A stretch of 64,000 nucleotides of DNA from a virus, in IMG/VR virus record IMGVR_UViG_3300037246_000452, positions 25,219-89,218 of that record. The stretch is one strand, 5' to 3'. Both the position numbers and the translations under genes were made by a program. The notes under the pieces were generated by a model that ran no database searches, was not told where the DNA came from, and saw only the letters and a list, made by a program, of their open reading frames with translations. Shown one piece after another: positions 1 through 64,000 of this stretch (position 1 is its first letter; every line of letters begins with the position of its first letter).

Positions 1-178
1 CCTTCAGGTTATGAAGATCAGGCGCCCAATACCACACACCATCAATCTCGATATTCCTGCCCTTGACATCGGTAACTGTTCCTTCATCCTCAAAGTAGGT
101 TCCCCTCTTAGGGTCTCTTGCACATTCCCAAACAATCGTCTTACCTACCGCCTTACTTAACTTTAACTTCTTACTCAT
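1..178 (-). CDS. Hypothetical protein, C-terminus outside window
   Basis: The reading frame opens with ATG at 178 behind a GGAGGCC ribosome site and runs off the window edge, giving 59 codons. It begins MSKKLKLSKAVGKTIVW and contains short beta-rich stretches (GTVTDVKGRNIEIDG) that resemble a small SH3-like barrel, but I recognise no family. It follows the 79-residue gene at 204-443 in the same direction, so both are probably read from the promoter at 493-521. Confidence 0.6.
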   Translation of the reverse strand, partial: MSKKLKLSKAVGKTIVWECARDPKRGTYFEDEGTVTDVKGRNIEIDGVWYWAPDLHNLK

Positions 179-203
179 TTTTGGCCTCCATGCCTTTGTT
201 ATT

Positions 204-443
204 TTACTTTACCAACTCTACAAAAGTTCTGTTATAGCAAGATGCTTCTTTTGCAGCATAGGCTTTTTGCAGGTTACTTATAAAAGAATTTATCGTTTTG
301 GGCTTTCTGTTTACTTTTGAATTCCAACTCGCCCCTACTTCCAAAGTATAACCGAAGTACTGTATAAGTTCTTCCAATGTTCCTTTTACTTCTTTTTCTC
401 TCCTGCCGGATACTTGGACTGTATGTACTTTTGATGTTGTCAT
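204..443 (-). CDS. Hypothetical 79-aa protein, first gene of a promoter-led operon
   Basis: The ATG at 443 follows AGGAGGCCAAG and lies about 50 nt downstream of a strong promoter, so the start is secure. The protein is basic (VSGRREKEVKG, NSKVNRKPKT) with a predicted helix at its C-terminal half and no cysteine cluster or membrane segment. No family is recognised. Its leader is nearly identical to the leader of the gene at 8176-8544. Confidence 0.6.
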   Translation of the reverse strand: MTTSKVHTVQVSGRREKEVKGTLEELIQYFGYTLEVGASWNSKVNRKPKTINSFISNLQKAYAAKEASCYNRTFVELVK

Positions 444-492
444 CTTGGCCTCCTGCCGTTTGTTTTGTTTATTTATTAATTGTTTATACGTA

Positions 493-521
493 AGTATACC
501 TTTTTATAAGTGGTTTGTCAA
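493..521 (-). promoter_or_regulatory. Sigma70 promoter for 443-1
   Basis: Minus-strand TTGACA (521-516) and TATACT (498-493) are separated by exactly 17 bp. It fires into the 204-443 gene. Confidence 0.85.
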
Positions 522-529
522 GGATTAAT

Positions 530-543
530 TGCAGTTAATTGCA
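530..543. repeat. Dispersed 14-bp palindrome, copy 1
   Basis: TGCAGTTAATTGCA, 8 bp upstream of the -35 box of the promoter at 493-521 and directly after the stop codon of the preceding gene (546-890). Confidence 0.85.
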
Positions 544-545
544 AT

Positions 546-890
546 TTATTTCTTGTTGGTGTAATAGTCTCCTGTCTTACGGTTCATCAAGATTGCCTGA
601 TGATATTTCTTAATACGCCTTGCTGCATTCTCCAGCATGTGTGATGGAAAGAAGAACTGCTTATGTCCTTTACTATAGTCTGGGTAGGGTTCCTTAATAT
701 CAAGTCTTATATTCCATCTATACCCATACCTCTTCCTCTCGGGATGATCACCTATCCTACACATCCCAATCCTCGGGTCCGTAAAGCCCATATAACAGCT
801 ACTATTGTTCGTCTGTTTATGTACGTATGTTTCTATCCCTAAGTCCCTCAGATGCTCCCTGAGTCGCTTCATGTGTGCTAATGGTGTCAT
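546..890 (-). CDS. Hypothetical 114-aa basic protein
   Basis: ATG at 890 overlaps the stop of the upstream gene as ATGA, pointing to translational coupling; a second in-frame Met at residue 7 is an alternative start. The protein is rich in Arg, Lys, His and Tyr (GDHPERKRYGYRWNIRLDIK), with a predicted C-terminal helix around residues 85-105. It could bind nucleic acid, but no named family is recognised. Confidence 0.55.
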   Translation of the reverse strand: MTPLAHMKRLREHLRDLGIETYVHKQTNNSSCYMGFTDPRIGMCRIGDHPERKRYGYRWNIRLDIKEPYPDYSKGHKQFFFPSHMLENAARRIKKYHQAILMNRKTGDYYTNKK

Positions 891-1291
891 GGTGCCTGTA
901 GCTTCCTGATCTCTACTGCAAGGTCATGTAAGAAGTCCCTCTCTGCTTGTACAAACGGGATGCAGCACTCTCCCACCTTATCATAAGGGGTTTGCATAAC
1001 TCCATGCTTATTCTCTTGATGTAGTACCCAATCCTTGTAAGGTGTTCCGCCACACCATTGCCGGCCAGTCTTAATTTTTACAGGGCAATACTTACAGGAA
1101 TACTGTCTCTGAGCTCCCCTAGCATAATGTTGTATCGTGAACTGTATACATAGAGGGCAGTTAGCTACTCCATTATCCTCACCCTCTCCTTCTAGTATCT
1201 TATCCCATTTACCTACGGACTCATCCAGTATCCCCAATACTGCCTGTGATGTATCTATTAGGCTTTCGGGCCTGTACCCTTCATTTTCCAC
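887..1291 (-). CDS. Hypothetical zinc-ribbon-like protein, GTG start
   Basis: I place the start at GTG 1291, 5 nt after GGAGG and overlapping the last codons of the upstream gene; a longer form from 1321 would overlap that gene by 41 nt. The 134-residue product carries a CPLC pair and a CKYC pair about 20 residues apart, a probable metal-binding module, then a further Cys pair (GECC) near residue 110. The pattern suggests a small nucleic-acid or protein-binding zinc protein. No specific family is recognised. Confidence 0.55.
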   Translation of the reverse strand: MENEGYRPESLIDTSQAVLGILDESVGKWDKILEGEGEDNGVANCPLCIQFTIQHYARGAQRQYSCKYCPVKIKTGRQWCGGTPYKDWVLHQENKHGVMQTPYDKVGECCIPFVQAERDFLHDLAVEIRKLQAP

Positions 1292-1592
1292 ACTTACCTC
1301 CACATTTGCACTTAGGTTCAATCGATATCGTTATGTCCTTTTCATGGATGTGGAGCCGACAACCTGCATACACTTTATGCTTGTGCCAGAATTTCCGTGC
1401 CCCCAATTCTTTCAACTCTGCCTTGAAGGATTCCTTGGTAGGCCACTCCTTATTTGTGCCTATGTTGGCCTGTTTTATGGCATTAATGCATGCTCCTATT
1501 GCGGCCATGTGGGATAAGGTCACAACCAGTATATGAGCCATACCACTGTGCTCCCCTGTTTGCAGTACTACAAATGCCTTCTTATTTTTCAT
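1281..1592 (-). CDS. Hypothetical 103-aa protein with C-terminal Cys cluster
   Basis: The start chosen is ATG 1592 (MKNKKAFVVLQTG), 5 nt after GGGGAG; an upstream in-frame ATG at 1622 lacks a comparable site. The protein ends in KCKCGGKCGK, a tight four-Cys cluster that could bind metal. A hydrophobic stretch (MAHILVVTLSHMAAIGACI) lies in the first third. Function is unknown. Confidence 0.5.
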   Translation of the reverse strand: MKNKKAFVVLQTGEHSGMAHILVVTLSHMAAIGACINAIKQANIGTNKEWPTKESFKAELKELGARKFWHKHKVYAGCRLHIHEKDITISIEPKCKCGGKCGK

Positions 1593-1743
1593 CTTTTCTC
1601 CCCTGAGTTTTAAGGTCTTCAATAACCTCGTTAATCTCTTGCGTCATACTTTGTATCTCTTCTTCTTTCTCTCCCTCGGTGAGGAAACGATACATCGGAC
1701 TATCGAAATACCTTCTTATGGTATCCTCCACATTCTTTGGCAT
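1582..1743 (-). CDS. Hypothetical 53-aa acidic helical protein
   Basis: This short frame begins with ATG 1743 overlapping the stop of the DUF2958 gene (TAATG), after a GGGGAGG site, and ends 11 nt inside the next gene. It starts MPKNVEDTIRRYFDSPM and is mostly charged helix (EGEKEEEIQ, INEVIEDLK). The tight overlaps on both sides argue it is translated. No family is recognised. Confidence 0.55.
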   Translation of the reverse strand: MPKNVEDTIRRYFDSPMYRFLTEGEKEEEIQSMTQEINEVIEDLKTQGRKDEK

Positions 1744-2087
1744 TATGCTACTATCCTCCCCGCTGCCTTGGCTGTTTCAGTATATTCTGCCATGGTCTTA
1801 TCTAAAGTTATGTACATATCCCTTTCAATAGGTAATCCGAAAGGTGGGAATCTTATTGCCTCAAGTTCTACCCTCGATACATATCCAATTTCCGCACAGC
1901 CTTGCCCCAAATCACATAGGCCAAAGAAGTTTCCTTCTTCTGGGTAGTACTCACTTAGCAACCATGTACATGCCCCGCCCCCAAACAATTTGATTACTGG
2001 TTTAAGGTGTGAGCCGTCCCCTTTCTCCCCGGCTTCAATACCGTTTTTAACAAGTTTCTTTTCTTGTGCTACTGTCATGATTTTCAT
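1743..2087 (-). CDS. DUF2958 domain protein
   Basis: The 114-residue product matches the DUF2958 pattern known from plasmids and phages: KLFGGGACTWLLSEYYPE, then FGLCDLGQGCAEIGYVS, a VELEAIR segment and GLPIERDMYI near residues 85-95. The family is linked to mobile elements and has no established biochemical role. Start is ATG 2087. It lies between the 92-residue gene upstream and the 53-residue gene it overlaps. Confidence 0.8.
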   Translation of the reverse strand: MKIMTVAQEKKLVKNGIEAGEKGDGSHLKPVIKLFGGGACTWLLSEYYPEEGNFFGLCDLGQGCAEIGYVSRVELEAIRFPPFGLPIERDMYITLDKTMAEYTETAKAAGRIVA

Positions 2088-2108
2088 ATTGGCCTCCGGG
2101 GCTTTTGC

Positions 2109-2387
2109 TTACTTTCTAAAATGAAGGTCTGCCCAAGAATTACCGGACATGTCTACTTCCTCATTTAGTAATACCATATCACTCTCGGGAACACAAACTG
2201 AACCGCCCCCTTCACAAAGTATGTTATACCATATTTCTGATTTAGTGGATTCCGGTAATGGTGGCCTCTGCTCCTTAAACCATACATCACCTTCGGAGAA
2301 ACAAGCCTCTTTTTTGAATACTTTGCCTACATGTGAATGCCTCTTTGTTGCTACTGAATCTCCGTGAAAGAATTTTCCGTTGTCCAT
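2109..2387 (-). CDS. Hypothetical 92-aa protein
   Basis: A longer in-frame reading from 2537 is rejected because it would cross the terminator (2481-2514) and the promoter (2439-2467); ATG 2387 (MDNGKFFHGDS) follows GGAGGGCGAC and lies 52 nt downstream of the -10 box. The protein has a basic N-terminal third (SVATKRHSHVGKVFKKE) and a phage-like acidic C-terminal half. Function unknown. Confidence 0.6.
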   Translation of the reverse strand: MDNGKFFHGDSVATKRHSHVGKVFKKEACFSEGDVWFKEQRPPLPESTKSEIWYNILCEGGGSVCVPESDMVLLNEEVDMSGNSWADLHFRK

Positions 2388-2438
2388 GTCGCCCTCCGTG
2401 GCTTTGTTTATTTGTTTTTGTTGATTGTTTATAATGTA

Positions 2439-2467
2439 ATTATATATGATTGAAAAGGGTTTGTCAA
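2439..2467 (-). promoter_or_regulatory. Consensus sigma70 promoter
   Basis: TTGACA (2467-2462), a 17-bp spacer and TATAAT (2444-2439), both boxes perfect. It drives the operon starting at 2387 and follows directly after a terminator. Confidence 0.9.
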
Positions 2468-2480
2468 GTAAATAATGCAA

Positions 2481-2514
2481 TAAAAAAGCCCCTTCCATTA
2501 CAGAGGGGGCTTTT
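2481..2514 (-). terminator. Intrinsic terminator
   Basis: On the minus strand AAAAGCCCC pairs with GGGGCTTTT across a 13-nt loop and is followed by a run of six T. It ends the transcript of the exported-protein gene at 2545-2919. The A-rich opposite side makes it potentially bidirectional. Confidence 0.85.
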
Positions 2515-2522
2515 AGTGTTCG

Positions 2523-2536
2523 TGCAGTTAATTGCA
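2523..2536. repeat. Dispersed 14-bp palindrome, copy 2
   Basis: TGCAGTTAATTGCA between the stop codon of the 2545-2919 gene and its terminator. Confidence 0.85.
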
Positions 2537-2544
2537 ATCGCTAC

Positions 2545-2919
2545 TTAACACCTCGGTACTATTCGGGGGGCGTCTTTGGCGATTTGCAATGTCATCTCAT
2601 CATCTTCTTCGGCTGATAGCTCTTTGGTGGGTTGGTATCGGGTATCATAATGATCTTGTTCCACCGTAAAAGTTACAGCCGCCATAATCATAACGACTTC
2701 ATCATCTTCTTCCACTGCTCCTGCTATCCTATACTCGGTGGGGTCTGCTGCCATGATAAACTCATGGCCCCCAATCGGCACATCTGCAAGTTCCCCACTT
2801 ATTGAGAAGCCCGATGCCGGACCTCCCTCTGATGCAATTACTGGACTGCACCATATCAGTAGGGACAGTAGACATAGCATTATTGCTAAACCTCCTGCTT
2901 TCCAATTTCTATGCTTCAT
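2545..2919 (-). CDS. Hypothetical exported protein
   Basis: The N-terminus is a typical Sec signal peptide: basic start MKHRNWK, a hydrophobic core around residues 9-25 (IMLCLLSLLIW) and a probable cleavage site after VIA at residue 29. The mature part is about 95 residues, acidic (VEEDDEVV, SAEEDDEM), with alternating hydrophobic stretches suggesting a small beta domain. ATG 2919 follows GGAGGTAAAG. A secreted product from this position may act on the host envelope or on competing phages; that is inference. No family is recognised. Confidence 0.65.
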   Translation of the reverse strand: MKHRNWKAGGLAIMLCLLSLLIWCSPVIASEGGPASGFSISGELADVPIGGHEFIMAADPTEYRIAGAVEEDDEVVMIMAAVTFTVEQDHYDTRYQPTKELSAEEDDEMTLQIAKDAPRIVPRC

Positions 2920-2945
2920 TCTTTACCTCCTTCTTTGTCTAGGGT

Positions 2946-3167
2946 TTACGAATTGTTTAAATCAAAACTATAGCACCACTCTCTGAACTCTGTCAAGGCC
3001 TTCATTATTTCAGCCTCATCTTCAATCCCTATATGGGGTGGGTACTTATCATTTAGCTTTCTTATATCTTTGTCCCCGAAGTTCTCACAAATGCCTTTCC
3101 TCCGGGCATATGCTTTTAACCGTACCTTGGTTATAGCTATATCATGCTGTGCTTTCTTGATGCTCAT
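2946..3167 (-). CDS. Hypothetical 73-aa protein
   Basis: ATG 3167 (MSIKKAQHDIAITKV) sits after GGAGGTAGT and overlaps the previous gene by 4 nt; the longer in-frame reading from 3230 has no ribosome site. The protein is mainly helical with a basic first half (VRLKAYARRKG) and an aromatic C-terminus. No family is recognised. Confidence 0.55.
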   Translation of the reverse strand: MSIKKAQHDIAITKVRLKAYARRKGICENFGDKDIRKLNDKYPPHIGIEDEAEIMKALTEFREWCYSFDLNNS

Positions 3168-3355
3168 ACTACCTCCTTTGGTTGAACTTGTTTTACAAAA
3201 TGCCATGGAGCACAGTTGGCCTTGCAGCATTTATTGTTTACCCTTCCTTGAGAAGAACAGTTGTAACCTCCTATATTATCAGCGCCTGAATTGTACCATC
3301 CTCTTCTCCAAGGACATTCTTTAGCCATCTTGCTCCATTTACCTTCAGCCATCAT
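3164..3355 (-). CDS. Hypothetical Cys-rich 63-aa protein
   Basis: Five cysteines in 63 residues (ECPW, YNC, CCKANC) suggest a small metal-binding fold. ATG 3355 overlaps the upstream stop by 4 nt and the gene's own end overlaps the next start by 4 nt, so it lies within a coupled string of genes. Function unknown. Confidence 0.5.
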   Translation of the reverse strand: MMAEGKWSKMAKECPWRRGWYNSGADNIGGYNCSSQGRVNNKCCKANCAPWHFVKQVQPKEVV

Positions 3356-3537
3356 TTCACCTTATTTATAGTGGCAATATGTATCGTACCCCTATCCTTT
3401 GTTTCTATCTCCACGATACTTCTTATCTCGTAATTATCATTGTCAACCCCAAGTAGTATCGTAGCCTTTTCAGCACAGAACGCTTCTTGGAAGAACTTCT
3501 CTACCTCGTCTTTCTTCTTTTCATCTTCTGGTGTCAT
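3352..3537 (-). CDS. Hypothetical 61-aa protein
   Basis: A short acidic helical N-terminus (MTPEDEKKKDEVEKFF) is followed by a beta-rich half (ATILLGVDNDNYEIRSIVEIE). Starts at ATG 3537, overlapping the upstream stop by 4 nt. No family is recognised. Confidence 0.5.
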   Translation of the reverse strand: MTPEDEKKKDEVEKFFQEAFCAEKATILLGVDNDNYEIRSIVEIETKDRGTIHIATINKVK

Positions 3538-4010
3538 GAGTCCCCCGGTGTGTCTCGTAGAGTCTGCCTTATCTTTCTAAAGTATATCTTTGCATCTAGT
3601 GTAAGCTCAAGATCACGCAAACCTACATCATCTAGTGCCTTGAGTACTCCTTCCATGTAATGAGCTATTGCCAATATATCAGGGAGCCTTGCTATCAGCT
3701 TTGCATTTGCATCCCTGTTGATCGGATTAATTCCATATTTCGAGGCTTCTGTTGATCTATCCATTTTACAGATCACACCTTCCCCTTTCTCAGTATCAAC
3801 TACCACCCTTCCGTCTGAGTATCTCCATGGTCCGGGAGTTTCTCTCCAGATTCTTGGCGGTGGGGGTTTAAACTTCTCACAGTCTACACCATTAGCCTCA
3901 AGGAACTTGATCTGCCTTTCTGTGCCAGCCTCATTGATCTGTTTAGCCATTACACCACAGTGCTCATGTACCAGTTCATCTATTTCGTTTTCCTTTTTAT
4001 CGTTACTCAT
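3534..4010 (-). CDS. Phage protein with PGPW / NAKLIARLP motif
   Basis: The 158-residue protein contains GPWRYSDGRVVVDTEKG near the middle followed by NRDANAKLIARLPDILAIA. This 'PGPW ... NAxLIAxxP' arrangement recurs in many small phage proteins of unknown role. The N-terminal 50 residues are helical and charged, and the C-terminus ends in a Leu-rich helix. It overlaps its neighbours by 4 nt on both sides. Confidence 0.6.
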   Translation of the reverse strand: MSNDKKENEIDELVHEHCGVMAKQINEAGTERQIKFLEANGVDCEKFKPPPPRIWRETPGPWRYSDGRVVVDTEKGEGVICKMDRSTEASKYGINPINRDANAKLIARLPDILAIAHYMEGVLKALDDVGLRDLELTLDAKIYFRKIRQTLRDTPGDS

Positions 4011-4249
4011 GATAACACCCCCACTACGTCAAAGTCTTTTGTATATGCCCCACCCCTGTGCATCAGAAGATTATCTGAGTTCTTTCCGTAATCTTCTGTA
4101 ATAAGAAGTATTTCGTCCCCTTTATTGTATGTCATAGGTCCGATTGGCCGACCTGTGTCTAAGTGAGTGGGACACAGCATCTCATATTTAGTATTCTTCC
4201 GGTGTACCAATCTTACACCGTTCCTAAGCTTTACTATTTGTCCTTGCAT
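4007..4249 (-). CDS. Hypothetical 80-aa protein
   Basis: Start taken at ATG 4249 (MQGQIVKLRNG) after GGAGGAGCC; an in-frame reading from 4294 has a weaker context. The sequence is beta-rich (NGVRLVHRKNTKYEMLC, GDEILLITEDY) and overlaps the upstream zinc-ribbon gene by 16 nt. Function unknown. Confidence 0.5.
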   Translation of the reverse strand: MQGQIVKLRNGVRLVHRKNTKYEMLCPTHLDTGRPIGPMTYNKGDEILLITEDYGKNSDNLLMHRGGAYTKDFDVVGVLS

Positions 4250-4563
4250 GGCTCCTCCTGCGCTATAGGTTTCTCGTGCCCGCATATCCAACACTTATCT
4301 GACGTAGTGCCTGTGTCAAACTTCTGTCTCTTCTGACAGCCTTGGCAATACTGGACTTTCACTGTCTCGTCGGGGTTAATCAATTTATCATAGCCGGTAA
4401 GCTCATACACGTCCTGCCATGTTGAGTCACACTCAGTACATTTGATCTCTTGCCATACACATCCGGCATCACTCTGTAAGGCCCCATCACCCTCGATCTT
4501 TTTGCCTCTACAGTTAGGGCATCTGGCTCCGCCATGCTCTATGTACTCCTTATCATTCATCAT
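4234..4563 (-). CDS. Double zinc-ribbon protein
   Basis: The 109-residue product has two Cys-pair modules: CPNC with CTEC (residues about 15-45), then CQGC with CWIC (residues about 73-94). The spacing is that of zinc ribbons found in transcription and nucleic-acid proteins, so nucleic-acid binding is plausible but not shown. Starts at ATG 4563 within the end of the 57-residue gene upstream. Confidence 0.6.
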   Translation of the reverse strand: MMNDKEYIEHGGARCPNCRGKKIEGDGALQSDAGCVWQEIKCTECDSTWQDVYELTGYDKLINPDETVKVQYCQGCQKRQKFDTGTTSDKCWICGHEKPIAQEEPCKDK

Positions 4564-4733
4564 CTTCCGCCTCTCCTGTTGATATGCTTTATTCTGGTTT
4601 TCTTAGGTACATGATTTCGGTTCTGTTTCTTAACCTTAGTCGTTGAGGTCTTGCACTTTCTTACAAACTTATCATGCCTTTCCTCGGCCTCAAACTCCCT
4701 CATCATTCTATCGAATCCATTTGAACCGTACAT
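4560..4733 (-). CDS. Hypothetical 57-aa basic protein
   Basis: This frame begins at ATG 4733 directly after the upstream stop, with AAGGAG in place, and ends within the first codon of the next gene. The second half is strongly basic (KVKKQNRNHVPKKTRIKH), as in small nucleic-acid-binding proteins. No family is recognised. Confidence 0.55.
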   Translation of the reverse strand: MYGSNGFDRMMREFEAEERHDKFVRKCKTSTTKVKKQNRNHVPKKTRIKHINRRGGR

Positions 4734-5096
4734 CTAATACTCCTTCGCTGCATTGTATAGCTTATCTAATAGTCGCATCAGCTCTTGCCTTTTTTCTCTC
4801 CCTTCGCTACAGAGGTGAATCCCGTTACAATCTTTCAGCCATGCCCCACAATCACTTTTTCTGATACTCTTTACCACTTCTAGCAACTGCTCCTTTGCCT
4901 CGTCTTCAGGCCTCACAGGGATGTATGTTTTACCGCAATCATCACATTGCTGCTCCTTACCCATCTGCTCCCCATCCCATACATGGCCGGCAGGGCATCC
5001 CGGGCACTGTACCATAAATGTTTCACTCCCGAGGGTGCCTACTACTGTCATTGAGGGTCGCCCACATCTGGTGTTATGATAATCTTCGGCATTCAT
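4734..5096 (-). CDS. Zinc-ribbon protein, 120 aa
   Basis: CPGC (residue about 31) and CDDC (about 51) form a single zinc-ribbon-like pair set with a GHVWDG loop between. The C-terminal half is helical with two further Cys (KDCNGIHLC). ATG 5096 overlaps the upstream stop by 4 nt. Exact role unknown. Confidence 0.55.
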   Translation of the reverse strand: MNAEDYHNTRCGRPSMTVVGTLGSETFMVQCPGCPAGHVWDGEQMGKEQQCDDCGKTYIPVRPEDEAKEQLLEVVKSIRKSDCGAWLKDCNGIHLCSEGREKRQELMRLLDKLYNAAKEY

Positions 5097-5290
5097 ACTG
5101 CTACCTCCTCAATTAAGTCCTTCATAGTAGTGCCATTAACTGTATGTTCAAAGTCTGATAACCTATTTAACAAACATAGTCTCTGGCAGTCCTCCTCCTT
5201 ATCCCCCTTCGATGGCATGTTCTCTGTAATAAGAGTCTGTATCTCTTCGATTCTGTTTTCTAATGAATGGATTAAGTCTGGTAGTTCCAT
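5093..5290 (-). CDS. Hypothetical 65-aa helical protein
   Basis: Predicted almost entirely helical with heptad-like hydrophobic spacing in MELPDLIHSLENRIEEIQ, so a short coiled coil is likely. Starts at ATG 5290 sharing one base with the upstream stop. No family is recognised. Confidence 0.5.
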   Translation of the reverse strand: MELPDLIHSLENRIEEIQTLITENMPSKGDKEEDCQRLCLLNRLSDFEHTVNGTTMKDLIEEVAV

Positions 5291-5547
5291 TATACCAACC
5301 CCCTCGCGCCATGCTTTAGTACTTTGGGATTCATGGAGAATTTAAAGTCCCCAAATTCAAGGATGTCAGTGTGCATCAGATGTTCTACAAGCAACTTCTT
5401 TGTCGCCCGGATGTAAGGTCTTGATACCTCCTTACCTTTACTCAGGGTTACCTCAGTTACGGGCTCCTTCATTGTACCAATCCTCATAAAGATTCCTGTC
5501 TTTGGCTTCTTGTTTATCCCACTACTCTGAACCATTAATTCTAACAT
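5290..5547 (-). CDS. Hypothetical 85-aa protein
   Basis: Basic protein with a beta-rich first half (KTGIFMRIGTMKEPVTEVTLSK on two strands) and a helix around residues 45-60. ATG 5547 lies directly after the upstream TAG. No family is recognised. Confidence 0.5.
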   Translation of the reverse strand: MLELMVQSSGINKKPKTGIFMRIGTMKEPVTEVTLSKGKEVSRPYIRATKKLLVEHLMHTDILEFGDFKFSMNPKVLKHGARGLV

Positions 5548-5706
5548 CTACTTTCTCCCTGTAGTGGTCATCAGTATTGTACCGTGACCATCAGTTAATG
5601 TTGTGACCACATGGCCGGGATAAATTACGTTTCTATTAGTATGGCGCCTCATATCCTTGGCCAGATTATTGAGATACTTCGTAAAATTTACTCTCAGCTT
5701 ATGCAT
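5548..5706 (-). CDS. Hypothetical 52-aa basic protein
   Basis: ATG 5706 lies inside the end of the upstream gene (8-nt overlap). The product begins MHKLRVNFTKYLNNLAKDMRR and ends with a threonine-rich strand (TILMTTTGRK). It fits tightly between two genes in a chain of overlaps, which is the main support for it being translated. Confidence 0.5.
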   Translation of the reverse strand: MHKLRVNFTKYLNNLAKDMRRHTNRNVIYPGHVVTTLTDGHGTILMTTTGRK

Positions 5707-5998
5707 CGCATGCCATCCCTGAATCTGAGCCCCATATTCTGAGGTATTCCTGAGCCAGCTTGTTACCCTCTGTATTCATTTCCAATTCCTCAATAGGATG
5801 TAGAGTACCGTCCGTCCCACCTGACCCTGCGTTGTATGTTGGGTCTTGCCATACTGGCTTGTCTCCATAAGATGACTCTTGCATGACTGAAATACTGTCT
5901 ATCCAAAACCCCTTCGGCTTGATCGTTACAGCACGTCTGTTCTTACCTACACTCTCCACTACCTGACAATTTCCTACTGTCTTCTTCGTGATACTCAT
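5699..5998 (-). CDS. Hypothetical 99-aa protein
   Basis: Start at ATG 5998 (MSITKKTVGNC), preceded by GGAGGGCGAA; the ATG four codons earlier contains the ribosome site itself and is less likely. It is the first gene after the promoter at 6055-6083. Mixed alpha/beta composition with a Gly-rich middle (NAGSGGTDG). Function unknown. Confidence 0.55.
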   Translation of the reverse strand: MSITKKTVGNCQVVESVGKNRRAVTIKPKGFWIDSISVMQESSYGDKPVWQDPTYNAGSGGTDGTLHPIEELEMNTEGNKLAQEYLRIWGSDSGMACDA

Positions 5999-6054
5999 TT
6001 CGCCCTCCATGGCTTTGGTTGTTGATTTGTTTTATTAATTTTTGATTATACGTA

Positions 6055-6083
6055 ATTATAACTTATTGGTTTTAGTTTGTCAA
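6055..6083 (-). promoter_or_regulatory. Consensus sigma70 promoter
   Basis: TTGACA (6083-6078), 17-bp spacer, TATAAT (6060-6055). It starts the run of coupled genes from 5998 downward. Confidence 0.9.
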
Positions 6084-6085
6084 GT

Positions 6086-6508
6086 TTATTTGCAGTTAAT
6101 TGCAATTAATAATCTCTTAATAAGACCTTCCTTCCATAGAGTACATTCGGAGTGGTACTCAGGTATAGGACTACCCTCTAGGTATCGATCTAGTGGCGTA
6201 TCATAGTTTGGATAGCCACTGCATACCTCAGGCCTGTCCTTGTGGATGCTACACCCCTCCTTGCTTCTCCTGAGACAAGTAAAGTACGCTGTTGGCCCAG
6301 TAGCCTCTCGGGCTGTCAGTAGGTAAGGATTTAATCTCTGGGCTGTCTCCTCAGGTATCATCACCCAGTTTTCTTGAATGAATAACATATCCCCACTTGC
6401 ACCATTATTCTTATCCATAAACCATCGAGCTTGATGCTCCCCGGTGAGGCGGATTACCTCGCAGCATTTGGTACACCTCTTACCTTCTATTATACAATGT
6501 TCACTCAT
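6086..6508 (-). CDS. YkgJ-family cysteine cluster protein
   Basis: The cysteine layout matches the YkgJ family of zinc/iron-chelating proteins (PF03692-like): CTKCC near residues 12-16, then CLRR...GCSIHKDRPEVCSGYP around 78-99, and a later ECTLW. These proteins probably bind an iron or zinc centre; a few relatives are oxidoreductase or methylase partners. Length (140) is normal. The gene overlaps the next upstream gene by 4 nt, and its last codons form a copy of the dispersed palindrome. The substrate is unknown. Confidence 0.75.
   Translation of the reverse strand: MSEHCIIEGKRCTKCCEVIRLTGEHQARWFMDKNNGASGDMLFIQENWVMIPEETAQRLNPYLLTAREATGPTAYFTCLRRSKEGCSIHKDRPEVCSGYPNYDTPLDRYLEGSPIPEYHSECTLWKEGLIKRLLIAINCK
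6091..6104. repeat. Dispersed 14-bp palindrome, copy 3
   Basis: TGCAGTTAATTGCA, 7 bp upstream of the -35 box, and at the same time encoding the last residues (AINCK) of the 6086-6508 gene. Confidence 0.85.
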
Positions 6509-6879
6509 CCAAATAATCCTCCCTTTAGTGGGTTCTTATTTGGTGGCTCCTCTCCTTTTTCTTTAGCAATCATATTCTCTATCGCCCACTTACTCCGCTC
6601 AGCCCGGTTAAGCATAGTGCTCAGTATTCGTATTTGACTTTTCTTCCTCCACCTAAATGCTTCCATGGCCTCAAGCTCCGTAGGATGAGCAAACCTTTTA
6701 CGACTCGTGTTAGAAATCCACCGGGGTTTATCATACGCTGACCATAAGTTTCCACGCTTCCTCGGCCCTATCCACCAACCACAGGGAGTCTCTCTGTCTC
6801 CCTCATAGATTGCTAGATTGATTGTAGTCCCGTGCTCATAATGAGTTTCTACATATCGGTAAAATAGCTTTCCCTCCAT
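6505..6879 (-). CDS. Conserved-type phage protein, 124 aa
   Basis: The sequence YRYVETHYEHGTTINLAIYEGDRETPCGWWIG followed by RKRFAHPTELEAMEAFRWRK (two separate blocks) follows a layout I associate with small phage proteins of unknown function: an N-terminal sheet with a CGxWI turn, then an A-F-xxRK helix. The C-terminus is a charged helix. Starts at ATG 6879. Confidence 0.5.
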   Translation of the reverse strand: MEGKLFYRYVETHYEHGTTINLAIYEGDRETPCGWWIGPRKRGNLWSAYDKPRWISNTSRKRFAHPTELEAMEAFRWRKKSQIRILSTMLNRAERSKWAIENMIAKEKGEEPPNKNPLKGGLFG

Positions 6880-7061
6880 TAACCCTCGTCCTCCTTCGTC
6901 AGTCTCGCCATTGTCAGTGCAGATATAACCTCACATATCTTGCTACGCGCTTTTAGAAGATGACCTCTTGGTCTCAGTTGCTTCTCCGCTTCTATCCTAT
7001 CTTCCAAATGCCTTTTGGTAATCTCTGCCTCTGCCAGTATATCTGCATAAGGTATGCTCAT
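6879..7061 (-). CDS. Hypothetical 60-aa helical protein
   Basis: Helical throughout and amphipathic (ILAEAEITKRHLEDRIEAEK). Coupled to its neighbours by 1-nt and 4-nt overlaps. No family is recognised. Confidence 0.5.
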   Translation of the reverse strand: MSIPYADILAEAEITKRHLEDRIEAEKQLRPRGHLLKARSKICEVISALTMARLTKEDEG

Positions 7062-7402
7062 GAGCCCTCCTTACGGTATTCTTCCATAATTTTAATACAA
7101 CCTTTCAGACTTATTAGAGCACTCAGTTTATGGGGCACATACCTCGCACATGATCGATTCTGATAACAGCCTTTAGCTACACAGGCGGGGGCAGGTGTAC
7201 CTATCTCACATCGGCCTCCACAGGTATAAGCACTTAGGTTAAAGTACTGCTCTCGATAGGGGTCTCTCTGCTTAAGGTTCGGAATAAAGAGGTGTCTTTC
7301 TGGTATCTCTGCTCCAGTAAGTACATCAAATACTTTACCCTCCCGCTTCATCCCAAACTTACTACCTGTTACCTTTGAGATTATCCTTAACTTTTCAAGC
7401 AT
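7058..7402 (-). CDS. Hypothetical Cys-rich 114-aa protein
   Basis: A central cluster of cysteines (TCGGRCEIG, APACVAKGC, NRSCARY) between residues about 60 and 87 suggests metal binding. N-terminal part is beta-rich. Starts at ATG 7402 sharing one base with the upstream stop. Function unknown. Confidence 0.5.
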   Translation of the reverse strand: MLEKLRIISKVTGSKFGMKREGKVFDVLTGAEIPERHLFIPNLKQRDPYREQYFNLSAYTCGGRCEIGTPAPACVAKGCYQNRSCARYVPHKLSALISLKGCIKIMEEYRKEGS

Positions 7403-8115
7403 CAGTCCTCCTCCTTATCTTCCGTATGTTCTATTACTCCAGCAAGATCGTAATCTCCGTTTTTAATAGCTTTCAAGCCAGTGGCCTGTACTACATGAGT
7501 GATATGAGCATCTATCTCGCCCTTGGCCTCCATCACAGTCTGGTCTACCTGCTTATTAAATTGTTGTTCTACAAATGGGATATCTGAGGTTATATGCTGC
7601 TTTAACATTTGCACTGATCTGAGTATCTCTTCAAGATCACCCTTGCCGGCCTTACCTTTCTTTAGTTGTTCCTGTATCTTCTCAATAGTATCATCCGCCT
7701 TGCTCCCTATGCCATGCATACTTTTCTTGAATTCATGGGAGAACTCCGCACGTTTACTAATGGTTTCACATCTTTCCATGGCAATCCCATCAACCCTATC
7801 TATAGTACAAGGAACTCCATCCCCGACACCCATATTAGTCATCGCTTCCGCAAATTGTGTGTACGACATAGACACTTCGACAATAGGTGGGCCATTACCT
7901 CCACTACTTGGCCAGTCCTTATGTAGGTGCCGGTTCATATGCGCTCTTGATATCTTTAGCGTGATGTAGTTACTATGCTTAATGGACGACCCGAACATTT
8001 CTGCCGGTGGATTACATTGAACTCTGGAGAACCCTACTAACCCATAGGATTCATGTTGGTATTCCAATTCCTCACCCCCACCACAAGCCTTCTTCTTTAC
8101 TATTTTAATTGCCAT
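7402..8115 (-). CDS. Hypothetical phage protein, 237 aa
   Basis: The N-terminal half contains HESYGLVGFSRVQC, FGSSIKHSNYITLKI, and VEVSMSYTQFAEAMTNMGVG followed by PCTIDRVDG. I have seen this general arrangement in phage proteins of unknown role. Residues about 125-205 form a long predicted helical region with KKGKAGKGDLEE in the middle. It is the largest gene of this early-type operon. Function cannot be assigned. Confidence 0.55.
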   Translation of the reverse strand: MAIKIVKKKACGGGEELEYQHESYGLVGFSRVQCNPPAEMFGSSIKHSNYITLKISRAHMNRHLHKDWPSSGGNGPPIVEVSMSYTQFAEAMTNMGVGDGVPCTIDRVDGIAMERCETISKRAEFSHEFKKSMHGIGSKADDTIEKIQEQLKKGKAGKGDLEEILRSVQMLKQHITSDIPFVEQQFNKQVDQTVMEAKGEIDAHITHVVQATGLKAIKNGDYDLAGVIEHTEDKEED

Positions 8116-8116
8116 A

Positions 8117-8203
8117 TTATACTCCTGCTGCTTTAGCTATTGTATTCAGTTCATTGTCTGGTAGAAAAGCCAGTTTTAAAATACAGCCCCACCCTCTAAC
8201 CAT
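8117..8203 (-). CDS. Possible 28-aa microprotein
   Basis: A frame with ATG 8203 after GGGGAAAA ends just before the next gene, overlapping the end of the 8176-8544 gene by 28 nt. Product: MVRGWGCILKLAFL then PDNELNTIAKAAGV. It would explain the otherwise empty 60 nt between 8116 and 8175, but the evidence is only position and a weak ribosome site. Confidence 0.25.
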   Translation of the reverse strand: MVRGWGCILKLAFLPDNELNTIAKAAGV

Positions 8204-8544
8204 TTTTCCCCGTCCCAGAAATAATTAAACTCCTGTACCTCATGCTCCATAGCTGCCCCAACAGATGGGTAACTTCTTGCTTTTTGTTCAGTTTCTCCCC
8301 GATCTCTTTCGTAGAAAGTGGAATAACCCTTTATCCTGTTATCAAAGTTATGGCCTTCGGGGCATTCAAGACTTTCTCTAAGGGATGATACATTACCTAA
8401 AGCTATGAGTGCCTCGGCCTTTTCCTGAGAATGATAATGTTTTATGAGCGTTACCCCAACTCCATCATGGTATCCATCCCAGTGATTGTATATTGTTTTT
8501 ACACCATTCCTTGTCTTTACTGTGATACTTGCTCTTGTTCCCAT
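8176..8544 (-). CDS. Hypothetical phage protein (MGTRASI type), 122 aa
   Basis: The opening MGTRASITVKTRNG, then IYNHWDGYHDGVGVTLI, is characteristic of a group of small phage proteins that start MGTRA and contain a HWDGYP-like motif; their role is unknown to me. ATG 8544 follows AGGAGGCCATC and an A-rich leader. It is the first gene behind the promoter at 8598-8626. Confidence 0.6.
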   Translation of the reverse strand: MGTRASITVKTRNGVKTIYNHWDGYHDGVGVTLIKHYHSQEKAEALIALGNVSSLRESLECPEGHNFDNRIKGYSTFYERDRGETEQKARSYPSVGAAMEHEVQEFNYFWDGEKWLEGGAVF

Positions 8545-8597
8545 GATGGCCTCCTGCCGTTTTGTTTGTTTTTTTTTTTGTTTTTTGATTATAAGTA

Positions 8598-8626
8598 ATT
8601 ATAACTTTTTATAAGTGGTTTGTCAA
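8598..8626 (-). promoter_or_regulatory. Consensus sigma70 promoter, duplicate of 493-521
   Basis: TTGACA (8626-8621), 17-bp spacer and TATAAT (8603-8598). Spacer and upstream palindrome are almost identical to those at 493-543. Confidence 0.9.
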
Positions 8627-8634
8627 GGATTAAA

Positions 8635-8648
8635 TGCAGTTAATTGCA
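8635..8648. repeat. Dispersed 14-bp palindrome, copy 4
   Basis: TGCAGTTAATTGCA, 8 bp upstream of the -35 box. Confidence 0.85.
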
Positions 8649-8661
8649 ATCTGGTACATTT

Positions 8662-8790
8662 TTATTGTACTGGTATATCTCCATCACTCCACGGTCCATC
8701 GTCATCATCGTTACCTTTAAACCATACCATTCCTGCTATAAATAATGCTATCAGTACTGCGTGTAATACCCTTGTCTGTAGTTCGTCCAT
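8662..8790 (-). CDS. Small membrane protein, 42 aa
   Basis: ATG 8790 follows AAGGAGGAAGGT. Residues 8-25 (HAVLIALFIAGMVWF) form one predicted transmembrane helix, followed by an acidic tail (KGNDDDDGPWSDGD). The basic-free short N-terminus and acidic tail leave topology open. No family is recognised. Confidence 0.55.
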   Translation of the reverse strand: MDELQTRVLHAVLIALFIAGMVWFKGNDDDDGPWSDGDIPVQ

Positions 8791-8800
8791 ACCTTCCTCC

Positions 8801-9019
8801 TTAGTTATAATACTCGTTCCATGTCCTTGCCTTAATACGCCTCACGACTACTTTACAAAAATCACAGTTAGCTTCTGCGGGGCATAAGTCTGCCGGGTCT
8901 ACATGTACTATCTTAAAACCCGCTGTCTTACAAATATTACCATGAGTTACCTCAACCACTTTGGCCTCTTTCTTATCGGGGTCATACGTTACCAAGTTCA
9001 CCTTCCTTCTCATACCCAT
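8801..9019 (-). CDS. Small Cys-containing protein, paralogue of 63335-63559
   Basis: ATG 9019 (MGMRRKVNLVTYDPDKK) lies after GGAGGAAGTT. The 72-residue protein has the block HVDPADLCPAEANCDFCK (four potential ligands in CPAEANCDFC) shared with a second copy near the other end of the window. At DNA level 8851-8910 is identical over 60 bp to 63391-63450. It follows the terminase gene directly. A metal-binding role is possible; function unknown. Confidence 0.6.
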   Translation of the reverse strand: MGMRRKVNLVTYDPDKKEAKVVEVTHGNICKTAGFKIVHVDPADLCPAEANCDFCKVVVRRIKARTWNEYYN

Positions 9020-9032
9020 AACTTCCTCCTTA

Positions 9033-9046
9033 TGCAATTAAGTGCA
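9033..9046. repeat. Dispersed 14-bp palindrome, copy 5
   Basis: TGCAATTAAGTGCA, in the gap between the terminase stop and the ribosome site of the next gene. Confidence 0.75.
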
Positions 9047-9048
9047 AC

Positions 9049-10986
9049 CTATTCATCCTCACCCTCTTCCATGTCCTCTACTTCCGCTGCTTTCATGTTG
9101 TCCTTCTTAACCATCTCTATTACTGAGTTCGGTATCTGAGATGGGTTTAGCTTATGCCTTATCCATAGCTCAGTCCTCATCGTAAGTCCATATACAACAC
9201 CGGCCACAGCATCGGCCACATCGTTACTACCGTTTGGTGGATGATCTATCTTTCCGGTCTTAGGGTCTTTCTCAAGAGAGACAAATTCCTTCCGTAGCTT
9301 ATCATGCCGGGGGATTATTAACCTTCTATCATAGAGTGCTGTCTTCGTCATATAGTAAGGCGCTGACGGTACTGAATCAATCGATTGCTGGCCGGTTATG
9401 AATCCCTTCTGTCTGAGTATTTGCTGAGAGTCCCTAGACTGGTACTGGTCAAAGCTTACCCACTGGATATTGAGTCCGAGTTGTTTCAGTTTATACAGCA
9501 TAGCCCTGATCTTTCCGAATATAATCTCACCGTTCTTTGGTGGACTTACCTCCAGAGTGCCATCCAAATGTATCTCTGGCAGTATCTCTTCAACATCCCC
9601 TCGATCTATATTCACAAACCTCTTTACATGGCCTATAGCTATACCCGCACTGTCTCCTGTCACTGCAAGGTCGATATGCACCCAGCGAGGCTCATCAGGT
9701 CTTACAAACATATCTGGGAGCAGACTTAGCTTGACGTTCTTGAAGTCCACCTTCTCATTATTAAAGATGGAATATATCTCATCTGACATGGCCTCACTAA
9801 CAGCTTCAGTCTCCAGTATAAACGGATGCCTTGCAAGGGTGGATACTCCCGCAATCTCTCGAAGGGCATCAATAATGTCTGTCTCAAATTCGGGCTTGAA
9901 CTCTATCGGAATATCCTTGACTAACTCCGCGTCATCCTCATGTACTTCCTCCCCTTCCTCAAGCATTCTGGGCTTTCTGGCATCATCTCCTATAAATACT
10001 CTAAACCATATCCCTAGAAAGTCATCTGGCTTAATATCCCACACTCTTTTATCATAAACGTATATCTGGGATGTCCCCTTCTCAGCTACTTCCTTATCCC
10101 TCTCCGCCTCTTTTATGTCTGTGAACTGTCCCGGGTACCTCTTCGATGAGACTAGACAAAGGATGCCGGGGAGTTTACCTGCCTTCAGGAAACGTGACTT
10201 CCTTCTACGTGCAATGGAGTTATACACTGCTACGGCCTGATCATATGTTCCTCCATCAACACTTGCCTTCGAGTTCTCCGTTACTGACATGTAGTTCAGT
10301 TCATCTATCAGTCCCCCGATAACATTCTGTCCAATGGCTGCTGAGTCCGAACCTGATACAGGCTTGACTATAATTCTATTCGGAAACCTCATCTCTGACT
10401 CCAGATTCCTGTCGAAGGGAAACTCATTCTGGAAATAAGGACTCTTCTGAATCATATCCTTGAACCTCATGAAGTCAACCCCCTTAGCCAGTGCTGCCGT
10501 GATACTCTGGAATATAAACTCAATCTCGTGCGATGAGTCCAGCCCAAACTCTGCGTGGGGGTTCCTCATACAAGACAACAGGTACACCTGATAAGCATTG
10601 AGGTATATTGCTATTGTAGTTTTAGCTGACCCGATTCCGCCAGTAAGTACTACCTCTATATACTTACCCGAACTCATCTCCTCAATATAATCCATTACAA
10701 TAGGATACACTTCGTTACCTTTGTTCAGAAAGTAAGGGTCTTCTACAAACTGCCTTACTGATACAGGTTGCGTTCTCCATTTGATGTTCTTCTTCATATG
10801 AGCAAACGTATTATTCCCTGCATGTAGGCCGGCCAGATCAAGTACAACACTCTTGAAGAACTTCTCCCTCAGTGCTGGCTTGCCTATCTCCATGCCCACT
10901 TTATATACAGCCTCACCTCTATCTCCCCCTAACGCTTCTATCAGGAATTCCTTTGCATGGGTCTCACTTACTTTCTTAGTTAACAT
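9049..10986 (-). CDS. terL: Terminase large subunit
   Basis: This is the packaging motor ATPase/nuclease that cuts concatemeric DNA and drives it into the prohead. With the start at ATG 10986 (MLTKKVSETH, after GGAGGAGCC) it has 645 residues. Walker A is GGIGSAKTT at about 116-124 and Walker B IGGLIDEL at about 223-230. The RNase H-like nuclease has Asp in HIDLAVTGD (about 439), SFDQY (about 513) and DVADAVAG (about 592). A longer start at 11010 would overlap the upstream gene further. Residues about 314-382 are repeated as a separate small gene at 63076-63324. The gene overlaps the probable small subunit by 11 nt. Confidence 0.93.
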   Translation of the reverse strand: MLTKKVSETHAKEFLIEALGGDRGEAVYKVGMEIGKPALREKFFKSVVLDLAGLHAGNNTFAHMKKNIKWRTQPVSVRQFVEDPYFLNKGNEVYPIVMDYIEEMSSGKYIEVVLTGGIGSAKTTIAIYLNAYQVYLLSCMRNPHAEFGLDSSHEIEFIFQSITAALAKGVDFMRFKDMIQKSPYFQNEFPFDRNLESEMRFPNRIIVKPVSGSDSAAIGQNVIGGLIDELNYMSVTENSKASVDGGTYDQAVAVYNSIARRRKSRFLKAGKLPGILCLVSSKRYPGQFTDIKEAERDKEVAEKGTSQIYVYDKRVWDIKPDDFLGIWFRVFIGDDARKPRMLEEGEEVHEDDAELVKDIPIEFKPEFETDIIDALREIAGVSTLARHPFILETEAVSEAMSDEIYSIFNNEKVDFKNVKLSLLPDMFVRPDEPRWVHIDLAVTGDSAGIAIGHVKRFVNIDRGDVEEILPEIHLDGTLEVSPPKNGEIIFGKIRAMLYKLKQLGLNIQWVSFDQYQSRDSQQILRQKGFITGQQSIDSVPSAPYYMTKTALYDRRLIIPRHDKLRKEFVSLEKDPKTGKIDHPPNGSNDVADAVAGVVYGLTMRTELWIRHKLNPSQIPNSVIEMVKKDNMKAAEVEDMEEGEDE

Positions 10987-11623
10987 CGATTGGCTCCTCC
11001 AACTTCCCATACTTAAAAATTTCTATAACTTTCTGTGTAGCTATGGCCAGTTGTTCATTATCTTCCTTTGACTCCACATGGAGCTGTTGTACTTCGGTGT
11101 CCGTCATAGAGAACGACCCTATCAGATGTTTCTGTATTGGCGCCACCTTCTTAAGTAATCCCAGATCAAACTGGAGGTCCGAAAGCTGATTTAGTAAGTC
11201 CTTCATAAGACCCATCTCTTTCCGCATAGCATCAAATAGCAGGGGGGCTCCGTGTTCCTTATTGTACAGCTTCTGCATCCTCATCATCTGCATCTCTACA
11301 AGCTCCGTGAGAGCCGTATGGGCATCTATCCTCTTATCTACAGGTGTGAAGATGGTCAGGGTGTCTACCTTGTCCTCTGTGCCCTTTGTGTCGCTTGGAA
11401 TCAGTACCTTACTATGCAAGTGAGGTGTGATTTTATCTTTCTTATACCTGACAAGCTGCTTCTGGAGTGTCCCCGGCTTCATATCAGTCAGTAACTTCCA
11501 CTCTTCTTGTATCTTCGCTACTACTTTGGGCGCACTGGTGTTTTTGATAAGCATAGACTCGATGATATCTAGCTTAGCCTGCCCCAGCCCTGTGAGTGTC
11601 TTGTACTGCCTTACTACAGCCAT
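10976..11623 (-). CDS. Probable terminase small subunit
   Basis: The 215-residue protein lies directly upstream of terL with an 11-nt overlap, the usual place of the DNA-recognition subunit. It has a basic N-terminal helical part (KTLTGLGQAKLDIIES, SAPKVVAKIQEEW) that could be a helix-turn-helix, and a long helical C-terminal region (residues about 100-200) suited to oligomer formation. No motif proves the assignment; it rests on position and general shape. Confidence 0.5.
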   Translation of the reverse strand: MAVVRQYKTLTGLGQAKLDIIESMLIKNTSAPKVVAKIQEEWKLLTDMKPGTLQKQLVRYKKDKITPHLHSKVLIPSDTKGTEDKVDTLTIFTPVDKRIDAHTALTELVEMQMMRMQKLYNKEHGAPLLFDAMRKEMGLMKDLLNQLSDLQFDLGLLKKVAPIQKHLIGSFSMTDTEVQQLHVESKEDNEQLAIATQKVIEIFKYGKLEEPIDVN

Positions 11624-11624
11624 C

Positions 11625-12458
11625 TTATCCTCCCATATTCTCTATCGTAGGGTCTACTCCATCCGCCAGCCCAGATATATCTACTTCTTTGGTTACTGAG
11701 AGCAACCTCTCCGACAGAGTGGGGTCATTTGCAATTAGTTGCACAGCTGCGGATAGTATATCATCTATTGACCTACTGTTAGCCTTACACATCTGACCTA
11801 AAGTCCTGAAGCCCTCCCTATCTTTAGCCTTCATCCTTAACCAGATATTCTCCTGCCCGTTGAAGTCAAAAATCATGTAGCCATAGTCCAGTGTATCTCC
11901 GAAGGTACTGAATAGGTGGTTCAACACTTTGCTCAGGTCATCTATAGTCTTGATCTCTTTTGCTGCCTGAGTAAACTCGGCTTGCATCTCCTTGGGAAGA
12001 CTCTTCTTGGTCTGTTTAATCAGTTTAGCAAACTCTGCATCATCTGCAAAACCGAAGGCATCCTGTAATAAGTCTTCTTCATACTTATCCGACACTGACT
12101 GATACATATTCATGAACTTCTCAGGGTCAAGCTTACCCCTGATCATATTCATCCTTACAACTTGAAAGGTCTCAGCATCCCCATCAAAGTTCGGGTCTGT
12201 AATCACCGTGCAGGGCACTGTCTCAAAGTCCAGATACTTAGCGGCCTCCCACCTGTGATGACCACCCACAATACGGTATGTTCCCTCATCAAGAGGTCTT
12301 ACAAAGATGGGGTCTACTATCCCTACCTGTGCATAGTTATCACAGAGCAGATCGAAAGATCGGGCATCCATCTTGTTCGGGTTGTTCTCATTCGGAACCA
12401 ACTGGTCTATAGGTAAGTCCACCCGCTTATGACTCTTTGTTAATTCTTTGGCATCCAT
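11625..12458 (-). CDS. ParB/Srx-domain protein
   Basis: The N-terminal 100 residues carry the ParB fold signature: LPIDQLVPNENNPNKM, then VGIVDPIFVRP, and RIVGGHHRWEAAKYL, the last being the nucleotide-binding GGHHRW motif of ParB-type CTPases. No clear helix-turn-helix follows; the C-terminal two thirds are helical and acidic. Phage ParB-like proteins act as DNA-binding or nuclease factors and often sit near terminase genes. It lies between the PIG-L gene and the probable small terminase with 1-nt gaps. A copy of the dispersed palindrome (11730-11743) is inside it, so this is one candidate for the protein that reads those sites; that is inference. Confidence 0.75.
   Translation of the reverse strand: MDAKELTKSHKRVDLPIDQLVPNENNPNKMDARSFDLLCDNYAQVGIVDPIFVRPLDEGTYRIVGGHHRWEAAKYLDFETVPCTVITDPNFDGDAETFQVVRMNMIRGKLDPEKFMNMYQSVSDKYEEDLLQDAFGFADDAEFAKLIKQTKKSLPKEMQAEFTQAAKEIKTIDDLSKVLNHLFSTFGDTLDYGYMIFDFNGQENIWLRMKAKDREGFRTLGQMCKANSRSIDDILSAAVQLIANDPTLSERLLSVTKEVDISGLADGVDPTIENMGG
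11730..11743. repeat. Dispersed 14-bp palindrome, copy 6
   Basis: TGCAATTAGTTGCA, inside the ParB-like gene. Confidence 0.75.
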
Positions 12459-12459
12459 C

Positions 12460-13110
12460 TTAAACCTCCCTCAAAAAGTTTAATGTATATCCTTCTGCAT
12501 ACTTATGGCCACACTTGGCCCCAATCACTTTATGTACTGCTTCTATGTTTTCCATCGATCTTGGATGAACGCCACTCCTTGCCTCCCTCCGGTACTGCTC
12601 TATTGCAATTAATTTCACCATCAAGTCATTAGCAGTCATAGGGATGAAATAATTGGCACTGGTCGGTATTCCGTCAAACGCATGTGCTTCTAATATCCTG
12701 ACTACTCCCTGTAGGTTAGCAGGTCTTAGTGCTATCTTGCAAGCATGATTTAAAAATTTATGATCTTGGTTCATATCTGAGGCCGAGGGTATTACTACTT
12801 CGTGGGGACTAAAGGTACTTAATACTCCCTCTATCCTCTCCAGTATCTTATAGTAGCCTACTTGTGCCGGCTCTCCCTCGGTCAGGTTCATACATCTATG
12901 CAGCTGATAGCCCAGCTTCTCTTTAGCTTGCATAAAATCCAAGCACTGCTCTGCGTATGATTCATCCACGGTCTCCTTGCCATACTCATACACCCTACCG
13001 TACACTGTGAGTACAAATACTTCCCCGCCCTCACGAATTCTTCTAACAACTAAAGCCCCCGTTGAGAGGGCTTCGTCGTCCATATGTGCTGCTATTATTA
13101 AAGTTCTCAT
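12460..13110 (-). CDS. PIG-L/LmbE-family deacetylase
   Basis: The family removes N-acetyl groups from GlcNAc-type sugars with a zinc ion. Here the zinc motif reads AAHMDDEALSTGA (residues 7-19), a variant of AHPDDE with Met for Pro, and the second site motif is PSASDMNQDHKFLN (about 108-121), giving the conserved D-x-N-x-DH. Length (216) fits single-domain members. The gene lies in a short cluster with a UDP-glucose epimerase and an MgsA-like protein, so it may act on a sugar attached to phage DNA or to a nucleotide sugar; the substrate is not visible from sequence. Confidence 0.82.
   Translation of the reverse strand: MRTLIIAAHMDDEALSTGALVVRRIREGGEVFVLTVYGRVYEYGKETVDESYAEQCLDFMQAKEKLGYQLHRCMNLTEGEPAQVGYYKILERIEGVLSTFSPHEVVIPSASDMNQDHKFLNHACKIALRPANLQGVVRILEAHAFDGIPTSANYFIPMTANDLMVKLIAIEQYRREARSGVHPRSMENIEAVHKVIGAKCGHKYAEGYTLNFLREV
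12604..12617. repeat. Dispersed 14-bp palindrome, copy 7
   Basis: TGCAATTAATTTCA, inside the PIG-L deacetylase gene. Confidence 0.75.
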
Positions 13111-13130
13111 CTTTACTCCCTATTGCTTGT

Positions 13131-13313
13131 TTAAGCTTGGACAAGTCTTCTGTGCTTTGTTATTTGTTGATACCTGTAGGCATAGCCAGCATTAACAAAT
13201 TCCTTTTCCGTGCCGGTAAAGTTTTTAGATTTAGAACTAAAGACCTGTTCGTACTGGAAAGGACTTACTTCTTTGTATCCTATGCTCTCTACGTCATCTG
13301 GTAATTGTGTCAT
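13131..13313 (-). CDS. Hypothetical 60-aa protein
   Basis: ATG 13313 follows GGAGATAAA. The product is polar with clustered Lys and Tyr (KEVSPFQYEQVFSSKSKNF, YAYRYQQITKHRR). It separates the MgsA-like gene from the deacetylase gene. No family is recognised. Confidence 0.5.
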   Translation of the reverse strand: MTQLPDDVESIGYKEVSPFQYEQVFSSKSKNFTGTEKEFVNAGYAYRYQQITKHRRLVQA

Positions 13314-13321
13314 TTTATCTC

Positions 13322-14419
13322 CTACTTAAAAGAGACCACCCATCTCCGTTTGTCGTTCAACCTCTTAATCTCCTTCTCTACTATGTCCCGGACATCTGCG
13401 AGTGACTCATTTGGAACTCCTCCCCACAGCATTAGTACCTCATCCTGCCTGTCCTTCAAATAAGAGAGGTGAGGTATTACCAACCTTCTGTCTACCTGTC
13501 CCCCCTCCACTACAAATACTGTTGACCCCATGGCATATACTGCCTTCTCTGAGGGTATTGCATCTATCACCTCATACTCTTTTCTGAGGCTGGTATAAAA
13601 TGCCTTCAGTGCGAACTTACCTTGCCTGTTGTGCATGTCCAGTGCTGCTCCCGACAATCCCTTCAGTCTTATCTCTATGGGCATATCATCTGGCTCTACC
13701 TCCCAACCACCCATGGTATTGTGTGACAACTCAAGGATGGGGGCCAGTGCTAAATGCATTGAGTCTACTGCTGATAACGTACACTGCTTAATTGCATGAT
13801 GATATTCCTCTGGCAACCTTTCACAGTATGCATCTATCACTTGCGTTAATCCGGGTATGTCCCTCTTCCTTCTCTGCTCGGTCTTCCTTGGTACAAATCC
13901 TGCCAGTGTACATATGGCAAGGTATCTCTCTTCCAGTGTCTCCGTACCATTTCCTTCCAGTGCCCAGCCTACCAACTCCTCAGTGGACATCTGTGAATAC
14001 CTGTTGTACTGAACTATCCCTTCTGTGGAGTAATCAACTGACACTGACAACTCACAACATATTCTGCTCTTGGGCGACTTACATGCTTCTTCTATGACGT
14101 GTGCAGTTAATGTCAAATCCCCCAAAGACATTCTTACCTTCTTATTCTTTGAGAAGGCCACCACCTGCCATACCAACTCTGGGTTACCTATGCTGATATC
14201 TTCTATGGTGATGATTGCCAACGATCTCCACAAATACGTGGGGTCATCGTTGTACAAGTACCCAGCACACTTTAATGCTGTTTCAACATCACCTCTCCGT
14301 ATAGCTTTCTGTAATCCACTCCTTACCAGCCACTTATTATCTGGATGAACCAATGCCCTTGGTACTATGGGTTTAACTCCTACCAACTGTTCCTGTACTT
14401 TGTGTAACACTTTCAACAT
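13322..14419 (-). CDS. Protein related to MgsA/RarA C-terminal region
   Basis: Residues about 25-80 (LVRSGLQKAIRRGDVETALKC, then WRSLAIITIEDISIGNPELV) resemble the helical region after the ATPase core in MgsA/RarA clamp-loader-like proteins, where an AIRxxD...A block is followed by R-L-x-x-I-x-x-EDI. No Walker motifs are present, so this 365-residue protein is not itself an ATPase of that family. ATG 14419 follows GGAGGTTAGT, with its own promoter at 14464-14492. The cluster with galE and PIG-L genes suggests a role near DNA metabolism or modification; this is tentative. Confidence 0.45.
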   Translation of the reverse strand: MLKVLHKVQEQLVGVKPIVPRALVHPDNKWLVRSGLQKAIRRGDVETALKCAGYLYNDDPTYLWRSLAIITIEDISIGNPELVWQVVAFSKNKKVRMSLGDLTLTAHVIEEACKSPKSRICCELSVSVDYSTEGIVQYNRYSQMSTEELVGWALEGNGTETLEERYLAICTLAGFVPRKTEQRRKRDIPGLTQVIDAYCERLPEEYHHAIKQCTLSAVDSMHLALAPILELSHNTMGGWEVEPDDMPIEIRLKGLSGAALDMHNRQGKFALKAFYTSLRKEYEVIDAIPSEKAVYAMGSTVFVVEGGQVDRRLVIPHLSYLKDRQDEVLMLWGGVPNESLADVRDIVEKEIKRLNDKRRWVVSFK

Positions 14420-14463
14420 ATACTAACCTCCATTGATGTAAATATAAATGTTTAATTGTGTAA

Positions 14464-14492
14464 AGCATACCATACTATAATAGTTTTGTCAA
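14464..14492 (-). promoter_or_regulatory. Sigma70 promoter
   Basis: TTGACA (14492-14487), 17 bp, TATGCT (14469-14464). Its -35 box lies in the last codons of the epimerase gene. Confidence 0.8.
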
Positions 14493-15463
14493 GTTAATTG
14501 TTGCTCCCACTCCCATGCATCCTGCACCATAGAGGTCAGGTCACTGTGCTCAGGCTCCCACCCGAAACGACTTCTTATCCTCTTATTGTCGGCCACTGCT
14601 CGGGCTACATCCCCCTCCCTCCTTGGGGCGTGTATAACAGGTAGCATCATACCAGTGACTCTCTCCACCTCAACTACCATATCTTCCACTGAATACCCCT
14701 CACCCGTTCCTACGTTTAAGGTAATAGATGGGGTGTCCTCCTCTAAATACCTTACAGCCTGAATATGAGCCTCCGATACATCCTTTACATGGACATAATC
14801 GCGTAAGCATGTGCCGTCTGGGGTGTCATAGTCCGTACCGTAAATAGAAAGCTCTGACTTATTCTTAATGGCGTTGAAACAATTCTTTAGCAGGTGGGTT
14901 GCTTTGGGGTTGCGGGGGCCAATACCATTTACAAGGTCAGCTCCCAGCACATTGAAATACCTCAGGATTGCATACTTGATACCTATACGATCTGCCGCAC
15001 TGGTTATCATCTGCTCTCCCACCATCTTGGTCATGCCATAAGGATTGCTAGGGTTCAAAGGTGTAATTTCTGTCAGGGTCATACTACTTTTAGTTGCCCC
15101 ATACACTGCTGCCGTGCTGGAGAATATCAAGCGTTTAACACTTGTGCAGTTAATTGCACTGAGCAATGCGATTACTCCTCCGATGTTATTCTCATAATAC
15201 TTCAAGGGGTCTTCGACTGATTCCGGGGCTGAGAGGCTGGCAGCAAACATCATTACTGTATCTACTTTGTACTCATTAATCACTGACCTTACTCTGTCCA
15301 CCTCCTGAACTCTGGCTACCACACACCTAACATGCTTGGGGAGACTCGCAGGGTGGCCGGTTGAAAGGTCGTCGATCACTACAACTTCTTCCCCTTGATT
15401 TACTAGCTGGTGTACTACTGTACTGCCGATATACCCTGCCCCTCCTACTACTAATGTACTCAT
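14489..15463 (-). CDS. galE: UDP-glucose 4-epimerase-like protein
   Basis: Extended short-chain dehydrogenase that interconverts UDP-hexoses using bound NAD. The Rossmann motif GGAGYIGS lies at residues 7-14, SSTAAVYG near 114-121, and the catalytic YxxxK as YGMTK near 142-146; the YFNVLGAD segment further on is typical of GalE. Length (324) is normal. ATG 15463 lies behind a promoter with a repeated TGTCTT operator-like region. A phage copy would supply a sugar nucleotide for glycosylation, or alter host surface sugars. Specificity within the family is not certain. Confidence 0.88.
   Translation of the reverse strand: MSTLVVGGAGYIGSTVVHQLVNQGEEVVVIDDLSTGHPASLPKHVRCVVARVQEVDRVRSVINEYKVDTVMMFAASLSAPESVEDPLKYYENNIGGVIALLSAINCTSVKRLIFSSTAAVYGATKSSMTLTEITPLNPSNPYGMTKMVGEQMITSAADRIGIKYAILRYFNVLGADLVNGIGPRNPKATHLLKNCFNAIKNKSELSIYGTDYDTPDGTCLRDYVHVKDVSEAHIQAVRYLEEDTPSITLNVGTGEGYSVEDMVVEVERVTGMMLPVIHAPRREGDVARAVADNKRIRSRFGWEPEHSDLTSMVQDAWEWEQQLT
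15145..15158. repeat. Dispersed 14-bp palindrome, copy 8
   Basis: TGCAGTTAATTGCA, inside galE. Confidence 0.8.
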
Positions 15464-15533
15464 GTCTTATACTCCTTAATTGACTGACTCATGTAAAGTG
15501 TTGGTATACAACAACTTTCAATATCGGGGTCTA

Positions 15534-15568
15534 TGTCTTACTAATGTCTTGTCTTATGTCTTAAGACA
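15534..15568 (-). promoter_or_regulatory. TGTCTT repeat cluster, possible operator of galE
   Basis: Plus-strand TGTCTT occurs at 15534, 15545, 15550 and 15557, the last forming the perfect palindrome TGTCTTAAGACA (15557-15568) that touches the -10 box; one more copy lies at 15463 over the start codon. The placement over the transcription start suggests a repressor site. Confidence 0.5.
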
Positions 15569-15596
15569 CTATATATAATACCCTATGACATATCAA
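15568..15596 (-). promoter_or_regulatory. Sigma70 promoter of galE
   Basis: TTGATA (15596-15591), 17 bp, TATAGT (15573-15568). The leader to galE is about 100 nt, unusually long here. Confidence 0.7.
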
Positions 15597-15817
15597 GTCT
15601 TTTCTTTCTTCTGTTCTTTATACCACTCGGTAAACTGTTCTAGGTTGCCTCTATAGAATAGGCAGTTACAGTGAGTTGTTTCATTACAAGCATCATGCAA
15701 TACATCGAAGCAATAGTTGGCTTGCATAGTTGATATATCATCTTTCTCTACCTCGGAACTATCCTCTACGGTACTTCCTGTTTGAGTGGGTATATTTAAC
15801 CCTTTATACTTTTTCAT
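15593..15817 (-). CDS. Small Cys-rich protein, paralogue of 17711-17983
   Basis: The 74-residue protein starts MKKYKGLNIPTQTG and ends with CNCLFYRGNLEQFTEWYKEQ, the same frame as the 90-residue gene two kilobases upstream (MKKFKG...P.Q, then CSVCLF..KNIEQYVPW). Cys residues at about 36, 44, 50 and 52 may bind metal. ATG 15817 follows AAGGAGGAAG. Function unknown. Confidence 0.55.
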   Translation of the reverse strand: MKKYKGLNIPTQTGSTVEDSSEVEKDDISTMQANYCFDVLHDACNETTHCNCLFYRGNLEQFTEWYKEQKKEKT

Positions 15818-15826
15818 TCTTCCTCC

Positions 15827-16063
15827 TTAACCGATCTTCTTTAACATTTTCAACTTCGATTCTATCTGCCGTACTCCTATGGATAGGTTTCCTATAATGT
15901 TCCGATAAAATACGCTATCTCTAAGCGACTGACACCCTACACTACCCATGTCCCTTTGTAGTACGTCTCTGGCTCTTATAGTCATCTTGAGTTCTTTCTC
16001 ATAACTCTCTATCCTATCCCTTCGTTCTTCTTTATCTCCCCAACCTGTGCAATCTTTATTCAT
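15827..16063 (-). CDS. Hypothetical 78-aa helical protein
   Basis: Strongly charged helical protein (DKEERRDRIESYEKELK) with a hydrophobic C-terminal half. ATG 16063 follows AAAGGAGTTGGCGGG. No family is recognised. Confidence 0.5.
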   Translation of the reverse strand: MNKDCTGWGDKEERRDRIESYEKELKMTIRARDVLQRDMGSVGCQSLRDSVFYRNIIGNLSIGVRQIESKLKMLKKIG

Positions 16064-16076
16064 CCCGCCAACTCCT

Positions 16077-16253
16077 TTATACTTTCCTTGCTTCCGTTAG
16101 TAATCCTCTCTGTCTCTTAATGATCTTATTATATAGCATTCGTTCTATTGGACATGTGAGCTTACTCATAGTATGTTCTAAGGTTAATATTATTCTTACT
16201 AAGGCTCTTATAATCGCTCTATCTTTATCTGTTCTTTCCTTCTCCGCACCCAT
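16077..16253 (-). CDS. Hypothetical 58-aa basic helical protein
   Basis: ATG 16253 overlaps the upstream stop by one base (TGATG). The product has a hydrophobic helix (IIRALVRIILTLEHTM) and a basic C-terminal half (NKIIKRQRGLLTEARK). Position between coupled genes and coding-like composition support it. No family is recognised. Confidence 0.5.
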   Translation of the reverse strand: MGAEKERTDKDRAIIRALVRIILTLEHTMSKLTCPIERMLYNKIIKRQRGLLTEARKV

Positions 16254-16546
16254 CAGCCCTCCGCTCCCGACTTACCATTGGCTGTTATCCTCTCCAGTAT
16301 AGAAGGACTACAACTTATTATCCGCAGACTATCTTTATCTACAACCTTCGGCCCAAACACTGATAACATTAACTCACCTATATGACTAGCCCACTGAGCT
16401 ATTATAATATCCCCCGTGGCACTGTCCCGGTACTTAGTCATACCATTCCATGTTTCTTCCTCTATGAAGCCATTGAATTCCACCCCATTAATGAGAAAGT
16501 CATATGCTGCTCTCTTTCTGTTTACCTGTATCTCTATCTTACTCAT
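16253..16546 (-). CDS. Hypothetical 97-aa protein
   Basis: Start set at ATG 16546 (MSKIEIQVNRKRAAYD) behind GGAGGGATT; the ATG at 16570 has no such site. Alternating beta strands with aromatic residues in the first half (YDFLINGVEFNGFIEEE) and a helix near the end. Overlaps the DUF5662-like gene by 4 nt. Function unknown. Confidence 0.5.
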   Translation of the reverse strand: MSKIEIQVNRKRAAYDFLINGVEFNGFIEEETWNGMTKYRDSATGDIIIAQWASHIGELMLSVFGPKVVDKDSLRIISCSPSILERITANGKSGAEG

Positions 16547-17007
16547 AATCCCTCCATCTGGGTTAGGCATACAACCAGCCTATCTCTTGTTAATGGGTTA
16601 AGGTTCATTGAGAAGGCTTCTTTCTCATAGTAGCTTCTTGCTGTATCTCCGAACTTCCTACTCATGCCTCGCCAGTCCGCTACCATTTGTCGTATGTACT
16701 TATGAGGCATTGGTTTAGCATGGCCTTCTTTGTCTACCCAATGGTTCCAGTGATGTTTATTTCTTCCATAATGTAAGGCCCACGCCTTCCTGAAATCTTC
16801 ATCTATTAACTTCTGCCCCGCCACACCCGTTTCCCAATCTACAGGGCAGTAGAACTTCCATGCGTAAGGGAAGAACTCAGCTGGCAGGAACTTTGACAGG
16901 TCATGTGTTATAGCATGCCAGTACAATCCCATCTTCCAAGCCTCTATCCCCACATTCTTCTTATGCTCTAAAATATACATCAGGTAGTGCCAATACATTC
17001 TTATCAT
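16543..17007 (-). CDS. DUF5662-like protein
   Basis: The sequence ITHDLSKFLPAEFFPYAWKFY, the following AWALHYGRNKHHWNHWV and MPHKYIRQMVADWRGMSRKF match the DUF5662 pattern, with a histidine near residue 24 and the HDLSK block. These conserved His/Asp residues suggest an HD-like metal site, but the family has no proven activity. Length 154 is usual for phage members. The start at 17007 overlaps the upstream membrane-protein gene by 4 nt. Confidence 0.65.
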   Translation of the reverse strand: MIRMYWHYLMYILEHKKNVGIEAWKMGLYWHAITHDLSKFLPAEFFPYAWKFYCPVDWETGVAGQKLIDEDFRKAWALHYGRNKHHWNHWVDKEGHAKPMPHKYIRQMVADWRGMSRKFGDTARSYYEKEAFSMNLNPLTRDRLVVCLTQMEGL

Positions 17008-17348
17008 AATACCATCCCCCGGGAATACCCGTTATATATTGCATCTAACTTATGAGCCCTTGCTCTACCTTTGTTTATCCTTGCAATCTCCTTGTAATAG
17101 GCTTCCCAACTCATAGAACATTTCTTCAGGTCAATATTTAGGGAGTGATGAAACTCGTCTCCCTCTATTACATAGTAGAACCAATACCTATCCCTCGCCC
17201 ACTGTATTACTTCTTTGAAGTCCCGCCAAACCTTTGCTATCCTTGCACCGTAGATAGTCTCGAATACTATAAATAGAGTGAGTACTACTAGGACTAATAT
17301 AAAAATAAACCATATCCTACTTAGCCATAATGTATATACTGCAATCAT
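17004..17348 (-). CDS. Single-span membrane protein, 114 aa
   Basis: ATG 17348 (MIAVYTLWLSRIW) follows GGAGGGAAGC; an earlier in-frame ATG at 17369 has a poor context. Residues about 9-31 (WFIFILVLVVLTLFIVF) form one transmembrane helix, followed by a basic, aromatic cytoplasm-like region with two Trp-Arg motifs. No family is recognised. Confidence 0.55.
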   Translation of the reverse strand: MIAVYTLWLSRIWFIFILVLVVLTLFIVFETIYGARIAKVWRDFKEVIQWARDRYWFYYVIEGDEFHHSLNIDLKKCSMSWEAYYKEIARINKGRARAHKLDAIYNGYSRGMVL

Positions 17349-17707
17349 GCTTCCCTCCTTGGTTTGCATCGATGTAGGGTAATTCTTTTGTTTTCATCCC
17401 TTGCCCTTATATACCTTGGACAACTATCGGCTCCTGACCTCATGACCTTATGAGTACATCGATCTCCTTCCCTCCAGATACATTCATTATACCCACGCTC
17501 TACCTTATCTCCCTCAAGCAGTGGTTGCTTTAAGAATGGTCCTTCCATTACTTCCAGAGGTAATATCTCCTGACTACCCGGCCCCAACTTAGTAGGATTC
17601 TTACTATCCTGAGCCTCCAGCTTCTTAAGTCTATTATCTAAGTCGTCAATTAAATCAAAGAGTGCTGAGAATCCGCCCCACTTCCTGACTTCTTTAGTAA
17701 TACTCAT
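17345..17707 (-). CDS. Hypothetical protein, coiled coil plus Cys-rich end
   Basis: Residues 13-35 (FSALFDLIDDLDNRLKKLE) look like a short coiled coil. The C-terminal third carries four Cys (NECIWREGDRCTHK, DSCPRY, HRCKP), probably metal-bound. Length 120. Function unknown. Confidence 0.5.
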   Translation of the reverse strand: MSITKEVRKWGGFSALFDLIDDLDNRLKKLEAQDSKNPTKLGPGSQEILPLEVMEGPFLKQPLLEGDKVERGYNECIWREGDRCTHKVMRSGADSCPRYIRARDENKRITLHRCKPRREA

Positions 17708-17710
17708 AGG

Positions 17711-17983
17711 CTAATCTCCAGATGTTTGATCAGATTCAACGCTTCTGCCTGAGGCCTTATCTCTGCTTACTTTAGCTGCCCGGGCATCGAACCATGGAAC
17801 ATACTGCTCAATATTCTTCTCATCGAATAGGCAGACACTACAGTCTTGTACCCCTTTAGCCTTCTCAGGGCAGTCCTTAAGCTCCACCTTATTACAATCA
17901 AGGCATTGCTCTGTTTCATAACATAATGAATCTCCCTTGTTCTTGTTCTGTGCTGGTACAAATTTTCCTTTAAACTTTTTCAT
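17711..17983 (-). CDS. Small Cys-rich protein, paralogue of 15593-15817
   Basis: Begins MKKFKGKFVPAQNK and shares the CSVCLF..KNIEQYVPW block with the 15593-15817 protein. Seven Cys lie between residues 21 and 52 (ETEQCLDCNK, DCPEK, DCSVC), compatible with zinc or iron binding. Overlaps the HNH gene by 4 nt. Confidence 0.55.
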   Translation of the reverse strand: MKKFKGKFVPAQNKNKGDSLCYETEQCLDCNKVELKDCPEKAKGVQDCSVCLFDEKNIEQYVPWFDARAAKVSRDKASGRSVESDQTSGD

Positions 17984-18436
17984 GATTTACCCTCCTTCAA
18001 CTCTTTAATTAATTCATGAACCCACTCAATCTTAACAGACCATTTCACTTTACTTCTTTCAACGTGTAGCGTGAAGCAGTCAATCATATAATCTACTGCC
18101 TGTTGATTTGCCCAGGTATTAACCGCCCGGAGCTTAGCCAATACCTGAGCCCTCCTACCCCTTAGGATAGAGAAGCCAGCATGTTTAACTCCATGGCAGT
18201 CAGGGCATAAGGCCTGTATGCCTACCAGTACCTGTTGTCTTTTCTTATCATCATAATACCAGACTTCGTGAGCCTCTACTGGATGTGCTCTTCCTTTACC
18301 CCCACATATCTCACACTTATACCCCGCCAGTTTGTAGCAATGCCTTCTAATCAAGTCCCATTCACTCTTTTTTGAGCATGGTACGAAGATTCTTTTTCTG
18401 TACTCCGTCTGGTACTAATTCAATTGATAATTTCAC
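17980..18436 (-). CDS. HNH endonuclease, reading frame broken at an A6 run
   Basis: The main frame (17980-18354) encodes an HNH nuclease: GYKCEICGGKGRAHPVEAHEVW, then YYDD, GIQALCPDCHGVKHAG, with paired Cys of a zinc site around the HNH core. It has only a TTG start inside IRRHCYK, too late for the family. Upstream, GTG 18436 (6 nt after AAGGAG, overlapping the previous stop as GTGA) encodes VKLSIELVPDGVQKKNLRTM, which resembles the usual N-terminus, but it stops at TGA 18362-18364. Skipping one base after the A6 run (18368-18373) joins both halves as MLKKSEWDLIRR. So the gene is mutated, mis-sequenced, or uses a +1 frameshift. Confidence 0.7.
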
Positions 18437-19050
18437 CTCGATCTCCTTGGCTGGGTCACCGCTTTCTCTAAGGGCCATCCTAATTTTAATCTTTTATATA
18501 TAATGCCTCGGGGGAATCCTTGCTGTTCTTCTAGTTCAGTAACAGCTATCTTTTTACCTTCCCATTCCACAAAGACAGTTGATTTCTTATTACGTTGATT
18601 CTTTTTATTGCTTAGCCATCTACAGTTATTTGGCTCATAATTACCGTCATTATCTTCCCTGTCTATAGTGATTCTACTCCCTTTGGGTCTATCCCCCATA
18701 TCTTTGAGAAAATTCTCAAACTTTAGCCACTTAGTACAAACTGTAATTCCTCGGCCACCATAGTTACTGTAACCTTCTCTGTTATTATTGGTACATCTTT
18801 GAATCATGTTATGCCACGAGTTGTAGGTTCCACTTGTAACTCCTGCTTTGGTATGTCCGTGCTTTCTAGCCTCTCTCTTCCAACAACCGCATGATATAGT
18901 CTTACCATTTTTAAGAGCTATTTTAGTGGCTACAGTTGTAGTTCCACAATCACACTTACAAACATATGCTATGTTACGGCCAACTTTTGTTTCCTCAACT
19001 ACTGTTAATCTACCATATTTCTTTGTTGTATCGAAAAAAATACGCCTCAT
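18433..19050 (-). CDS. HNH/AP2-like homing endonuclease, copy A
   Basis: The core (YNSWHNMIQRCTN, YGGRGITVC, FENFLKDMGDRP, ITIDREDNDGNY, NCRWLSNKKNQ) is shared with the genes at 23892-24323 and 30220-30681 and belongs to a widespread group of phage free-standing homing nucleases. Here the 205-residue form adds an N-terminal zinc-finger-like part (CKCDCG ... CGCWKRE) and a C-terminal DNA-binding region ending GWPLEKAV. It has its own promoter at 19080-19108 and is thus probably mobile and self-contained, inserted between two phage genes. Confidence 0.75.
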   Translation of the reverse strand: MRRIFFDTTKKYGRLTVVEETKVGRNIAYVCKCDCGTTTVATKIALKNGKTISCGCWKREARKHGHTKAGVTSGTYNSWHNMIQRCTNNNREGYSNYGGRGITVCTKWLKFENFLKDMGDRPKGSRITIDREDNDGNYEPNNCRWLSNKKNQRNKKSTVFVEWEGKKIAVTELEEQQGFPRGIIYKRLKLGWPLEKAVTQPRRSR

Positions 19051-19079
19051 GATACACCTCCAATTTTTAATTATAAATC

Positions 19080-19108
19080 AGTATACCATGAGGCGTTAAT
19101 TATGTCAA
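19080..19108 (-). promoter_or_regulatory. Sigma70 promoter of homing gene A
   Basis: TTGACA (19108-19103), 17 bp, TATACT (19085-19080), 30 nt ahead of the homing endonuclease start. Confidence 0.85.
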
Positions 19109-19119
19109 TCTATACTTGG

Positions 19120-19998
19120 TTAAACTGCAACCTCAATATCTATGTTGGGATATAAAGCGGCAAACGTGTTAAGGGTATCATCTGGACCGACTTCTTCCAT
19201 AAGTTCTTTAAGAGTCTTTTGTTTACCCTTACCCTTCCCCTTGCCTAATCCGTTTTCTAAGAATTGCTGACAAATGTATTCAAGAGCAACCGTGTTATAT
19301 TCCGTACCACTTGTTTTCATTTGTTTAGCCACTGCAGCTTCAATAATTTCCTTTTGGTCGGTATGCACCTTGAATGTTAGCGTGGTAACGGTATTGCCTG
19401 TATCTCCGGCCCCGTCATCACCACCTTCATCCGTACCGCCCAGACTTTTAACAGTTTCAATTAACTGCAGGCACGTCATCGAATTGGCCTTTTCAACCCA
19501 CTCTTCCACGTTCTCCTCATTAAGCAGGTGAGCAATTTCTTTCAGCTTGGTCCAGCCGACTGACTTAACGTCGTCCCACTTAACACCGGACTCAACAAGG
19601 TCTCTGTAAATCTGAACGAGATACATGGCCTTCCTGTAATGCATGCCGAATTCATCAGTGATGTAGTCCTTGAAAGACTCATGACCTGAGAACCAATCCT
19701 CCTCCTGCATTTTGGAGAGAAAACCACCGATCTTGAAGTTATTGAATTCACCTTCCTCGATGAGTTCCTTAACCAGATCAGAGACTTCAGTTTCCTTGAT
19801 GTTTTCAACGGCAAATACCGTCTGAACAATCAAGTCCTCGCTGACCTCCTTCTTTGCCTTTGTCTTCGCCTTTGGTGCTGCCTTTGTTGCTGATTCTGTT
19901 GCTCCTTCTTTCGCCTTCGTTTTAAGTGCCATATCCTTTCCTCCTGTTTTTGTAGCCTCGACCTTCGTAGTCTCTGGCTTAGTTTCTGTTTCGGCCAT
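19120..19998 (-). CDS. Phage protein with Lys/Ala/Thr-rich N-terminus, 292 aa
   Basis: Residues 1-50 are low complexity and basic (KTKAKEGATESATKAAPKAK), likely a disordered tail that contacts nucleic acid. The middle (EDWFSGHESFKDYITDEFGMHYRKAMYLV, here in two blocks, and WTKLKEIAHLL) resembles a conserved phage domain of unknown role. The C-terminus holds a Gly-Lys tract (GKGKGKGKQK). ATG 19998 follows GGGAGGGCAAT behind a strong promoter and palindrome, so it is probably abundantly expressed. Confidence 0.6.
   Translation of the reverse strand: MAETETKPETTKVEATKTGGKDMALKTKAKEGATESATKAAPKAKTKAKKEVSEDLIVQTVFAVENIKETEVSDLVKELIEEGEFNNFKIGGFLSKMQEEDWFSGHESFKDYITDEFGMHYRKAMYLVQIYRDLVESGVKWDDVKSVGWTKLKEIAHLLNEENVEEWVEKANSMTCLQLIETVKSLGGTDEGGDDGAGDTGNTVTTLTFKVHTDQKEIIEAAVAKQMKTSGTEYNTVALEYICQQFLENGLGKGKGKGKQKTLKELMEEVGPDDTLNTFAALYPNIDIEVAV
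19456..19469. repeat. Dispersed 14-bp palindrome, copy 9
   Basis: TTCAATTAACTGCA, one base off, inside the 19120-19998 gene. Confidence 0.6.
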
Positions 19999-20042
19999 AT
20001 TGCCCTCCCTGATTTAGTTATTTATTAATTATTTATACTGTA

Positions 20043-20071
20043 ATTATACCTAATTGAATATGGTTTGTCAA
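20043..20071 (-). promoter_or_regulatory. Consensus sigma70 promoter
   Basis: TTGACA (20071-20066), 17 bp, TATAAT (20048-20043), ahead of the 19120-19998 gene. Confidence 0.9.
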
Positions 20072-20079
20072 GTAAATAT

Positions 20080-20093
20080 TGCAGTTAATTGCA
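20080..20093. repeat. Dispersed 14-bp palindrome, copy 10
   Basis: TGCAGTTAATTGCA, 8 bp upstream of the -35 box and just after the stop of the small membrane protein gene. Confidence 0.85.
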
Positions 20094-20095
20094 AA

Positions 20096-20233
20096 TTACC
20101 CTAGACTATCTATCCATGCTGCAAAGGCATAACCGGCAATAAGCATTATAGGCACTGTAAATATATATACCCAAGTGTTATTACTCAACCATGCAACAAG
20201 CTTCTCCGCCCTTTCTTCACACTTACAACTCAT
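20096..20233 (-). CDS. Small membrane protein, 45 aa
   Basis: ATG 20233 lies 11 nt inside the end of the MazG-like gene. The product has a Cys-Lys-rich start (MSCKCEERAEK) and one transmembrane helix at about residues 21-40 (VYIFTVPIMLIAGYAFAAW). No family is recognised. Confidence 0.55.
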   Translation of the reverse strand: MSCKCEERAEKLVAWLSNNTWVYIFTVPIMLIAGYAFAAWIDSLG

Positions 20234-20525
20234 GGCTATCACCTTCATAATTGTAGTACTTACCCGCAGTCCCAAATTTCTCTTCCTTGGCCTTGTTGAT
20301 GTTGGCCCTACTCAACCTTCCGTGCTTTACAATCACGTCCACCCAGAAGAGTATATGCCCTATCTCTTCCTCAAGCTTCTCCCTATTGGTCTTGCCTGTC
20401 TTATGCTTTTTGTCGTTCCATCCGAATAGTTTAACCTTAGAGACAGCTATAGCCACTTCGTTACATTCCTCAGCCAGCTTGGTAAGGTTCTTCCGGGAGT
20501 CATTATACATTGTTCCTTGGCTCAT
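20223..20525 (-). CDS. MazG-like nucleotide pyrophosphohydrolase
   Basis: Members hydrolyse (d)NTPs to monophosphates; phage copies may influence nucleotide pools or the stringent response. The EExxE motif is LAEECNEVAIAVSK (residues 17-30) followed by FGWND, and the second motif is EKLEEEIGHILFWVDVI (about 50-66), where the usual EEIGD carries His in place of the metal-binding Asp. The 100-residue length fits short phage MazG forms. Activity may be changed by the substitution. Confidence 0.72.
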   Translation of the reverse strand: MSQGTMYNDSRKNLTKLAEECNEVAIAVSKVKLFGWNDKKHKTGKTNREKLEEEIGHILFWVDVIVKHGRLSRANINKAKEEKFGTAGKYYNYEGDSHEL

Positions 20526-20965
20526 GATTTTTCCTCCATAGTTTTAATATCATGGCATTGGTAGCACAGTACCTGTAGCCCTGATACTGAGCAAAATAGT
20601 TTCAGTATATAAGCTCCTGCATGTGCCAGCGTAGTAAACGGTCCACACCCTTTGATATGATCTATATTGTAGGCACTGGTCTCCTTCATCCCACCCTTTG
20701 CTGCCGGCACCTTGACCTTCTCTTTGAGGTAATACGTGTCACCGCAATAGGCACAGGGAACCACCCATTTCTTCTTACTGCTATCGGTACAGGGTATTCT
20801 TGCATTAAGTACGGCATCCTTGTACATCTGACTGTTACGCCACTCCTTACGCAATGCAGCTTTCAGCTTACCTACAAACTTCCCCTCTGTCATGCCATAC
20901 TTAGGATGCTTGGCCTGTTTCTTACCCTTGCTACCATTCTTCTTCTTTGCTAAATACTTTATCAT
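20522..20965 (-). CDS. HNH-type endonuclease protein
   Basis: CAYCGDTYYL, then NIDHIKGCGPF, and LQVLCYQCHDIKTMEEK form the HNH/zinc layout of phage endonucleases: two Cys pairs around an Asp-His core. The N-terminus is very basic (AKKKNGSKGKKQAKHPK), fitting DNA binding. At 147 residues it is of normal length. It may act in packaging or recombination, or be a domesticated homing nuclease. Confidence 0.7.
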   Translation of the reverse strand: MIKYLAKKKNGSKGKKQAKHPKYGMTEGKFVGKLKAALRKEWRNSQMYKDAVLNARIPCTDSSKKKWVVPCAYCGDTYYLKEKVKVPAAKGGMKETSAYNIDHIKGCGPFTTLAHAGAYILKLFCSVSGLQVLCYQCHDIKTMEEKS

Positions 20966-21042
20966 CGTTGCTTACCCGCTACTATAAAGAAGATGGGTAG
21001 TATTATCCCTATGCATACTATCACCATACCTACATACTCCAT
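20962..21042 (-). CDS. 26-aa membrane microprotein
   Basis: ATG 21042 follows GGGGGACAAT. MEYVGMVIVCIGIILPIFF is essentially one transmembrane helix followed by VAGKQR. It overlaps the next gene's start by 4 nt. Short hydrophobic products of this kind are frequent in this genome; no role is known. Confidence 0.45.
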   Translation of the reverse strand: MEYVGMVIVCIGIILPIFFIVAGKQR

Positions 21043-21054
21043 ATTGTCCCCCTG

Positions 21055-21068
21055 TGCAATTAATTGCA
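21055..21068. repeat. Dispersed 14-bp palindrome, copy 11 (perfect)
   Basis: TGCAATTAATTGCA, perfectly symmetrical, in the gap before the 26-aa gene. Confidence 0.85.
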
Positions 21069-21098
21069 ACTACTTGCGTGATTTGGCCCCTACATACT

Positions 21099-21488
21099 TT
21101 AGCTTCCCGGGTCAGCATTAACACCTATAAGGCAGCACTTCTTGTATTTCTTCCCAGACTTACAAGGGCAAGGGTCATTCCGTTTGGTTTTATTAAACTT
21201 CACCAATGTTATACCCTTCTTGGTTAGCACCCTAACTTTATCTTTCATAGCTGGGTTGTCAATCAGGAATTGAGGAAGGTCTTTCTTCTTTACCAGATCG
21301 AAGTCTTTCAACTCTGCATTACTGGCATTCCTCAACATGGCGTAAGTCACCATATCCTGATCATCCACCACCAGTATTTTCTTCTTTGGTTCCTTAAGTT
21401 TAAATGATGCCTCATCCAATATGACACCCACCTTTTGCACCCCTCTAAATGCTGGGGTTTCGTTGATGGTTTTTACTGCTGCACTCAT
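21099..21488 (-). CDS. SEC-C motif protein
   Basis: The C-terminus contains NDPCPCKSGKKYKKCC (about residues 104-119), the zinc-binding SEC-C motif first known from the end of SecA, where it binds zinc and partner proteins. The N-terminal 100 residues form a beta/alpha part (KKKILVVDDQDMVTYAML) with no recognised catalytic residues. Such small SEC-C proteins are common in phages; the partner is unknown. Confidence 0.8.
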   Translation of the reverse strand: MSAAVKTINETPAFRGVQKVGVILDEASFKLKEPKKKILVVDDQDMVTYAMLRNASNAELKDFDLVKKKDLPQFLIDNPAMKDKVRVLTKKGITLVKFNKTKRNDPCPCKSGKKYKKCCLIGVNADPGS

Positions 21489-21670
21489 ATGTCACCTCCA
21501 ATTAATTTAAGAGCAGGTACTATATCCTCCTCAATATCCAGCTCAAGGCGGGGTAGTACTATTTCCTTTACGGTACACTCCTCCAATGCAGATTTTGGGA
21601 ATGTAACGTTAGTCACAACCGTGACGGTAATAGTTATATTGTTCCCTTTGATGTCTATATCTACACTCAT
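21485..21670 (-). CDS. Hypothetical 61-aa beta-rich protein
   Basis: Start at ATG 21670 (MSVDIDIKGNN) after GGAGAGTTAAA; the in-frame ATG at 21766 would lie deep in the nuclease gene. Alternating Thr/Val/Ile residues (ITITVTVVTNVTF) imply beta strands. Overlaps the SEC-C gene by 4 nt. Function unknown. Confidence 0.5.
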   Translation of the reverse strand: MSVDIDIKGNNITITVTVVTNVTFPKSALEECTVKEIVLPRLELDIEEDIVPALKLIGGDI

Positions 21671-21671
21671 T

Positions 21672-22580
21672 TTAACTCTCCTTTGGCATTGTGCCTTCTT
21701 TATATTTGTCACCGAAGCATTGCTTAGAAACCGCACACTCGGTAACTCGTTTATCGTATATGTCAATACATACTCTCCCAGAGAAACAACCTCCCTGCTC
21801 CCTGAACTCTATTACCTTTATAGCCTCGTCACATCCGTCCTGAGTCAGTGCATCGTCGCGCTTTACATGATACTCTTTGAAGGGTGTAAAAGGTGCATCT
21901 TTAAAGCCCTGCCCCTTCAGTCCATGATCAGATATCCCAAAGCCCTTAACCATATAGAGGACGGATGCCTCTTTGAGGTTGATCATCTTGGCTGCTAGGC
22001 CTCCGTACTCCTCCACCAAGCGCATGTAAAGGTTTGTTCTTTTTCTATGCTCAGCTTTGGGCGCCTTGAGGACTTTAAACTGGTCCTTATCAATAGACTT
22101 GAGTTCAACTATTCTGTATTTCTTTTCTCCGGGAAGGTGCAATAGTACATCAATGCCCCCCGATATACCAGAACTTTTTGACTTGAATCTCAGTTCCTGA
22201 TAATGCCAGTCTTGATGTCCACAGGTGCTGCATGCTCCGGGGTGTTTACAGAAAGTCACCACATGCTTGCACCTTCTACACTTCCAATCCCCCACTGCTA
22301 TAGCACGAGCCCACCTATTCCTAAATTCCTCGTGCAGTAGCTCCCCAAGATCAAAGGTGTATCGAAGGGACGTTCCAATGAACATACCCTTCTTCTCCTC
22401 CCCTGTAACATCAAGTAATTGGTACTCCCTTGCACAGAACTTCCTGTCCGGGTTCGTAATGTCTGAGGCATGCAGTCTTTTTATAGGTCTTGCCGGCTCA
22501 TACTTTGGCATGAGGTGATGCAGGTATTCCTTAATACCTTCCTTAGGCAGTAAGTCCTTAGCTTTCTTGCCCCAAGCCAT
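21672..22580 (-). CDS. PD-(D/E)XK nuclease, Cas4/RecB-like
   Basis: A 302-residue protein with start at ATG 22580 (MAWGKKAKDLL), 10 nt after the thyX stop. GGIDVLLHL followed by YRIVELKSIDKDQF gives the D...ExK nuclease core, and KAEHRKRTNLYMRL matches the downstream QxxxY-like helix of RecB/Cas4-type exonucleases. A CRRC..C..C zinc-finger-like insert (about residues 103-125) and FCAREYQLL near residue 48 resemble the Cys of Cas4-like iron-sulfur nucleases. Likely a recombination exonuclease working with RecA. Confidence 0.72.
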   Translation of the reverse strand: MAWGKKAKDLLPKEGIKEYLHHLMPKYEPARPIKRLHASDITNPDRKFCAREYQLLDVTGEEKKGMFIGTSLRYTFDLGELLHEEFRNRWARAIAVGDWKCRRCKHVVTFCKHPGACSTCGHQDWHYQELRFKSKSSGISGGIDVLLHLPGEKKYRIVELKSIDKDQFKVLKAPKAEHRKRTNLYMRLVEEYGGLAAKMINLKEASVLYMVKGFGISDHGLKGQGFKDAPFTPFKEYHVKRDDALTQDGCDEAIKVIEFREQGGCFSGRVCIDIYDKRVTECAVSKQCFGDKYKEGTMPKES

Positions 22581-22590
22581 TCCCGATTTT

Positions 22591-23268
22591 TTAGTTGTCA
22601 AGCCCTTCAAGAGGAACCTCCACACCTTCAAAGAACACTGGCTGCATGTCCTTGAACTCTTCAAGTAGAGGGCACATAAGCTGCCTCATTTTAGGGTGTG
22701 CGAACTTAGAGATTCGTTGCGTAAACACCTCTCGCCATTGTCGGAAGTTACACGTTACTACGATCTCGGCTTTCAAATCCACAGGTAACAGACCTCGTGC
22801 TTCCTGTGCTGAGGCGCCTAGCTCAAGCTGCTCAAAGTAGTAACTCTCCGCAGCTTCCATACCCTTTACCCATGACTTCCGCCTTCGTTTCTTAGCTCGT
22901 ATAACTTCCGCTGAGTCATTCGATTGTATTGTATGGAACAAGGACTCAATTACGGTAATCTCCTTATCGAACTTCTTCTTGGAGTAGTTGCAATACCGTG
23001 TACTCTCCTGAGAGAATGAGCATAGCCTGTGTCGCACTATCTCATGAGTAATACCTCTATCCATAATGAAGTGCACACTTGCCCCTGCATGCTCTATCAC
23101 AGATAAGTGTCCCTTCTTGATGATACCTCGGATAAACGTCTCAGCATCCTCGTCCTTCTCACCTGCTATACTCTTATAGCATGTTCGTCCCGCAAACTCT
23201 ACCAATCTAAGTGAGTCACTGTAATTAGGCATCTGTAGTATCTGTGACTGTGGTTTAACGATTCTCAT
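22591..23268 (-). CDS. thyX: FAD-dependent thymidylate synthase
   Basis: ThyX makes dTMP from dUMP using methylene-tetrahydrofolate and FAD. The diagnostic RHRx7S motif is RHRLCSFSQES at residues 79-89, continuing TRYCNYS; other family blocks are SVIEHAGASVHFI and ARGLLPVDLKAEIVVTCNFRQW. Length 225 is typical. It shows the phage supplies its own thymidylate, or a base-modifying pathway derived from it. It overlaps the 23265-23501 gene by 4 nt. Confidence 0.95.
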   Translation of the reverse strand: MRIVKPQSQILQMPNYSDSLRLVEFAGRTCYKSIAGEKDEDAETFIRGIIKKGHLSVIEHAGASVHFIMDRGITHEIVRHRLCSFSQESTRYCNYSKKKFDKEITVIESLFHTIQSNDSAEVIRAKKRRRKSWVKGMEAAESYYFEQLELGASAQEARGLLPVDLKAEIVVTCNFRQWREVFTQRISKFAHPKMRQLMCPLLEEFKDMQPVFFEGVEVPLEGLDN

Positions 23269-23501
23269 AATTCCTCCTTATTGTCTAAAAAATATCCTTC
23301 ACTCTCATCAAAACTAGGCTCTGCTAACGTACATCCACAAGCCCAGCATTCACCATCTTCTTTATTTACAAAGGCCTTACACTGAGGACACCTCAGACTT
23401 TCTTTCTTAAAAGTCTCCCCATGTCCCACCCGGTAGTTATCTGTTGTTGGCATCTGGATACAAGGGTAGTCTCCTAAACATCCGTCATCACCCCCACTCA
23501 T
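23265..23501 (-). CDS. Zinc-ribbon protein, 78 aa
   Basis: CPQC and CWACGC around residues 38-57 form a compact zinc ribbon. The N-terminus is Gly/Asp-rich and the C-terminus acidic. Coupled by 4-nt overlaps to thyX and to the upstream DUF1599-like gene. Function unknown. Confidence 0.55.
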   Translation of the reverse strand: MSGGDDGCLGDYPCIQMPTTDNYRVGHGETFKKESLRCPQCKAFVNKEDGECWACGCTLAEPSFDESEGYFLDNKEEL

Positions 23502-23890
23502 GGCTTACCTGCCCCTTCAAAAGTACCATTAGGCTTAGTCTCCTCTTCCTTAGCATCATGCCCTGCTGCAACTTCTTCTGCCAGCATGTAGGAGTAATTA
23601 CCTAAATCCCCTGCGGTGTCTATCATAGACTCATCCTTTACCTGCTGGTCCTTCCCGCTGAATCTCAGATTAGCGAAGCGCATCATCTTATCCGTCATCC
23701 TTACCAGTAGCCCGAACTGGATGAAGTCTTCCACCGTTTCTAGTTTAGCAGAACCCCCACACATTTCCCTCAGGATTCCACCTGTCTTCTGATATGAACT
23801 TCCATAATCATTGTTCTTGGCCTTAAATATCTCAGCCCCCTCATGCATTCGTGCTGGTACTCCTTGTGCTTGTGCTTTTGCTTTTTCCAT
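23498..23890 (-). CDS. DUF1599-like (nucleotide modification associated) protein
   Basis: The pattern KNNDYGSSYQKTGG, then LLVRMTDKMMRFANL, and ESMIDTAGDLGNYSYML resembles DUF1599, later named nucleotide modification associated domain 1, a MazG-like all-alpha family found next to DNA-modification or nucleotide genes. The D-K-x-x-R and D-T-x-x-D-L residues would bind metal and nucleotide. It is next to thyX. Family placement from memory of the pattern; a profile search should settle it. Confidence 0.62.
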   Translation of the reverse strand: MEKAKAQAQGVPARMHEGAEIFKAKNNDYGSSYQKTGGILREMCGGSAKLETVEDFIQFGLLVRMTDKMMRFANLRFSGKDQQVKDESMIDTAGDLGNYSYMLAEEVAAGHDAKEEETKPNGTFEGAGKP

Positions 23891-23891
23891 T

Positions 23892-24323
23892 CTACCCTCC
23901 TTGATATTCTTTTAATGCTCTCTCTATGGGCCATCCACGCTTCAACCTATGTAATACTGTGTGAGTTGATAACCCTAATCTCTTTGACCACCCCGGGGCA
24001 GTATCAGTGACATCCTTAAAAGTGTACATCTTAACTCTAGGTTGATTACAACTTTGTTCTTTGGCTGTCGCCCATCTGCAATTCTTTTTGGAGTAACCCT
24101 TTGTTCCGTCTTTCCTATCGATAGACATGCCTTCAGGTTTTTCCCCCATATCCTTAAAGAAGTTAGCGAAATTATCCCACCGTTTACAGAGCTTTATACC
24201 TTTACCTCCATACCGAGGATATTTGTGATGATTTGGATTGTTGCATCTCGCCCTAATTCCTTTCCATAACACATACAACGCTGTACTTGACATTCCATGT
24301 GTTGCGTTACCATGTTTACGCAT
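23892..24323 (-). CDS. HNH/AP2-like homing endonuclease, copy B
   Basis: A 143-residue relative of the genes at 18433 and 30220, with LWKGIRARCNN, YGGKGIKLCKRW, FANFFKDMGEKPEGMSIDR and KNCRWATAKEQ, followed by a helix-turn-helix-like end (LGLSTHTVLHRLKRGWPIERAL). It lacks the N-terminal Cys finger of copy A. Its own promoter lies at 24357-24385, and it separates the DUF1599-like gene from the resolvase-RecA pair. Confidence 0.75.
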   Translation of the reverse strand: MRKHGNATHGMSSTALYVLWKGIRARCNNPNHHKYPRYGGKGIKLCKRWDNFANFFKDMGEKPEGMSIDRKDGTKGYSKKNCRWATAKEQSCNQPRVKMYTFKDVTDTAPGWSKRLGLSTHTVLHRLKRGWPIERALKEYQGG

Positions 24324-24356
24324 GTGGCCTCCTTAAATATTAAATTTATATATTTA

Positions 24357-24385
24357 AGTCTACCAAATTATTACTTGTTTGTCAA
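24357..24385 (-). promoter_or_regulatory. Sigma70 promoter of homing gene B
   Basis: TTGACA (24385-24380), 17 bp, TAGACT (24362-24357), overlapping the end of the resolvase gene. Confidence 0.75.
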
Positions 24386-24742
24386 TTCTTTAAAGGTATG
24401 CATTTTCATAACTATAAACTCAGAGTCAATGTCCTGTAGCTCTCCTGTGTCGTCTACAAAGGAAAGAGTAAGCAGAGGCACCCTGCCTGTTTCTCGTGCC
24501 TCCACTCCAATTTTATTAAGCCATGATTTCTTAAGGGATATAGACTGATGAATGGTAGCCTTGGCCTCAATTCTAAACTCTATACCTTTAAGTGTTGTGG
24601 TACCATCACTCTTAGCCCCCACCATTGCCCCGCTTCCCGGTGTCAACCTCCCCTTTAAACCGACGACAACCCTTTTCTCAGAAGTTGTTCCATGATCTTT
24701 ACGTGCTCCTGTAGAAAATCTATTGCCTAAGATTTTAGCCAT
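24371..24742 (-). CDS. Putative PD-(D/E)XK resolvase or nuclease
   Basis: ATG 24742 (MAKILGNRFS) lies 8 nt inside the recA end with GGAG upstream. The block TPGSGAMVGAKSDGTT followed by EFRIEAKATIHQSISL gives a G-x-D...E-x-K arrangement as in archaeal-type and phage Holliday junction resolvases, and KSWLNKIGVEARETGRVPLLTL continues the fold. The 123-residue length agrees. The overlap with recA supports a recombination role. Strand or junction specificity is not visible. Confidence 0.6.
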   Translation of the reverse strand: MAKILGNRFSTGARKDHGTTSEKRVVVGLKGRLTPGSGAMVGAKSDGTTTLKGIEFRIEAKATIHQSISLKKSWLNKIGVEARETGRVPLLTLSFVDDTGELQDIDSEFIVMKMHTFKELTNK

Positions 24743-25907
24743 ACAGCAACTCCAGATTGGCGTCAATTACTGCCTGCTCATAGTACTTTTTAAGTTCTGT
24801 ATTATTGTTTAAATGTTCTTTTAGTGCCTGCTGAGTTTTAAATTCAAATTTCTCTTCCAAGGATACTACATCATGTAAGCTCCATTTATTCTTACCTTGC
24901 TGTATTAGTCCAAAGTCTTTCAAAAATCCTGATAATGTTGCCCAACTCTCAACATATCCAGCTGGATTATCATTGAAGGGCAACATCTGCATATCATAAA
25001 CAATGTTCTTGGATACAATAGGAACTCGGTGCTTCATGATAGTTACTGCCGTTTCCTTGTAGCATGCTAAGGCTTCACTGATTGTCTTATCAAGTTTCTC
25101 CTTACCGTATATCCTACATGTAAGCCCTGATGCATGTTCCAATGTTGCTCCCCCGGGTTGATATTCAGGGTCACCAAACATCTGGCCTATTTTTGTTCTT
25201 ACCTGATTAATGAAAATCGGTGTTGGGTACCTGCCATTTGCTTCTGCTCTAGTTAACCCAACCAAACATTTCCTCATTAAAGTGCCTATCAATTTACTGG
25301 CACCTCCCACTGCTGCTTTCTCTGCTGAATTGGCATCTTCATTTTTGGTAAGAATACTTCCCAAAGAATCGAAGAGGATAATAGATACATCATCAGCATT
25401 AAGCATAGCCTCAAACATATCTACGGCTTCCTCCCCCCAAGTGGGCTTTAGAACTATCAACCTATCAATGTCAACTCCCAACAGTGCCCACCATACAGGG
25501 TCATAGGACTTCTCTACATCTATTACCACACAATAGAGGTGAGGATTAATCTTTTGCTCCATAGCTATAGTGAGTATGGCAAGATTCGTTTTCCCCGAAC
25601 TCTTCTTCCCGTAAAAGATACTGGCTTTCCCCCTCGGAACACCCCCGCCAGTTCCTAAGTCAAACGGATATACCCCTGTAGGAATGCGCTCAACATTACC
25701 AATCTCTCCTCCAATGGAGCCTGCTGCTTCCCCCATAACCGTTTTAACATTCTTCATTACATCAAGAACTGAATTTCCCGTCCCAGCTGCGAACTTATCC
25801 TTGTTATCCTGCTTACTCTTCTTTGTATTGTTCTTATGGACTACAACAGGGACTTTCTTTTTTTCTGTATCGTTTCCTGTTGCGCTTTTCTTAACCTTTT
25901 TAACCAT
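24735..25907 (-). CDS. recA: RecA-like recombinase
   Basis: ATP-dependent strand-exchange protein. Walker A is GKKSSGKT at residues 100-107, Walker B SIILFD at about 175-180, and the loop PIFINQVRTKIG is in the position of the RecA L1/L2 region. The first 45 residues are a Lys-rich extension. At 390 residues it is of RecA/phage-RecA size. ATG 25907 follows AGGAGGATTGAAGT. It probably works with the PD-(D/E)XK nucleases and the ssDNA-binding protein in recombination-dependent replication. Confidence 0.92.
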   Translation of the reverse strand: MVKKVKKSATGNDTEKKKVPVVVHKNNTKKSKQDNKDKFAAGTGNSVLDVMKNVKTVMGEAAGSIGGEIGNVERIPTGVYPFDLGTGGGVPRGKASIFYGKKSSGKTNLAILTIAMEQKINPHLYCVVIDVEKSYDPVWWALLGVDIDRLIVLKPTWGEEAVDMFEAMLNADDVSIILFDSLGSILTKNEDANSAEKAAVGGASKLIGTLMRKCLVGLTRAEANGRYPTPIFINQVRTKIGQMFGDPEYQPGGATLEHASGLTCRIYGKEKLDKTISEALACYKETAVTIMKHRVPIVSKNIVYDMQMLPFNDNPAGYVESWATLSGFLKDFGLIQQGKNKWSLHDVVSLEEKFEFKTQQALKEHLNNNTELKKYYEQAVIDANLELLYG

Positions 25908-25927
25908 ACTTCAATCCTCCTGACTAT

Positions 25928-25941
25928 TGCAATTAATTTCA
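25928..25941. repeat. Dispersed 14-bp palindrome, copy 12
   Basis: TGCAATTAATTTCA, exactly filling the gap between the 25942-26256 stop and the recA ribosome site. Confidence 0.8.
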
Positions 25942-26256
25942 CTAGGACTCAAGGTCGTCAAGCATACCCTGCATTTTTTTACCTACCCACTCATACCCCT
26001 CATTGAAAGCCTCATCAAGGTCAACCTTCTCACAAGGAATTGATACCCCTACATCGAACCGGATACTTTCATAGTCTCCAAGGTTCACGGTCTTACCAGC
26101 TTTGACTGTTACAATGCATGCCTCCCCTTCTATAATCTTACCCCCCAAATCCTCCTCTTGGGTATCAATCACTTCATCCTCACCTTTACCTTTAGTCATC
26201 GTAACCGTGCCTTTACCTTTTGCCAGTTCTTCTTTCTTTTTCTTAAACTTTAGCAT
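25942..26256 (-). CDS. Conserved-type phage protein, 104 aa
   Basis: The segment IVTVKAGKTVNLGDYESIRFDVGVSIPC followed by DEAFNEGYEWVGKKM (two blocks) resembles small phage proteins found beside recombination or primase genes, of unknown function. The N-terminus is Lys-rich. ATG 26256 follows AAGGAGGAATT. It precedes recA and may be co-regulated. Confidence 0.55.
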   Translation of the reverse strand: MLKFKKKKEELAKGKGTVTMTKGKGEDEVIDTQEEDLGGKIIEGEACIVTVKAGKTVNLGDYESIRFDVGVSIPCEKVDLDEAFNEGYEWVGKKMQGMLDDLES

Positions 26257-26270
26257 AATTCCTCCTTGTC

Positions 26271-26711
26271 TTAAATTGCATTATACCATTGACCTTCTAG
26301 TGTATTCATGGCCGTTGTCTTCGCGCCTTTGTCTTTGCCTAGAAGTTTTGCCTTTACCTTCTGTAGCAGTCCCACTTGATGCTTCGTGTAGCACCTATGA
26401 GGTGTATCGAATATCTGTGAGGGTATCCAATTCTTTTGCTCCCAGATCAGGAGAAGCTTAGTAGTAATCCCAAGTCTGTTTGCCACGGTCCTTGCCTTGT
26501 AAGCCAGTATTTCTTTACCGTTATACTCTTTCCTACTCATCCCGGCAGGTGGCTTAATGCTGGCCTTATACTCCCGAGCTTTCTTTTTTAATAGCTCCCT
26601 GTGCTCCGGGTCGTTGTCATACTTATCCTTCCTGTCCTTCGCAATCGTAACTTTGTTATTAATGTAATGCTGTTTATGTGAAAACCCATTACCATTTTTA
26701 TGTCGTCCCAT
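26271..26711 (-). CDS. Putative MerR-like DNA-binding protein
   Basis: The C-terminal half contains RTVANRLGITTKLLLIWEQKNW followed by CYTKHQVGLL, here quoted in parts, which matches the MerR-type winged helix: a first helix, a turn, a W-E-xxG/N-W recognition unit and a Y-xxxQ-hxxL second helix. The N-terminal 70 residues are very basic and likely helical. ATG 26711 lies 8 nt past the helicase-gene end. Target DNA is unknown; it is one more candidate reader of the dispersed sites. Confidence 0.55.
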   Translation of the reverse strand: MGRHKNGNGFSHKQHYINNKVTIAKDRKDKYDNDPEHRELLKKKAREYKASIKPPAGMSRKEYNGKEILAYKARTVANRLGITTKLLLIWEQKNWIPSQIFDTPHRCYTKHQVGLLQKVKAKLLGKDKGAKTTAMNTLEGQWYNAI

Positions 26712-26719
26712 ACATCCCC

Positions 26720-28120
26720 CTATTTATCTACTACAATCGCGCCTATCTCATGATACCACGCTAATCTTTTATTTTCGTATCCCTGAAATACGTTACTGGT
26801 CTTGTCCAGTACATCAAAGACTATTGGCACCACGCCTTTAACCTTTCCCCACTCTGAAGCATCTATCTTACCTTCATACTCCCTCAATATCCTGCCCACT
26901 GTCTGCCTTACATCTGAGCGAGGATGACATAGGATTGCTGTATTCCACCAAGGGGCGTCAGTACCCTCTTCACACATCTTAAATGTTGCTAGGACTAATG
27001 GGAGGGCTTTAATACGATCTCGTTCTGCCTCTGCCTTAATACCCCCTATGAAGTACCCCATGTCATCTTTAGGTACTCCAAGCCCTCTAAGCTTCCCCTC
27101 TAACAGTTCTAACATTTCTTTTGTCTCAGAGAATACCACCACGTTTCTGCCAGCCTTATGGCATTGCCTAGCAAATTGCGCTATCAGGTTCGTCCTGCTT
27201 TTATGCCTCGACAACATCTTATTTAGATGCATGGTCTTGCCGGCCGTATGTGGTAGTGGGCCTATACTTGACTCCCCTGTTACTTTATCTTTTATTACTA
27301 CCTGCGGTATCTTCCATGTAGACGTAACCCGTATTACCTTTGGTACCATAGGGAGTCCGTCTGCTACTATTCGTACAGGACCAATATGTGCCCTAAATAC
27401 CACATCCCTACCATCCTTACGTTTGGGGGTGGCAGATAGGCCCATCCTTAATAATGCCGGGAAGAGCCACATAGCCTCACTAAACTTTTCTGCCCCCATC
27501 CTGTGAACCTCATCACATATTATAAACCCGAAGTCTTTATACACCCAAGAAGGATATCTCCCTCTTTTGCAAAGACTCTGCATGTATCCTATAACTACTT
27601 TCTTTCCTACAACATCACATTTGTCCCCGTATATCTCCCCGATCTCTGAATCCTTTAACCCCAGAAAGTCCCTGCAAGCTTTGCGCCACTGGCCCTTCAA
27701 GTCTTCTTTATGTACCATTATGAGAGTTTTTCTTCCCACATTGGCAATCAACTGCATACTACAGGCAGTCTTTCCCTTTCCTGTTGCAGCCTGAATCACA
27801 AATGACTCTCTTGCTTGCAGGAGCTTTGTCGCGTCACGGACTATCCTGACTTGATCATCGTTCCTTGGCTTAAATGATGAAGTGAAATTAATTGCAGGGC
27901 CAACCACTCGTCTGTCGTCATCAGATACAGGTGTACAGTTTCTAGGTATCTCTATCAATGGTTTACTACTATTGGTGCTGAGTAGTCTATACATCTTGAT
28001 ATCTTCTTTGTCTTCAAACCTAGACTTACGGGTGTACATCTTCTCAAATGCCTTAGTATATTCGTACACTGCTGAACTTCCTGTCCATAGTGGTTTTTGT
28101 GTCTGCATCAACTTCTTCAT
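26720..28120 (-). CDS. Superfamily 2 DNA/RNA helicase
   Basis: Motifs in order: Walker A QAATGKGKTAC (about residues 111-121), motif Ia LIMVHKEDL, motif II ICDEVHRM (about 205), motif III MGLSATPKRKDG, motif IV VVVFSETKEM, and motif VI near HPRSDVRQTVGRILR. Start at ATG 28120 behind AAGGAGTGAAG; a GTG two codons earlier is possible. The 466-residue length fits XPB/UvsW-like helicases that act on recombination or replication forks. A palindrome copy (27883-27896) lies in the N-terminal coding part. Confidence 0.88.
   Translation of the reverse strand: MKKLMQTQKPLWTGSSAVYEYTKAFEKMYTRKSRFEDKEDIKMYRLLSTNSSKPLIEIPRNCTPVSDDDRRVVGPAINFTSSFKPRNDDQVRIVRDATKLLQARESFVIQAATGKGKTACSMQLIANVGRKTLIMVHKEDLKGQWRKACRDFLGLKDSEIGEIYGDKCDVVGKKVVIGYMQSLCKRGRYPSWVYKDFGFIICDEVHRMGAEKFSEAMWLFPALLRMGLSATPKRKDGRDVVFRAHIGPVRIVADGLPMVPKVIRVTSTWKIPQVVIKDKVTGESSIGPLPHTAGKTMHLNKMLSRHKSRTNLIAQFARQCHKAGRNVVVFSETKEMLELLEGKLRGLGVPKDDMGYFIGGIKAEAERDRIKALPLVLATFKMCEEGTDAPWWNTAILCHPRSDVRQTVGRILREYEGKIDASEWGKVKGVVPIVFDVLDKTSNVFQGYENKRLAWYHEIGAIVVDK
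27883..27896. repeat. Dispersed 14-bp palindrome, copy 13
   Basis: TGAAATTAATTGCA, inside the SF2 helicase gene. Confidence 0.75.
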
Positions 28121-28146
28121 CTTCACTCCTTGATAGAGGAATTACG

Positions 28147-28183
28147 GGGGGCGGTGTAGTGTGGTGGCCCGACCCCCCGACCT
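28147..28183 (-). terminator. GC-rich hairpin after the ssDNA-binding protein gene
   Basis: CGGGGGG pairs with CCCCCCG across about 23 nt, 14 nt after the stop of the 28197-28955 gene. No T run follows, so it may be a pausing or mRNA 3'-end stabilising structure rather than a full terminator. Confidence 0.45.
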
Positions 28184-28196
28184 CAATTACTTAGAC

Positions 28197-28955
28197 TTAC
28201 AGCTCATTCTTATAAGATTGACCAGCATCACTTCCACTCTGATCTGCAGAACCCATGGCCTTTGTGCCGAAGCCCAACTTTCTCAGTTCATCTGCAGTAC
28301 GGTACTCAAGGAATTCTCCATAATCCAGAGGCTCACATACCGTATCTGGAAGCTCCTTTTGAATTTCTTTGAGGGTGTTGGTCTCATCATAATCAAAGAC
28401 GTTACCTACCCCAGCCTCCTTGTCCCCTGTACGTGATACATCAAAGGTTGCTCCGGTCAGACCACCACGCTTAGCAGCTATCTTCTGAAGTTGCTTGACA
28501 GTACCACGTTTGGCAATAAAGAGTTTAATCTGGTCTTCATACACTGTACCATCCTTGGCAGTATACTTGTCATGATCGATAATAGTCAACGCCCCTGCAA
28601 GATAAGGTTTGTCACCCCCCTGACATAGTGGGCAGGGCTCACTGTCCTGAGTACATATAAAGTAGTTCTGGTACGAACCATTCAAGAACATACTATGCTC
28701 ATAGTACATCAGCATGTCGAGTACACCGTCGTCGTCCAGTGCTCCATCCATGAATGTAATCATGTTGTCCTTGTTTGGTGGCATCCAGTACCGTCTTGGT
28801 TTGCCAGCTGCTTCCTTAGCTGCCTGAGCTTTTTGCTCTTCCTGCTCCATGGATTCAGCTGCTGCCTTTCCTTTTTTCATCCAACCAGTATTGGTGGACT
28901 TTTCCTTCTTCGGCTCAGCTGATTTAGCTGCTGCCTTATTCTTCTTTTTAATCAT
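28197..28955 (-). CDS. Probable single-stranded DNA-binding protein
   Basis: The 252-residue protein has a Lys/Ala-rich N-terminus, a metal-site-like CPLCQGGDKP (about residues 107-116), a basic beta region (IKLFIAKRGTVKQLQKIAAKRGG) and a polar tail ending in SYKNEL. The layout (basic OB-like core plus Cys site plus disordered tail) is like gp32-type or other phage ssDNA-binding proteins, and it lies between primase and helicase genes behind a strong promoter. The assignment is by context and general features, not a diagnostic motif. Confidence 0.5.
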   Translation of the reverse strand: MIKKKNKAAAKSAEPKKEKSTNTGWMKKGKAAAESMEQEEQKAQAAKEAAGKPRRYWMPPNKDNMITFMDGALDDDGVLDMLMYYEHSMFLNGSYQNYFICTQDSEPCPLCQGGDKPYLAGALTIIDHDKYTAKDGTVYEDQIKLFIAKRGTVKQLQKIAAKRGGLTGATFDVSRTGDKEAGVGNVFDYDETNTLKEIQKELPDTVCEPLDYGEFLEYRTADELRKLGFGTKAMGSADQSGSDAGQSYKNEL

Positions 28956-29003
28956 GGTTCTTCTCCTTTTTGGGTTTTGTATGACTCTCGGTCATCTTCG
29001 GTA

Positions 29004-29032
29004 AGGATACTAAACAAACGTGAATTTGTCAA
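29004..29032 (-). promoter_or_regulatory. Sigma70 promoter
   Basis: TTGACA (29032-29027), 17 bp, TATCCT (29009-29004), leading into the probable ssDNA-binding protein gene. Confidence 0.75.
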
Positions 29033-29244
29033 GTCTTTAATCTTACTTGTACTACTCCTTCTCGCAGAGGGCATCTTGGGTCCACCCAACCCATGCGCTC
29101 TGCACCATCCGCTAACAAATCCAATTCAAAATGTTGTAACGTACAGACCTGTTCATTTCTAAATACTGCCAGCATAGGCTTTGCCTGTGTTACATTTTTT
29201 CTAAAGGGACATGCCTCACATGATCTAACAATGTACTCTTTCAT
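29029..29244 (-). CDS. Hypothetical Cys-containing 71-aa protein
   Basis: Four Cys (SCEACPF, QVCTLQH, RCPLREG) may bind a metal. Starts at ATG 29244, overlapping the primase stop by 4 nt. The promoter for the next gene begins in its last codons. Function unknown. Confidence 0.5.
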   Translation of the reverse strand: MKEYIVRSCEACPFRKNVTQAKPMLAVFRNEQVCTLQHFELDLLADGAERMGWVDPRCPLREGVVQVRLKT

Positions 29245-30203
29245 AATTCAATTCCCATCCTTTCGAGGTTCTCTGCAATTACTTGCAATGGGGTTTCCCC
29301 CGCATCCCCGTACTCTTCCTCTGGTTCTATGTGAGAACATTTTACTCCCAACTTCTTGAAGTGCTTCTCTGCCCTCTCTCGTCCACGATCTCCACCAGTC
29401 CCTATGTCGAAGTACGTCACTATCTCGGCAGCGTCCCTTAGCCTCTTATATTTTGCGTCAGGCATACTTCCCATCAGTCCCGCAGCCACGTTTGGATACA
29501 CTTCATAGATTCTTAATAGATCAAATGGGCCTTCTACTACCACCACCGGCTCATCTAGGTCAAGCTTATCTTCGTTCATCCATATCTGAGGATTTCTGTG
29601 TCCCTGATAATCATAAGCGTAATACCTTAGTTGTGCCTCCCCCGTCACGTCCCTACCGTGCAATCCATAACATCTTCCGTGAAAGTCCATGACCGGAAAA
29701 CATACCGTCTGCCTCTGGAAGTCGAACTTAATGTTCAAATCATCAACTACGCAGTCTGGAACTTCTCGCCCCTTCAGGTATGGATGCCCTTTGGCTGAAT
29801 TGAATGAGTTTAACCATACCATTGGAAACTCCACCAGCTCCCCCACCTTACTTTGCATGGTCTCATCATAGTCGAGGATACCTTCTGTTTCATCGTCTTC
29901 CTCTTCTTCAAGAGCAATCTCAAGGGCAGACTTGATATCTACATCAACTTTGTGCTCAAGTCTATTCATCATCCGAATATCCATTACAAGATCATAAGCA
30001 TTACCCACGAACCCGCAAGTGAAACAATGAAACAAAGATTCGCCATGAGATTGCTCACCTCCACCAAAGGAAGGGTTGTTGTCCGTCCCGTTGGTGTGCT
30101 TCCAAGGAGCCCGGGGGCATTGTGCTGTAACCCATGTGGACGTACCCCCTTTAAGCTTTGCTCCTAAAAAGGTGAGGAACTGAGTTATATCATGGCGCTT
30201 CAT
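29241..30203 (-). CDS. DNA primase (DnaG-type)
   Basis: The zinc-binding domain has Cys29, His36, Cys60 and Cys63 (CPRAPWKH ... FHCFTCG). A TOPRIM-like catalytic core follows with EPVVVVEGPFDLLRIYE (about residues 216-231) and the acidic YFDIGTGGDRGRE (about 264). At 320 residues it is a short phage primase lacking a helicase-interaction domain. ATG 30203 follows AAGGAGGTAACTA. It would lay down primers for the DnaB-like helicase replisome encoded upstream. Confidence 0.85.
   Translation of the reverse strand: MKRHDITQFLTFLGAKLKGGTSTWVTAQCPRAPWKHTNGTDNNPSFGGGEQSHGESLFHCFTCGFVGNAYDLVMDIRMMNRLEHKVDVDIKSALEIALEEEEDDETEGILDYDETMQSKVGELVEFPMVWLNSFNSAKGHPYLKGREVPDCVVDDLNIKFDFQRQTVCFPVMDFHGRCYGLHGRDVTGEAQLRYYAYDYQGHRNPQIWMNEDKLDLDEPVVVVEGPFDLLRIYEVYPNVAAGLMGSMPDAKYKRLRDAAEIVTYFDIGTGGDRGRERAEKHFKKLGVKCSHIEPEEEYGDAGETPLQVIAENLERMGIEL
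29274..29287. repeat. Dispersed 14-bp palindrome, copy 14
   Basis: TGCAATTACTTGCA, near the 3' end of the primase gene. Confidence 0.7.
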
Positions 30204-30219
30204 TAGTTACCTCCTTATT

Positions 30220-30681
30220 TTAACTATTTACCTGCTTATTCTTTCCTGCGTTATTACCTGTAGGAGTATTCAACGCTCGTTCCACACTCCACCCTAAATC
30301 CTGTATCCGTCTCCATACCATTTTATATCGGTTACCCTGCCCCCCACATAAAGCTATCAGTGGTACAGTTTCTCCCTCATATTCAACGAATAATGTACTT
30401 CTTCTATTACGTTGGTTCTCTAAACAAGATACCCACCTGCAGTTATCTTTGGAATATCCTTTGTTGTTATCAATCCTATCTAACTGCATTCCTTCAGGTC
30501 GTTCTCCCATGTCAGCTAGGAAATTAGCGAAGTTATCCCAGTCGTTGCTGTATCTTATCCCTCTTCCCCCGTACCATTTATATATTTTACAGTTGGGGTC
30601 ATTACATCTTTGCCGCATTCCTGTCCAGACACTATATAGAGGATGCTTATTTCCTCGATGAGCTAATCCGTGCCAGTGCAT
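30220..30681 (-). CDS. HNH/AP2-like homing endonuclease, copy C
   Basis: LYSVWTGMRQRCND, YGGRGIRYSNDW, FANFLADMGERPEGMQLDRID and DNCRWVSCLENQRNRR repeat the core of copies A and B; the end (GWSVERALNTPTG) is again similar. The 153-residue gene overlaps the upstream stop by one base and precedes primase by 16 nt. Unlike copies A and B it shows no own promoter, so it is read with the operon. Confidence 0.75.
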   Translation of the reverse strand: MHWHGLAHRGNKHPLYSVWTGMRQRCNDPNCKIYKWYGGRGIRYSNDWDNFANFLADMGERPEGMQLDRIDNNKGYSKDNCRWVSCLENQRNRRSTLFVEYEGETVPLIALCGGQGNRYKMVWRRIQDLGWSVERALNTPTGNNAGKNKQVNS

Positions 30682-31163
30682 TATTTCACCTTAAAACTTC
30701 TGGCACCCTTTTGCTCCTCTACCAGTATAACCTTCTGCTGTTCCGGTGTGAGGTATGAGTCTACATCCTTGAGAGTGAAGCCGGCCAGTTCAAGAGCAAG
30801 ACCTTCTTTTACTTCCTCAAACATATCAATGAGTTGCCCGGTGTCCTTTATGGACCGACTCTTACCCATCGCCCCAACATTGAGGACATTTTTACCAGAG
30901 TCAGATACAAGCTCCAACTTCTCATCCTTCGTAAGATCAAGGTCTTCAGTGACTATCCCCATGATCTTATTTTTGGAGGCAGTCAATTTTACTAAGAGAG
31001 GTTTCAGCTTATCCTGAAGAGCTTTTATCTTAGTCTCAATATCTGCATACGTATCCACCTCCTTTGCAATAATGTCAACTGCCACCTCCGTTGCCGTGGT
31101 TACTATTTCAGTCTTTTCCTCTTGTTCTACTGGTTTTGTCTTGGTCTTAAATTTTAATGCCAT
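30681..31163 (-). CDS. Hypothetical 160-aa protein
   Basis: Helical and charged, with a Lys/Thr/Val-rich N-terminus and a DKLKPLLVKLTASKNKIMG helix. First gene after the promoter at 31199-31227. The closeness to primase suggests a replication accessory role, but no motif supports it. Confidence 0.5.
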   Translation of the reverse strand: MALKFKTKTKPVEQEEKTEIVTTATEVAVDIIAKEVDTYADIETKIKALQDKLKPLLVKLTASKNKIMGIVTEDLDLTKDEKLELVSDSGKNVLNVGAMGKSRSIKDTGQLIDMFEEVKEGLALELAGFTLKDVDSYLTPEQQKVILVEEQKGARSFKVK

Positions 31164-31198
31164 ATTATCCTCCTTGGTTTTATTATTTTAATGCTGTA

Positions 31199-31227
31199 AC
31201 TATAACTTATTTATTTAGTTTTGTCAA
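31199..31227 (-). promoter_or_regulatory. Sigma70 promoter
   Basis: TTGACA (31227-31222), 17 bp, TATAGT (31204-31199), partly inside the end of the HNH gene. Confidence 0.85.
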
Positions 31228-31841
31228 GAGAATTTATTATACTTCATTAGATTCTCTTTCTGGGTAATAATCTGTAAATTTCCTTGTACATGTAAACCAG
31301 ACACCCTAACTCCGTTAAGAGGTATAATATGGTCTACATGGAACTGCTCCCCATATCGCTCAGTGAGTTTAGCTGCTAAAATGTAGTATTGTTGTATCTT
31401 CCAATCATCCGCCCAAGCTGGCATAGCTTTCAGCTTAGCTGCTCTTCTTTTAGCGGTACTATAATTTACCTTGTCCTTGTTAGCCCTTCTCCAATACTGC
31501 TTATAAACCTTATGCGCTTCTTTTGTTTTAGCAGGCTGTATGGTCCCTCTCTTGCGTATAACTTCTGGTAGATTATCCTTATACCTTTTCATAGCGGCAA
31601 GTTCATGTTCTCGGTTGCTTTCGTACCTAGTCCTTCGTATAGCCTGCCGCACTGGTACTGGGGTACTATAGTATCTTTTTGCTACTTTGGCTATTACAGT
31701 TTCTTTATTGTTTTGATACCACTTAGCACTGTAAGCTTTCGCACATAGTAAACACTTGCCTTTCTTACCATCTTTAGTCCGTGGTTCATTACCAAACTCT
31801 GATAACTCCTTGGGTACACCACACCCTTTACATACTTTCAT
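31224..31841 (-). CDS. HNH endonuclease with N-terminal zinc finger
   Basis: The N-terminus KVCKGCGVPKELSEF with KGKCLLCAKAY forms a four-Cys finger; the C-terminus FHVDHIIPLNGVRVSGLHV followed by NLQIITQKENLMKYN is the HNH core of a common group of free-standing phage endonucleases. Length 205. ATG 31841 lies directly after the helicase stop (9 nt). It is probably a mobile homing nuclease inserted next to the intein-carrying helicase gene. Confidence 0.8.
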   Translation of the reverse strand: MKVCKGCGVPKELSEFGNEPRTKDGKKGKCLLCAKAYSAKWYQNNKETVIAKVAKRYYSTPVPVRQAIRRTRYESNREHELAAMKRYKDNLPEVIRKRGTIQPAKTKEAHKVYKQYWRRANKDKVNYSTAKRRAAKLKAMPAWADDWKIQQYYILAAKLTERYGEQFHVDHIIPLNGVRVSGLHVQGNLQIITQKENLMKYNKFS

Positions 31842-31850
31842 AACTACACC

Positions 31851-33965
31851 TCAATCCAGAAATAACATATCATCGGTATTTTCCATAACTTCTTGAAAAT
31901 TCATTAAATTAAAATCCCAGTTTATATTGAATCCACCTACCTCACCATTCCTACCTTTGAGAATGTTTACTTTTCTCTGCATTTTGGTTGCGATGCTCTC
32001 CTCCTCCAATAGACCTAGAACTATAGTGCTGAGCTGACCAATAGCATCTGAATACCCAATATCCTCAAGTCCTATATCCTCTCCTTTACTTGCCTTCATT
32101 TTCTTGGCTGCGTCCCTGTTAAACTGGTAGCTGCAGATTGTCGGGATTCCAAGATCGGTTGCCAATGCTTGCTTTATAAGTTCCGCATTCTCATCAATCC
32201 TTGCAAACTTATTCATTCTCTTATCTGGGTGCTTTAGTAGGTATGCTCCATCGATGATAAGGGCTCCCGGTTTCAACTGTTTACATAGTGCCCAGATATC
32301 CTCAACTGTAGCTGTGAGGTTACCATCTACAATCCAGCAAGGGACTGGATGATCTTCCATCAGTTTCAAGCCATGAGTCATCTGCTTATACCCTGCTGTA
32401 GACAAGGCTGCTTGTTTGATATGAGTTAATGGTTTATGGGTATGCATTGCCGCCACTCGTTGTATCAAGGGTAAGGGCGTCATTTCCATTGAGACCAGAA
32501 GCGTTGGGCGTTTCATCTTACTCCATATGTAATGCATAATGAATAAGAGAAGAAATGTCTTTCCTGAATTGTGTGTAACAAATCCTTCAGCTATAAAGTT
32601 ATTGTAAGGGTCGGCACATACTAAGTCATAAGTATCTTCCATCCCAAATAATTCAATACTTATTATTTTCTCTGCATGTACCAAATTCTGTCCGAAACGA
32701 CTTCTAGTCCCCTCATACCCCATCCCTGCACCGTGCTCTTTACCATGCTCTGAGTTTGTCAATAATCCTAAATTCGATACAGCATTGTTATTAGTATCCT
32801 CATCTTTATGATGTATATGCAACGAGCTTTCAGAGAATACAAAACCGTGATTTGGGTTCGTTTTCAATTGCTGAATAAAGTCTTGGAGGTTAACTCCATT
32901 TAGGGCTGCGTCATAATTAGCTCGCTGCTCTAGTACTCTATGGTATACACACCCATTTATAACTCTGGTGGGATAAGGGGCGTAGGGCATCTTTGTACAA
33001 ATCTCTTTTCTGTAGCGTCCAGTTTGTTTATAACCTTTTCCAGTATCAGGAGCTTTACATATTACCTCGTCGCCTACTACTAAATCTCCCAAAGGCCTAA
33101 AACCATTAGGTGTCATAAACATGTGGTCTGTGGTTGCCCTTACTACTTTTCCCGATTCCGTAGTAACAGTGTATGTCTCCTTCTTTCCAGAGTACACAAT
33201 ATCTTCGACTATGTTAAGCCCTGTCAAGTCGTCGTCCATCAAAGATTGTACTCTCGTGGGGATACTTAAATCCCACTTTCTAGCACCCCTTCCTTGTTTA
33301 GCGGTTTTTCCATGCATTCCTCGGTATACCTCTTTGAGGGTGTAATACCTCCCACTACCTTTTGATTTTCTGGAGATATAAAGTTTTGTATCACCGGATA
33401 AACAAGCCGGCCGGCCCACGATAGATATAACGTCTCCCGGCATTAAACCCCCGGTCATCTTGTCGAGGTAATCCCATCCGGTATTGATTCCGTAGTCGTC
33501 CCCAAACTTCATCTTTTCTTTATATTCTTTGGTGATAATATCACAAGCATGCCTAAAGTCTACCAGTTGAGTACCGTACTTCTTAACTGTGAGGCCTGTT
33601 AGTATCCCTGTAAGCATTTCAATGGCTTGGCCAGGGTTCATGTTCTCTTTGGTCAAGAACATCTTTGCTTCGTCGAATCCTTGCTTCAAGGCATTATGAA
33701 AATATCTATCCTTTACCTTGTCGGCATAGAATGAGGCCGGTTCAATGGCCTTTGGCAATATAAGGTCTTCAAACTGATTTTCTACTGTGGCCATCTTTGG
33801 GATAGTACCGTGATCATGGATGAAGTTCTTTATATAACCATGCAACTCCAACTCTGTGGGGCGCAGATAATCTGTATCTATACAAAGCTTGACGAATGAT
33901 TCAACATCACCTTCCTTGATAATGGATGAAATTAATTGCAATCCTATCGAACTCTTCTTAATCAT
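31851..33965 (-). CDS. dnaB: DnaB-type replicative helicase interrupted by an intein
   Basis: Hexameric 5'-3' helicase that drives the replication fork. The precursor is 704 residues; removal of residues 188-466 leaves about 425. The flanks join as GRPA-SGKT, restoring the P-loop; Walker B lies in PGALIIDGAYL, and downstream segments (LGIPTICSYQFNRDA, DAIGQLSTIVLGL) match DnaB. The N-terminal domain is short. ATG 33965 is followed at residue 8 by LQLISS, encoded by a copy of the dispersed palindrome. The helicase lies after a possible loader gene and ahead of primase. Confidence 0.9.
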   Translation of the reverse strand: MIKKSSIGLQLISSIIKEGDVESFVKLCIDTDYLRPTELELHGYIKNFIHDHGTIPKMATVENQFEDLILPKAIEPASFYADKVKDRYFHNALKQGFDEAKMFLTKENMNPGQAIEMLTGILTGLTVKKYGTQLVDFRHACDIITKEYKEKMKFGDDYGINTGWDYLDKMTGGLMPGDVISIVGRPACLSGDTKLYISRKSKGSGRYYTLKEVYRGMHGKTAKQGRGARKWDLSIPTRVQSLMDDDLTGLNIVEDIVYSGKKETYTVTTESGKVVRATTDHMFMTPNGFRPLGDLVVGDEVICKAPDTGKGYKQTGRYRKEICTKMPYAPYPTRVINGCVYHRVLEQRANYDAALNGVNLQDFIQQLKTNPNHGFVFSESSLHIHHKDEDTNNNAVSNLGLLTNSEHGKEHGAGMGYEGTRSRFGQNLVHAEKIISIELFGMEDTYDLVCADPYNNFIAEGFVTHNSGKTFLLLFIMHYIWSKMKRPTLLVSMEMTPLPLIQRVAAMHTHKPLTHIKQAALSTAGYKQMTHGLKLMEDHPVPCWIVDGNLTATVEDIWALCKQLKPGALIIDGAYLLKHPDKRMNKFARIDENAELIKQALATDLGIPTICSYQFNRDAAKKMKASKGEDIGLEDIGYSDAIGQLSTIVLGLLEEESIATKMQRKVNILKGRNGEVGGFNINWDFNLMNFQEVMENTDDMLFLD
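32568..33404 (-). mobile_element. Intein with HNH homing domain in the helicase P-loop
   Basis: A 279-residue protein-splicing element. It begins with Cys1 in CLSGDTKLY (block A), has ATTDHMF (block B) with the TxxH residues, an HNH insert (LHIHHKDEDTNNNAVSNL ... SEHGKEH), and ends DLVCADPYNNFIAEGFVTHN with Ser as the +1 residue (block F/G, His-Asn). All residues needed for splicing seem present. The homing domain is HNH, not the more usual LAGLIDADG type. Confidence 0.92.
33927..33940. repeat. Dispersed 14-bp palindrome, copy 15
   Basis: TGAAATTAATTGCA, inside the fifth to twelfth codons region of the helicase gene. Confidence 0.75.
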
Positions 33966-33973
33966 ATGGCTCC

Positions 33974-34549
33974 CTATTTGACTATTTTAAAATGTGCTGT
34001 GATGTGATCATAGAAGGCCACGCCATATTGTGACTTCAACAGCTGCATATCTGCTATGTAAAGGACCGTCTGTAGGTCAGCTGCAAACCTCCTGTGTAGC
34101 CAACCAAGCAAAGTTGATACTTCCCATGTTGCTATATCACCCCCGCTGCTCTTTTGTAAGAAAAAGTTGGGAATACAAATCAATGGAGGCTCGAAGTTCT
34201 TATGTGCCTTCTCCATCTTAAGTATTTCCTGAACGGTAACCAGTCTGGCATCAAGGTAATTCCTGAGACACGCCCCGACAATGGCCATCATCCTATCCTC
34301 AACATTCACAACTGAGCCGGTGAATACCATGCCAGCCTGTCCGTCCTCTGGACTCCTGATGGTCTTGAGCCATTCTCGTTCTTTATCCCCACAATGATCA
34401 CTAAAGGCTGTATACGTAAAGTATTTTGGGATACCTGCAATCTTACAAACTTCCGCAAGGTCTTCCACCATACGCTCATGGTGTTCGCGCTTCAATACAC
34501 CTGATTCGTAATACTTCTTGTATAGCGCCATGTGATTATCTACTGCCAT
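33974..34549 (-). CDS. Hypothetical protein next to the helicase, possible loader
   Basis: A 191-residue helical protein (MALYKKYYESGVLKREH, ATWEVSTLLGWLHRRFAAD) with no ATPase motif. It lies 8 nt upstream of the DnaB-like gene in the same transcript. Phage helicase loaders or primosome proteins often have this size and position, which is the only argument for that role. Confidence 0.5.
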   Translation of the reverse strand: MAVDNHMALYKKYYESGVLKREHHERMVEDLAEVCKIAGIPKYFTYTAFSDHCGDKEREWLKTIRSPEDGQAGMVFTGSVVNVEDRMMAIVGACLRNYLDARLVTVQEILKMEKAHKNFEPPLICIPNFFLQKSSGGDIATWEVSTLLGWLHRRFAADLQTVLYIADMQLLKSQYGVAFYDHITAHFKIVK

Positions 34550-34689
34550 TCATTCCTCCTGAATTAAATTGAAGCCCCCATTTTCCGATTGTGGGATGGT
34601 TGGTAGGAGGCCACTGTTATCAGCACCAATCAGGTTAAGTGTTACGGACACCGCTCCTGCCTATTCGCTCGGTCAGAGGCCGTAAAATT
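34550..34689 (-). other. 140-nt non-coding gap with small hairpins
   Basis: No convincing reading frame. On the minus strand short stems are possible (GTGT/ACAC around CCGTA; CTG/CAG around ATAA), and CCCAC...TGGGGG precedes CTTCAATTT near the 34549 start. GGCCTC occurs twice as a direct repeat. It may be a weak terminator or a leader region; I see no promoter in it. Confidence 0.35.
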
Positions 34690-34899
34690 CTAATCTTTAA
34701 GTTTATCCCATTCACGACGTAGATCAAATACTTCAGGATTGTCTACTATACCGATTATTTGGGATATAGCATTATCAGCACTTAAGGTAGAGTCTGGTAT
34801 TATATGCTCGTTCATAACATCTATCACCTTGGTAATAACCTGATTGGCTTTTTCCAATTGTGCAAATAAGTGAGCCTCAACTACTGTCTCTGTTTTCAT
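34690..34899 (-). CDS. Hypothetical 69-aa helical protein
   Basis: ATG 34899 follows AAGGAGGATTT just after the promoter at 34926-34954. The product is helical (AHLFAQLEKANQVITKVIDV) with an acidic end. No family is recognised. Confidence 0.5.
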   Translation of the reverse strand: MKTETVVEAHLFAQLEKANQVITKVIDVMNEHIIPDSTLSADNAISQIIGIVDNPEVFDLRREWDKLKD

Positions 34900-34925
34900 A
34901 AATCCTCCTTAATGATTATTAAACT

Positions 34926-34954
34926 ATAATACCTTGTTTATTTAGTTTTGTCAA
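34926..34954 (-). promoter_or_regulatory. Sigma70 promoter
   Basis: TTGACA (34954-34949), 17 bp, TATTAT (34931-34926). It lies inside the last codons of the upstream 63-aa gene. Confidence 0.8.
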
Positions 34955-35129
34955 GATTATTATTCTTAGCCTTAGCATGCTCTCGGTACTCCTTAATATT
35001 ATTTTGTAACATTAACACGCTATTCTTACAACAATGTCCGGCCATATAGTGCCCTGCCTCGATAAATTCTTTCTCAAGTTCTCGAAGTAAGGCGCAGCAC
35101 TTAGAGGCGTTAGCTATAATATTACTCAT
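34938..35129 (-). CDS. Hypothetical 63-aa protein
   Basis: Helical, with two adjacent Cys pairs (SKCCALL, GHCCKNS) and a basic C-terminus ending LDKTK. Coupled to the upstream gene by a 4-nt overlap. No family is recognised. Confidence 0.5.
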   Translation of the reverse strand: MSNIIANASKCCALLRELEKEFIEAGHYMAGHCCKNSVLMLQNNIKEYREHAKAKNNNLDKTK

Positions 35130-35353
35130 AAGAATCCTCCTACTAAATACTCAAGTCCACTAATGGCACGGTAATCCGTTGTTGCTAAAATCATGTCATG
35201 ATCGTCTTGTAACTCCTGTCGTATTACCTCTGCCGGTATACATATCTCAGAGAAGCCGGGACTTACACTTATCTTAGATTCATCGTACCTAAATTCGTCC
35301 GGGTCAAGATACCCGTATGTTTCGTTCCAAGCTACCTCGTCAAAGTCTTGCAT
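35126..35353 (-). CDS. Hypothetical acidic 75-aa protein
   Basis: Acidic, Tyr-rich N-terminal half (DEVAWNETYGYLDPDEFRYDE), possibly DNA-mimic-like in charge, and a hydrophobic end. ATG 35353 follows GGGAGGGATGTT behind the promoter at 35388-35416. Function unknown. Confidence 0.5.
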   Translation of the reverse strand: MQDFDEVAWNETYGYLDPDEFRYDESKISVSPGFSEICIPAEVIRQELQDDHDMILATTDYRAISGLEYLVGGFL

Positions 35354-35387
35354 AACATCCCTCCCTATAGTTTCACCAACAGATGTC

Positions 35388-35416
35388 AGGGTAGCACTGA
35401 GCTATTGTTTAGTCAA
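35388..35416 (-). promoter_or_regulatory. Probable sigma70 promoter
   Basis: TTGACT (35416-35411), 17 bp, TACCCT (35393-35388). The -10 box is weak. Confidence 0.5.
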
Positions 35417-35556
35417 GGGCAAGGTGGCTGAATAGGAAGTAACCATAATAGTCTCACCAGTAACCCAAAAGTGTAAGCTATAAAACATACTATTAACAAA
35501 CCACGTAGCATAGTAGGCTTTAGCCGTCCTTCCTCTAAATACTCAAAGTTCCTCAT
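35413..35556 (-). CDS. Small membrane protein, 47 aa
   Basis: ATG 35556 overlaps the stop of the 34-aa gene (ATGA). A polar start (MRNFEYLEEGRLK) is followed by one transmembrane helix at about residues 18-41 (GLLIVCFIAYTFGLLVRLLW). The stop lies in the -35 box of the next promoter. No family is recognised. Confidence 0.5.
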   Translation of the reverse strand: MRNFEYLEEGRLKPTMLRGLLIVCFIAYTFGLLVRLLWLLPIQPPCP

Positions 35557-35657
35557 ATAACCCCCCATACCCATATACCTAAGTTAATGATTAGTATCCA
35601 TGATACTCCTAAAATGACAGTGATACATGCGGCTATTACTGTATTATTCCAATTCAT
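35553..35657 (-). CDS. Small membrane protein, 34 aa
   Basis: ATG 35657 overlaps the initiator gene stop as ATGA, with AAGGAGGG in place. Nearly all of MNWNNTVIAACITVILGV and the following IIN..IWVWGVI is one hydrophobic helix. Paired with the 47-aa membrane protein gene it overlaps. Confidence 0.5.
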   Translation of the reverse strand: MNWNNTVIAACITVILGVSWILIINLGIWVWGVI

Positions 35658-36619
35658 ACTTTACCCTCCTTCTCTAATTGTTCAAGTTCTTCCAGTGTCA
35701 TAGGTTTATGCTCTTTCAGTTCCACCACCTTTGGCTTCTCCTTCTTTGGTTGTGCAGTTAATTGCAAACCAGTCTTCTTTCCTGCCTCAGTCAAGGCATC
35801 TACATTTTGCTTCATCCATGCTATTGCCAGTTCAGTGTTTGAAAGCAGGAATCCGAGGATAGGTTTATCGGGGGGAGTCTTCATCCCTAGACTGTCCTTA
35901 CAGTGCATATGGAAGTCTATCCACCGGGGGATAATATACTCCACCATAGGTAAAACATCATTCCCTCCTTTTCGTATCATGTCTTTAAAGTTCCGGGTAT
36001 CTTTCATTGTAAAAGTCAGATACTCAACTCCCTGTGTTTCAATCATCAGCTGCCGGTAAGTTTCCTTTACCTGATTTAGAGGTGACATCTTCTTTACCTG
36101 CTCCTCTTTATTCTTCTTGAATTGCTCTATCATAGAACTTGCTCCGCCCTTCGTATACTTCATAAACTCCTCCGCTATTTCTTTTTTTGTTTTACTAGAA
36201 AGGAGGTCGCCTTCTCTATAAGCCTTCTCTACTAGCCTTATAAGCCTTTGGGTGGCAGTGTGCAACATATCCATTGCATAGTGCGACTCCTCTAAGGCAG
36301 TGTGCAACATATCCGTCTCACTGTGCAACATACTAATAGTCTCACTCTGCGACTTATATGATGCACCCTGCAACTGCTCAGTATCAAGAGAATACGTTAC
36401 ACTTTTAGATTTTCCAGATACCGTAACCCATCCATTCTTCTTAAGACTTGTGAGTGCTCTGAACACCGTGGACCTATCCATACCCATGAACTTTGCTATA
36501 GTGTCTACAGAAGGCCATGCCTTGCCTTCCTCATTAGCATAAGTGGCCAGTACCTGTAGCACCATCTTCTCCGTACCTTTCAAGTCTGAATCTAATACCA
36601 GCTTGTTCCACTTAAACAT
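35654..36619 (-). CDS. Replication initiator-like HTH protein carrying iterons in its gene
   Basis: Residues 12-65 (LKGTEKMVLQVLATYAN, then PSVDTIAKFMGMDRSTVFRALTSLKKNGWV) form the HTH_36-type winged helix found at the N-terminus of phage replication proteins such as lambda O-like and DnaD-like initiators. Residues about 85-130 repeat the heptad MLHSETD / MLHTALE, encoded by an array of 21-bp repeats. The C-terminal part (about 170-290) is helical and may recruit the helicase. ATG 36619 follows AAAAAGGAAAAT. A structured leader and tRNA-like RNA lie directly upstream. Confidence 0.68.
   Translation of the reverse strand: MFKWNKLVLDSDLKGTEKMVLQVLATYANEEGKAWPSVDTIAKFMGMDRSTVFRALTSLKKNGWVTVSGKSKSVTYSLDTEQLQGASYKSQSETISMLHSETDMLHTALEESHYAMDMLHTATQRLIRLVEKAYREGDLLSSKTKKEIAEEFMKYTKGGASSMIEQFKKNKEEQVKKMSPLNQVKETYRQLMIETQGVEYLTFTMKDTRNFKDMIRKGGNDVLPMVEYIIPRWIDFHMHCKDSLGMKTPPDKPILGFLLSNTELAIAWMKQNVDALTEAGKKTGLQLTAQPKKEKPKVVELKEHKPMTLEELEQLEKEGKV
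35753..35766. repeat. Dispersed 14-bp palindrome, copy 16
   Basis: TGCAGTTAATTGCA, inside the C-terminal coding part of the initiator gene. Confidence 0.8.
36261..36374 (-). repeat. Six iteron-like repeats, possible replication origin
   Basis: Plus-strand TGCAAC or TGCGAC starts at 36261, 36282, 36303, 36324, 36348 and 36369: spacings 21, 21, 21, 24, 21 bp, two helical turns each. Three units extend to GTGTGCAACATAT-like sequence. The array is inside the initiator gene, the arrangement known from lambda O. Confidence 0.7.
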
Positions 36620-36630
36620 ATTTTCCTTTT

Positions 36631-36644
36631 TGCAATTAGTTTCA
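36631..36644. repeat. Dispersed 14-bp palindrome, copy 17
   Basis: TGCAATTAGTTTCA, between the structured leader and the ribosome site of the initiator gene. Confidence 0.65.
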
Positions 36645-36646
36645 AT

Positions 36647-36750
36647 CTTTAATAGACACAGGATACAGCTTTAGTCGCTACAACATAATGCCAGAGGACT
36701 ATCCCCTGTGGTGTTCTGTTAGTCACCTATATATCCTATGCCTATTAAAA
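36647..36750 (-). ncRNA. Structured leader RNA with a long closing stem
   Basis: Minus-strand TTTAATAGGCATAGGATA (from 36749) pairs with the segment at 36666-36648 over about 18 bp with two G-U pairs. Inside are GGTG/CACC and CAGGGGA/TCCTCTG stems. It lies in the 5' leader of the initiator gene, so control of initiator synthesis is possible. I do not recognise a known riboswitch. Confidence 0.5.
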
Positions 36751-36753
36751 AGA

Positions 36754-36893
36754 TGATCGGGGCAGGATTCGATACCTGCAAGGTACTAAACGTGTACTTA
36801 GCCTTTCCCTACTTCACCCTAACCTCGTAATGATTAACCGCCGTAGCTGTTAAACCCTCATAGTAGTGATGCGTTACCTTACGCTACCCGATC
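36754..36893 (-). ncRNA. tRNA-like RNA, about 140 nt, with expanded anticodon region
   Basis: 5' GATCGGG pairs perfectly with 3' CCCGATC. It is followed by TA, a D-arm-like hairpin (GCGT, loop AAGGTA, ACGC) and A, and the 3' side has a T-arm GCAGG / CCTGC with loop TATCGAAT (8 nt instead of 7) directly next to the acceptor strand. Between the arms are 90 nt in place of the usual 20-40: TCACT can pair with GGTGA around a long insert, and AAGGCTAA...TTAG.CCTT makes a variable-arm-like hairpin. No CCA is encoded. It may be an intron- or insert-bearing tRNA, a tRNA remnant, or a tRNA mimic. Confidence 0.5.
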
Positions 36894-36909
36894 ATATTAA
36901 ATTTAACTC

Positions 36910-37680
36910 CTACTGCTCAGTAGGTTTCTTCTCATCCTTCTCAGTCTGGGCCTTATGCTCATCACTGGGAGTAGCCGTAACCTCTTCATTTTCTGCATCA
37001 AGCAATACCGCATCACTTGCACCGTCTGCCGTTTGCTCCACAGTAACGGTAGTGTCTTCTGCTAGGGCAAGTTGAGAATCTTCCATGCCACCGGGAACCT
37101 CTTTAGCGAAGTGGAGCGTTTCCAGCATCTTTGTGTAATCCGTACTGTAGTTGCCTTCCTCAATCTCTACATTGCCAAAGTACTGCTCAAGGATTGTGAG
37201 GTACCTTTCTATAGAGTAGTCCTTGAGGAGCTGTTTACGGTACTGGCAGCATTGCGCTTCGTCAATCATGGCAGAGCTTAAGGCCACCACTGTCTCTGCA
37301 AAGGGGCCATCCTGCAGTGCTCTCATCAATACCTTTACACCTTCTTGGCCCCCCGGTATCTTCATAAAGCTTTCTATACCAAAGAAGCATGAGCCTCTTC
37401 TTCTGACGTTATCAAGCTTGGCAAACTTAATGTCAGGAAATACCTCTTTGATAAGGGCTACAACATCCTGTACATCATTATCCTTCTCAGGAGCAAACCT
37501 AACCCTTGAACCAATCATTATGCTGGCTCCATCAACCTCAAGTACAGGCTTATAGCCAACCCTGAGACCTCCCTTCTTTCCGAGCACTAGATAGTCAAGG
37601 TTTCCCTCTGTGCCTATCATGAGCTCGAAATCACTGATGTCTATCTTTTTCGTTCCTTCTTGCAACTGCTTATCATCCAT
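36910..37680 (-). CDS. Hypothetical partner of the AAA+ ATPase, 256 aa
   Basis: Acidic protein with a mixed alpha/beta N-terminal two thirds (LDYLVLGKKGGLRVGYKPVLE, FFGIESFMKIPGG) and a low-complexity Glu/Thr/Ala C-terminal tail (residues about 205-256). It follows the AAA+ gene by 1 nt, so the two are probably made together and may form a complex. No family is recognised. Confidence 0.5.
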   Translation of the reverse strand: MDDKQLQEGTKKIDISDFELMIGTEGNLDYLVLGKKGGLRVGYKPVLEVDGASIMIGSRVRFAPEKDNDVQDVVALIKEVFPDIKFAKLDNVRRRGSCFFGIESFMKIPGGQEGVKVLMRALQDGPFAETVVALSSAMIDEAQCCQYRKQLLKDYSIERYLTILEQYFGNVEIEEGNYSTDYTKMLETLHFAKEVPGGMEDSQLALAEDTTVTVEQTADGASDAVLLDAENEEVTATPSDEHKAQTEKDEKKPTEQ

Positions 37681-37681
37681 A

Positions 37682-38890
37682 TCAGTCCTCCTCTTTATTA
37701 AAGTAATGTTCTTTGATTACATCTAACGTGATCTCTGTTACCTGTGCATGTGATACCTCCTTGTTCAGGTTTAATGTGTCATCAATAATCTCACTGACTG
37801 CATCTGCAACTTTTTGATTTACATAGTTCTCATCAAAGGTTGCCAAAAGTGCGTTGGTCAGTTTAAAGGCTCCCTGCTCATCCAGTCCCTTCATGGTGAA
37901 TATCTCATTAATCCTTCCCGGTCTGTAAACTTCCTTAGGAATGGCGTCAATGGCATTGGTAGTCATTACGGTCAGTACTCTTGATTTATGCTCCTGTAGC
38001 CACCATAACAGCTGTTCTAATAGTCTGCCTGTTACACCTGAGTCATCCCCTTGTGTAAATAGTTTCTCCATTTCATCCAATAGCAGGATGCAGGGCTCTT
38101 CCATATCAAGTTGTTGGAATACTGCTTTGAGTCGGCCTTCGCTCTCCCCTACCCACTTTACCATAATACCTGACATATCCAATCTATAGAGAGGGATGTC
38201 AAGCTTACTGGCCATCATCTTGGCACCAACCGTTTTTCCCACTCCGGGGCAACCATGCAATAGTACCCCTCGCGGTATTAATCTATGATCATCACATTCA
38301 AGGAAGAACTTACCATTCTTGTCCAGCCAGTTCATCAAAGGCACATCTGGAAGGTAACAAGGCAGATTCGTATCTATTTCCTCAATACCTTTATGATCTA
38401 CCATAAGTGCCCTTCTCGTCTTCCTAATTCCAAAGGGTGTGATAGCCCCTTCTGCATATGTAAGCTTCAATACATTGCGAACCTCGAAGAGCGTGAGGCC
38501 ACTTAAGGCTTGTGTCGTGTGAAGTATATTATCATCCTCAACTATATCTACCACATGCTCAGCAATCAACTCCTTTGGTGTCGGCAGTACCCCTGCATCA
38601 AAAAACAGGTAATGCTCACATTCTGGATTAATGAGTATCAGGCATGACGCCCTTTCCTCAAAACTGTCATATATCTTCTGCCAGTTATCCTGCTCCTTAG
38701 TACCTATGATAGCTACATACTTATTGGTTCCCATCATCTTAAGTACGGTATTTGTCGGCATGACATGGCCAACGCTGCATGACTTCCCTTTACCCAAATA
38801 ATGATCAAGCACTTCATCCACATGCATTAAGTCAGAGACCTCCAGCGTGATAATTGGAATGTGTGCTTTCAAAATTGTTGCTATGTCCAT
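37682..38890 (-). CDS. AAA+ ATPase (Ycf46/FtsH-like module)
   Basis: The C-terminal half is a classical AAA domain: Walker A GCPGVGKT at residues 213-220, Walker B ILLLDEMEK with D272/E273, and the second region of homology ending in RPGR (about 324-327) with Arg fingers. The N-terminal 200 residues resemble the non-catalytic part of Ycf46-type proteins (IITLEVSDLMHVDEVL, SGLTLFEVRNVL). Length 402. ATG 38890 follows GGGAGGACAA behind its own promoter. It may remodel replication or DNA complexes with the next gene's product; the substrate is unknown. Confidence 0.82.
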   Translation of the reverse strand: MDIATILKAHIPIITLEVSDLMHVDEVLDHYLGKGKSCSVGHVMPTNTVLKMMGTNKYVAIIGTKEQDNWQKIYDSFEERASCLILINPECEHYLFFDAGVLPTPKELIAEHVVDIVEDDNILHTTQALSGLTLFEVRNVLKLTYAEGAITPFGIRKTRRALMVDHKGIEEIDTNLPCYLPDVPLMNWLDKNGKFFLECDDHRLIPRGVLLHGCPGVGKTVGAKMMASKLDIPLYRLDMSGIMVKWVGESEGRLKAVFQQLDMEEPCILLLDEMEKLFTQGDDSGVTGRLLEQLLWWLQEHKSRVLTVMTTNAIDAIPKEVYRPGRINEIFTMKGLDEQGAFKLTNALLATFDENYVNQKVADAVSEIIDDTLNLNKEVSHAQVTEITLDVIKEHYFNKEED

Positions 38891-38921
38891 TTGTCCTCCC
38901 TGACTTTTTGATTATATAAAC

Positions 38922-38950
38922 ATCTTAGCAAGTTTAATCAGGTTTGTCAA
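38922..38950 (-). promoter_or_regulatory. Sigma70 promoter of the AAA+ operon
   Basis: TTGACA (38950-38945), 17 bp, TAAGAT (38927-38922). Confidence 0.75.
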
Positions 38951-38955
38951 GTTAA

Positions 38956-39435
38956 TTAATCTTCCTGTATTAATACAAACAGTTTATCGAATTCATCAGC
39001 TACCTTCTGTGTATCTTCTTCCCCGTACTTCCATGCCAAATCAAATAGCTCGTCCAGTTTAGGGTGGCAAATCATCTTATATGAGCAGGCCAATCCTGCC
39101 TTCAGTTCTATCTTTGCTTGAAACTTATCATCGGCCTCAGTTCCGTCCTCGGCAATGTCTCCTTCGAGAAAGTCTAAGTCATGTTCTATTTCATAACCGT
39201 CTTCCCCGAAACTCTTGCCATCGATGATCTTAATGTGCTCATCCTTGTATGCAGCTTCACCGGAGCAGTCAATCATCTCACAGTTCAAGCATTCTTTTGT
39301 ACCCGGTGGGTTGTCCCCCTCACTATTGAATACTTGTACAGCATGAAATAAATGATTGCCTTCATACCATATAGCCTTTGTACCCTTCTTTACATAATAT
39401 CCTAAATCAGCCCAACCTTGAAATGTTCTTAACAT
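38956..39435 (-). CDS. Hypothetical 159-aa protein with ArdC-like start
   Basis: The first 35 residues (FQGWADLGYYVKKGTKAIWYE) recall the N-terminal ssDNA-binding segment of ArdC/TraC-type proteins (W-x-LG-x-x-V-x-K-G-x-K), but the rest is acidic (LDFLEGDIAEDGTEADD) and lacks a protease domain. Three Cys (ECLNCEMIDC) may bind metal. The ArdC link is weak. Starts at ATG 39435 directly after the upstream stop. Confidence 0.45.
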   Translation of the reverse strand: MLRTFQGWADLGYYVKKGTKAIWYEGNHLFHAVQVFNSEGDNPPGTKECLNCEMIDCSGEAAYKDEHIKIIDGKSFGEDGYEIEHDLDFLEGDIAEDGTEADDKFQAKIELKAGLACSYKMICHPKLDELFDLAWKYGEEDTQKVADEFDKLFVLIQED

Positions 39436-39648
39436 TCAATCTCCCTGTTCCATTAGTTTCGTATGTCTCCGCCCCAACTCCTTCAACGCCTCGGCATAGA
39501 AATGGCGGTTAGTGGCCCTGATAGCTACCAGCCTGCATCCGTGCTCATAAAAAACACCTTCAATATGAGTGTCCTTACCCTCCATATGCACTACTAGATG
39601 TTTGTAATCAATCTTTGTTATATCTGCTATTACGTAGTCACTACCCAT
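39436..39648 (-). CDS. Hypothetical 70-aa protein
   Basis: ATG 39648 (MGSDYVIADITKIDY) or the GTG one codon earlier, after AGGAGGGG. Beta-rich N-terminal half and a helix ending LGRRHTKLMEQGD. No family is recognised. Confidence 0.5.
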   Translation of the reverse strand: MGSDYVIADITKIDYKHLVVHMEGKDTHIEGVFYEHGCRLVAIRATNRHFYAEALKELGRRHTKLMEQGD

Positions 39649-39656
39649 CACCCCTC

Positions 39657-39866
39657 CTAAGTAAATGAAATACTTTTGTTCTCTTTTATGAATTTACCGC
39701 CTCGCTGCAAGGGTGCTTCATACCAAACGTAACCGCAGTTTGTGCAAGTCCTTTTAATACGCTCAAACTGAGTATCCGCATCAACTTGGAATTCTGCTTC
39801 AGCGCCTCCAACCCCGCACTTGATACATGATCTCATACTCATATAATTATCTAATTTACCTGCCAT
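39657..39866 (-). CDS. Zinc-ribbon protein, 69 aa
   Basis: SCIKCGVG and TCTNCGYVWYE, 25 residues apart, form a TFIIS-like zinc ribbon of the kind seen in small transcription-related proteins. Starts at ATG 39866 after GGGAGAATTGA. Function unknown. Confidence 0.6.
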   Translation of the reverse strand: MAGKLDNYMSMRSCIKCGVGGAEAEFQVDADTQFERIKRTCTNCGYVWYEAPLQRGGKFIKENKSISFT

Positions 39867-39877
39867 TCAATTCTCCC

Positions 39878-39997
39878 TTACTTAAATTTAGGCCATGTTC
39901 CCTCTGCAAGCCTCCCACCTACACACCTGCACCAGCCAGTATAACCTTTTTCATTATATTCATACTCGTACTGCCCTATTCTGTGCCATGCAGTCAT
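39878..39997 (-). CDS. Hypothetical 39-aa Trp/Tyr-rich protein
   Basis: ATG 39997 follows AGGAGGGGTA. The product MTAWHRIGQYEYEYNEKG, then WCRCVGGRL, is aromatic with a CRC pair. It fits exactly between flanking genes. Confidence 0.5.
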   Translation of the reverse strand: MTAWHRIGQYEYEYNEKGYTGWCRCVGGRLAEGTWPKFK

Positions 39998-40022
39998 TAC
40001 CCCTCCTACAATTAATTCATAG

Positions 40023-40238
40023 TTATCTTGCTTTTTTTGCTCTATCAAGATCGGCTATAAAATTCTCTTGAATATCGGGCATCGCCAAATAACCTCTTTT
40101 CCTTTGATTTACCAATAGCAGAGCAAACCTAGCTTGTTCTGCCGTCAACTCATTAATAATTTTAGTCGCCTGATTAAACCTCTTATCATCCTCTTTTCGC
40201 AAAGTCACTTCTATTCCTTTTAGTGTTTTACCATCCAT
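40023..40238 (-). CDS. Hypothetical 71-aa protein
   Basis: Helical, basic (KRFNQATKIINELTAEQ, LVNQRKRGYLAM). ATG 40238 follows AGGAGGATGTAG. A palindrome copy lies just upstream at 40252-40265. No family is recognised. Confidence 0.5.
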   Translation of the reverse strand: MDGKTLKGIEVTLRKEDDKRFNQATKIINELTAEQARFALLLVNQRKRGYLAMPDIQENFIADLDRAKKAR

Positions 40239-40251
40239 CTACATCCTCCTT

Positions 40252-40265
40252 TGCAATTAATTTCA
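40252..40265. repeat. Dispersed 14-bp palindrome, copy 18
   Basis: TGCAATTAATTTCA, overlapping the stop codon of the 40263-40484 gene. Confidence 0.8.
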
Positions 40266-40484
40266 TTTATATATTTCCAGTGCTGAGATAACCTCTACTT
40301 TTTCAGCTTCTAGTCGTTTAATAAATTCTGAGTCGTTGCCAACAACTTCTAGTAAATATTTGATTTCATCTAAGTGTTTTCTTAGGTAGTGGTCAACCCC
40401 TTTGGAACCATCCGTGTGATTTTTTATCAAAGTTGAATCTTTTCTAGCGTATTCAGCTAATTTTAAACATATTTGTAAAGTCAT
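40263..40484 (-). CDS. Hypothetical 73-aa helical protein
   Basis: Helical protein with one Cys and the charged segment DHYLRKHLDEIKYLLEVV. Overlaps the upstream stop by 4 nt. No family is recognised. Confidence 0.5.
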   Translation of the reverse strand: MTLQICLKLAEYARKDSTLIKNHTDGSKGVDHYLRKHLDEIKYLLEVVGNDSEFIKRLEAEKVEVISALEIYK

Positions 40485-40669
40485 AATGCTCCCGTAACCC
40501 GTTTGATATTATGCTCTTGTGCTTTCTTCCCCGCCACTTCCATGTTGCAGAAAGGACCAGTTACAACTATATCATCGGGTGCTAAAAAATAACTGTTAAC
40601 GCCTGTGTCTCCGAATTCATAACCTGCTATCTCTAAGTGCTCTTTAACTTCTTTCTGTGCTGTAGTCAT
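40481..40669 (-). CDS. Hypothetical 62-aa protein
   Basis: Start at ATG 40669 (MTTAQKEVKEHLE) after GGAGGCCGAT; the earlier ATG at 40681 contains the ribosome site. Helix at the N-terminus and a short alpha/beta remainder. First gene after the promoter at 40716-40744. Confidence 0.55.
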   Translation of the reverse strand: MTTAQKEVKEHLEIAGYEFGDTGVNSYFLAPDDIVVTGPFCNMEVAGKKAQEHNIKRVTGAL

Positions 40670-40715
40670 ATCGGCCTCCATGCCTTTGTTTTTGTATTAA
40701 TTTGATTTATAAGTA

Positions 40716-40744
40716 AGTATACCTTTATAAAAAGGGTTTGTCAA
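40716..40744 (-). promoter_or_regulatory. Sigma70 promoter
   Basis: TTGACA (40744-40739), 17 bp, TATACT (40721-40716). Confidence 0.9.
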
Positions 40745-40761
40745 GTTTATTATTACTATAA

Positions 40762-41247
40762 TTAAATAATATTTAATCTTGCAAATTCCCCATAATACTT
40801 AATAGCCAAAGTGTTATATGCTACAGCGGCCTCTAGTGCAGTCTCATGATACCCGCCTCGTACTTTTTTACCTTCCTTTGTCAGTGTCGCTCTCCAAGGT
40901 TTTGCTCTAGTCTGATCTTTGCAAAGCTCTATCCCCTTATACCCTGTGGTGTTATTCTTGTACTTCTTTTTATTATACAAATTTTGAGCTAAAGTACATA
41001 GGCGTAGATTTGATCTTCTGTTGTCTAGCCCGTTACCGTTTATATGATCTACTACCTCTCCTTTAATCGCGCCTGTAATAACCCTGTGCATTAGTAATAT
41101 TTCACCATGCTCCATTCGTCTAGCGTAACTAAGATCACTCTGAGCTGTGTATCCAGACCATTTAACCAAGCCTATCTTAGTAAAATCAATGGCGTCTATT
41201 AGGTATATCCCTCCGTTTTGTAATTGTAGCCTTCTTGTAACTCCCAT
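40762..41247 (-). CDS. HNH-AP2 homing endonuclease
   Basis: HNH part: MHRVITGAIKGEVVDHINGNGLDNR, here in pieces, with LRLCTLAQNLYNKK; AP2 DNA-binding part: TGYKGIELCKDQ, WRATLTKEGKKVRGGY, EAAVAYNTLAIKYYGEFARLN. This two-domain layout is typical of free-standing phage homing nucleases. The 161-residue gene stands alone between a terminator upstream and a promoter downstream, in keeping with insertion at a transcription-unit boundary. An extended -10 (TGGTATTAT, about 41277-41269) may drive it. Confidence 0.85.
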   Translation of the reverse strand: MGVTRRLQLQNGGIYLIDAIDFTKIGLVKWSGYTAQSDLSYARRMEHGEILLMHRVITGAIKGEVVDHINGNGLDNRRSNLRLCTLAQNLYNKKKYKNNTTGYKGIELCKDQTRAKPWRATLTKEGKKVRGGYHETALEAAVAYNTLAIKYYGEFARLNII

Positions 41248-41327
41248 AAAAATACCTCCTTATGTACTTATAAATATAATACCACAGGTACCTTTAAAAG
41301 TATATGAAAATCCCCCTAAGTTCTTGG

Positions 41328-41360
41328 AAAAAATCCCCCTGTACCTTTTAGTACAGAGGG
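41328..41360 (-). terminator. Intrinsic terminator after the lysis genes
   Basis: CCCTCTGTAC pairs with GTACAGGGGG (one G-T) across a 6-nt loop, followed by ATTTTTT. It closes the tail-lysis transcription unit that ends at 41374. Confidence 0.85.
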
Positions 41361-41373
41361 CAACTTGACTTAC

Positions 41374-41628
41374 CTAGTGTGAGATAGGTTCCTTGTCGGG
41401 TTCAGCCAAACATTCATCTATATCCTCATACATCTTGTAAATGTATCCTGTCGGAAAACATTCATAGCCTTGCTTAGTCGGATGGCTTATTGGCTCCTGA
41501 CCTTCAGGGAGAATTCCTCCGTTTCTTACGATTGAGTAGCCGCACCCTCCGAGCATAACCACTGAGCCTAACACCAATAGCATGGCTATCTTGTTTCGCC
41601 AGCTCCTTATTCCTAGCATGTCGTTCAC
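41374..41628 (-). CDS. Probable outer-membrane spanin (Rz1-like lipoprotein)
   Basis: The protein has a signal sequence with a lipobox: MLLVLGSVVMLGGC, the Cys at about residue 29 being the lipid-attached site. The mature part is about 55 residues with Pro and Cys. It starts inside the 41504-41710 gene in another frame, the nested layout of Rz/Rz1 spanin pairs that join inner and outer membranes in the last step of lysis. The pairing is inferred from layout. Confidence 0.62.
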   Translation of the reverse strand: MNDMLGIRSWRNKIAMLLVLGSVVMLGGCGYSIVRNGGILPEGQEPISHPTKQGYECFPTGYIYKMYEDIDECLAEPDKEPISH

Positions 41629-41710
41629 GCTCCTCGACCTTTACCGGCCTGACTCTCTCCTTCATTATAAAGAAGATGATCTCCAGTAGTGCCTTAATCA
41701 GGCTTAACAT
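41504..41710 (-). CDS. Probable inner-membrane spanin (Rz-like)
   Basis: An N-terminal hydrophobic helix (LSLIKALLEIIFFIM) is followed by a charged helical domain (KVEERERHARNKELAK), the general build of a short i-spanin. At 68 residues it is shorter than lambda Rz. It overlaps the lipoprotein gene by 125 nt and the holin-like gene by one base. Confidence 0.5.
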   Translation of the reverse strand: MLSLIKALLEIIFFIMKERVRPVKVEERERHARNKELAKQDSHAIGVRLSGYARRVRLLNRKKRRNSP

Positions 41711-41937
41711 TACTTGGTCTCAATAGCTGCCTTAGCCTTCTCAATCTTATGACCGATACCCACTAAACTAAGACCTGCTGCGATAGAAAATACCCCACCC
41801 TTTGCAGCTGCGAGACCCCCGTCAACATTACCATCTATTGCACTCAGCACACCTTGGATAATACCCCCAAGTCCAATCAGTATCAGTGCTGTTGCTGATG
41901 CCTTAGTCTTCCATCCACCTATTTTAACTTTGTCCAT
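41710..41937 (-). CDS. Putative holin
   Basis: A 75-residue protein with two hydrophobic stretches (about 12-31 ASATALILIGLGGIIQGVL and 47-63 GGVFSIAAGLSLVGIGH) joined by a short acidic loop, and a basic C-terminal tail (KIEKAKAAIETK). This is the size and layout of a two-span holin, and it lies between endolysin and spanins. ATG 41937 follows AAGGAGGACAGGGAT. Confidence 0.6.
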   Translation of the reverse strand: MDKVKIGGWKTKASATALILIGLGGIIQGVLSAIDGNVDGGLAAAKGGVFSIAAGLSLVGIGHKIEKAKAAIETK

Positions 41938-41957
41938 ATCCCTGTCCTCCTTTCCTG

Positions 41958-42554
41958 TTATTTAACCTTAGGCCTTATTGCCTCGATTAATTCTTTTAAC
42001 ATATCACCCGGACAATGCTTCTTCCCAAAGTGATAGTGCCCATATAGTGCTGAGTTGTCCCAATTCCAGTTCGCCTTACATAGCTCCCATAGAAGTACAG
42101 CTGATACTCGCTGCTGAGGTGTCGGGTCAATGGCCCCTTTCTTCTCCATTCCTTCAGCTTTGAAAAGCCCAGTGAACATGACTGACATGTACTTGGCATT
42201 TTCGTCCCCAATCTTTTTCTTATCCCCCTGACTCCAGACTTTCTTACTGAAGTCATTACAGAGACAAATCATTCCGTCCTTCTCTATTGCCCATGTATAA
42301 GAGATACTTTCCAACCCTGTAGGCCACAGGTGATTGCCTTCAGACGTGTGGTACTTGGCTATCCCTGACAGAGAATAGTTACCTAATGCTTGATGAAACA
42401 CCAAACCTTCCAAGTCCTCTACTGATCTCTCCTGCCATTTATAGCCGTTCTCATTCCTATGGAGCTTTAATCTTTTATCTTCAGGCTTTGGGATATTCAT
42501 ATTTTCAACATACACCCCCAACTCCTGTAAAAACTTCTCCTCATTTAAAATCAT
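41958..42554 (-). CDS. Endolysin, N-acetylmuramoyl-L-alanine amidase type
   Basis: The fold follows PGRP/amidase enzymes that cut the bond between MurNAc and L-Ala: zinc His in LVFHQALGNYS (about residue 54), ISYTWAIEKDGMICLCND, and GHYHFGKKHCPGDML (about 176-190) supplying the second His and the Cys zinc ligand. Start at ATG 42554 behind GGAGGTGTTACCT, 14 nt inside the previous gene. No signal sequence, so export depends on the holin. Length 198. Confidence 0.82.
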   Translation of the reverse strand: MILNEEKFLQELGVYVENMNIPKPEDKRLKLHRNENGYKWQERSVEDLEGLVFHQALGNYSLSGIAKYHTSEGNHLWPTGLESISYTWAIEKDGMICLCNDFSKKVWSQGDKKKIGDENAKYMSVMFTGLFKAEGMEKKGAIDPTPQQRVSAVLLWELCKANWNWDNSALYGHYHFGKKHCPGDMLKELIEAIRPKVK

Positions 42555-43086
42555 AGGTAACACCTCCCTCATATATGTAGTGCCTGTCTTCTGTTAAAGA
42601 CCTATATGAGGCACTGTACCATAGATTTAGTCTTTTAGTTACTACTACCTTAAGGTCTCCTGAATACATATAGTCTTTGGACTCGTTCAAATTCGGCTGA
42701 TAGTATAATACCAATGACCCATACTCATTCTGTATCCTTGGGCGTATGGAAGCTTTTACCGTATCCCTGCCTTCATACGTATGACTCAAAACTCCAACAC
42801 TCAAGGATGCCTCAGAACTACCCTCATCATAGAAGGTATACTTCGGGCCAGCTCCTACTGTCACTTCCTTTTTATTGAAATTCCTTGTCTCCCTGACGTG
42901 AGTATAATCAAACCAAGTACTCCATTTATCCGTATACTCTGTGCTTATATCTAAATTCAGTGTTTGTTTTCCTTGGTCATCAATACTTAAGGATATAGTG
43001 TTCGCCCACACTACTCTAGTGGATGTAACAATAAACAATATCAGAAGTAATAATACTACCCACCTATGTTTGCTCTGAAAATCCAT
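42541..43086 (-). CDS. Predicted outer membrane beta-barrel protein
   Basis: A Sec signal peptide (residues 1-28, core VVLLLLILFIVTSTRVVW, cut after VWA) leads into about 150 residues of alternating polar and hydrophobic strands with many Tyr (WSTWFDYTHV, LVLYYQPNLN, NLWYSASYRSL) and the terminal strand GGVTYDFK. This is the pattern of a small 8-stranded outer membrane barrel. Placed in the lysis region, it could change the host surface, for example as superinfection exclusion; no such activity is shown. Confidence 0.65.
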   Translation of the reverse strand: MDFQSKHRWVVLLLLILFIVTSTRVVWANTISLSIDDQGKQTLNLDISTEYTDKWSTWFDYTHVRETRNFNKKEVTVGAGPKYTFYDEGSSEASLSVGVLSHTYEGRDTVKASIRPRIQNEYGSLVLYYQPNLNESKDYMYSGDLKVVVTKRLNLWYSASYRSLTEDRHYIYEGGVTYDFK

Positions 43087-43478
43087 ACCAAACTACCCCC
43101 TATCACTGTCACTATAAACGCCCCAATACCACCAAGTAACATTGTTACAAACGCCATTAGTATAGTAAATGTTCTGTTCTTAATCATAGTGTCTTGTTCA
43201 TCTATCTTTCGTGTATTAGCCTCTATTTGTTTTTCGTAAGAATTTACCGTTGCTTGTAGCCCTTCCACTACACGTTGCCTTTTCCATATATCATCAAATT
43301 CCGTCCGTACCCCATCGGAAGTTTTCTGCAAATGTAAAAGGTGGCCTTCCAACTCCACATGTTTAACTTGAACCCCTGCCAACTTTTCGAGAGATTTCTT
43401 AAGTTCACCAATACTGGCTTTAATAGGGTCTATTGCAGTGTTTACCGCTTTTTCCACATCCTCAAGCTTAATACACAT
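43056..43478 (-). CDS. Coiled-coil protein with C-terminal membrane helix
   Basis: Start at ATG 43478 (MCIKLEDVEK) after GGGAG; an earlier ATG at 43526 is weaker. Residues 5-105 are heptad-rich helix (DPIKASIGELKKSLEKL, SYEKQIEANTRKIDEQD), followed by one or two hydrophobic spans (TFTILMAFVTMLLGGIGAFIVTVIGG). The layout resembles XhlA-type holin helpers. It lies upstream of the barrel and endolysin genes. Confidence 0.55.
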   Translation of the reverse strand: MCIKLEDVEKAVNTAIDPIKASIGELKKSLEKLAGVQVKHVELEGHLLHLQKTSDGVRTEFDDIWKRQRVVEGLQATVNSYEKQIEANTRKIDEQDTMIKNRTFTILMAFVTMLLGGIGAFIVTVIGGSLVWIFRANIGG

Positions 43479-43541
43479 GTTCTTACTCCCTTTCAGGTTT
43501 CGTTTATAATTACTCTTACTGCCCACAATAATACCTCCTCA

Positions 43542-43555
43542 TGCAATTAATTGCA
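43542..43555. repeat. Dispersed 14-bp palindrome, copy 19 (perfect)
   Basis: TGCAATTAATTGCA, in the gap between the tail and lysis modules. Confidence 0.85.
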
Positions 43556-43563
43556 ACAACAAT

Positions 43564-45339
43564 TTATGCTTGCATTATAGTTGATAAGTTCAGTGTATCC
43601 TCATCGGCTATAACTACCTCTACTGCTTTACTCGCCCCAACAAAGGCCAAAGAGGATACGGTATATGTCTGGTTCTTAGCGAGAGTCAGTATTGCTACTC
43701 CCTGAACATCAGTTGCCTGACTATACTCCCGGGCGTCCAGTATAATGTTTCCAGTCGCCACAGGCCCATCTTGGATTACTGCTGTAAATAGAACTCCTTC
43801 TTCTGGATTCAATCCTATATCCTTTAGATTGCAGTATACATTACATTGGTCTGGGTCTGATGGAAGAGGGATAGTAAATACATCCCCATACCTTATAAAA
43901 GTCTCGTCCTGCGTAACCACTATTGTCTGGGGCAAATCAAAGGTACAAGCGGCTTTTTTAGGCATAAGCTTATATGTGCTAGCATCCATACTTAAAAGTA
44001 GTTGCCCGTTGACATCCGTAGTCTTCCGCTCTATAAAGGCATCCATTGCTTCATTAAATATAGACACATCTACTCCTATCATTGGAGTTGTCCCACCTGT
44101 CTCATAGAATTGAACAATTATGTTAAAAGCTCCCACTCCTCCTGATATTGCATCTAACTGATCAGATATATCTTTTAAGGTGTCTCCATCTGCTCCTGCT
44201 TGTGCAATTCCTGCCAATTGATCCGTTGCAAACCTCGCGCTATCCTCTATTACACCACCTGCGGCAATAAAGGCTGCTGCACCTGTAATTTTTTGATGCC
44301 CTGCGATACGTATAGTACCACCTGTACAACTTGCATCTATGATAATCTGCCCATCTCCATCAAAGCTCAGATTGTCTCCTGTCTTCATATTTTTAATCCC
44401 CATCCCGCCATGATAGCCCCGGAAATTAAAATTAGTAGCCCCTATTGCTGCTCCGTAATCAAATGAAGGTGTTCCTGTTCCAGCAACTGCTGAATGACTA
44501 TCACCTACGAAAAAGAAGTCCCCTGCCGCCCCAGCCGTGAAAGTCCCGGCAAATCCACATTTATGATAACTGCTTGGAGGTGCAGTGATATTACCAACTA
44601 TAGAATCACAAAATTTAGGTGGTATTGCTCCGGTGCATATTCCATTGACAGATGTGGCTCCATGGTAGAAAGAACCACTTATACTCTGATTGCCAAGGAT
44701 TAATGTCCAAGCTTCTCCAATATACTGTTGTTTTTCATGTGCTGCTGTAAGCGTAAGCGTAGAGCCTGGTTTAATCTTAACTTGGTCCACTTTCAGAGCA
44801 ACTTTAAGAGTGAGTAGATCTGTCTCATTATCAACAGGTTTATCAAGAGTTCCATTCACAAAAGGTTCATCTCCGGCCACACCGCCTTCTGAGTCATAAT
44901 AAATAAACCCGCCTTCATACCCACCAAGTTCTAAAAGTTCGCGAATTCGTCTTCCAAAAGATTTATTAATATTGTGAGTGGAACTATCAAGTACTCTATC
45001 AAAGAGTCCTTCTCCAAAAAATGGATGCTGTGCGCTTGCGTGTCCGTAAGTTGAGATATTGATTGTATCTGCCTTCCACTCAGCTCCAGCCGCATCAATG
45101 AATTGAATCTGAATCTGCTTGCCGGTCAATTCCGCTACCGAGACAGTTACCTTTACCTGTGTCCCTCCTGCGGGAGTCACCACTGGGATAGTATCAATGT
45201 TCCCAAAGTCAACTCCATCCTGAGTCACCTTTACATCCCCTGCCGCAATAGTTGGATTAACCTGATACGCGTCAGAACCTGCTGTCTTCAGGGCTATATA
45301 GAAAATAAATTCCGTCCCATATTTAACTAGCTTTTCCAT
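43564..45339 (-). CDS. Tail appendage protein, 591 aa
   Basis: Start at ATG 45339 (MEKLVKYGTEFIFYI) after a GGGGGG-type site; the frame extends upstream to 45435 but that would overlap the next gene. The N-terminus looks like a small beta domain, the middle is beta-helix-like (GGTIRIAGHQKI, SFDGDGQIIIDA), and residues about 430-510 (GVDVSIFNEAMDAFIERKTTDVNG) resemble a carboxypeptidase-regulatory Ig-like fold. Probably a fibre or receptor-contact protein. No enzyme motif is seen. Confidence 0.55.
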   Translation of the reverse strand: MEKLVKYGTEFIFYIALKTAGSDAYQVNPTIAAGDVKVTQDGVDFGNIDTIPVVTPAGGTQVKVTVSVAELTGKQIQIQFIDAAGAEWKADTINISTYGHASAQHPFFGEGLFDRVLDSSTHNINKSFGRRIRELLELGGYEGGFIYYDSEGGVAGDEPFVNGTLDKPVDNETDLLTLKVALKVDQVKIKPGSTLTLTAAHEKQQYIGEAWTLILGNQSISGSFYHGATSVNGICTGAIPPKFCDSIVGNITAPPSSYHKCGFAGTFTAGAAGDFFFVGDSHSAVAGTGTPSFDYGAAIGATNFNFRGYHGGMGIKNMKTGDNLSFDGDGQIIIDASCTGGTIRIAGHQKITGAAAFIAAGGVIEDSARFATDQLAGIAQAGADGDTLKDISDQLDAISGGVGAFNIIVQFYETGGTTPMIGVDVSIFNEAMDAFIERKTTDVNGQLLLSMDASTYKLMPKKAACTFDLPQTIVVTQDETFIRYGDVFTIPLPSDPDQCNVYCNLKDIGLNPEEGVLFTAVIQDGPVATGNIILDAREYSQATDVQGVAILTLAKNQTYTVSSLAFVGASKAVEVVIADEDTLNLSTIMQA

Positions 45340-45373
45340 TAAGTCCCCCCCTTTTTTTAATAAAGATTCATAC

Positions 45374-46585
45374 TTAAAATTTCTCACTCCAGACGAGACT
45401 ACCTGTGGTGTCTGTTGTGGAAGAAGTAGCCTCAAAGCTTAAGGTTAATGTTTCGCCCGGCTCAAGAACAATATTGTATGAAGACAAATCAATAACGTCT
45501 CCAGCACTTTTACTTACTGATATAGTGAATATTGGTTCTCCACCAGTTAATGTTGTCCCTGCTACATCATAGCTTACAACGCTGGTATTCGCACTTATGT
45601 CGTTATAAGTAGGGCTCCCGCCAAGAGTTGCATTTTTAACTAATCGTATAATAACAGGCTTGGTGCCATCGACACCATAACTGAAAGACTTTAATTCTAT
45701 TTCTACTCTATTGGTTTTGGTTACAAAAAGAGCTTTATTCTGAATTGTTAAAATATTTGTTTCAGTTGTCGTAACTGCTGCCTTATCATTTGAGATTGAT
45801 TCAATGTTACCCAACTCCACTTCTTTGCCCTCGATACCGCCCATCATTGACGATGTTTGAAGCATTATATTGGTGGCATTGGATGTATTAACTACTTCAG
45901 CATGAAGAGGTAGTGATGGATTAAAGATCGACGGGTCTGTATAAGCGTTGGCATACTCTATAGTATGGACTTTTATAAACTCACCTGTTGATGGTTTTTC
46001 TATCCAAAAAGTTATAGCACCAAAGCCTAACCATTGATACCTAATTTGGTAAACATTACCTTTTGTTATATCAATAAATGGAAGTCTTCCTGCTCCAGTA
46101 GCTTTGTCATCACTCCATGATGTTTGTGCCGTCCAATTATCTACACTATTCTGCCTCCTTAAAACTCCAAACGATGCACCGTTGCAGCCAAAAAAGAAGC
46201 CATCCACAGCATCACCTATACCTATAATTTGCGATGAATTAGCTACGCAGGCTGTATACACCGTAGTATCTCTAACTAGAGCGCCTTGTCCCGTAGCATA
46301 CCTCAATATACGTCTGGACCAGAGATATGCCGCAGAAGAAGATGCCGCCGTTGTCTGCAATACAGCTTTAGAATTTGATTGCGTTACAGTTCCAGAACCT
46401 ACTGTAGATGTATGTACGAATGCAGTATTTATATTATAGGGAAAACCTATCTGCACTTTAGGGGTTATCTCACCTACTAACAGTTCACCAAAGGCTGCTT
46501 TTTGTAATACTTCTCCCTGAATATAAGTTGCAAAAGCAGCACCCGGTAACACCAACAGTATAACAAGTATTTTTAGTATTTTCAT
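45374..46585 (-). CDS. Tail-locus protein with signal peptide, 403 aa
   Basis: MKILKILVILLVLPGAAFA is a textbook Sec signal peptide (cut after AFA, residue 19). The rest is beta-rich with a lectin-like block (VYQIRYQWLGFGAITFWIEKP) and an Ala/Ser/Thr-rich C-terminus. Relatives of the central block occur in phage tail proteins, where a signal peptide is not expected. ATG 46585 follows AAGGAGGATAAT. Confidence 0.55.
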   Translation of the reverse strand: MKILKILVILLVLPGAAFATYIQGEVLQKAAFGELLVGEITPKVQIGFPYNINTAFVHTSTVGSGTVTQSNSKAVLQTTAASSSAAYLWSRRILRYATGQGALVRDTTVYTACVANSSQIIGIGDAVDGFFFGCNGASFGVLRRQNSVDNWTAQTSWSDDKATGAGRLPFIDITKGNVYQIRYQWLGFGAITFWIEKPSTGEFIKVHTIEYANAYTDPSIFNPSLPLHAEVVNTSNATNIMLQTSSMMGGIEGKEVELGNIESISNDKAAVTTTETNILTIQNKALFVTKTNRVEIELKSFSYGVDGTKPVIIRLVKNATLGGSPTYNDISANTSVVSYDVAGTTLTGGEPIFTISVSKSAGDVIDLSSYNIVLEPGETLTLSFEATSSTTDTTGSLVWSEKF

Positions 46586-46595
46586 ATTATCCTCC

Positions 46596-47564
46596 TTAAC
46601 GTATTAGCCATTCCGAGGAACCAGCTATAAAAGATAGTGAATCATATTGAGTTGTAATAGTCTGTCCGAGAGAACCATCTATAGTCTCTGCTCCGTTGCC
46701 GTCTATATAACAACCATTAGCCGCAGACATTAACTTGATCTCCATTAGCCGGCCTTTCTTATCTGCTACAGGTGGCATGGTAGTTGATACATTCCCCAAG
46801 GCCGCATCACATTCTATAAAGTAGATAGGGTCATCTGCAAAGTTTCCTATCGCATAATCCGCCGTTACTGTCGAAATCCCCGAGAAGGCGACCGCCCCTC
46901 CGGTATCAGAACTACCATTATTATCAATGGAAAACTGGCTTACATCATCAACCTGAGCATCAAACAAAAGCTGTGCGCCTGAACCAACCGCTATTTCATC
47001 TCTGCTTATAAGAAAATCGGTTCCATAGGCTGCATCAGTTTGGTCCCACATAGACTGAATAGCCAGCCCTATCGTTCCGGTACTGCCTGTGTGAGTACCA
47101 GATATCGTGACGGATTTTACACCCCCTGTAGTGAAAGTTCTCCCACCTTGAAGAGTTATAGCTTGGCTATTTACTCTTGATTGGATAGACGAAGCCTGTA
47201 CCCCGCCAATAAACCAGCCTAGACCAGTATTATCTATCCTAGCCTTACTTGCCCCTCCGACTTTAAAATTAAGGCCATAACTTGTACCGGGACTTGCTAT
47301 ATCCCACATATTGATCTCAAGACCAGTGTCACTACAACCAGCGCAATCAGTAGTATAATTTATTAAGACTGCGACGTCAGTTCCGGTAGCTTCGTCGAGA
47401 GTAGTGCTGAAAACACCTGACCCTAAGGTGACATCAGAGCCTTCTTGAATGCCCTCACCCACCTCCGCACCGCCTACAATAACAGTCAACCCTGCATAAG
47501 CTGGCATTGCAATTAATAGCAAAAACAATACCCCTACTATCAGGCTTCTCATAAATTTATTCAT
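46596..47564 (-). CDS. Tail-locus protein with signal peptide, 322 aa
   Basis: Residues 1-24 form a signal peptide (VGVLFLLLIAMPAYA, cut after AYA). The remainder is rich in Gly, Ser, Thr and Asp with repeating beta segments (VTLGSGVFSTTLDEATGTD), like fibre shafts. ATG 47564 follows AAGGAGGATAAG. Same direction and ribosome site as its neighbours. Confidence 0.55.
   Translation of the reverse strand: MNKFMRSLIVGVLFLLLIAMPAYAGLTVIVGGAEVGEGIQEGSDVTLGSGVFSTTLDEATGTDVAVLINYTTDCAGCSDTGLEINMWDIASPGTSYGLNFKVGGASKARIDNTGLGWFIGGVQASSIQSRVNSQAITLQGGRTFTTGGVKSVTISGTHTGSTGTIGLAIQSMWDQTDAAYGTDFLISRDEIAVGSGAQLLFDAQVDDVSQFSIDNNGSSDTGGAVAFSGISTVTADYAIGNFADDPIYFIECDAALGNVSTTMPPVADKKGRLMEIKLMSAANGCYIDGNGAETIDGSLGQTITTQYDSLSFIAGSSEWLIR
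47508..47521. repeat. Dispersed 14-bp palindrome, copy 20
   Basis: TGCAATTAATAGCA, in the signal-peptide codons of the 46596-47564 gene. Confidence 0.6.
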
Positions 47565-47574
47565 CTTATCCTCC

Positions 47575-48183
47575 TTAGTCGCCCGGTATCGTGGTTATAG
47601 TTACGCTACCTCCAGCTATAGCTTCTACGTAACCTCTAAGTCTTTTTACCCGCCTATTCAATACATGCCTTAAGGTAGACTTAAGTCCTATTTCTTCCGT
47701 CCCTCCAAAAGTCTCAGCGGTGTATGTACCAAATACCTGTATCTGATCGGATGTACTTGAGTCTAATACTCGGTACTCGGCATCATAATTAGTTGAGCCT
47801 ATAACCTCTATATTGTCCCCAAATGTATAGCCATGTGCCGTGGAAGGTAAACCTACAATACCCCCCCCAACATCTACTGCCGCCCCAGCATCCATAGTCT
47901 TAGCTGTGTAGTCCAGCTGATCTACTGGGTACCAGCTCGTACCATTTACTGAGCCCAGCAAGAATAGATTAGCTGCCGTGGGTGCGTCTGTGAACTCAAT
48001 CTCCCAATTATAGTTCCGTATCAGGTAGCCCGAATTATGCATCGTACCCATAGTATTCACCGTACTTACGTTAGTCATTGACACCTTGCTTTTACTCTTC
48101 ATGGGTTGGAGATTATACTCCTCCGCAAAGGCTACCCCCTGCACTGTCAGAAGTAGTATCACCCCTATTAATAGTCTTTTCAT
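47575..48183 (-). CDS. Tail-locus protein with signal peptide, 202 aa
   Basis: Start at ATG 48183 (MKRLLIGVILLLTVQG), 6 nt after AAGGAGG; the frame from 48213 is longer but lacks a site. The signal peptide core LLIGVILLLTVQGVAFA is cut after AFA (residue 20). Mature part beta-rich (YLIRNYNWEIEF, PVDQLDYTAK). Third in a row of exported-looking proteins. Confidence 0.55.
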   Translation of the reverse strand: MKRLLIGVILLLTVQGVAFAEEYNLQPMKSKSKVSMTNVSTVNTMGTMHNSGYLIRNYNWEIEFTDAPTAANLFLLGSVNGTSWYPVDQLDYTAKTMDAGAAVDVGGGIVGLPSTAHGYTFGDNIEVIGSTNYDAEYRVLDSSTSDQIQVFGTYTAETFGGTEEIGLKSTLRHVLNRRVKRLRGYVEAIAGGSVTITTIPGD

Positions 48184-48198
48184 CGTATCCTCCTTATT

Positions 48199-48212
48199 TG
48201 AAATTAATTGCA
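48199..48212. repeat. Dispersed 14-bp palindrome, copy 21
   Basis: TGAAATTAATTGCA, upstream of the ribosome site of the 47575-48183 gene. Confidence 0.8.
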
Positions 48213-48240
48213 TTCGTTAATAAATAGGTATACCATACCT

Positions 48241-49371
48241 CTACTCAGAAGTAAACTCAAAAGTCGCCTTCAAACTATCTACCGCCCAAGTCATCTTCTG
48301 TACTATTATTGATTCCGTTCGTTCTTTATTAAGATATACCTTCGTCAGGGGCTTGATAGTGTTACTCATGGGCGCTTTAATAGTAGTCCTGCCTCCTACT
48401 GTCTGCCGGTGCATGATCTTGGTCATCTCTACTTCGTTGCCGGTTGCATACAATGCCTTCTTACTGCCCCGTACCGTTACCTGTGCCCCCGTGCCCCTAA
48501 TAAATACATCATCCTCAACCCTGTGGACTCCTATAAGCCAGCCATTCTCCACTGTGCCATCAGAGAGATGCACCTGCTGAAATATGCTAATCGTTCCATT
48601 AGGTCTAGCTGCTAAGTCCGCAAGTACTTCCGTGTCAGCGGGTATAACTGCTGTCAGGTTCTCCGTCCCCTCTCGGTATATCCCCTTCTCTACAATCCCA
48701 GCATATAACCTCATCTGGAAACTCTTCATCTTTAGGTACACATCAGTCACACCATCGGCTACACCTGATACCTTCAACGTATGAGTTACCTTTAACGGCA
48801 CTGGGTCTACTACAATTGGTGGTACCCCTTCTGGGTCTACGTATAATAACTTATAAGGTACAATCCTTTGGTTACCCCTATCATCAATATAGAGAAATCT
48901 GGCATCTATGGCACAGGAGATCGGGTCATTGAACTGATCTTGTCCACTCCCTTCAGTTCCCAAGTCCATTACGAACCTTCCTTCCTTGGTGAATATCTGA
49001 AACCTGTCATTCTTTGTATCCACCACGTATAACCATGAGCCTTGTGTGCATATCCCTCGGGGCTCATCAAACTCACCCCCGGCTACCCCTATCCGACCAA
49101 ATGAGAATACAAACTCGCCATCTAAGGTAAATGCCTGCACTCGATTATTTCCTGTATCTGTCACGTAGACAAGTACACCATCTGAGCATAACCCAAATGG
49201 ATTATAGAATTTTCCCTCGGCTGAGCCATACCCTCCAAACTCTGAAATATACACCCCGTTCTCATCAAGAATTTGAACTCTATGATTCCCAGCATCCACC
49301 ACATACATGCGGTATCCCATGTTGATGCCTACACTAACCTTGATTAACGTATTTGGCACAGTTACACTCAT
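48241..49371 (-). CDS. NHL-repeat beta-propeller tail protein
   Basis: The N-terminal 190 residues carry four NHL blades with the signature YVVDAGNHRVQIL, YVTDTGNNRVQAF, YVVDTKNDRFQIF, YIDDRGNQRIVPY and intervening FGxxGxxxGxFxxPxG turns. The C-terminal half is another beta domain (KALYATGNEVEMTKIM). Such propellers bind sugars or proteins and are rare but known in phage tails. ATG 49371 overlaps the upstream stop as ATGA. Length 376. Confidence 0.75.
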   Translation of the reverse strand: MSVTVPNTLIKVSVGINMGYRMYVVDAGNHRVQILDENGVYISEFGGYGSAEGKFYNPFGLCSDGVLVYVTDTGNNRVQAFTLDGEFVFSFGRIGVAGGEFDEPRGICTQGSWLYVVDTKNDRFQIFTKEGRFVMDLGTEGSGQDQFNDPISCAIDARFLYIDDRGNQRIVPYKLLYVDPEGVPPIVVDPVPLKVTHTLKVSGVADGVTDVYLKMKSFQMRLYAGIVEKGIYREGTENLTAVIPADTEVLADLAARPNGTISIFQQVHLSDGTVENGWLIGVHRVEDDVFIRGTGAQVTVRGSKKALYATGNEVEMTKIMHRQTVGGRTTIKAPMSNTIKPLTKVYLNKERTESIIVQKMTWAVDSLKATFEFTSE

Positions 49372-50159
49372 GGCTCCCACCTCAATTTAATAGTAGCTGG
49401 GTTTACTACAAAATCACTCGGATTGCTTTCGGTAATATCCCCTACAAAATCTAGGTAGGCTACTATAGGCTGAAGGGCTTGGCTTGATTCATTGGTATCT
49501 ATTATGGCCAACCCTGCTGCTGGTCCTATAGTTCCTGTGGCTGTCCATGTAACTGTCGGGGTCTTGAAATACACATCTTGACTTACAATGTCCCTTGCCA
49601 CTGTCAAAGCATCAATTACTTTACTATTTGAGGAGTAGCCTCCTCCAGTTTCTAATTCGTACCCTGTGACACCATCAGTATCCAGAGCTGCTCCGGGCGT
49701 AATTGTACCATCATCAATGTAAGTTTCTACCAGCCCCACTTCGTCAATTAGCTGGGCCTGTCCGGTACCCCTACCATATATCTTATACCCAGTAGCACCA
49801 TTCACCGCTGTCCAGTCTAGTTGCACCCTCTTACTTGGCCCAGATACTACAATGCTATCTTCAGAAGAGCCTAGTGTTTCTCCTACAGAATTTATTGCGG
49901 TTATTCTATAGAACTTTTCCCCAGCCGGCAGTGACCCTGTATCCAATTCTGTCAGGGTATCAATGCTCGGAGTTGCTAAACTGACAATACCTGTATTAGC
50001 AAAGGTGTGAGTTATCGGATTAAAGCTGAAGCCCGACTTCATTAATATGGCCTTTAGTTCATGCGGGGAACCCTGCCCTACTCCCTCATCTCCTAGATTA
50101 ATCTTCGCTGCAATTAACTGCACAAAGAATTCTAACGGTATACGTCCTACTGCTCCCAT
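49368..50159 (-). CDS. Tail protein with fibronectin-III-like domain
   Basis: Residues about 60-155 (KFYRITAINSVGETLGSSED, VQLDWTAVNGATGYKIYGR) follow the FN3 pattern. Flanks are beta-rich. The first 45 residues (IPLEFFVQLIAAKINLGDEG) include a palindrome-coded LIA block. ATG 50159 lies just downstream of the 1557-residue protein gene. Likely a tail-tip structural part. Confidence 0.55.
   Translation of the reverse strand: MGAVGRIPLEFFVQLIAAKINLGDEGVGQGSPHELKAILMKSGFSFNPITHTFANTGIVSLATPSIDTLTELDTGSLPAGEKFYRITAINSVGETLGSSEDSIVVSGPSKRVQLDWTAVNGATGYKIYGRGTGQAQLIDEVGLVETYIDDGTITPGAALDTDGVTGYELETGGGYSSNSKVIDALTVARDIVSQDVYFKTPTVTWTATGTIGPAAGLAIIDTNESSQALQPIVAYLDFVGDITESNPSDFVVNPATIKLRWEP
50109..50122. 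repeat. Dispersed 14-bp palindrome, copy 22
   Basis: TGCAATTAACTGCA, in codons 13-17 of the 49368-50159 gene. Confidence 0.8.
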
Positions 50160-50168
50160 GGCACCCTC

Positions 50169-53100
50169 CTATAATAAGTATCCATCTAATTGTTTACGTC
50201 CACGCCCTACTATAACGATCTCCTCAGGATTGTTGAATTGCCCTTTTCCATTCCCGAAGCTACCAAAGTTCTTAACGTACTTGGTTACACCGTTCTTAAT
50301 GTAAAAGCCGTTGATTCGATTATTCTTATGATCAACTGAATAAAAATTTGGCCTGTAGTACTCTACTGTTCTCAGGGTAGTCGTAACGCCTGCGGTATTG
50401 GTCACAGTCAATCTCACTAGGTATGTCCCAGAAGAGCTATACACATGGATTGGATTACTCTCATTTGAATACGTCCCATCCCCAAAGTCCCAGAAATACG
50501 TATTAGTCAGTAGGGTTGCATACGGTATATCTGCTACGGTATCCCCTGCATAAACAGTACTTAAAGTCATATTCAAGTCATCTGTAATATCAGCGATACC
50601 ATACTCATCATATCCTGTCCTCTGATAAAGATCAAGGCCACTCTGGGAGCCTCCACTTCTCACAGTTCTTAATGTTGCAGTAGTATTGTCTTGAATCGAT
50701 TCAACTACGTACTCCTCTCCCCCTGCAAGTATAGTCATCAACGGGGAAAGCTCCGTAAGAAATAGCGTCCCAGTTCCTACAAGCTGATCACTGCTAGTAG
50801 TCAGTGCAACAACTCCAGTCCTTACGGTGTAATGCGGAACCCTTATCCTGTCACTGGTGGACAACTCAGAAGTAAAAAGTGTTCCAGTTCCTACTACCAC
50901 CACACTATCATTAATTAAAGCCAGTGTTCCAGTTGCCCCCGTGTAATTAGGCAACTGAGTATTCACAAAGCTTATGGCACCTGCCGGGTCATTCTCAATG
51001 GCAACATAAAATGGAAGTCCAGACTCATCCTCCTCCACATAAGGCTTCGACAACATTAATTTGGTATCACTGATAATACCAAGTACCTTGTATGGTACTC
51101 CATTAATTACAAGACTCATACCCTTTTGTAGGTCCGTGGTAAAGGTCGTTCCAATTCCCACCACAAGAGTACTACCTTGAATAACACTTATAGTCCCGCC
51201 CAAAGCCGTAGACTGACCTAGAGTTGACACACTGGCTGTTACCCCTAACTCGGTCACCCCTAACGTCTTTGTTACAGTCTTGCCATCCTCTGTGGCCTCT
51301 CCTACTGGATATGATAGGGTTGCATTGAAGTCATCTTCTACAGACTCTACCGTATAGAGAAGATCATCAATTGTTATCTCCGTCCCCTGTGTCAGCTCCG
51401 ATACAAATGAGGTTCCTGTTCCTACTATCTGATCACTACCATTGGTTACTGCAACACTTCCAGATACATCTACCTGAATAGTTCTGCCTCCTGTGTATAC
51501 TGTTGTCAAGGTCATCTGCGTTGCGCTTTGTATCGCCTCTACATTGTATTTTACCCCACCAATTACAATCTCGCTCCCGATCTCTAACTGACTTTGAAAG
51601 TCAGTATTGGAGCCTATTACTATATTACTGCCTGCTGCTAACTGCAACGTCCCTATCAGTATAGTGGTTCCAACTCCAGCTGCTACCTCAAAAGCTGCTG
51701 TCTGTATGTCTTCTTCATCGGCAGTTGCTTTCACTGTAATAGTCTGCATGGTAGTTACACTTTCATTATTAACAACTATTGTCACCCGCACAGTATACGT
51801 CCCTGCCTCTGTAAACGTAAAACTAGGACTTGCATCCGTTGACTGAGTTCCAGCTGCCTGTAGGCTGAAGGCTTCTCCGGTGGTATCTACTCCCGCATAT
51901 ACACTGGTTAGGGTCATGTGAGTATCATCTTCAATACTCTCAATTACATAGGTTAATCCGGCTACCTTTATCATCTGACCTACAGTAAATTCCGAGGTAA
52001 ACAGCGTGGAGTCTCCTACCACTTGATCACTTGCCTGCTCCAAGGTCAGGGTTCCGGTCTTGGTGGTTACTGCCCCATCACCAAAATCCCACAAAGCCTC
52101 TCCATCTAAGAGGTCTGACCCATTACCAAAATTAATCGTGGCAGGCACAACCCCATTGGTACTCTCTTCTGGGTAGTTGGTTGCAACAACTCCCCCTACA
52201 ATAGACTCGCCCCCAAACGTCTCAAGTAGCGTAAGGTTAGTGTCATCTTCTATTTCAGCAATCAGGTACAGTGTCCCTTCTAGGTCTAGTAGCATACCCA
52301 CTATCAACTCCGTAGTAAACTTTGTCCCAACACCAACTACATCCTTGCTGCTAGTGGTGATACTCATAGTCCCTGTGAGGACTTTAGTCTTCTGGTACAG
52401 TATCAAGCCCGAATCGGTATCTCCGGGGTAATTTGCAACTAATTGCAAACTCAGATTTGTAGCTATGGAATCTATCACCCCTTCTTCTCCTCCGATCACT
52501 ACAGTCTCACCAACATTCAATTCGGTAGTGAATAAAGTGCCTACTCCTACAACTGACTTTAAGCCATTGGTTACTGATACTGTCCCAGTCATTTCTTTTA
52601 ATCCAGCCAGTACAGGAGCGTTATCACTTGTATTAGGTACAAGGTCAACCGTGTAGTCTGCCCCTATAATTACTATTTGGCTACTGCTGTTAATCCCGTT
52701 TGTTCCTGTGAACTTGGCAGTAGTCTTGAAGTTATCCAGCCCTGAATCTGTGGTATCTCCGTACTTATTCATCAAGGTCATATGCGTATTATCTGCAATG
52801 GTCGATATAATGTACTTAATACCTTCGATCACAATAGCCCCACCCTCTACGTAATCAGTGGTGAAAGTAGTCGTGGTGCCTACAACATCCTTGCTATTCT
52901 GCGTCACCGCAATAGTACCTGTCAGTTTCTCGGTCATACGTATCCCAATCTGCTCACTATGGTTCTGCCCCTTATATACTGTAGCCAAAGTCATATGTGT
53001 GTCGTCAGTAATAGTATCAATGACATACTCAAGCCCTGCAATGATAAGAGTCTCCCCTACTGCCAGTTCCGTAGTAAATGAGGTTCCTGCGCCTACTACT

Positions 53101-54842
53101 GTGTCCTCCCCATAAGTGACTTCAAGCGTACCTGTCATCTTCGGCATAGTGTAGGTAGTTAGGGTTGTTACATATGTGCCTTCATTTGTATATTCGTGAG
53201 TCGGGTTTGCTTCCAAAGATATAGTGCCGTCCCCAAAGTCCCACACTGCCACCTCAAATGTTCCAGAGGTTGTACTGGTAAAATTCACTGCAATAGCATG
53301 GGTAGGAATAACATCTTCTGCATCCACCCCAGCATAATTAGTGGATAAAACTATGTGCGTGTCATCAGTAATGGTATCAATGGTATACGCCACCCCCTCC
53401 AATACGATGGTTTTTCCTTCCTCAAATTCTGTAGTAAAATTCGTACCAAATCCTACAATATTTGCGCTACCGTTGGTTACAGTCACCAACCCTGAGCCGG
53501 CCACAATATTCTTTCCAGATGCCACCTTAACTGCTTTCAGTCCTGAGTCGGTGGTGCCTGCATACGTTGCAGTTAATTTCAAACTCGTGTCACTGATCAC
53601 CTCTTCAATCACATATATAACTCCAGCTATCAGTATTGAATCTCCTAAAGTACATTGCGTGAGGAAAGACGTTCCGTCCCCTGCCACCATGTAGCTCCCA
53701 TTTACCACACTAATAGTCCCAGTCAACTCCACGATGTCATCTATTGTCAGCACCTTATACATGAAGAGTCCTGAATCAGTGCCCCCAGCATAATTAGTAG
53801 TCAAAGTCATATTCGTATCGTCTGCAATAGTATCAATGGTGTATACTTTCTCCCCTATGATAATATACCCTCCTTCAACGTATTCTGTAGTGAAGGCTGT
53901 ATCGGTACCCACCAATGCGGCACTCCCATTTGTAGCTGCAGCTGTACCACTGCCTTTAGCTACAGTCTTGTCAATGCTAATCTCTGCATTAAACGAGGCT
54001 ACTGGGGGTGCTGGTATTGAACATGTAACCGTCAAGTCTGTTGGGTCTGCTGAAACTCCACCTATCCCCTGGTATACCTTAAAGGGCCCTATAAAAGAAC
54101 TAGGCAAATACACCTCACCGTTAACTGCTACCGTCCCTCCACGAAATTGTCCTGAGTAGGCTATAGATTGCACGTAGGCATATGGGCTTGTCTTATTAAA
54201 AATCCTTGTCTCGGATGTTGATGTCCTGATATACAGATACCCCTGATCTACCCCTATAGAAGATACGGAGTCTAGCGTATTAATAGTGGCTACATACACA
54301 TAGGTACTTTGATCGTAGATATATATATTATCGTCCGTAGTATTAGAAATATAGATATAGTCTCCATCTAACGCTATATTTCTAGCTCCATTAGCCGCCC
54401 CTATCGGTGTAAGATTGGTAATAAAGGCAAACGTAGATTTATTATAAATAGCTATTCTGTTATTAGTATTATCCGTTATAAATATTCTTGTATCATCTAC
54501 TTCGATTGTCTCTGGGAAATTGACTGATGGACTAAACTCATCTACCCTCAATCCAGTAGAAATACTATATCTCTGAAGTATATCCCCCCTTAAAACGTAA
54601 ATATAAGTATCATCTACAGCAAAACCATTAATACCTGTTCCTGTAGGGTTACTAAGCGTCAGGCCTCCTTCAGGAGTTCCATCCATTTGATAATAGTGAA
54701 TAGCATAGGGTGAAGATGGAACACCACCTCCATTTATTCCCCAATAGATTCTATCCGCTGTAACAGCTACGCCACCATTAGGGTCAATCTCTTGGGCTAT
54801 AATCCCATGCACGAACTCCCTTTTATAATCAAATAACGCCAT
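50169..54842 (-). CDS. Giant repeat-containing tail protein with propeller and PKD domains, 1557 aa
   Basis: Residues 1-250 form a beta-propeller (IYNKSTFAFITNL, IYIYDQSTYVYVATI blades). From about 290 a unit of roughly 65-75 residues repeats about thirteen times: VVGxGTxFTTEL, a G-x-x-I-x-I-x-G-x-x-Y strand pair, and I-x-DDTHMTLxTxYAGxTDSGL. PKD-type segments with WDFGDG lie near residues 545, 965 and 1475. The C-terminus has one more NHL-like blade (NFGSFGNGKGQFNNP). Probably a tail fibre or tip protein for host adhesion; the repeat DNA is prone to expansion and contraction. Confidence 0.72.
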   Translation of the reverse strand: MALFDYKREFVHGIIAQEIDPNGGVAVTADRIYWGINGGGVPSSPYAIHYYQMDGTPEGGLTLSNPTGTGINGFAVDDTYIYVLRGDILQRYSISTGLRVDEFSPSVNFPETIEVDDTRIFITDNTNNRIAIYNKSTFAFITNLTPIGAANGARNIALDGDYIYISNTTDDNIYIYDQSTYVYVATINTLDSVSSIGVDQGYLYIRTSTSETRIFNKTSPYAYVQSIAYSGQFRGGTVAVNGEVYLPSSFIGPFKVYQGIGGVSADPTDLTVTCSIPAPPVASFNAEISIDKTVAKGSGTAAATNGSAALVGTDTAFTTEYVEGGYIIIGEKVYTIDTIADDTNMTLTTNYAGGTDSGLFMYKVLTIDDIVELTGTISVVNGSYMVAGDGTSFLTQCTLGDSILIAGVIYVIEEVISDTSLKLTATYAGTTDSGLKAVKVASGKNIVAGSGLVTVTNGSANIVGFGTNFTTEFEEGKTIVLEGVAYTIDTITDDTHIVLSTNYAGVDAEDVIPTHAIAVNFTSTTSGTFEVAVWDFGDGTISLEANPTHEYTNEGTYVTTLTTYTMPKMTGTLEVTYGEDTVVGAGTSFTTELAVGETLIIAGLEYVIDTITDDTHMTLATVYKGQNHSEQIGIRMTEKLTGTIAVTQNSKDVVGTTTTFTTDYVEGGAIVIEGIKYIISTIADNTHMTLMNKYGDTTDSGLDNFKTTAKFTGTNGINSSSQIVIIGADYTVDLVPNTSDNAPVLAGLKEMTGTVSVTNGLKSVVGVGTLFTTELNVGETVVIGGEEGVIDSIATNLSLQLVANYPGDTDSGLILYQKTKVLTGTMSITTSSKDVVGVGTKFTTELIVGMLLDLEGTLYLIAEIEDDTNLTLLETFGGESIVGGVVATNYPEESTNGVVPATINFGNGSDLLDGEALWDFGDGAVTTKTGTLTLEQASDQVVGDSTLFTSEFTVGQMIKVAGLTYVIESIEDDTHMTLTSVYAGVDTTGEAFSLQAAGTQSTDASPSFTFTEAGTYTVRVTIVVNNESVTTMQTITVKATADEEDIQTAAFEVAAGVGTTILIGTLQLAAGSNIVIGSNTDFQSQLEIGSEIVIGGVKYNVEAIQSATQMTLTTVYTGGRTIQVDVSGSVAVTNGSDQIVGTGTSFVSELTQGTEITIDDLLYTVESVEDDFNATLSYPVGEATEDGKTVTKTLGVTELGVTASVSTLGQSTALGGTISVIQGSTLVVGIGTTFTTDLQKGMSLVINGVPYKVLGIISDTKLMLSKPYVEEDESGLPFYVAIENDPAGAISFVNTQLPNYTGATGTLALINDSVVVVGTGTLFTSELSTSDRIRVPHYTVRTGVVALTTSSDQLVGTGTLFLTELSPLMTILAGGEEYVVESIQDNTTATLRTVRSGGSQSGLDLYQRTGYDEYGIADITDDLNMTLSTVYAGDTVADIPYATLLTNTYFWDFGDGTYSNESNPIHVYSSSGTYLVRLTVTNTAGVTTTLRTVEYYRPNFYSVDHKNNRINGFYIKNGVTKYVKNFGSFGNGKGQFNNPEEIVIVGRGRKQLDGYLL
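52434..52447. repeat. Dispersed 14-bp palindrome, copy 23
   Basis: TGCAACTAATTGCA, in a repeat unit of the 1557-residue protein gene (encodes LQLVAN). Confidence 0.7.
53568..53581. repeat. Dispersed 14-bp palindrome, copy 24
   Basis: TGCAGTTAATTTCA, in another repeat unit of the same gene (encodes LKLTAT). Confidence 0.7.
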
Positions 54843-54843
54843 A

Positions 54844-55779
54844 CTATCCTCCGCATTGTGATTGTACTACATTGGTTGGATTCTCTGAATCATCTTCCCC
54901 TGCATACGCATATACTCTGAAATAATTCACATCCGTTGCCCTGATACCATCTTGAGCATACGTGACTCCGTATTGCTCAACATCTGACCCCACGGTGGCA
55001 ACCTCTACCCAACTATCTGTGCCGTTTGGTGAGCGTTCTATTCTAAAGCCGTCCTCGCTTCCTGAGTTGTCAGTCCACTCCAATAGTATTTCTACATCAA
55101 TATCAACCGTTTGACTTACTGATTCTTTATCAACTGTCAATGTAATGGTATAACTCCCACCATCTGCGTACTGATGATTTGGATGTGTTTCAGTAGATGT
55201 AATTCCGTCCCCAAAATCCCAGAGATATGAACTCTTAGCGTTGGTAGCCTTGTTGGTGCAGTAAACCTTATACCCCCCAACTTCATACTCATAGTCAACA
55301 ACCGTTGGCAGGTCGCTTACAGTTAATTGTAACTCATAAGTATCCTGTACCTTATCTGCTTGGTTGATTGCTGTCACTCGTACTATATAATTCCCCCCAG
55401 ATGAATACGTGTGTTCTGGGTTCTCTTCTGTACTTGTCTCCCCGTCCCCAAACTCCCAGTATAACACGTCATAAATTCCTAAACTTATATTCAAGAATTG
55501 TACAACTCCATCCGTATACTCCGTGTATGCAAAACGAGCTGTTGGCGGTTGCACAGGTGGTATAACAGGTTCCACAGGTGGCCAGTCCCCCGGTTCAATA
55601 GGATACTCTGAAGGCCAGTCATTACCTCCTAAATTTGGAGAGCTACCAATACCGGCAGAACTACTATGAAGTTGTGGTCTCTGGGCTTTACCATCTTTAA
55701 TGCTTAGAGTCCCGTCATCATTCTGCTGAATATTAAGTAATGGCCCTACGTCCTCGTCATACCCATCCCCAAATCCCAT
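54844..55779 (-). CDS. PKD-domain tail protein, 311 aa
   Basis: Start at ATG 55779 (MGFGDGYDEDVGP) after GGGGGAGATTAAA; a longer frame from 55812 overlaps the previous gene. Two PKD domains show YWEFGDGETSTEENPEHTY and YLWDFGDGITSTETHPNHQY (about residues 125 and 195), and an FN3-like end carries WTDNSGSEDGFRIERS. Such Ig-like folds decorate phage tails and bind cell-surface sugars weakly. Confidence 0.7.
   Translation of the reverse strand: MGFGDGYDEDVGPLLNIQQNDDGTLSIKDGKAQRPQLHSSSAGIGSSPNLGGNDWPSEYPIEPGDWPPVEPVIPPVQPPTARFAYTEYTDGVVQFLNISLGIYDVLYWEFGDGETSTEENPEHTYSSGGNYIVRVTAINQADKVQDTYELQLTVSDLPTVVDYEYEVGGYKVYCTNKATNAKSSYLWDFGDGITSTETHPNHQYADGGSYTITLTVDKESVSQTVDIDVEILLEWTDNSGSEDGFRIERSPNGTDSWVEVATVGSDVEQYGVTYAQDGIRATDVNYFRVYAYAGEDDSENPTNVVQSQCGG
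55318..55331. repeat. Dispersed 14-bp palindrome, copy 25 (variant)
   Basis: TACAGTTAATTGTA, symmetrical outer change, inside the PKD protein gene. Confidence 0.5.
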
Positions 55780-55780
55780 T

Positions 55781-58582
55781 TTAATCTCCCCCGCTAAACA
55801 TACAAACTCCATTCACCCGATTCACATTTGTACCATTTTTCTGTGGTGGTGTCAACTCCAAACTCTGCGCTCCAGCTAAGTTAAAGGTCATCCATCGCCT
55901 CGCTGCAACCCCCTCATTCTCCAAGTCGGTATAGGGTGGAAACTCCTGATCTGGTGTTACATAATCTGGATGGAGTACCTGAGATGTTATATTCAACTCA
56001 TGGTATACTTTTACCGGAAACACATCGAATCCCACCATTAACATATTAGCTGCTTCTGACGTGAATATCCGAGTAATATGATTATTTTCCTGTTCGAGAT
56101 CATCCCCGTCCTCATTGTACCCTATATTCATATACGGTCCAAGGGCATACATATCAATGTTAGCTATGGGAGCACCTACATATTCCCAACCGGCCACACT
56201 CAACCTATTCTCCCTAATCTCATGCGTATACTCTAGTTGAGTCTTTGTGCCATTAATTGCAATCCAATACTGAACCTCACTTACAATCACTGTCCTTCGC
56301 AACTGGGCATAAAAATACTCAGACACATTAAATACCCGCATAGTCTTGTAGGGTAGCCATTCCATGCTGTGAGACTTATAAACCACCTTCTTATACAGAA
56401 CCATATCAAACTTGTTATCTACGTGAGAATGAAGTATTTGGTAATCTGTTGGTCTAATTAGTATAGGACCATTATGGTCTGCTCGGATACCTGCGTCTAC
56501 ATTCTGCCCGTAAAGCTTAATAACATCCTGCCACCCATCAGAATCTACCTCAACCTCGGATACCATAAGACTTGCCTTCTGCTCCGTGAACTCCGTATCT
56601 TTCTCCTTCCTAACATATGTGATCTTATCTCCCATACAGGTATGGATGAGCACCACATCATTTTTAATATACTCTTGTCCTGACTTGGTGGTATATCCAC
56701 TAAAATCAGTTTCTTTTCCATATAGTGTATTAGCATCAATATTATAGGCCAGCTCAACCTCACTTCTAGTATAGCTTACACCTTCACTTTCCTGCTCCTG
56801 TAACTCAGTATCATACACTCCTGCCGTCATTGGTGTGGCCAGCTTGTTACCCCCCCCATCTTCAAACGTGATAGCTTGTATGAGATTCTGCGTTGCATCG
56901 TTCTCTGGGTCAAACTTCCCCATACCAGCCAGTGCCACAGGAAACTCAGGTGAAGCATTCCCCCCTATGACTGTAGACTTACGTTCAGTGAAGCGAGAAT
57001 TGCCCGTAGTGCCTCCCGGTGTATCTATCGGGGTTGGTAGGTCTCTTTCCTCGGTATATGTCCGTGTGAAGGCATCTCCTCCCTCAGGAATGATTATCTT
57101 GCTGTTCCAGATTAACCCTGCCTTAGGAAATATGTCGGTAAAGGATGCCGTTCTCCAGTTATCTGCTAAGATGATTCCACCCTCGGCCTTAATTGCCTGA
57201 TTCACGGAGATAATACCAGTCTCAGTATACCTGCACACATCAGATGTTGGTTTCATAGCATAAGGACTTTGAGTCAAACTTAACGCTGGAAAAATGAAGT
57301 CATAAGAAAAGCCCCTCCCCGGGATAGACACGCTGGCTGCTATCCATATTTCATCTTCGTTACTCTGGTTGGTCATGAACCGAGCCTTCAGACCCTGCTG
57401 CATCTTCATTGAGATTCCTGTTGCTGTTTCCGGTAGTCCCATCCCCTCAGCAAAGGTATATCTATATTTGAAGTCCGTAAAGTCCGTGTAGCTGGTTCCT
57501 CCCTCTGGTATATCAAGGTCAGTCACTAGGATTGCATACTTCCCATCATCGATTAAGTCCCACCCTCCAAGATCAGTTGTTTCGATCATCTCTCCTTTCT
57601 TCAGGATGTAGTACCGCCTCTCATATTCAAGAGTTGTATCCCCTGAGAAACATACGACTAGAAGGTTACATGGCCTTGGATTAGTCTCAAAACCTATCAC
57701 CTTTGGTATAGGCTGAAACAGTTGAGTTACACTGCCATCGCTCCGGGTTGCTTCAGCTGTCAGAATTCCCTGCTCGAATTGTACAAGTATCCGATCTCCT
57801 ACTGCAAAGGCATCCCCGTCACAATCCATGTAGGTCACCAGCACCCGATTATACACTCTCTGCTGATTACAATTAAGTTGCTGATTCGTGTCTTCTATGT
57901 GGTACAGTTCTTCATCCAATTGGACAGTACAAAGATTACTATCATCCTTAGCAAATGCTATTAAAGTTGCTGCTCTATATATTGGCCTCCATTTCTTCGC
58001 CCCGGGCAGTAGACTCCAGTTGTAGAATACAGCTGCCCCTGTCATAATTGCTGCTGGTACTACCTTTCCATCCGTAACCTGAGTATACTCTGCTACCCCC
58101 TCAACTCCCCCGGGTTTAATCATAATCTCGTGATTATCTTCTCTTGCTATTTCAACTGTCCCGATCTCACCGGCCAAGGCAGTATTATAGTCAGCACACC
58201 ATGCCGTCTTTTCTTCTCCGTCTGCAAGCTCCTTAACCCTCTCTAACCTCTGCTCATACCCAGTAATCTCCAGTTCTATTAAAGCCACATTCCTTGTGGC
58301 TATATCAAGAGCTCTAGTCAGCCCATCTACAGTTGCAGATAATTCCCTAAGTACTTCCAGCGGTTCTTTGGCAACTATAGCAAGATTCAATACAGTAAGC
58401 GCAGCTGTACGCCTATTACGTGTACCTGCAAGCTCATTATCAAAAGCTATATTGGTTTCCCTCAAGACCACAATCCTCTGCTCATATTCAGCGACAAGGG
58501 CTGTTAATATAGCCTCGTCATACACGTACTTAATCTTATATTCCCCTGCACCTAAATTATCAATTATAACACCTTTACCCAT
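55781..58582 (-). CDS. Tail tip structural protein, 933 aa
   Basis: The N-terminus (DNLGAGEYKIKYVYDE) leads into a helical coiled-coil region (residues about 25-130: YEQRIVVLRETNIAFDNEL, EITGYEQRLERVKELAD), followed by beta domains (NRVLVTYMDCDGDAFAVGDRIL, LLVVCFSGD). The helical-then-beta build and the place two genes after the tape measure fit a tail-tip or baseplate hub protein. ATG 58582 follows GGAGGGCAAG. Confidence 0.55.
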   Translation of the reverse strand: MGKGVIIDNLGAGEYKIKYVYDEAILTALVAEYEQRIVVLRETNIAFDNELAGTRNRRTAALTVLNLAIVAKEPLEVLRELSATVDGLTRALDIATRNVALIELEITGYEQRLERVKELADGEEKTAWCADYNTALAGEIGTVEIAREDNHEIMIKPGGVEGVAEYTQVTDGKVVPAAIMTGAAVFYNWSLLPGAKKWRPIYRAATLIAFAKDDSNLCTVQLDEELYHIEDTNQQLNCNQQRVYNRVLVTYMDCDGDAFAVGDRILVQFEQGILTAEATRSDGSVTQLFQPIPKVIGFETNPRPCNLLVVCFSGDTTLEYERRYYILKKGEMIETTDLGGWDLIDDGKYAILVTDLDIPEGGTSYTDFTDFKYRYTFAEGMGLPETATGISMKMQQGLKARFMTNQSNEDEIWIAASVSIPGRGFSYDFIFPALSLTQSPYAMKPTSDVCRYTETGIISVNQAIKAEGGIILADNWRTASFTDIFPKAGLIWNSKIIIPEGGDAFTRTYTEERDLPTPIDTPGGTTGNSRFTERKSTVIGGNASPEFPVALAGMGKFDPENDATQNLIQAITFEDGGGNKLATPMTAGVYDTELQEQESEGVSYTRSEVELAYNIDANTLYGKETDFSGYTTKSGQEYIKNDVVLIHTCMGDKITYVRKEKDTEFTEQKASLMVSEVEVDSDGWQDVIKLYGQNVDAGIRADHNGPILIRPTDYQILHSHVDNKFDMVLYKKVVYKSHSMEWLPYKTMRVFNVSEYFYAQLRRTVIVSEVQYWIAINGTKTQLEYTHEIRENRLSVAGWEYVGAPIANIDMYALGPYMNIGYNEDGDDLEQENNHITRIFTSEAANMLMVGFDVFPVKVYHELNITSQVLHPDYVTPDQEFPPYTDLENEGVAARRWMTFNLAGAQSLELTPPQKNGTNVNRVNGVCMFSGGD
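56248..56261. repeat. Dispersed 14-bp palindrome, copy 26
   Basis: TGCCATTAATTGCA, inside the 933-residue tail gene. Confidence 0.6.
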
Positions 58583-58593
58583 CTTGCCCTCCG

Positions 58594-58607
58594 TGACATT
58601 AATTGCA
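58594..58607. repeat. Dispersed 14-bp palindrome, copy 27
   Basis: TGACATTAATTGCA, upstream of the ribosome site of the 933-residue tail gene. Confidence 0.65.
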
Positions 58608-58613
58608 AAAGTA

Positions 58614-58964
58614 TTAGGACAGCTTTTCTTCTAGTCTCAACCTCAACAACGTGCCATTACTATTAGGTGTATTATCCGCAATAGTTCCTTTAAACACTCC
58701 TTCTGGGACAGCTATATAGAACTCTTCGTAATCTAACATAAGACTCTTGATCTGCTCCACTACAGATTTGGTAGGATTCCATACCTGCACCATGAACACT
58801 CGATCTCCCTGAGACACGCCCCCATGGTGAAAAAACACTCCTCCATCGAGAGTCTTATCTACTGTCAACCTACGGTTCAAGGTATCCCCATCCACTTTAG
58901 CTGCTGATTTACTGAAGAGCAAAGCTCCATCAATATTAAATGTGGTTGTCGTAATCGAAATCAT
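58614..58964 (-). CDS. Minor tail protein, 116 aa
   Basis: Beta-rich (ISITTTTFNIDGALLF, RVFMVQVWNPTKSVVEQI), the size of small proteins that join the tape measure to the tail tip in siphoviruses. It lies directly after the tape measure gene. Assignment by position only. Confidence 0.5.
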   Translation of the reverse strand: MISITTTTFNIDGALLFSKSAAKVDGDTLNRRLTVDKTLDGGVFFHHGGVSQGDRVFMVQVWNPTKSVVEQIKSLMLDYEEFYIAVPEGVFKGTIADNTPNSNGTLLRLRLEEKLS

Positions 58965-58973
58965 AATGCCCCC

Positions 58974-61397
58974 TTAGTCTCCCAGTAGAAATGCTTGCCC
59001 CTGTCCGTCGGCCGCTATTCTAACCCTATCCATTATTCTAAACATAAAGGCCTCAATATCTGGCTCCAATCCTTCAGCTGATACTTTAATCTCGCCAGTT
59101 CCTTTGGCTAACAGTGCTGTACGTGCCTCAAGTAATCCTATTTCTGCCTCAGTTGCTTTCCTCTGTAACTCAAAGGCTGCATCTCTTCTCTTGCTTTCCG
59201 CATCCAACAATTCTTGTAAGTCCCACAACTTCGACCCATGAATGTCAGGGTCAGCTATGGCGGCAAACATTGTTCCCATCAGGTCCCCAGTACTTGCAAT
59301 GGCCCCGTCGATAGAACTAAACATGGTATTAAATCTCTCGGTAGCATTTTGCATAGAGGCTATATCAAGATTAGCCTTAATCTCAAAGATAGATACACGT
59401 TCTTGGCTTTGTATTTCTTCAAGCCCTAATTGGAACTCTTTCAAACTCTTGATCTCATCTACAAGAGCGTCCTTCATGTCCTTGGATAGTTTAACACCTT
59501 TCTCAGTTTCTTTATTGCCCGCCTTAGTACTAGCAATCAGTTCCACTTGAACTTTCTTACCGTCCACTGTAGCCGTTGTGTATTTCTTTCTACTTTCTGC
59601 TGCAGCTTCAAGAAGTTCTGCTTGAAAACCTAATGTTTTAGCTTGCTCTTCAGTAATATCTTTACTTTCTATTAACTTCTTTTTAAAGTCTTCGAGAGAT
59701 AGTCCCGCCTTACCAAAGCCATCAGCTGTTTTATCGGTAGCTTCTGCGGTGGTATTCCCCATGACTTGAACAGCTGCATCAACAACTCCGATAGCCTGTG
59801 CTACATTGTCTGACCAATATTCAAAGGGTGCAGGGTCAGTAGCATTTGCAACCATATCATCCCATATCTCTTGATTCTTCACCCGCATCGCCTCAAGAGG
59901 GCCAGACAAATCCATTCCTGTTACTTTGGCAAATACATTGGCTATACCCTCAATAACTAAGCTAACTAATAAAAGAGGGGCAAGGAATCCGGTTTTAATA
60001 ATCTTATACATTCCAGCAATAATATTACCAACTCCGGCAAAAACATCATGTACCCCTGCCACAGCTAATGCCAAACCTCCTACGACCGTGACAACTACAG
60101 TAAGAAAATTCCTAATTGTTTCTATATCCCCTACCCATTTAGCAAAAGAAACTCCAGTGGCTGCACCCTCAAGCCCTGAAAGGGAGCCTACAATCTCATA
60201 CACCTTAACAAGAAAATCAGCTAATCCATCAACCCATGAAGCTAAGGCATCACCTATTGCCCCCGCCACAATTTGACCTTCTATACTGCTCATGGCCTTT
60301 CCTATTTTCTCAACCAAAGGCCCAAGTTTCTCAAGTAAAGGGTCTCCTGCTGCTATAAGAAATAGATCAAAGGCATTTTGCATTATCTTAAACTGGAAAT
60401 CAAAGGTCTCAGCCATCTTCTTAAAAGCTGCATCCGTGTCACCCGCTGCGTTATTCGTAGCCTCTAGCTTAGCTTTAAAGGATTCATGGGCTCCTGCCAA
60501 AATATCAACAGCTGATGCTGCTTCCTTATCGGGTAACAGTTTCAGTATTTGGGTATATGTAAGCTGTTTTTCTGATACTTGTTCTATGATATCTCCAAGG
60601 TCTTTAAGCTTACCCTCTCCATTAAGTACTTCAATGCCTAAAGCTCTAAAGTCTTCCTGTACCTTGGTAGTGGATAACTTATTATACAACTGCTCCAGTT
60701 TGGTAAATGACTCAGCTTGCTGATTAGTATTGGCTGTTAATACAGCCATTGCTGCCCCTGTAGTTTCAAAAGTCTGGTTGGCTGATGACCCTGTCTTGGC
60801 AACTTTACCCACTCCAGTAGACAACTGCTCAAAGGTTATGACTCCTTCTCTCACCGTTGCAAACATGATGTCAGATACACGACCTGCCTCTGAGGCTTCT
60901 AGGCCGTAAGCGTTTAGCACTGTTATTAGAGCTCCAGCTGCTGCAGTGGTGGAGGTAGAACCCGCTGTAGCTGCTTTAGCTGCTGCTGTTAATGTCTCAA
61001 GCCCTGCTGCTCCTGCGCCAGTACCCGACTGAATGTCATAGAAGGCTTGGGTGAGGTCTTCCAGTGACGAGGGTGCTTCTCCCGCCAAATCCTTAATTCC
61101 TTGAGTGATTGCTGGGAGGTCTTCTTCTGCCGTACCCTTTAACAGAGTATTAATATTTTGAATGCTTGATTGAAATTTAGCTGCTTCGTTTACAGCAAAA
61201 CCTGCAAATACTGTAGCGGCTCCTGCTGCTGCTGCCCCTGCTAATGCTATGTTCTTTGATACTGAAACTGCTGCACCTCCCAACCCACCGAATGCAGAGT
61301 CAACTGTGCCTATCTGCTTCTTTAATCCATCGAAGGTCTTGCCCGTCTGGTTATCTGCTGTTATGAGTATCTCAAGAACTTCTTCCTGACTAGCCAT
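58974..61397 (-). CDS. Tail tape measure protein
   Basis: Sets tail length during assembly and is ejected with the DNA. The 807-residue protein has the N-terminal TMP domain (EILITADNQTGKTFDGLKKQ), Ala/Gly-rich helices, the GVITFEQLSTGVGKVAKTGSSANQ region of the TIGR01760-type family, and hydrophobic stretches around residues 415-500 (VVTVVGGLALAVAGV, LAPLLLVSLVIEGI) as in DNA-injection segments. By the usual rule of about 1.5 angstrom per residue the tail would be near 120 nm. ATG 61397 overlaps the frameshifted chaperone end. Confidence 0.92.
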   Translation of the reverse strand: MASQEEVLEILITADNQTGKTFDGLKKQIGTVDSAFGGLGGAAVSVSKNIALAGAAAAGAATVFAGFAVNEAAKFQSSIQNINTLLKGTAEEDLPAITQGIKDLAGEAPSSLEDLTQAFYDIQSGTGAGAAGLETLTAAAKAATAGSTSTTAAAGALITVLNAYGLEASEAGRVSDIMFATVREGVITFEQLSTGVGKVAKTGSSANQTFETTGAAMAVLTANTNQQAESFTKLEQLYNKLSTTKVQEDFRALGIEVLNGEGKLKDLGDIIEQVSEKQLTYTQILKLLPDKEAASAVDILAGAHESFKAKLEATNNAAGDTDAAFKKMAETFDFQFKIMQNAFDLFLIAAGDPLLEKLGPLVEKIGKAMSSIEGQIVAGAIGDALASWVDGLADFLVKVYEIVGSLSGLEGAATGVSFAKWVGDIETIRNFLTVVVTVVGGLALAVAGVHDVFAGVGNIIAGMYKIIKTGFLAPLLLVSLVIEGIANVFAKVTGMDLSGPLEAMRVKNQEIWDDMVANATDPAPFEYWSDNVAQAIGVVDAAVQVMGNTTAEATDKTADGFGKAGLSLEDFKKKLIESKDITEEQAKTLGFQAELLEAAAESRKKYTTATVDGKKVQVELIASTKAGNKETEKGVKLSKDMKDALVDEIKSLKEFQLGLEEIQSQERVSIFEIKANLDIASMQNATERFNTMFSSIDGAIASTGDLMGTMFAAIADPDIHGSKLWDLQELLDAESKRRDAAFELQRKATEAEIGLLEARTALLAKGTGEIKVSAEGLEPDIEAFMFRIMDRVRIAADGQGQAFLLGD

Positions 61398-61562
61398 CGC
61401 TTATCTCCTGTCTTCTGGTCTCCTTATCTTTAAAATGGAGTCCCCAAAGTTCGCATTCAGTTATAGTTAACTCACCCTCTGGAAATAGGCTAGGCCTGAC
61501 CTCGTACAAGAACTTATTGTTCTTCTCGCAAAGCGTCAAGGCTAACTTGATTTCACTTTTTT
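61390..61562 (-). CDS. Tail assembly chaperone extension (gpT-like), -1 frame
   Basis: After the slippery tract (61556-61565, minus-strand GGGAAAAAAG) the -1 frame stays open for 55 codons: SEIKLALTLCEKNNKFLYEV, then RPSLFPEGELTITECEL, WGLHFKDKET. It has no start codon of its own, ends 8 nt inside the tape measure gene and has coding-like composition, as in lambda gpGT. The precise slip (P-site AAA to GAA, A-site AAA to AAA) is not the classic heptamer. Confidence 0.75.
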
Positions 61563-62024
61563 CCCAGAGGATTTGCGCTTTCCCGGCACTTGACCCTGAC
61601 CCGTCAGCTGATTAATCTTATTCGTTGCCTTGTAGAACTCAATCGGATATGTCCTCGCGAATCTAGCTGCCATACCCTCATCAAATTTAGGTTCAACGCT
61701 ACCTAACACCAGTGTCTCTATCCGAATTACAATCTCATTATGGGTATCTCCATCTTCCACGCCCCCCAACATCGCCTTAAATCCCTTAATGTTCTCAGAC
61801 TTTGACTTACTTGCTATGGCTTCAATCATTGCCATTAGCTGATTCGTATTTGATACTGCGTCCTGTGCTATTGCGAACTCGTTCCCTGTTAGTCCCCTGA
61901 CTATGAGTTTAGCATCTTCCTTACTGCCCTCGAACCATTCTGCCATATCAGGAACCAGAACCTCCCCCTCGCGGGGGGAGAATTCTGAGCTCATGAATTT
62001 GATGGCGTCAAACTTTTTAGCCAT
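61542..62024 (-). CDS. Tail assembly chaperone, short form (gpG-like)
   Basis: A 160-residue acidic helical protein between the tail tube and tape measure genes, the position of gpG. It ends in a basic tail (PGKRKSSGKKVKSS) that contains the frameshift site, so most ribosomes make this form and a few make the longer gpGT-like form. ATG 62024 overlaps the tail tube stop by one base. The chaperone coats the tape measure before tube assembly. Confidence 0.8.
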   Translation of the reverse strand: MAKKFDAIKFMSSEFSPREGEVLVPDMAEWFEGSKEDAKLIVRGLTGNEFAIAQDAVSNTNQLMAMIEAIASKSKSENIKGFKAMLGGVEDGDTHNEIVIRIETLVLGSVEPKFDEGMAARFARTYPIEFYKATNKINQLTGQGQVPGKRKSSGKKVKSS

Positions 62025-63019
62025 TATGTGAGAACCTCAGTACCTTCTTCACTGGCAGATATCGTGCATTCCGCATTGAGGACTCCATCAGCCGGCCATG
62101 ATCTTGAAATACCGAACTTACCTTGGACAGGCAAATGCGGAGTATCATACTTATTCGGGAAGAACTTAAACCACAAGAGCATTCCCTTAAGCTTAACAAC
62201 TGTGTCCGATAGGCCGTCCTTCAACTTGGCATTGAACCCACCCTGACCAATAGACTCAGATGAGGCTCCTACTGCCTTACCATATATCTGCTCAGAAGAA
62301 ACTGAGTGTGTGACTTCAGGCGCCTTGAAGTTGGTTACATTCACAAGGTCGGTGAAGATAGGGTCATAAACCTTACCAAAGACCTGCTTAGGTATAACGC
62401 CTGTGTGGATTTTAGAAAGTGCAATGTCAAATACAACATTACCGTTGGCCATATCCTCACTGAATGTTGGATAATCGTACCTTTCCTGATGCTGATTAGG
62501 GGTATCAAATATCTCATCGGCGCTGATAGGAGCTGCCACATTACCTTTCGTGATAACTTGCGCTATCTCTATGGAGTCTGTCGGGATAAGAGGTGGTCCA
62601 CCATTTCCGTCTCTTGTAGTGCTGAGAGATACACCCTCTGTACCCGTTACAACCGCTATGGCCTGAGCGTTGTCTACAGTAATACTATTTACCATGTAGT
62701 AATCAGCCGTGGATGCCCTTGTTATCCCATCACCTGTACTTGCCCCTACAGTCTCTTTTACTCCCGCCTGATAGGCTGTAGCAGCTGCCACATCTACCTG
62801 ATCATTGGTGAGTCCAACCTCAGGTATTACTGCTCCACCTGTAATAAGACCATCAGGCCTAATATCAGGTTCCTTTCCTGCCACATTAGACAGTAGGGAT
62901 GCGGCTGTTTCAAATGTCAGCTGATCTCCTGAATCACTGAGAGCTGCCATCGCCTTAAGCGTCTGACCATTCTCGATTTGGATTTTGGCTTTTGAGCCAG
63001 TATTTATTTGTCCACTCAT
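62024..63019 (-). CDS. Major tail (tube) protein
   Basis: A 331-residue protein with Thr/Ala/Gly-rich beta structure (GSKAKIQIENGQTLK, FDIALSKIHTGVIPKQVFG, KLKGMLLWFKFFPNK, TISASEEGTEVL). It lies directly upstream of the chaperone and tape measure genes, where siphovirus tube proteins are encoded. It is longer than many, so an added Ig-like domain is possible. ATG 63019 follows GGGGGATAAGAAA. Confidence 0.75.
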   Translation of the reverse strand: MSGQINTGSKAKIQIENGQTLKAMAALSDSGDQLTFETAASLLSNVAGKEPDIRPDGLITGGAVIPEVGLTNDQVDVAAATAYQAGVKETVGASTGDGITRASTADYYMVNSITVDNAQAIAVVTGTEGVSLSTTRDGNGGPPLIPTDSIEIAQVITKGNVAAPISADEIFDTPNQHQERYDYPTFSEDMANGNVVFDIALSKIHTGVIPKQVFGKVYDPIFTDLVNVTNFKAPEVTHSVSSEQIYGKAVGASSESIGQGGFNAKLKDGLSDTVVKLKGMLLWFKFFPNKYDTPHLPVQGKFGISRSWPADGVLNAECTISASEEGTEVLT

Positions 63020-63035
63020 TTTCTTATCCCCCTTT

Positions 63036-63049
63036 TGAAATTAATTTTA
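63036..63049. repeat. Dispersed 14-bp palindrome, copy 28
   Basis: TGAAATTAATTTTA, just upstream of the tail tube ribosome site. Confidence 0.65.
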
Positions 63050-63075
63050 AACTAACCGTCTTCAACCCCACCCTC

Positions 63076-63324
63076 TTAAGCAACCATCTTCATACTGCTG
63101 TTCTTAACTCCTGCTATATCCCTGAGGGCATTAATAATGTCACGATCAAAATCTAATCGGAATTCCACTGGAACTTGTATAACCAGCCCTGTGTCTCTTA
63201 GAAGTGCATACTCCTTTTTGTTAAGTATTCTTGGCTGCCTAGCCTCATCACCTATAAATACACTAAACCGATCTCCTAAGGAGCCATCGGGTTTAGTGTT
63301 CCATACTCTCGCACCAACCTCCAT
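63076..63324 (-). CDS. Terminase large-subunit fragment (duplicated piece)
   Basis: The 82-residue product aligns with residues about 314-382 of the terminase at 9049-10986: ARVWNTKPDGSLGDRFSVF against KRVWDIKPDDFLGIWFRVF, and FDRDIINALRDIAGV against FETDIIDALREIAGV. It has its own ATG (63324) after GAGGAGATT and no internal stops. It lacks both Walker motifs and the nuclease Asp residues, so it cannot be a terminase by itself; it may be a remnant or a regulatory piece. Confidence 0.8.
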   Translation of the reverse strand: MEVGARVWNTKPDGSLGDRFSVFIGDEARQPRILNKKEYALLRDTGLVIQVPVEFRLDFDRDIINALRDIAGVKNSSMKMVA

Positions 63325-63334
63325 AATCTCCTCC

Positions 63335-63559
63335 TCAGTACCCTTTATAGTATTCGTTCAAGGTTCTACTCCTCACCCTACGCATCACTCCTTTACAAAA
63401 ATCACAGTTAGCTTCTGCGGGGCATAAGTCTGCCGGGTCTACATGTACTAACATAAAGCCCATCGCCTTATCAAAAGTACCATGATGCACCTCGATCACC
63501 CCGGCCTCTTTCTTAATCGGGTCATACGTCACCAAGTTAACCTTCCTTCTCGTATCCAT
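63335..63559 (-). CDS. Small Cys-containing protein, paralogue of 8801-9019
   Basis: MDTRRKVNLVTYDPIKKEAG and the block HVDPADLCPAEANCDFCKG are nearly the same as in the 8801-9019 protein, which follows the true terminase. ATG 63559 lies after AGGAGGAAGTT. The shared 60-bp DNA stretch (63391-63450) indicates a recent copy or ongoing gene conversion. Function unknown. Confidence 0.65.
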   Translation of the reverse strand: MDTRRKVNLVTYDPIKKEAGVIEVHHGTFDKAMGFMLVHVDPADLCPAEANCDFCKGVMRRVRSRTLNEYYKGY

Positions 63560-63577
63560 AACTTCCTCCTATACATT

Positions 63578-63591
63578 TGAAATTAATTTCA
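63578..63591. repeat. Dispersed 14-bp palindrome, copy 29 (perfect, A variant)
   Basis: TGAAATTAATTTCA, fully symmetrical, between the 63594 stop and the next ribosome site. Confidence 0.8.
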
Positions 63592-63593
63592 AA

Positions 63594-63767
63594 TTACTTA
63601 GATTTAGATTCCTTGGTCTCAATGACCCCCTCTTCCTTTAATACCTTCAGGAACGCTGTGGTCACTAGGTAACTCTTACCCTTGGTAAACGTCTGCTTAC
63701 CTTTACCCTCGCCCTGTGGCTCCCCACAGTAATTCTTTTTAAACTTTGCTGTCAGTGATACTCCCAT
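63594..63767 (-). CDS. Hypothetical 57-aa basic protein
   Basis: ATG 63767 follows AAGGGAGGGTATT. MGVSLTAKFKKNYCGEP, then KGKQTFTKGKSYLVTTAFL, reads as a small basic beta protein ending TKESKSK. It may be a head-completion or connector accessory from its place upstream of the tail tube gene, but nothing in it proves this. Confidence 0.5.
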   Translation of the reverse strand: MGVSLTAKFKKNYCGEPQGEGKGKQTFTKGKSYLVTTAFLKVLKEEGVIETKESKSK

Positions 63768-63782
63768 AATACCCTCCCTTAT

Positions 63783-64000
63783 TTATTCTTCTGTTACATT
63801 ATCCAACGGAACATATATCTTATACCGTTGTACGTAGGCAAGCACCTCAATAAAATGTGCTTTGTCTCCCTTCTTGGCCGGCTTCTTCTTAATTGCCAAA
63901 TTCACCGGCTGCTCTAAAACGAAGCCCCACTCAATATAACCTGATGCTTCCCGGGGAGTCCTTATAGCTCTTCGTACCTTATCCAAGATTATAGTCGTCT
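63783..64000 (-). CDS. Hypothetical protein, N-terminus outside window
   Basis: The frame is open to the window edge (72 codons); an internal TTG could start it but the reading continues upstream as TTIILDKVRRAIRTP, so I treat it as partial. Mixed alpha/beta with a Lys-rich middle (NLAIKKKPAKKGDK). Probably part of the head-tail connector region by position. No family is recognised. Confidence 0.5.
   Translation of the reverse strand, partial: TTIILDKVRRAIRTPREASGYIEWGFVLEQPVNLAIKKKPAKKGDKAHFIEVLAYVQRYKIYVPLDNVTEE

What the first reader, a model, noticed from the sequence alone, without database searches (positions are those of the whole stretch)
530..63591. A 14-bp quasi-palindrome dispersed at 29 sites across the whole window
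Seen: copies of TGCAATTAATTGCA, or forms with A for C at position 3 and/or T for G at position 12, start at 530, 2523, 6091, 8635, 9033, 11730, 12604, 15145, 19456, 20080, 21055, 25928, 27883, 29274, 33927, 35753, 36631, 40252, 43542, 47508, 48199, 50109, 52434, 53568, 55318, 56248, 58594, 63036 and 63578. Both orientations occur, in gaps and in coding regions; within genes the site is often accommodated as L-Q-L-I/V or Q-L-I-A codons. A 14-mer with this symmetry should not occur so often by chance. Known parallels are the stoperators of mycobacteriophage L5 and parS-type sites. The reader is unknown; the ParB-like protein (11625-12458) and the MerR-like protein (26271-26711) are candidates. 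This is inference.
Basis: partly seen in the sequence, partly recalled or inferred. Interest (0 to 1): 0.85.

Follow-up and report, generated by a model that had tools for sequence, protein, structure and literature searches.

The report
Evenly spaced phage-wide binding-site array
This phage and at least 20 distant relatives scatter about 7-60 copies of one 14-letter DNA palindrome evenly along their genomes, each phage with its own spelling, probably as docking sites for an unstudied phage protein that controls promoters and silences or organises the whole phage genome.

Summary
In detail: all 29 sites exist; a weight matrix finds 31 in the window and 42 on the 89-kb contig, against 0-5 in controls. 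The array is shared by 22 records examined (phages of Vibrio, Stenotrophomonas, Rhodobacter, Rhizobium, Aeromonas; metagenomic contigs; a resident Rhizobium plasmid), most with TGCA-NNNNNN-TGCA but each with its own core (e.g. TGCAAACGTTTGCA). Three features show selection on DNA: sites are more evenly spaced than random, intragenic sites filling gaps between intergenic ones; intragenic sites recur at orthologous positions (45 vs 4 expected); and about 8% sit 8-9 bp, or one helical turn further, upstream of a promoter. The ParB-like and MerR-like proteins proposed as readers are missing from many array-bearing relatives. The best candidate is the unknown-function protein at 19120-19998 (phrog_17202; helical plus ribbon-helix-helix-like domain), present in every covering genome, with its genome's own site in its promoter region (15/20 vs 2.2 expected). 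Most likely it is a phage-encoded master regulator and genome silencer of phages that can persist as plasmids, working like mycobacteriophage stoperators but differing in symmetry, spacing and protein. Binding and silencing are inferred, not shown.

The parts
530..543 (-). array site, 8 bp 5' of promoter TTGACA (516-521) N17 TATACT (493-498)
2523..2536 (-). array site, 5' of an intrinsic terminator-like hairpin between genes
6091..6104 (-). array site, 7 bp 5' of promoter TTGACA (6078-6083) N17 TATAAT (6055-6060)
8635..8648 (-). array site, 8 bp 5' of promoter TTGACA (8621-8626) N17 TATAAT (8598-8603)
9033..9046 (-). array site between stop codon and Shine-Dalgarno
11730..11743 (-). intragenic site (ParB-like gene); orthologous site in DLP5 and Rhizobium TM16
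12604..12617 (-). intragenic array site
15145..15158 (-). intragenic array site
19456..19469 (-). intragenic array site inside the candidate reader gene
21055..21068 (-). array site in an intergenic gap, 5' of a Shine-Dalgarno-like sequence
25928..25941 (-). array site at a gene junction, 5' of the recA-like gene
27883..27896 (-). intragenic site (helicase); orthologous site in DLP5
29274..29287 (-). intragenic array site (primase-like gene)
33927..33940 (-). intragenic array site (dnaB-like gene)
35753..35766 (-). intragenic array site
36631..36644 (-). intergenic array site
40252..40265 (-). array site at a gene junction
43542..43555 (-). array site at a gene junction (perfect palindrome)
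47508..47521 (-). intragenic array site
48199..48212 (-). array site at a gene junction
50109..50122 (-). intragenic array site, reverse asymmetry
52434..52447 (-). intragenic array site in the 4.7-kb gene 50169-54842
53568..53581 (-). intragenic array site in the 4.7-kb gene 50169-54842
55318..55331 (-). intragenic array site (weak)
56248..56261 (-). intragenic array site
58594..58607 (-). array site at a gene junction
63036..63049 (-). array site at a gene junction (weak)
63578..63591 (-). array site at a gene junction
19120..19998 (-). candidate reader gene (phrog_17202, unknown function; 292 aa from the first ATG, 270-aa form used in searches): Lys/Ala-rich tail, all-helical domain, ribbon-helix-helix-like domain, C-terminal helices

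Best explanation
The palindromes are a genome-wide binding array for a phage-encoded DNA-binding protein, most likely the phrog_17202 protein encoded at 19120-19998. SHOWN by sequence: the array is selected as DNA; its spelling changes from phage to phage; sites keep a distance of about 2-5 kb along the genome whether or not a gene lies there; a minority sit at a fixed helical phase upstream of -35 boxes (centre about -51, or one turn further at about -61); and the candidate gene's own promoter region usually carries its genome's own site. INFERRED: a dimer of the protein reads the palindrome through its ribbon-helix-helix-like domain. At promoter-linked sites it contacts or blocks RNA polymerase and so sets early, head-operon and its own expression. 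Bound along the rest of the genome, with its helical domain and basic tail, it silences and organises the phage DNA, chiefly when the phage is kept as an extrachromosomal prophage. It would thus be a master immunity repressor and genome organiser in one.
For: Array in 22 records, 7-59 sites each vs 0-5 for permuted matrices. Even spacing: gap CV 0.28-0.69 vs about 1; holds when the intergenic/intragenic split is kept (Fisher 2e-41) and when intergenic sites are fixed and only intragenic ones randomised (5e-36). Sites at orthologous intragenic positions 45 vs 4.1 expected, some in another reading frame or with other residues. Promoter offset peak at 8-9 bp (47 promoters) and a second at 18-19 (10), none at 12-14. 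phrog_17202 homologue in every array-bearing record that covers the region (14, further ones); upstream site in 15/20 vs 2.2 expected, top of 29 families, using each genome's own variant. RHH-like predicted fold. Extrachromosomal lysogeny in the group: DLP5 (PMC5834331), VHS1 with superinfection tolerance (PMC3148565), Rhizobium plasmid p7. Motif tracks phage, not host: RcZahn and RcKickapoo share host strain YW1 but differ in motif.
Against: No binding, footprint or expression data. A whole-protein distance comparison did not single out the candidate as the protein that covaries best with the motif; that test was also weakened by wrong domain choice in several genomes. RHH structure matches are not significant (E > 3) and the helical domain has no convincing solved relative. 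Five of 20 genomes have no scored site upstream of the candidate gene. Some Vibrio relatives are described as lytic (e.g. R21Y, PMC10671443), where prophage silencing would not be needed. Perfect promoters next to sites suit repression, weak ones (contig G004) suit activation, so the sign of the effect is open.
Confidence: 0.5

Rival explanations
1. Stoperators in the strict sense: bound repressor acts as a roadblock that ends transcription across the prophage, as gp71 of mycobacteriophage L5 does.
For: Sites at gene junctions, autoregulatory site, phage-specific motif versions and a near-unidirectional genome, all as in cluster A phages (PMC6550527).
Against: Cluster A stoperators are asymmetric, mostly one orientation, and not evenly spaced (D29 CV 1.18, Turbido 0.92). 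Here sites are palindromic, evenly spaced and about half intragenic.
Confidence: 0.2
2. A partition or chromosome-organising system (works like MatP/matS, Noc or ParB/parS) whose main job is to fold, tether or segregate the plasmid prophage or the replicating phage DNA, with promoter effects secondary.
For: Even spacing with gap filling regardless of genes; RHH-like domain plus helical domain and basic tail; extrachromosomal maintenance.
Against: Fixed -51/-61 promoter geometry and the autoregulatory site are regulatory features. No similarity to MatP or ParB found in Pfam or PDB searches.
Confidence: 0.2
3. An activator array: the protein activates promoters from about -51/-61 by touching RNA polymerase, and the other sites are decoys or a titration reservoir.
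For: Two phased positions one helical turn apart; weak -10 boxes in contig G004.
Against: About 90% of sites have no promoter beside them, yet are evenly spaced and conserved; several linked promoters are near-consensus and should not need help.
Confidence: 0.12
4. The reader is the ParB-like (11625-12458) or MerR-like (26271-26711) protein, as first proposed, or a host protein.
For: Both carry ParB_N or MerR-type domains.
Against: Absent from many array-bearing genomes. A host reader is unlikely because two phages of one Rhodobacter strain use different motifs.
Confidence: 0.06
5. Chance, codon bias or a repeated coding motif.
For: Intragenic sites often encode Q-L-I-A.
Against: Codon shuffles give 3.9 vs 19; variant motifs, even spacing and frame-shifted orthologous sites.
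Confidence: 0.01

Closest known systems
Stoperators and immunity repressor (gp71/Rep) of cluster A mycobacteriophages such as L5
   Same: About 25 short sites dispersed over the genome, one at the repressor's own promoter, each phage with a cognate version (PMC6550527; counts).
   Different: Those sites are asymmetric 13-mers, mostly one orientation, dense near one genome end and not evenly spaced. Here: 14-bp palindrome, even spacing, many intragenic sites, a candidate protein with a predicted RHH-like domain, extrachromosomal lysogeny in relatives.
SPBRE elements and MrpR master repressor of Bacillus prophage SPbeta
   Same: One phage protein and one repeated ~15-bp element at several places of a large prophage, keeping lysogeny (PMC10516654).
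   Different: SPBRE lies in about ten promoter regions; MrpR resembles tyrosine recombinases. Here the sites cover the whole genome, genes included.
MatP/matS and Noc/NBS chromosome-organising systems (general knowledge, not searched)
   Same: Dispersed palindromes of 13-14 bp; MatP has an RHH domain next to a helical domain.
   Different: Those sites are far apart on bacterial chromosomes and not promoter-phased. No sequence or fold match was found here.
ParB/parS partition
   Same: Palindromic sites, plasmid-prophage context, a ParB_N protein in some of these phages.
   Different: The ParB-like protein is missing from many array-bearing genomes; parS sites are typically few and clustered (general knowledge).

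Membership tests
Cluster A-type stoperator system | asymmetric site in one orientation relative to transcription | tested here: not met
   near-palindromic consensus; asymmetry differs by genome
Cluster A-type stoperator system | many dispersed sites including gene junctions and the repressor's promoter | tested here: met
Cluster A-type stoperator system | site version differs with the phage | tested here: met
Cluster A-type stoperator system | repressor homologous to L5 gp71 | not tested
   no direct comparison with gp71 was run; the candidate has no Pfam or PDB sequence relative
Cluster A-type stoperator system | binding stops transcription elongation | not testable with these tools
   needs experiment
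ParB/parS partition | ParB protein present wherever sites are present | tested here: not met
   ParB-like relative in 6 of 16 records
MatP/matS-like organiser | sequence or fold relationship to MatP | tested here: not met
   no MatP hit in Pfam, PDB sequence or Foldseek searches
MatP/matS-like organiser | RHH domain reading a palindrome | tested here: inconclusive
   predicted strand-helix-helix, pLDDT 94, weak matches to RHH folds
Dispersed phage operator array (general kind) | one site type in many copies and a phage gene with the site at its own promoter | tested here: met
   binding itself untested

The most novel reading that the evidence does not exclude
Probability: 0.4. Interest if true: 0.9.

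Novelty: new variant of a known kind. Interest (0 to 1): 0.8.

Why it matters
Dispersed operator arrays are known from few phages. This one spans phages of several proteobacterial genera with different motif versions, even in the same host strain. It names a testable reader for a protein family of unknown function, offers an explanation for repression in large phages that lysogenise as plasmids, and raises the question how dozens of sites, many inside genes, change specificity together. Even spacing that ignores gene boundaries is a strong and unusual constraint on a viral genome.

Tried and rejected
ParB-like and MerR-like proteins as readers: rejected by presence/absence. Host factor as reader: unlikely, since motif follows phage rather than host. 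RNA element: unlikely, since sites lie upstream of promoters at a fixed phase. Consistent transcriptional orientation: the window shows 7:1 for TGCAATTAACTGCA, but other genomes vary. Motif-protein distance correlation: did not single out the candidate, and was flawed by wrong domain choice for several genomes (one search failed). A residue-level trend (His at the last strand position with TTAA-centred motifs, other residues with most other motifs) is suggestive but confounded by phylogeny and has exceptions. A genome-contig scan found no bacterial relatives. No paper in the open library holds the 14-mer TGCAATTAATTGCA; stoperator papers cover other phages. L5 and Bxb1 records were not held under the accessions tried, so D29 and Turbido served as comparison.
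Full report
OBSERVATION. Only nine fit its consensus exactly, but all are within three mismatches of TGCAATTAATTGCA, 35 hits against 4.3 expected. The window is bases 25219-89218 of an 89,218-bp IMG/VR virus contig on which every called gene lies on the minus strand. A weight matrix finds 42 sites on the contig, 31 in the window, against 0-5 in controls. Of the window's 31, about half are in gaps or at gene junctions, often between the stop codon of one gene and the Shine-Dalgarno of the next; the rest lie inside genes. Synonymous shuffling leaves 3.9 intragenic sites on average (max 8) against 19 observed.

RELATIVES. A scan for the motif next to TTGACA found four IMG/VR contigs; each carries many copies, including one of 63% GC with 54-59 sites. 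Protein searches linked the phage to cultivated phages: Vibrio KarBoss, LV6, VHS1, SIO-2, ValSw4_1; Stenotrophomonas DLP5; Rhodobacter RcZahn and RcKickapoo; Rhizobium RHph_TM16; Aeromonas HJ05. Proteins shared with the window phage are mostly 25-56% identical. All of these that were examined carry an array. Phages that seemed to lack it have their own version, found de novo: DLP5 TGCAATYRATTGCA, RcKickapoo TGCAATCGATTGCA, TM16 TGCAATATGTTGCA, HJ05 TGCAACYGGTTGCA, and contigs with TGCAGATGTCTGCA and TGCAAACGTTTGCA. With genome-specific matrices there are 7-59 sites per record against 0-5 for permuted matrices. A 109-kb circular plasmid of Rhizobium bangladeshense (NZ_CP071625.1) is a member in its resident, extrachromosomal state, with 57 sites of TGCAACSSGTTGCA type.

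SPACING. Gaps between sites are too even. Their coefficient of variation is 0.28-0.69, where random placement gives about 0.8-1.0; the longest gap is about half the random expectation in most genomes. The effect survives a null that keeps the number of intergenic and intragenic sites (combined p 2e-41). It also survives when intergenic sites are fixed and only intragenic ones are moved (5e-36), so intragenic sites fill the holes. The stoperators of D29 and Turbido are not even (CV 1.18 and 0.92).

POSITION CONSERVATION. In pairs of orthologous genes under 80% identity, 45 site pairs fall within three residues of each other against 4.1 expected. In some, the frame or the residues differ while the DNA site persists (G000_015 and G006_076 vs DLP5; G004_092 vs VHS1 and SIO-2), and in TM16 one orthologous site follows its own core. 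Part of the 45 may be shared protein constraint among closer pairs, and the pairs are not independent events, but the frame-changed cases point to selection on the DNA.

PROMOTERS. Across 704 sites in 22 records, a -35-like box peaks 8-9 bp downstream of the site. With a -10 also required, there are 31 promoters at 8 and 16 at 9, a second peak of 10 at 18-19, none at 12-14, and almost none on the other side. This places the site centre near -51 or -61, on one face of the helix with RNA polymerase. In the window these are sites 530, 6091, 8635 and 20080, beside near-perfect promoters.

READER. The ParB-like gene (11625-12458) has relatives in 6, and the MerR-like gene (26271-26711) in 8, of 16 array-bearing records. 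The gene at 19120-19998, known only as phrog_17202 of unknown function, is in all records covering that region, and an iterated profile finds it in RcKickapoo and HJ05 as well. Its upstream region holds a site in 15 of 20 genomes (2.2 expected), the highest of 29 conserved families; second is the head-protease gene, 11 of 16. Many further IMG/VR loci with this gene show the same: the local variant palindrome, whatever its spelling, often lies within about 100 bp of the gene. Plasmid p7 has TGCAACGGGTTGCA, 8 bp, TTGACA before its copy. AlphaFold predicts a disordered Lys/Ala-rich tail, an all-helical domain (34-168), and an extended segment followed by two helices (183-226) like a ribbon-helix-helix domain. 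Foldseek matches of the latter include many RHH-type folds (TCP domain, NikR, ParB of pCXC100, ParD) but none is significant; the whole protein has no significant solved relative. A distance-covariation test did not single the protein out and was technically flawed. The identification is therefore strong on genome context and weak on biochemistry.

MECHANISM. DLP5 is a temperate phage that replicates as a phagemid (PMC5834331); DLP3 forms lysogens and may do so as a phagemid (PMC7326821); VHS1 lysogens carry an extrachromosomal genome and tolerate superinfection (PMC3148565). The most economical reading is a master regulator and genome silencer: it controls promoters from phased sites, regulates itself, and at regular intervals binds the rest of the genome to keep it quiet or folded. 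Repression versus activation at promoters, roadblock versus bridging elsewhere, and a role in partition are not decided by sequence. Some relatives are described as lytic, so a lytic-cycle role in transcription or DNA organisation is possible.

NOVELTY. The general kind, dispersed phage operators with a phage-specific version, is known (cluster A stoperators, PMC6550527; SPBRE/MrpR, PMC10516654). Palindromic, evenly spaced, gap-filling arrays with an RHH-like candidate reader across phages of several proteobacterial genera were not found in the open-access papers searched; subscription papers were not searchable.

Noticed in passing
31851-33965: The DnaB-like helicase gene carries an intein with an HNH-type endonuclease (Pfam Intein_splicing and HNH_3).
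   Followed up: no
63076-63559 and 8801-10986: An 82-aa ORF at 63076-63324 matches part of the large terminase family, and the next small gene (63335-63559) resembles the one beside the terminase (8801-9019): apparently a duplicated segment, each copy with an array site before the small gene.
   Followed up: partly
L001:4994-5700 (contig coordinates, outside the window): The head-protease/capsid operon has two array sites 5' of it; this family has upstream sites in 11 of 16 genomes, suggesting a conserved regulated late promoter.
   Followed up: partly
NZ_CP071625.1 (L182-L184): Plasmid p7 of Rhizobium bangladeshense PLR8-1a is a phage genome (capsid, tape measure, terminase-like, polymerase genes) listed as a plasmid.
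   Followed up: partly
L134: A relative with motif TGACATTAATGTCA: the outer TGCA, otherwise nearly constant, is changed, with the same kind of variant before its phrog_17202 gene.
   Followed up: no
480-530, 6040-6091, 8585-8635, 20030-20080: The four site-linked promoters share sequence beyond the -10 box (TATAATTACNTATAA-like), hinting at a further conserved element at the start of transcription.
   Followed up: no

What the first reader, a model, noticed from the sequence alone, without database searches (positions are those of the whole stretch)
36754..36893. 140-nt tRNA-like RNA with an intact acceptor, D- and T-arm but a 90-nt middle
The outer parts follow tRNA rules (7-bp acceptor, TA at positions 8-9, 4-bp D stem with GG in the loop, 5-bp T stem joined to the acceptor), but the T loop has 8 nt and the anticodon-variable part is far too long. 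TCACT/GGTGA could close an arm around a 45-nt insert. It could be a tRNA with an unusual intron, a decayed tRNA, or a mimic that binds host tRNA enzymes.
Basis: partly seen in the sequence, partly recalled or inferred. Interest (0 to 1): 0.72.

Follow-up and report, generated by a model that had tools for sequence, protein, structure and literature searches.

The report
Phage tRNA-shaped RNA without anticodon
A phage gene is predicted to make an RNA that keeps the outer frame of a transfer RNA but has no anticodon; it belongs to a widespread, unannotated class of phage RNAs in which that frame stays fixed while the part in the middle is swapped freely, like a natural carrier for other RNAs.

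Summary
Default ARAGORN and Rfam miss it; ARAGORN with introns finds only this in the window. It is not an isolated oddity. The same T loop led to 81 distinct relatives, almost all in phage contigs, plus Phapecoctavirus, a Lactobacillus phage and a cyanophage; no Rfam family names them. Acceptor stems covary through all four Watson-Crick types, 73 of 81 D loops lack GG, and none has a normal anticodon arm. Close phages with nearly identical flanks keep the frame but carry unrelated middles. So it is neither an intron-bearing tRNA nor plain decay, but a tRNA-frame, non-decoding RNA of an apparently undescribed class. Most likely mechanism (inferred): the frame gives processing and stability, like the engineered tRNA scaffold, and displays an exchangeable middle. 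What the middle does is unknown; in the window it is not more structured than shuffled sequence, and this phage's distant relatives lack the RNA.

The parts
36754..36893 (-). whole tRNA-frame RNA, 140 nt including discriminator A; no encoded CCA (next bases TCT)
36887..36893 (-). acceptor stem 5' strand GATCGGG (pairs 7/7 with 36755-36761)
36885..36886 (-). U8 A9
   Evidence: U8 in 75 of 81 relatives
36871..36884 (-). D arm GCGT-AAGGTA-ACGC, 6-nt loop (same AAGGTA as in Phapecoctavirus)
36780..36870 (-). 91-nt middle replacing anticodon arm and variable region; the exchangeable part in related RNAs
36834..36853 (-). hairpin inside the middle, UUAAC-A-GC[UACG]GC-G-GUUAA (predicted)
   Evidence: middle as a whole z = +1.65
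36762..36779 (-). T arm GCAGG-TATCGAAT-CCTGC with 8-nt loop, the class signature
36755..36761 (-). acceptor stem 3' strand CCCGATC
36909..36924 (-). terminator-like hairpin at the end of the upstream gene
   Evidence: consensus match only
36692..36708 (-). terminator-like hairpin downstream, before the replication-initiator gene
   Evidence: consensus match only
36910..37680 (-). upstream gene, 256 aa, no family match
35654..36619 (-). downstream gene, helix-turn-helix replication initiator

Best explanation
The element is a tRNA-derived, non-decoding RNA of a widespread and apparently undescribed phage class. Shown by sequence: the tRNA frame (acceptor, U8, D arm, T arm) is kept and covaries across the class, the anticodon arm is gone, the elbow is altered (8-nt T loop, usually no GG in the D loop), and the middle is exchangeable between close phages. 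Inferred: the transcript is read from the phage operon, host RNase P and 3' enzymes cut it out as they would a tRNA, the tRNA frame protects it from exonucleases, and the middle is a payload (binding site, decoy or antisense RNA) that is replaced rapidly under selection. In effect it is a natural tRNA scaffold. The altered elbow would keep the RNA out of translation or off some tRNA enzymes.
For: 93 of 131 viral T arms have acceptor plus D arm against 0-11 with shuffled acceptors. An independent D-arm probe found 28 of 38 with an acceptor and one of two altered T arms, 14 with 5 bp + 8-nt UAUCRAAY and 14 with 7 bp + 7-nt UGNRAGN; shuffled control 1 of 38. Covariation: acceptor pairs 1-6 in all four Watson-Crick types, T pair 49:65 as GC, AT, CG, TA and GU; between the related Phapecoctavirus and Faunus RNAs acceptor pair 4 changes C-G to T-A. 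No anticodon arm in 81 of 81. Exchange: L105 vs L186 upstream about 95-96% and downstream 99.6% identical, middle 49.6% against 48.8% shuffled. The same phage has two ordinary tRNAs with 7-nt T loops and CCA. The engineered tRNA scaffold uses the same design: acceptor, T and D arms kept, anticodon arm replaced by an insert (PMC3753655).
Against: No transcript data. The window's own middle is not more structured than shuffled sequence (z +1.65); the class mean is only -0.83. No close homologue of this particular RNA was found, and phages with the same gene order lack it, so covariation is at class level only. No antisense match of middles to their own contigs. Acceptor covariation is partly built in by searching for complementarity (controls given). 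The link between D loop and T loop is strong, not absolute (L187 at 1791 has a GG-less D loop with a 7-nt T loop). No conserved protein partner.
Confidence: 0.5

Rival explanations
1. tRNA mimic or decoy: the frame itself is the active part and occupies a host tRNA-binding enzyme (RNase P, CCA enzyme, modification enzyme, or a tRNA-cutting defence); the middle is filler.
For: Frame conserved and elbow altered in a constant way; middle not structured in the window; no linked protein needed.
Against: Acceptor sequence varies freely and CCA is encoded in only 8 of 81, so no single synthetase identity; filler does not explain why the middle can reach 150 nt, or is replaced wholesale in near-identical phages.
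Confidence: 0.25
2. Cis-acting processing element: the tRNA shape marks a cut in a polycistronic phage mRNA (RNase P / RNase Z), separating the upstream gene from the replication initiator gene.
For: Lies about 17 nt after one gene and about 134 nt before the next on the same strand; relatives usually lie between co-directional genes.
Against: No conserved neighbour gene across the class; some lie in tRNA clusters; does not explain the exchangeable middle.
Confidence: 0.12
3. Decayed tRNA gene.
For: This phage's relatives lack it; no CCA; window middle shows no structural signal.
Against: All 16 frame pairs intact; the same unusual T loop, U8 and G7-C66 in 81 sequences with covarying stems.
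Confidence: 0.08
4. tRNA interrupted by an intron in the anticodon loop.
For: ARAGORN with introns calls tRNA-Phe(GAA) with a 47-nt intron.
Against: Anticodon stem has an A.G mismatch and the variable region would be 26 nt in a class I tRNA; 47 nt is too short for a self-splicing group I intron (general knowledge); short relatives have no anticodon loop and no room for an intron.
Confidence: 0.03
5. YrlA-type Y RNA that tethers a Ro60 protein.
For: YrlA carries a tRNA-like domain (stated in PMC7790460).
Against: No TROVE/Ro60 domain in the phage record (record closed by a 127-bp terminal repeat); no Rfam match.
Confidence: 0.02

Closest known systems
T4 species 1 RNA (rnaC, 139 nt) and species 2 RNA (rnaD)
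   Same: Phage-encoded small stable RNA of nearly the same length beside tRNA genes; rnaC has a tRNA-like T arm and ARAGORN with introns calls a tRNA-Leu-like shape in its 3' part. Function unknown (PMC3014915, PMC9697503).
   Different: rnaC has an ordinary 7-nt T loop TTCGAAT and its 5' end lies outside the tRNA-like part; no 8-nt loop.
Engineered tRNA scaffold (PMC3753655 and its predecessors)
   Same: Acceptor, D and T arms kept, anticodon arm replaced by an insert; lets the insert accumulate in E. coli.
   Different: Man-made, with an ordinary tRNA elbow; the phage class is natural and mostly has an altered elbow.
YrlA (bacterial Y RNA)
   Same: Non-coding RNA that mimics tRNA.
   Different: Works with Ro60; none encoded here.
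tmRNA
   Same: tRNA-like ends with a long middle.
   Different: ARAGORN finds no tmRNA; no conserved G3-U70 pair in the class; much shorter.
Phage tRNA-Leu
   Same: Most relatives have a tRNA-Leu-type D arm TGGCGGAA...TAGACGC.
   Different: G18G19 lost, T loop 8 nt, anticodon arm absent.

Membership tests
tRNA (decoding) | 7-bp acceptor, D arm, 5-bp T stem | tested here: met
tRNA (decoding) | anticodon arm: 5-bp stem, 7-nt loop with U33 | tested here: not met
   none in the window RNA nor in 81 relatives; ARAGORN's forced reading has a mismatch
tRNA (decoding) | 7-nt T loop | tested here: not met
   8-nt TATCGAAT
tRNA (decoding) | match to the Rfam tRNA model | tested here: not met
   no tRNA match even at E = 10
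phage tRNA-frame class (defined here) | 8-nt T loop TATCRAAY on a 5-bp stem | tested here: met
phage tRNA-frame class (defined here) | 7-bp acceptor joined to T arm, U8, G7-C66 | tested here: met
phage tRNA-frame class (defined here) | D arm, usually without GG in the loop | tested here: inconclusive
   D arm present, but loop AAGGTA keeps GG, as in Phapecoctavirus; 73 of 81 relatives lack GG
YrlA Y RNA | Ro60 (TROVE) partner | tested here: not met
   on the whole phage record; a host-encoded Ro60 cannot be checked
tmRNA | G3-U70 alanine identity pair and tmRNA gene call | tested here: not met
   pair 3:70 is U-A here and varies freely in the class; ARAGORN -m finds none
T4 species 1 RNA | discrete stable transcript | not testable with these tools
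   no expression data

The most novel reading that the evidence does not exclude
Phages across several families use a natural tRNA scaffold: a fixed tRNA-shaped frame with its own elbow (two discrete T-arm types) that carries a freely exchanged RNA cassette acting on host or rival-phage targets, evolving as fast as an arms-race gene.
Probability: 0.35. Interest if true: 0.92.

Novelty: new variant of a known kind. Interest (0 to 1): 0.77.

Why it matters
Standard tRNA finders discard these sequences, so a common phage RNA class appears to have gone unannotated, even in well-studied E. coli phages (in phAPEC8 it lies unannotated between tRNA-Asn and tRNA-Thr). It would show that phages use the tRNA frame as a carrier for non-decoding RNA, give a comparison for the orphan T4 species 1 RNA, and offer a laboratory system (Phapecoctavirus on E. 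coli) in which function can be tested. The elbow change is also a test case for what tRNA enzymes require of the D and T loops.

Tried and rejected
Intron-bearing tRNA, tmRNA, YrlA/Ro60 and plain decay (see rivals). Searching for the RNA in syntenic phages (RcZahn, RHph_TM16, DLP_5, KarBoss and about 20 IMG/VR loci): absent. Protein relatives of the 256-aa neighbour: none. A strict pattern from the window's own D and T arms: no hit. Antisense match of middles to own contigs: none beyond chance. Conserved neighbour protein: none in more than 4 loci. UNCG-capped hairpins in the middles: not enriched; GNRA 11 against 4.4 expected. Rfam on 29 class-bearing loci: only tRNA calls, one of them a 135-nt tRNA-like in L105. 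Literature: no paper found that describes such RNAs, or that holds the T-arm motif in a phage context among those listed; only open-licence papers are held and only half of the matches were listed.

Full report
Observation. The window lies in an 89,218-bp IMG/VR record whose two ends repeat 127 bp exactly, the mark of a complete circular assembly. Its nearest named relatives by protein are phages of Rhodobacter, Rhizobium, Stenotrophomonas and Vibrio, at about 30-42% identity. The flagged element is on the minus strand, with the genes around it, about 17 nt after a 256-aa gene of unknown family and about 134 nt before a helix-turn-helix replication initiator. Its frame is GATCGGG-TA-[GCGT AAGGTA ACGC]-91 nt-[GCAGG TATCGAAT CCTGC]-CCCGATC-A. 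The minimum-energy fold of the whole RNA gives exactly this frame. All 16 frame pairs are Watson-Crick.

Chance. ARAGORN with introns at default stringency finds this site alone in the window and none in 30 simulated windows. A structural scan for acceptor, U8, D arm and T arm over the window and the loci fetched around the neighbouring ATPase found only this site, sites that ARAGORN also calls as tRNAs, and one weak hit. ARAGORN with introns gives occasional doubtful calls with long introns in other loci, so the combined frame scan is the better evidence. The tRNA-Phe reading itself fails: an A.G mismatch and a 26-nt variable region. The phage has two ordinary tRNAs elsewhere, Asp(GTC) and Pro(TGG), with 7-nt T loops and encoded CCA.

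Relatives. A blastn search of the 156-nt region returned a 21-nt exact match, the odd T arm, in about 85 phage records, nearly all Phapecoctavirus or close kin. There it sits in an unannotated gap between tRNA-Asn and tRNA-Thr, in a second tRNA-frame RNA: GGACTTG-TA-...TTAAGGTAAA...-GCAGGTATCGAATCCTGC-CGAGTCC, with the same 6-nt D loop AAGGTA. ARAGORN misses it with and without introns. The Erwinia phage Faunus has a relative of this second RNA with a different T arm and an encoded CCA; relative to phAPEC8 its acceptor pair 4 is changed on both sides. Further members lie unannotated in Lactobacillus phage SAC12B (119 nt) and Synechococcus phage S-CAM9 (66 nt, a UUCG-looped hairpin in the place of the anticodon arm).

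Class. In the viral loci 93 of 131 such T arms have a matching acceptor and D arm, against 0, 1, 3, 5 and 11 in five runs with shuffled acceptors. I kept 81 distinct sequences, 66 to 244 nt; a handful, mainly from the genome contigs and among the longest, may be chance. T loop TATCGAAT in 78; U8 in 75; G7-C66 in 68; no GG in the D loop in 73; NCCA in 8 where about 1 is expected; acceptor pairs 1 to 6 each show G-C, C-G, A-T and T-A. None has a normal anticodon arm.

Independent probe. Because the first probe fixed the T arm, I repeated the search with only the D arm TGGCGGAAGATAGACGCT. Of 38 distinct hits, 14 have the 5-bp stem with 8-nt UAUCRAAY loop, 14 have a second arrangement, a 7-bp stem with a 7-nt UGNRAGN loop, and 10 gave no clear acceptor by this rule; with shuffled acceptors 1 of 38 passed. 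No ordinary T arm appeared. In the held loci there are also 11 long tRNA-frame candidates with an ordinary elbow, some in the same contigs; L195 has one of each kind in tandem with the same acceptor. The coupling of D and T loop is not absolute (L187 and L192).

Exchange of the middle. L105, L144, L186 and L192 share their flanks and the frame but not the middle, which differs in length (52 to 136 nt) and is no more alike than shuffled sequence; L105 and L186 are 99.6% identical over 697 nt that begin inside the 3' frame. This is the strongest hint that the middle is a functional cassette under rapid turnover or recombination. No neighbour protein recurs widely, so any partner is probably from the host. 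Middles are slightly more structured than shuffles on average (mean z -0.83), but the window's own middle is not (z +1.65). They show no antisense match to their own contigs.

Interpretation. Shown: a tRNA-derived frame, no anticodon arm, class-level covariation, exchangeable middle. Inferred: transcription, tRNA-type processing and stabilisation, and a payload role for the middle. The engineered tRNA scaffold (PMC3753655) shows that this design works in E. coli when made by hand. I give about 0.9 to membership of a real, non-decoding phage RNA class and about 0.5 to the scaffold mechanism as stated.

Known systems. T4 species 1 RNA is the nearest described phage RNA by size and setting, but has an ordinary T loop and no known role (PMC3014915, PMC9697503). 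YrlA and tmRNA were tested and not met. Rfam 15 has no family for these loci beyond ordinary tRNA. My literature search covers open-licence papers only, so a description elsewhere cannot be excluded.

Noticed in passing
window 31851-33965 (-): DnaB-type helicase gene interrupted by a putative intein: Pfam Intein_splicing at residues 246-466 and an HNH domain at 381-408, between two halves that align to uninterrupted phage helicases. L016 and L024 have similarly long helicase-position ORFs (762 and 747 aa).
   Followed up: partly
L292, L293, L295, L303, L305, L311, L314, L319, L320, L323, L324: Second type of tRNA-frame RNA: GG-less D arm with a 7-bp T stem and 7-nt loop UGNRAGN.
   Followed up: partly
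L105:605-739; L195:3712-3820; also L137, L143, L187, L191, L192, L204, L208, L324: Long tRNA-frame RNAs (101-150 nt) with an ordinary elbow and apparently no anticodon arm, sometimes next to an 8-nt-loop member; L187 has several in a row.
   Followed up: partly
L298:1034 and 6505 (+): Two nearly identical copies of a 107-nt tRNA-frame RNA about 5.5 kb apart in one contig.
   Followed up: no
L104, L118, L128, L148, L149, L190: Members in which the D loop itself seems to hold a large inserted hairpin (TGGCGGAAGCG...CGAAAAGTAGACGC).
   Followed up: no
L107, L136: ORF starting MGYMKINNLYKDQTILLFKECYAMEKIHGTSAHI near the RNA, looks like an RNA ligase (motif seen by eye).
   Followed up: no
L096:601-623 (Rhizobium phage RHph_TM40 and relatives): The same 8-nt-loop T arm right after a tRNA-Leu gene, but without a clear acceptor partner.
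   Followed up: partly
L088:1409-1547 (-), T4 rnaC: ARAGORN with introns reads the 3' part of T4 species 1 RNA as a tRNA-Leu-like shape of 95 nt.
   Followed up: no
window 40762-41247 (-): HNH endonuclease gene near the lysis genes.
   Followed up: no
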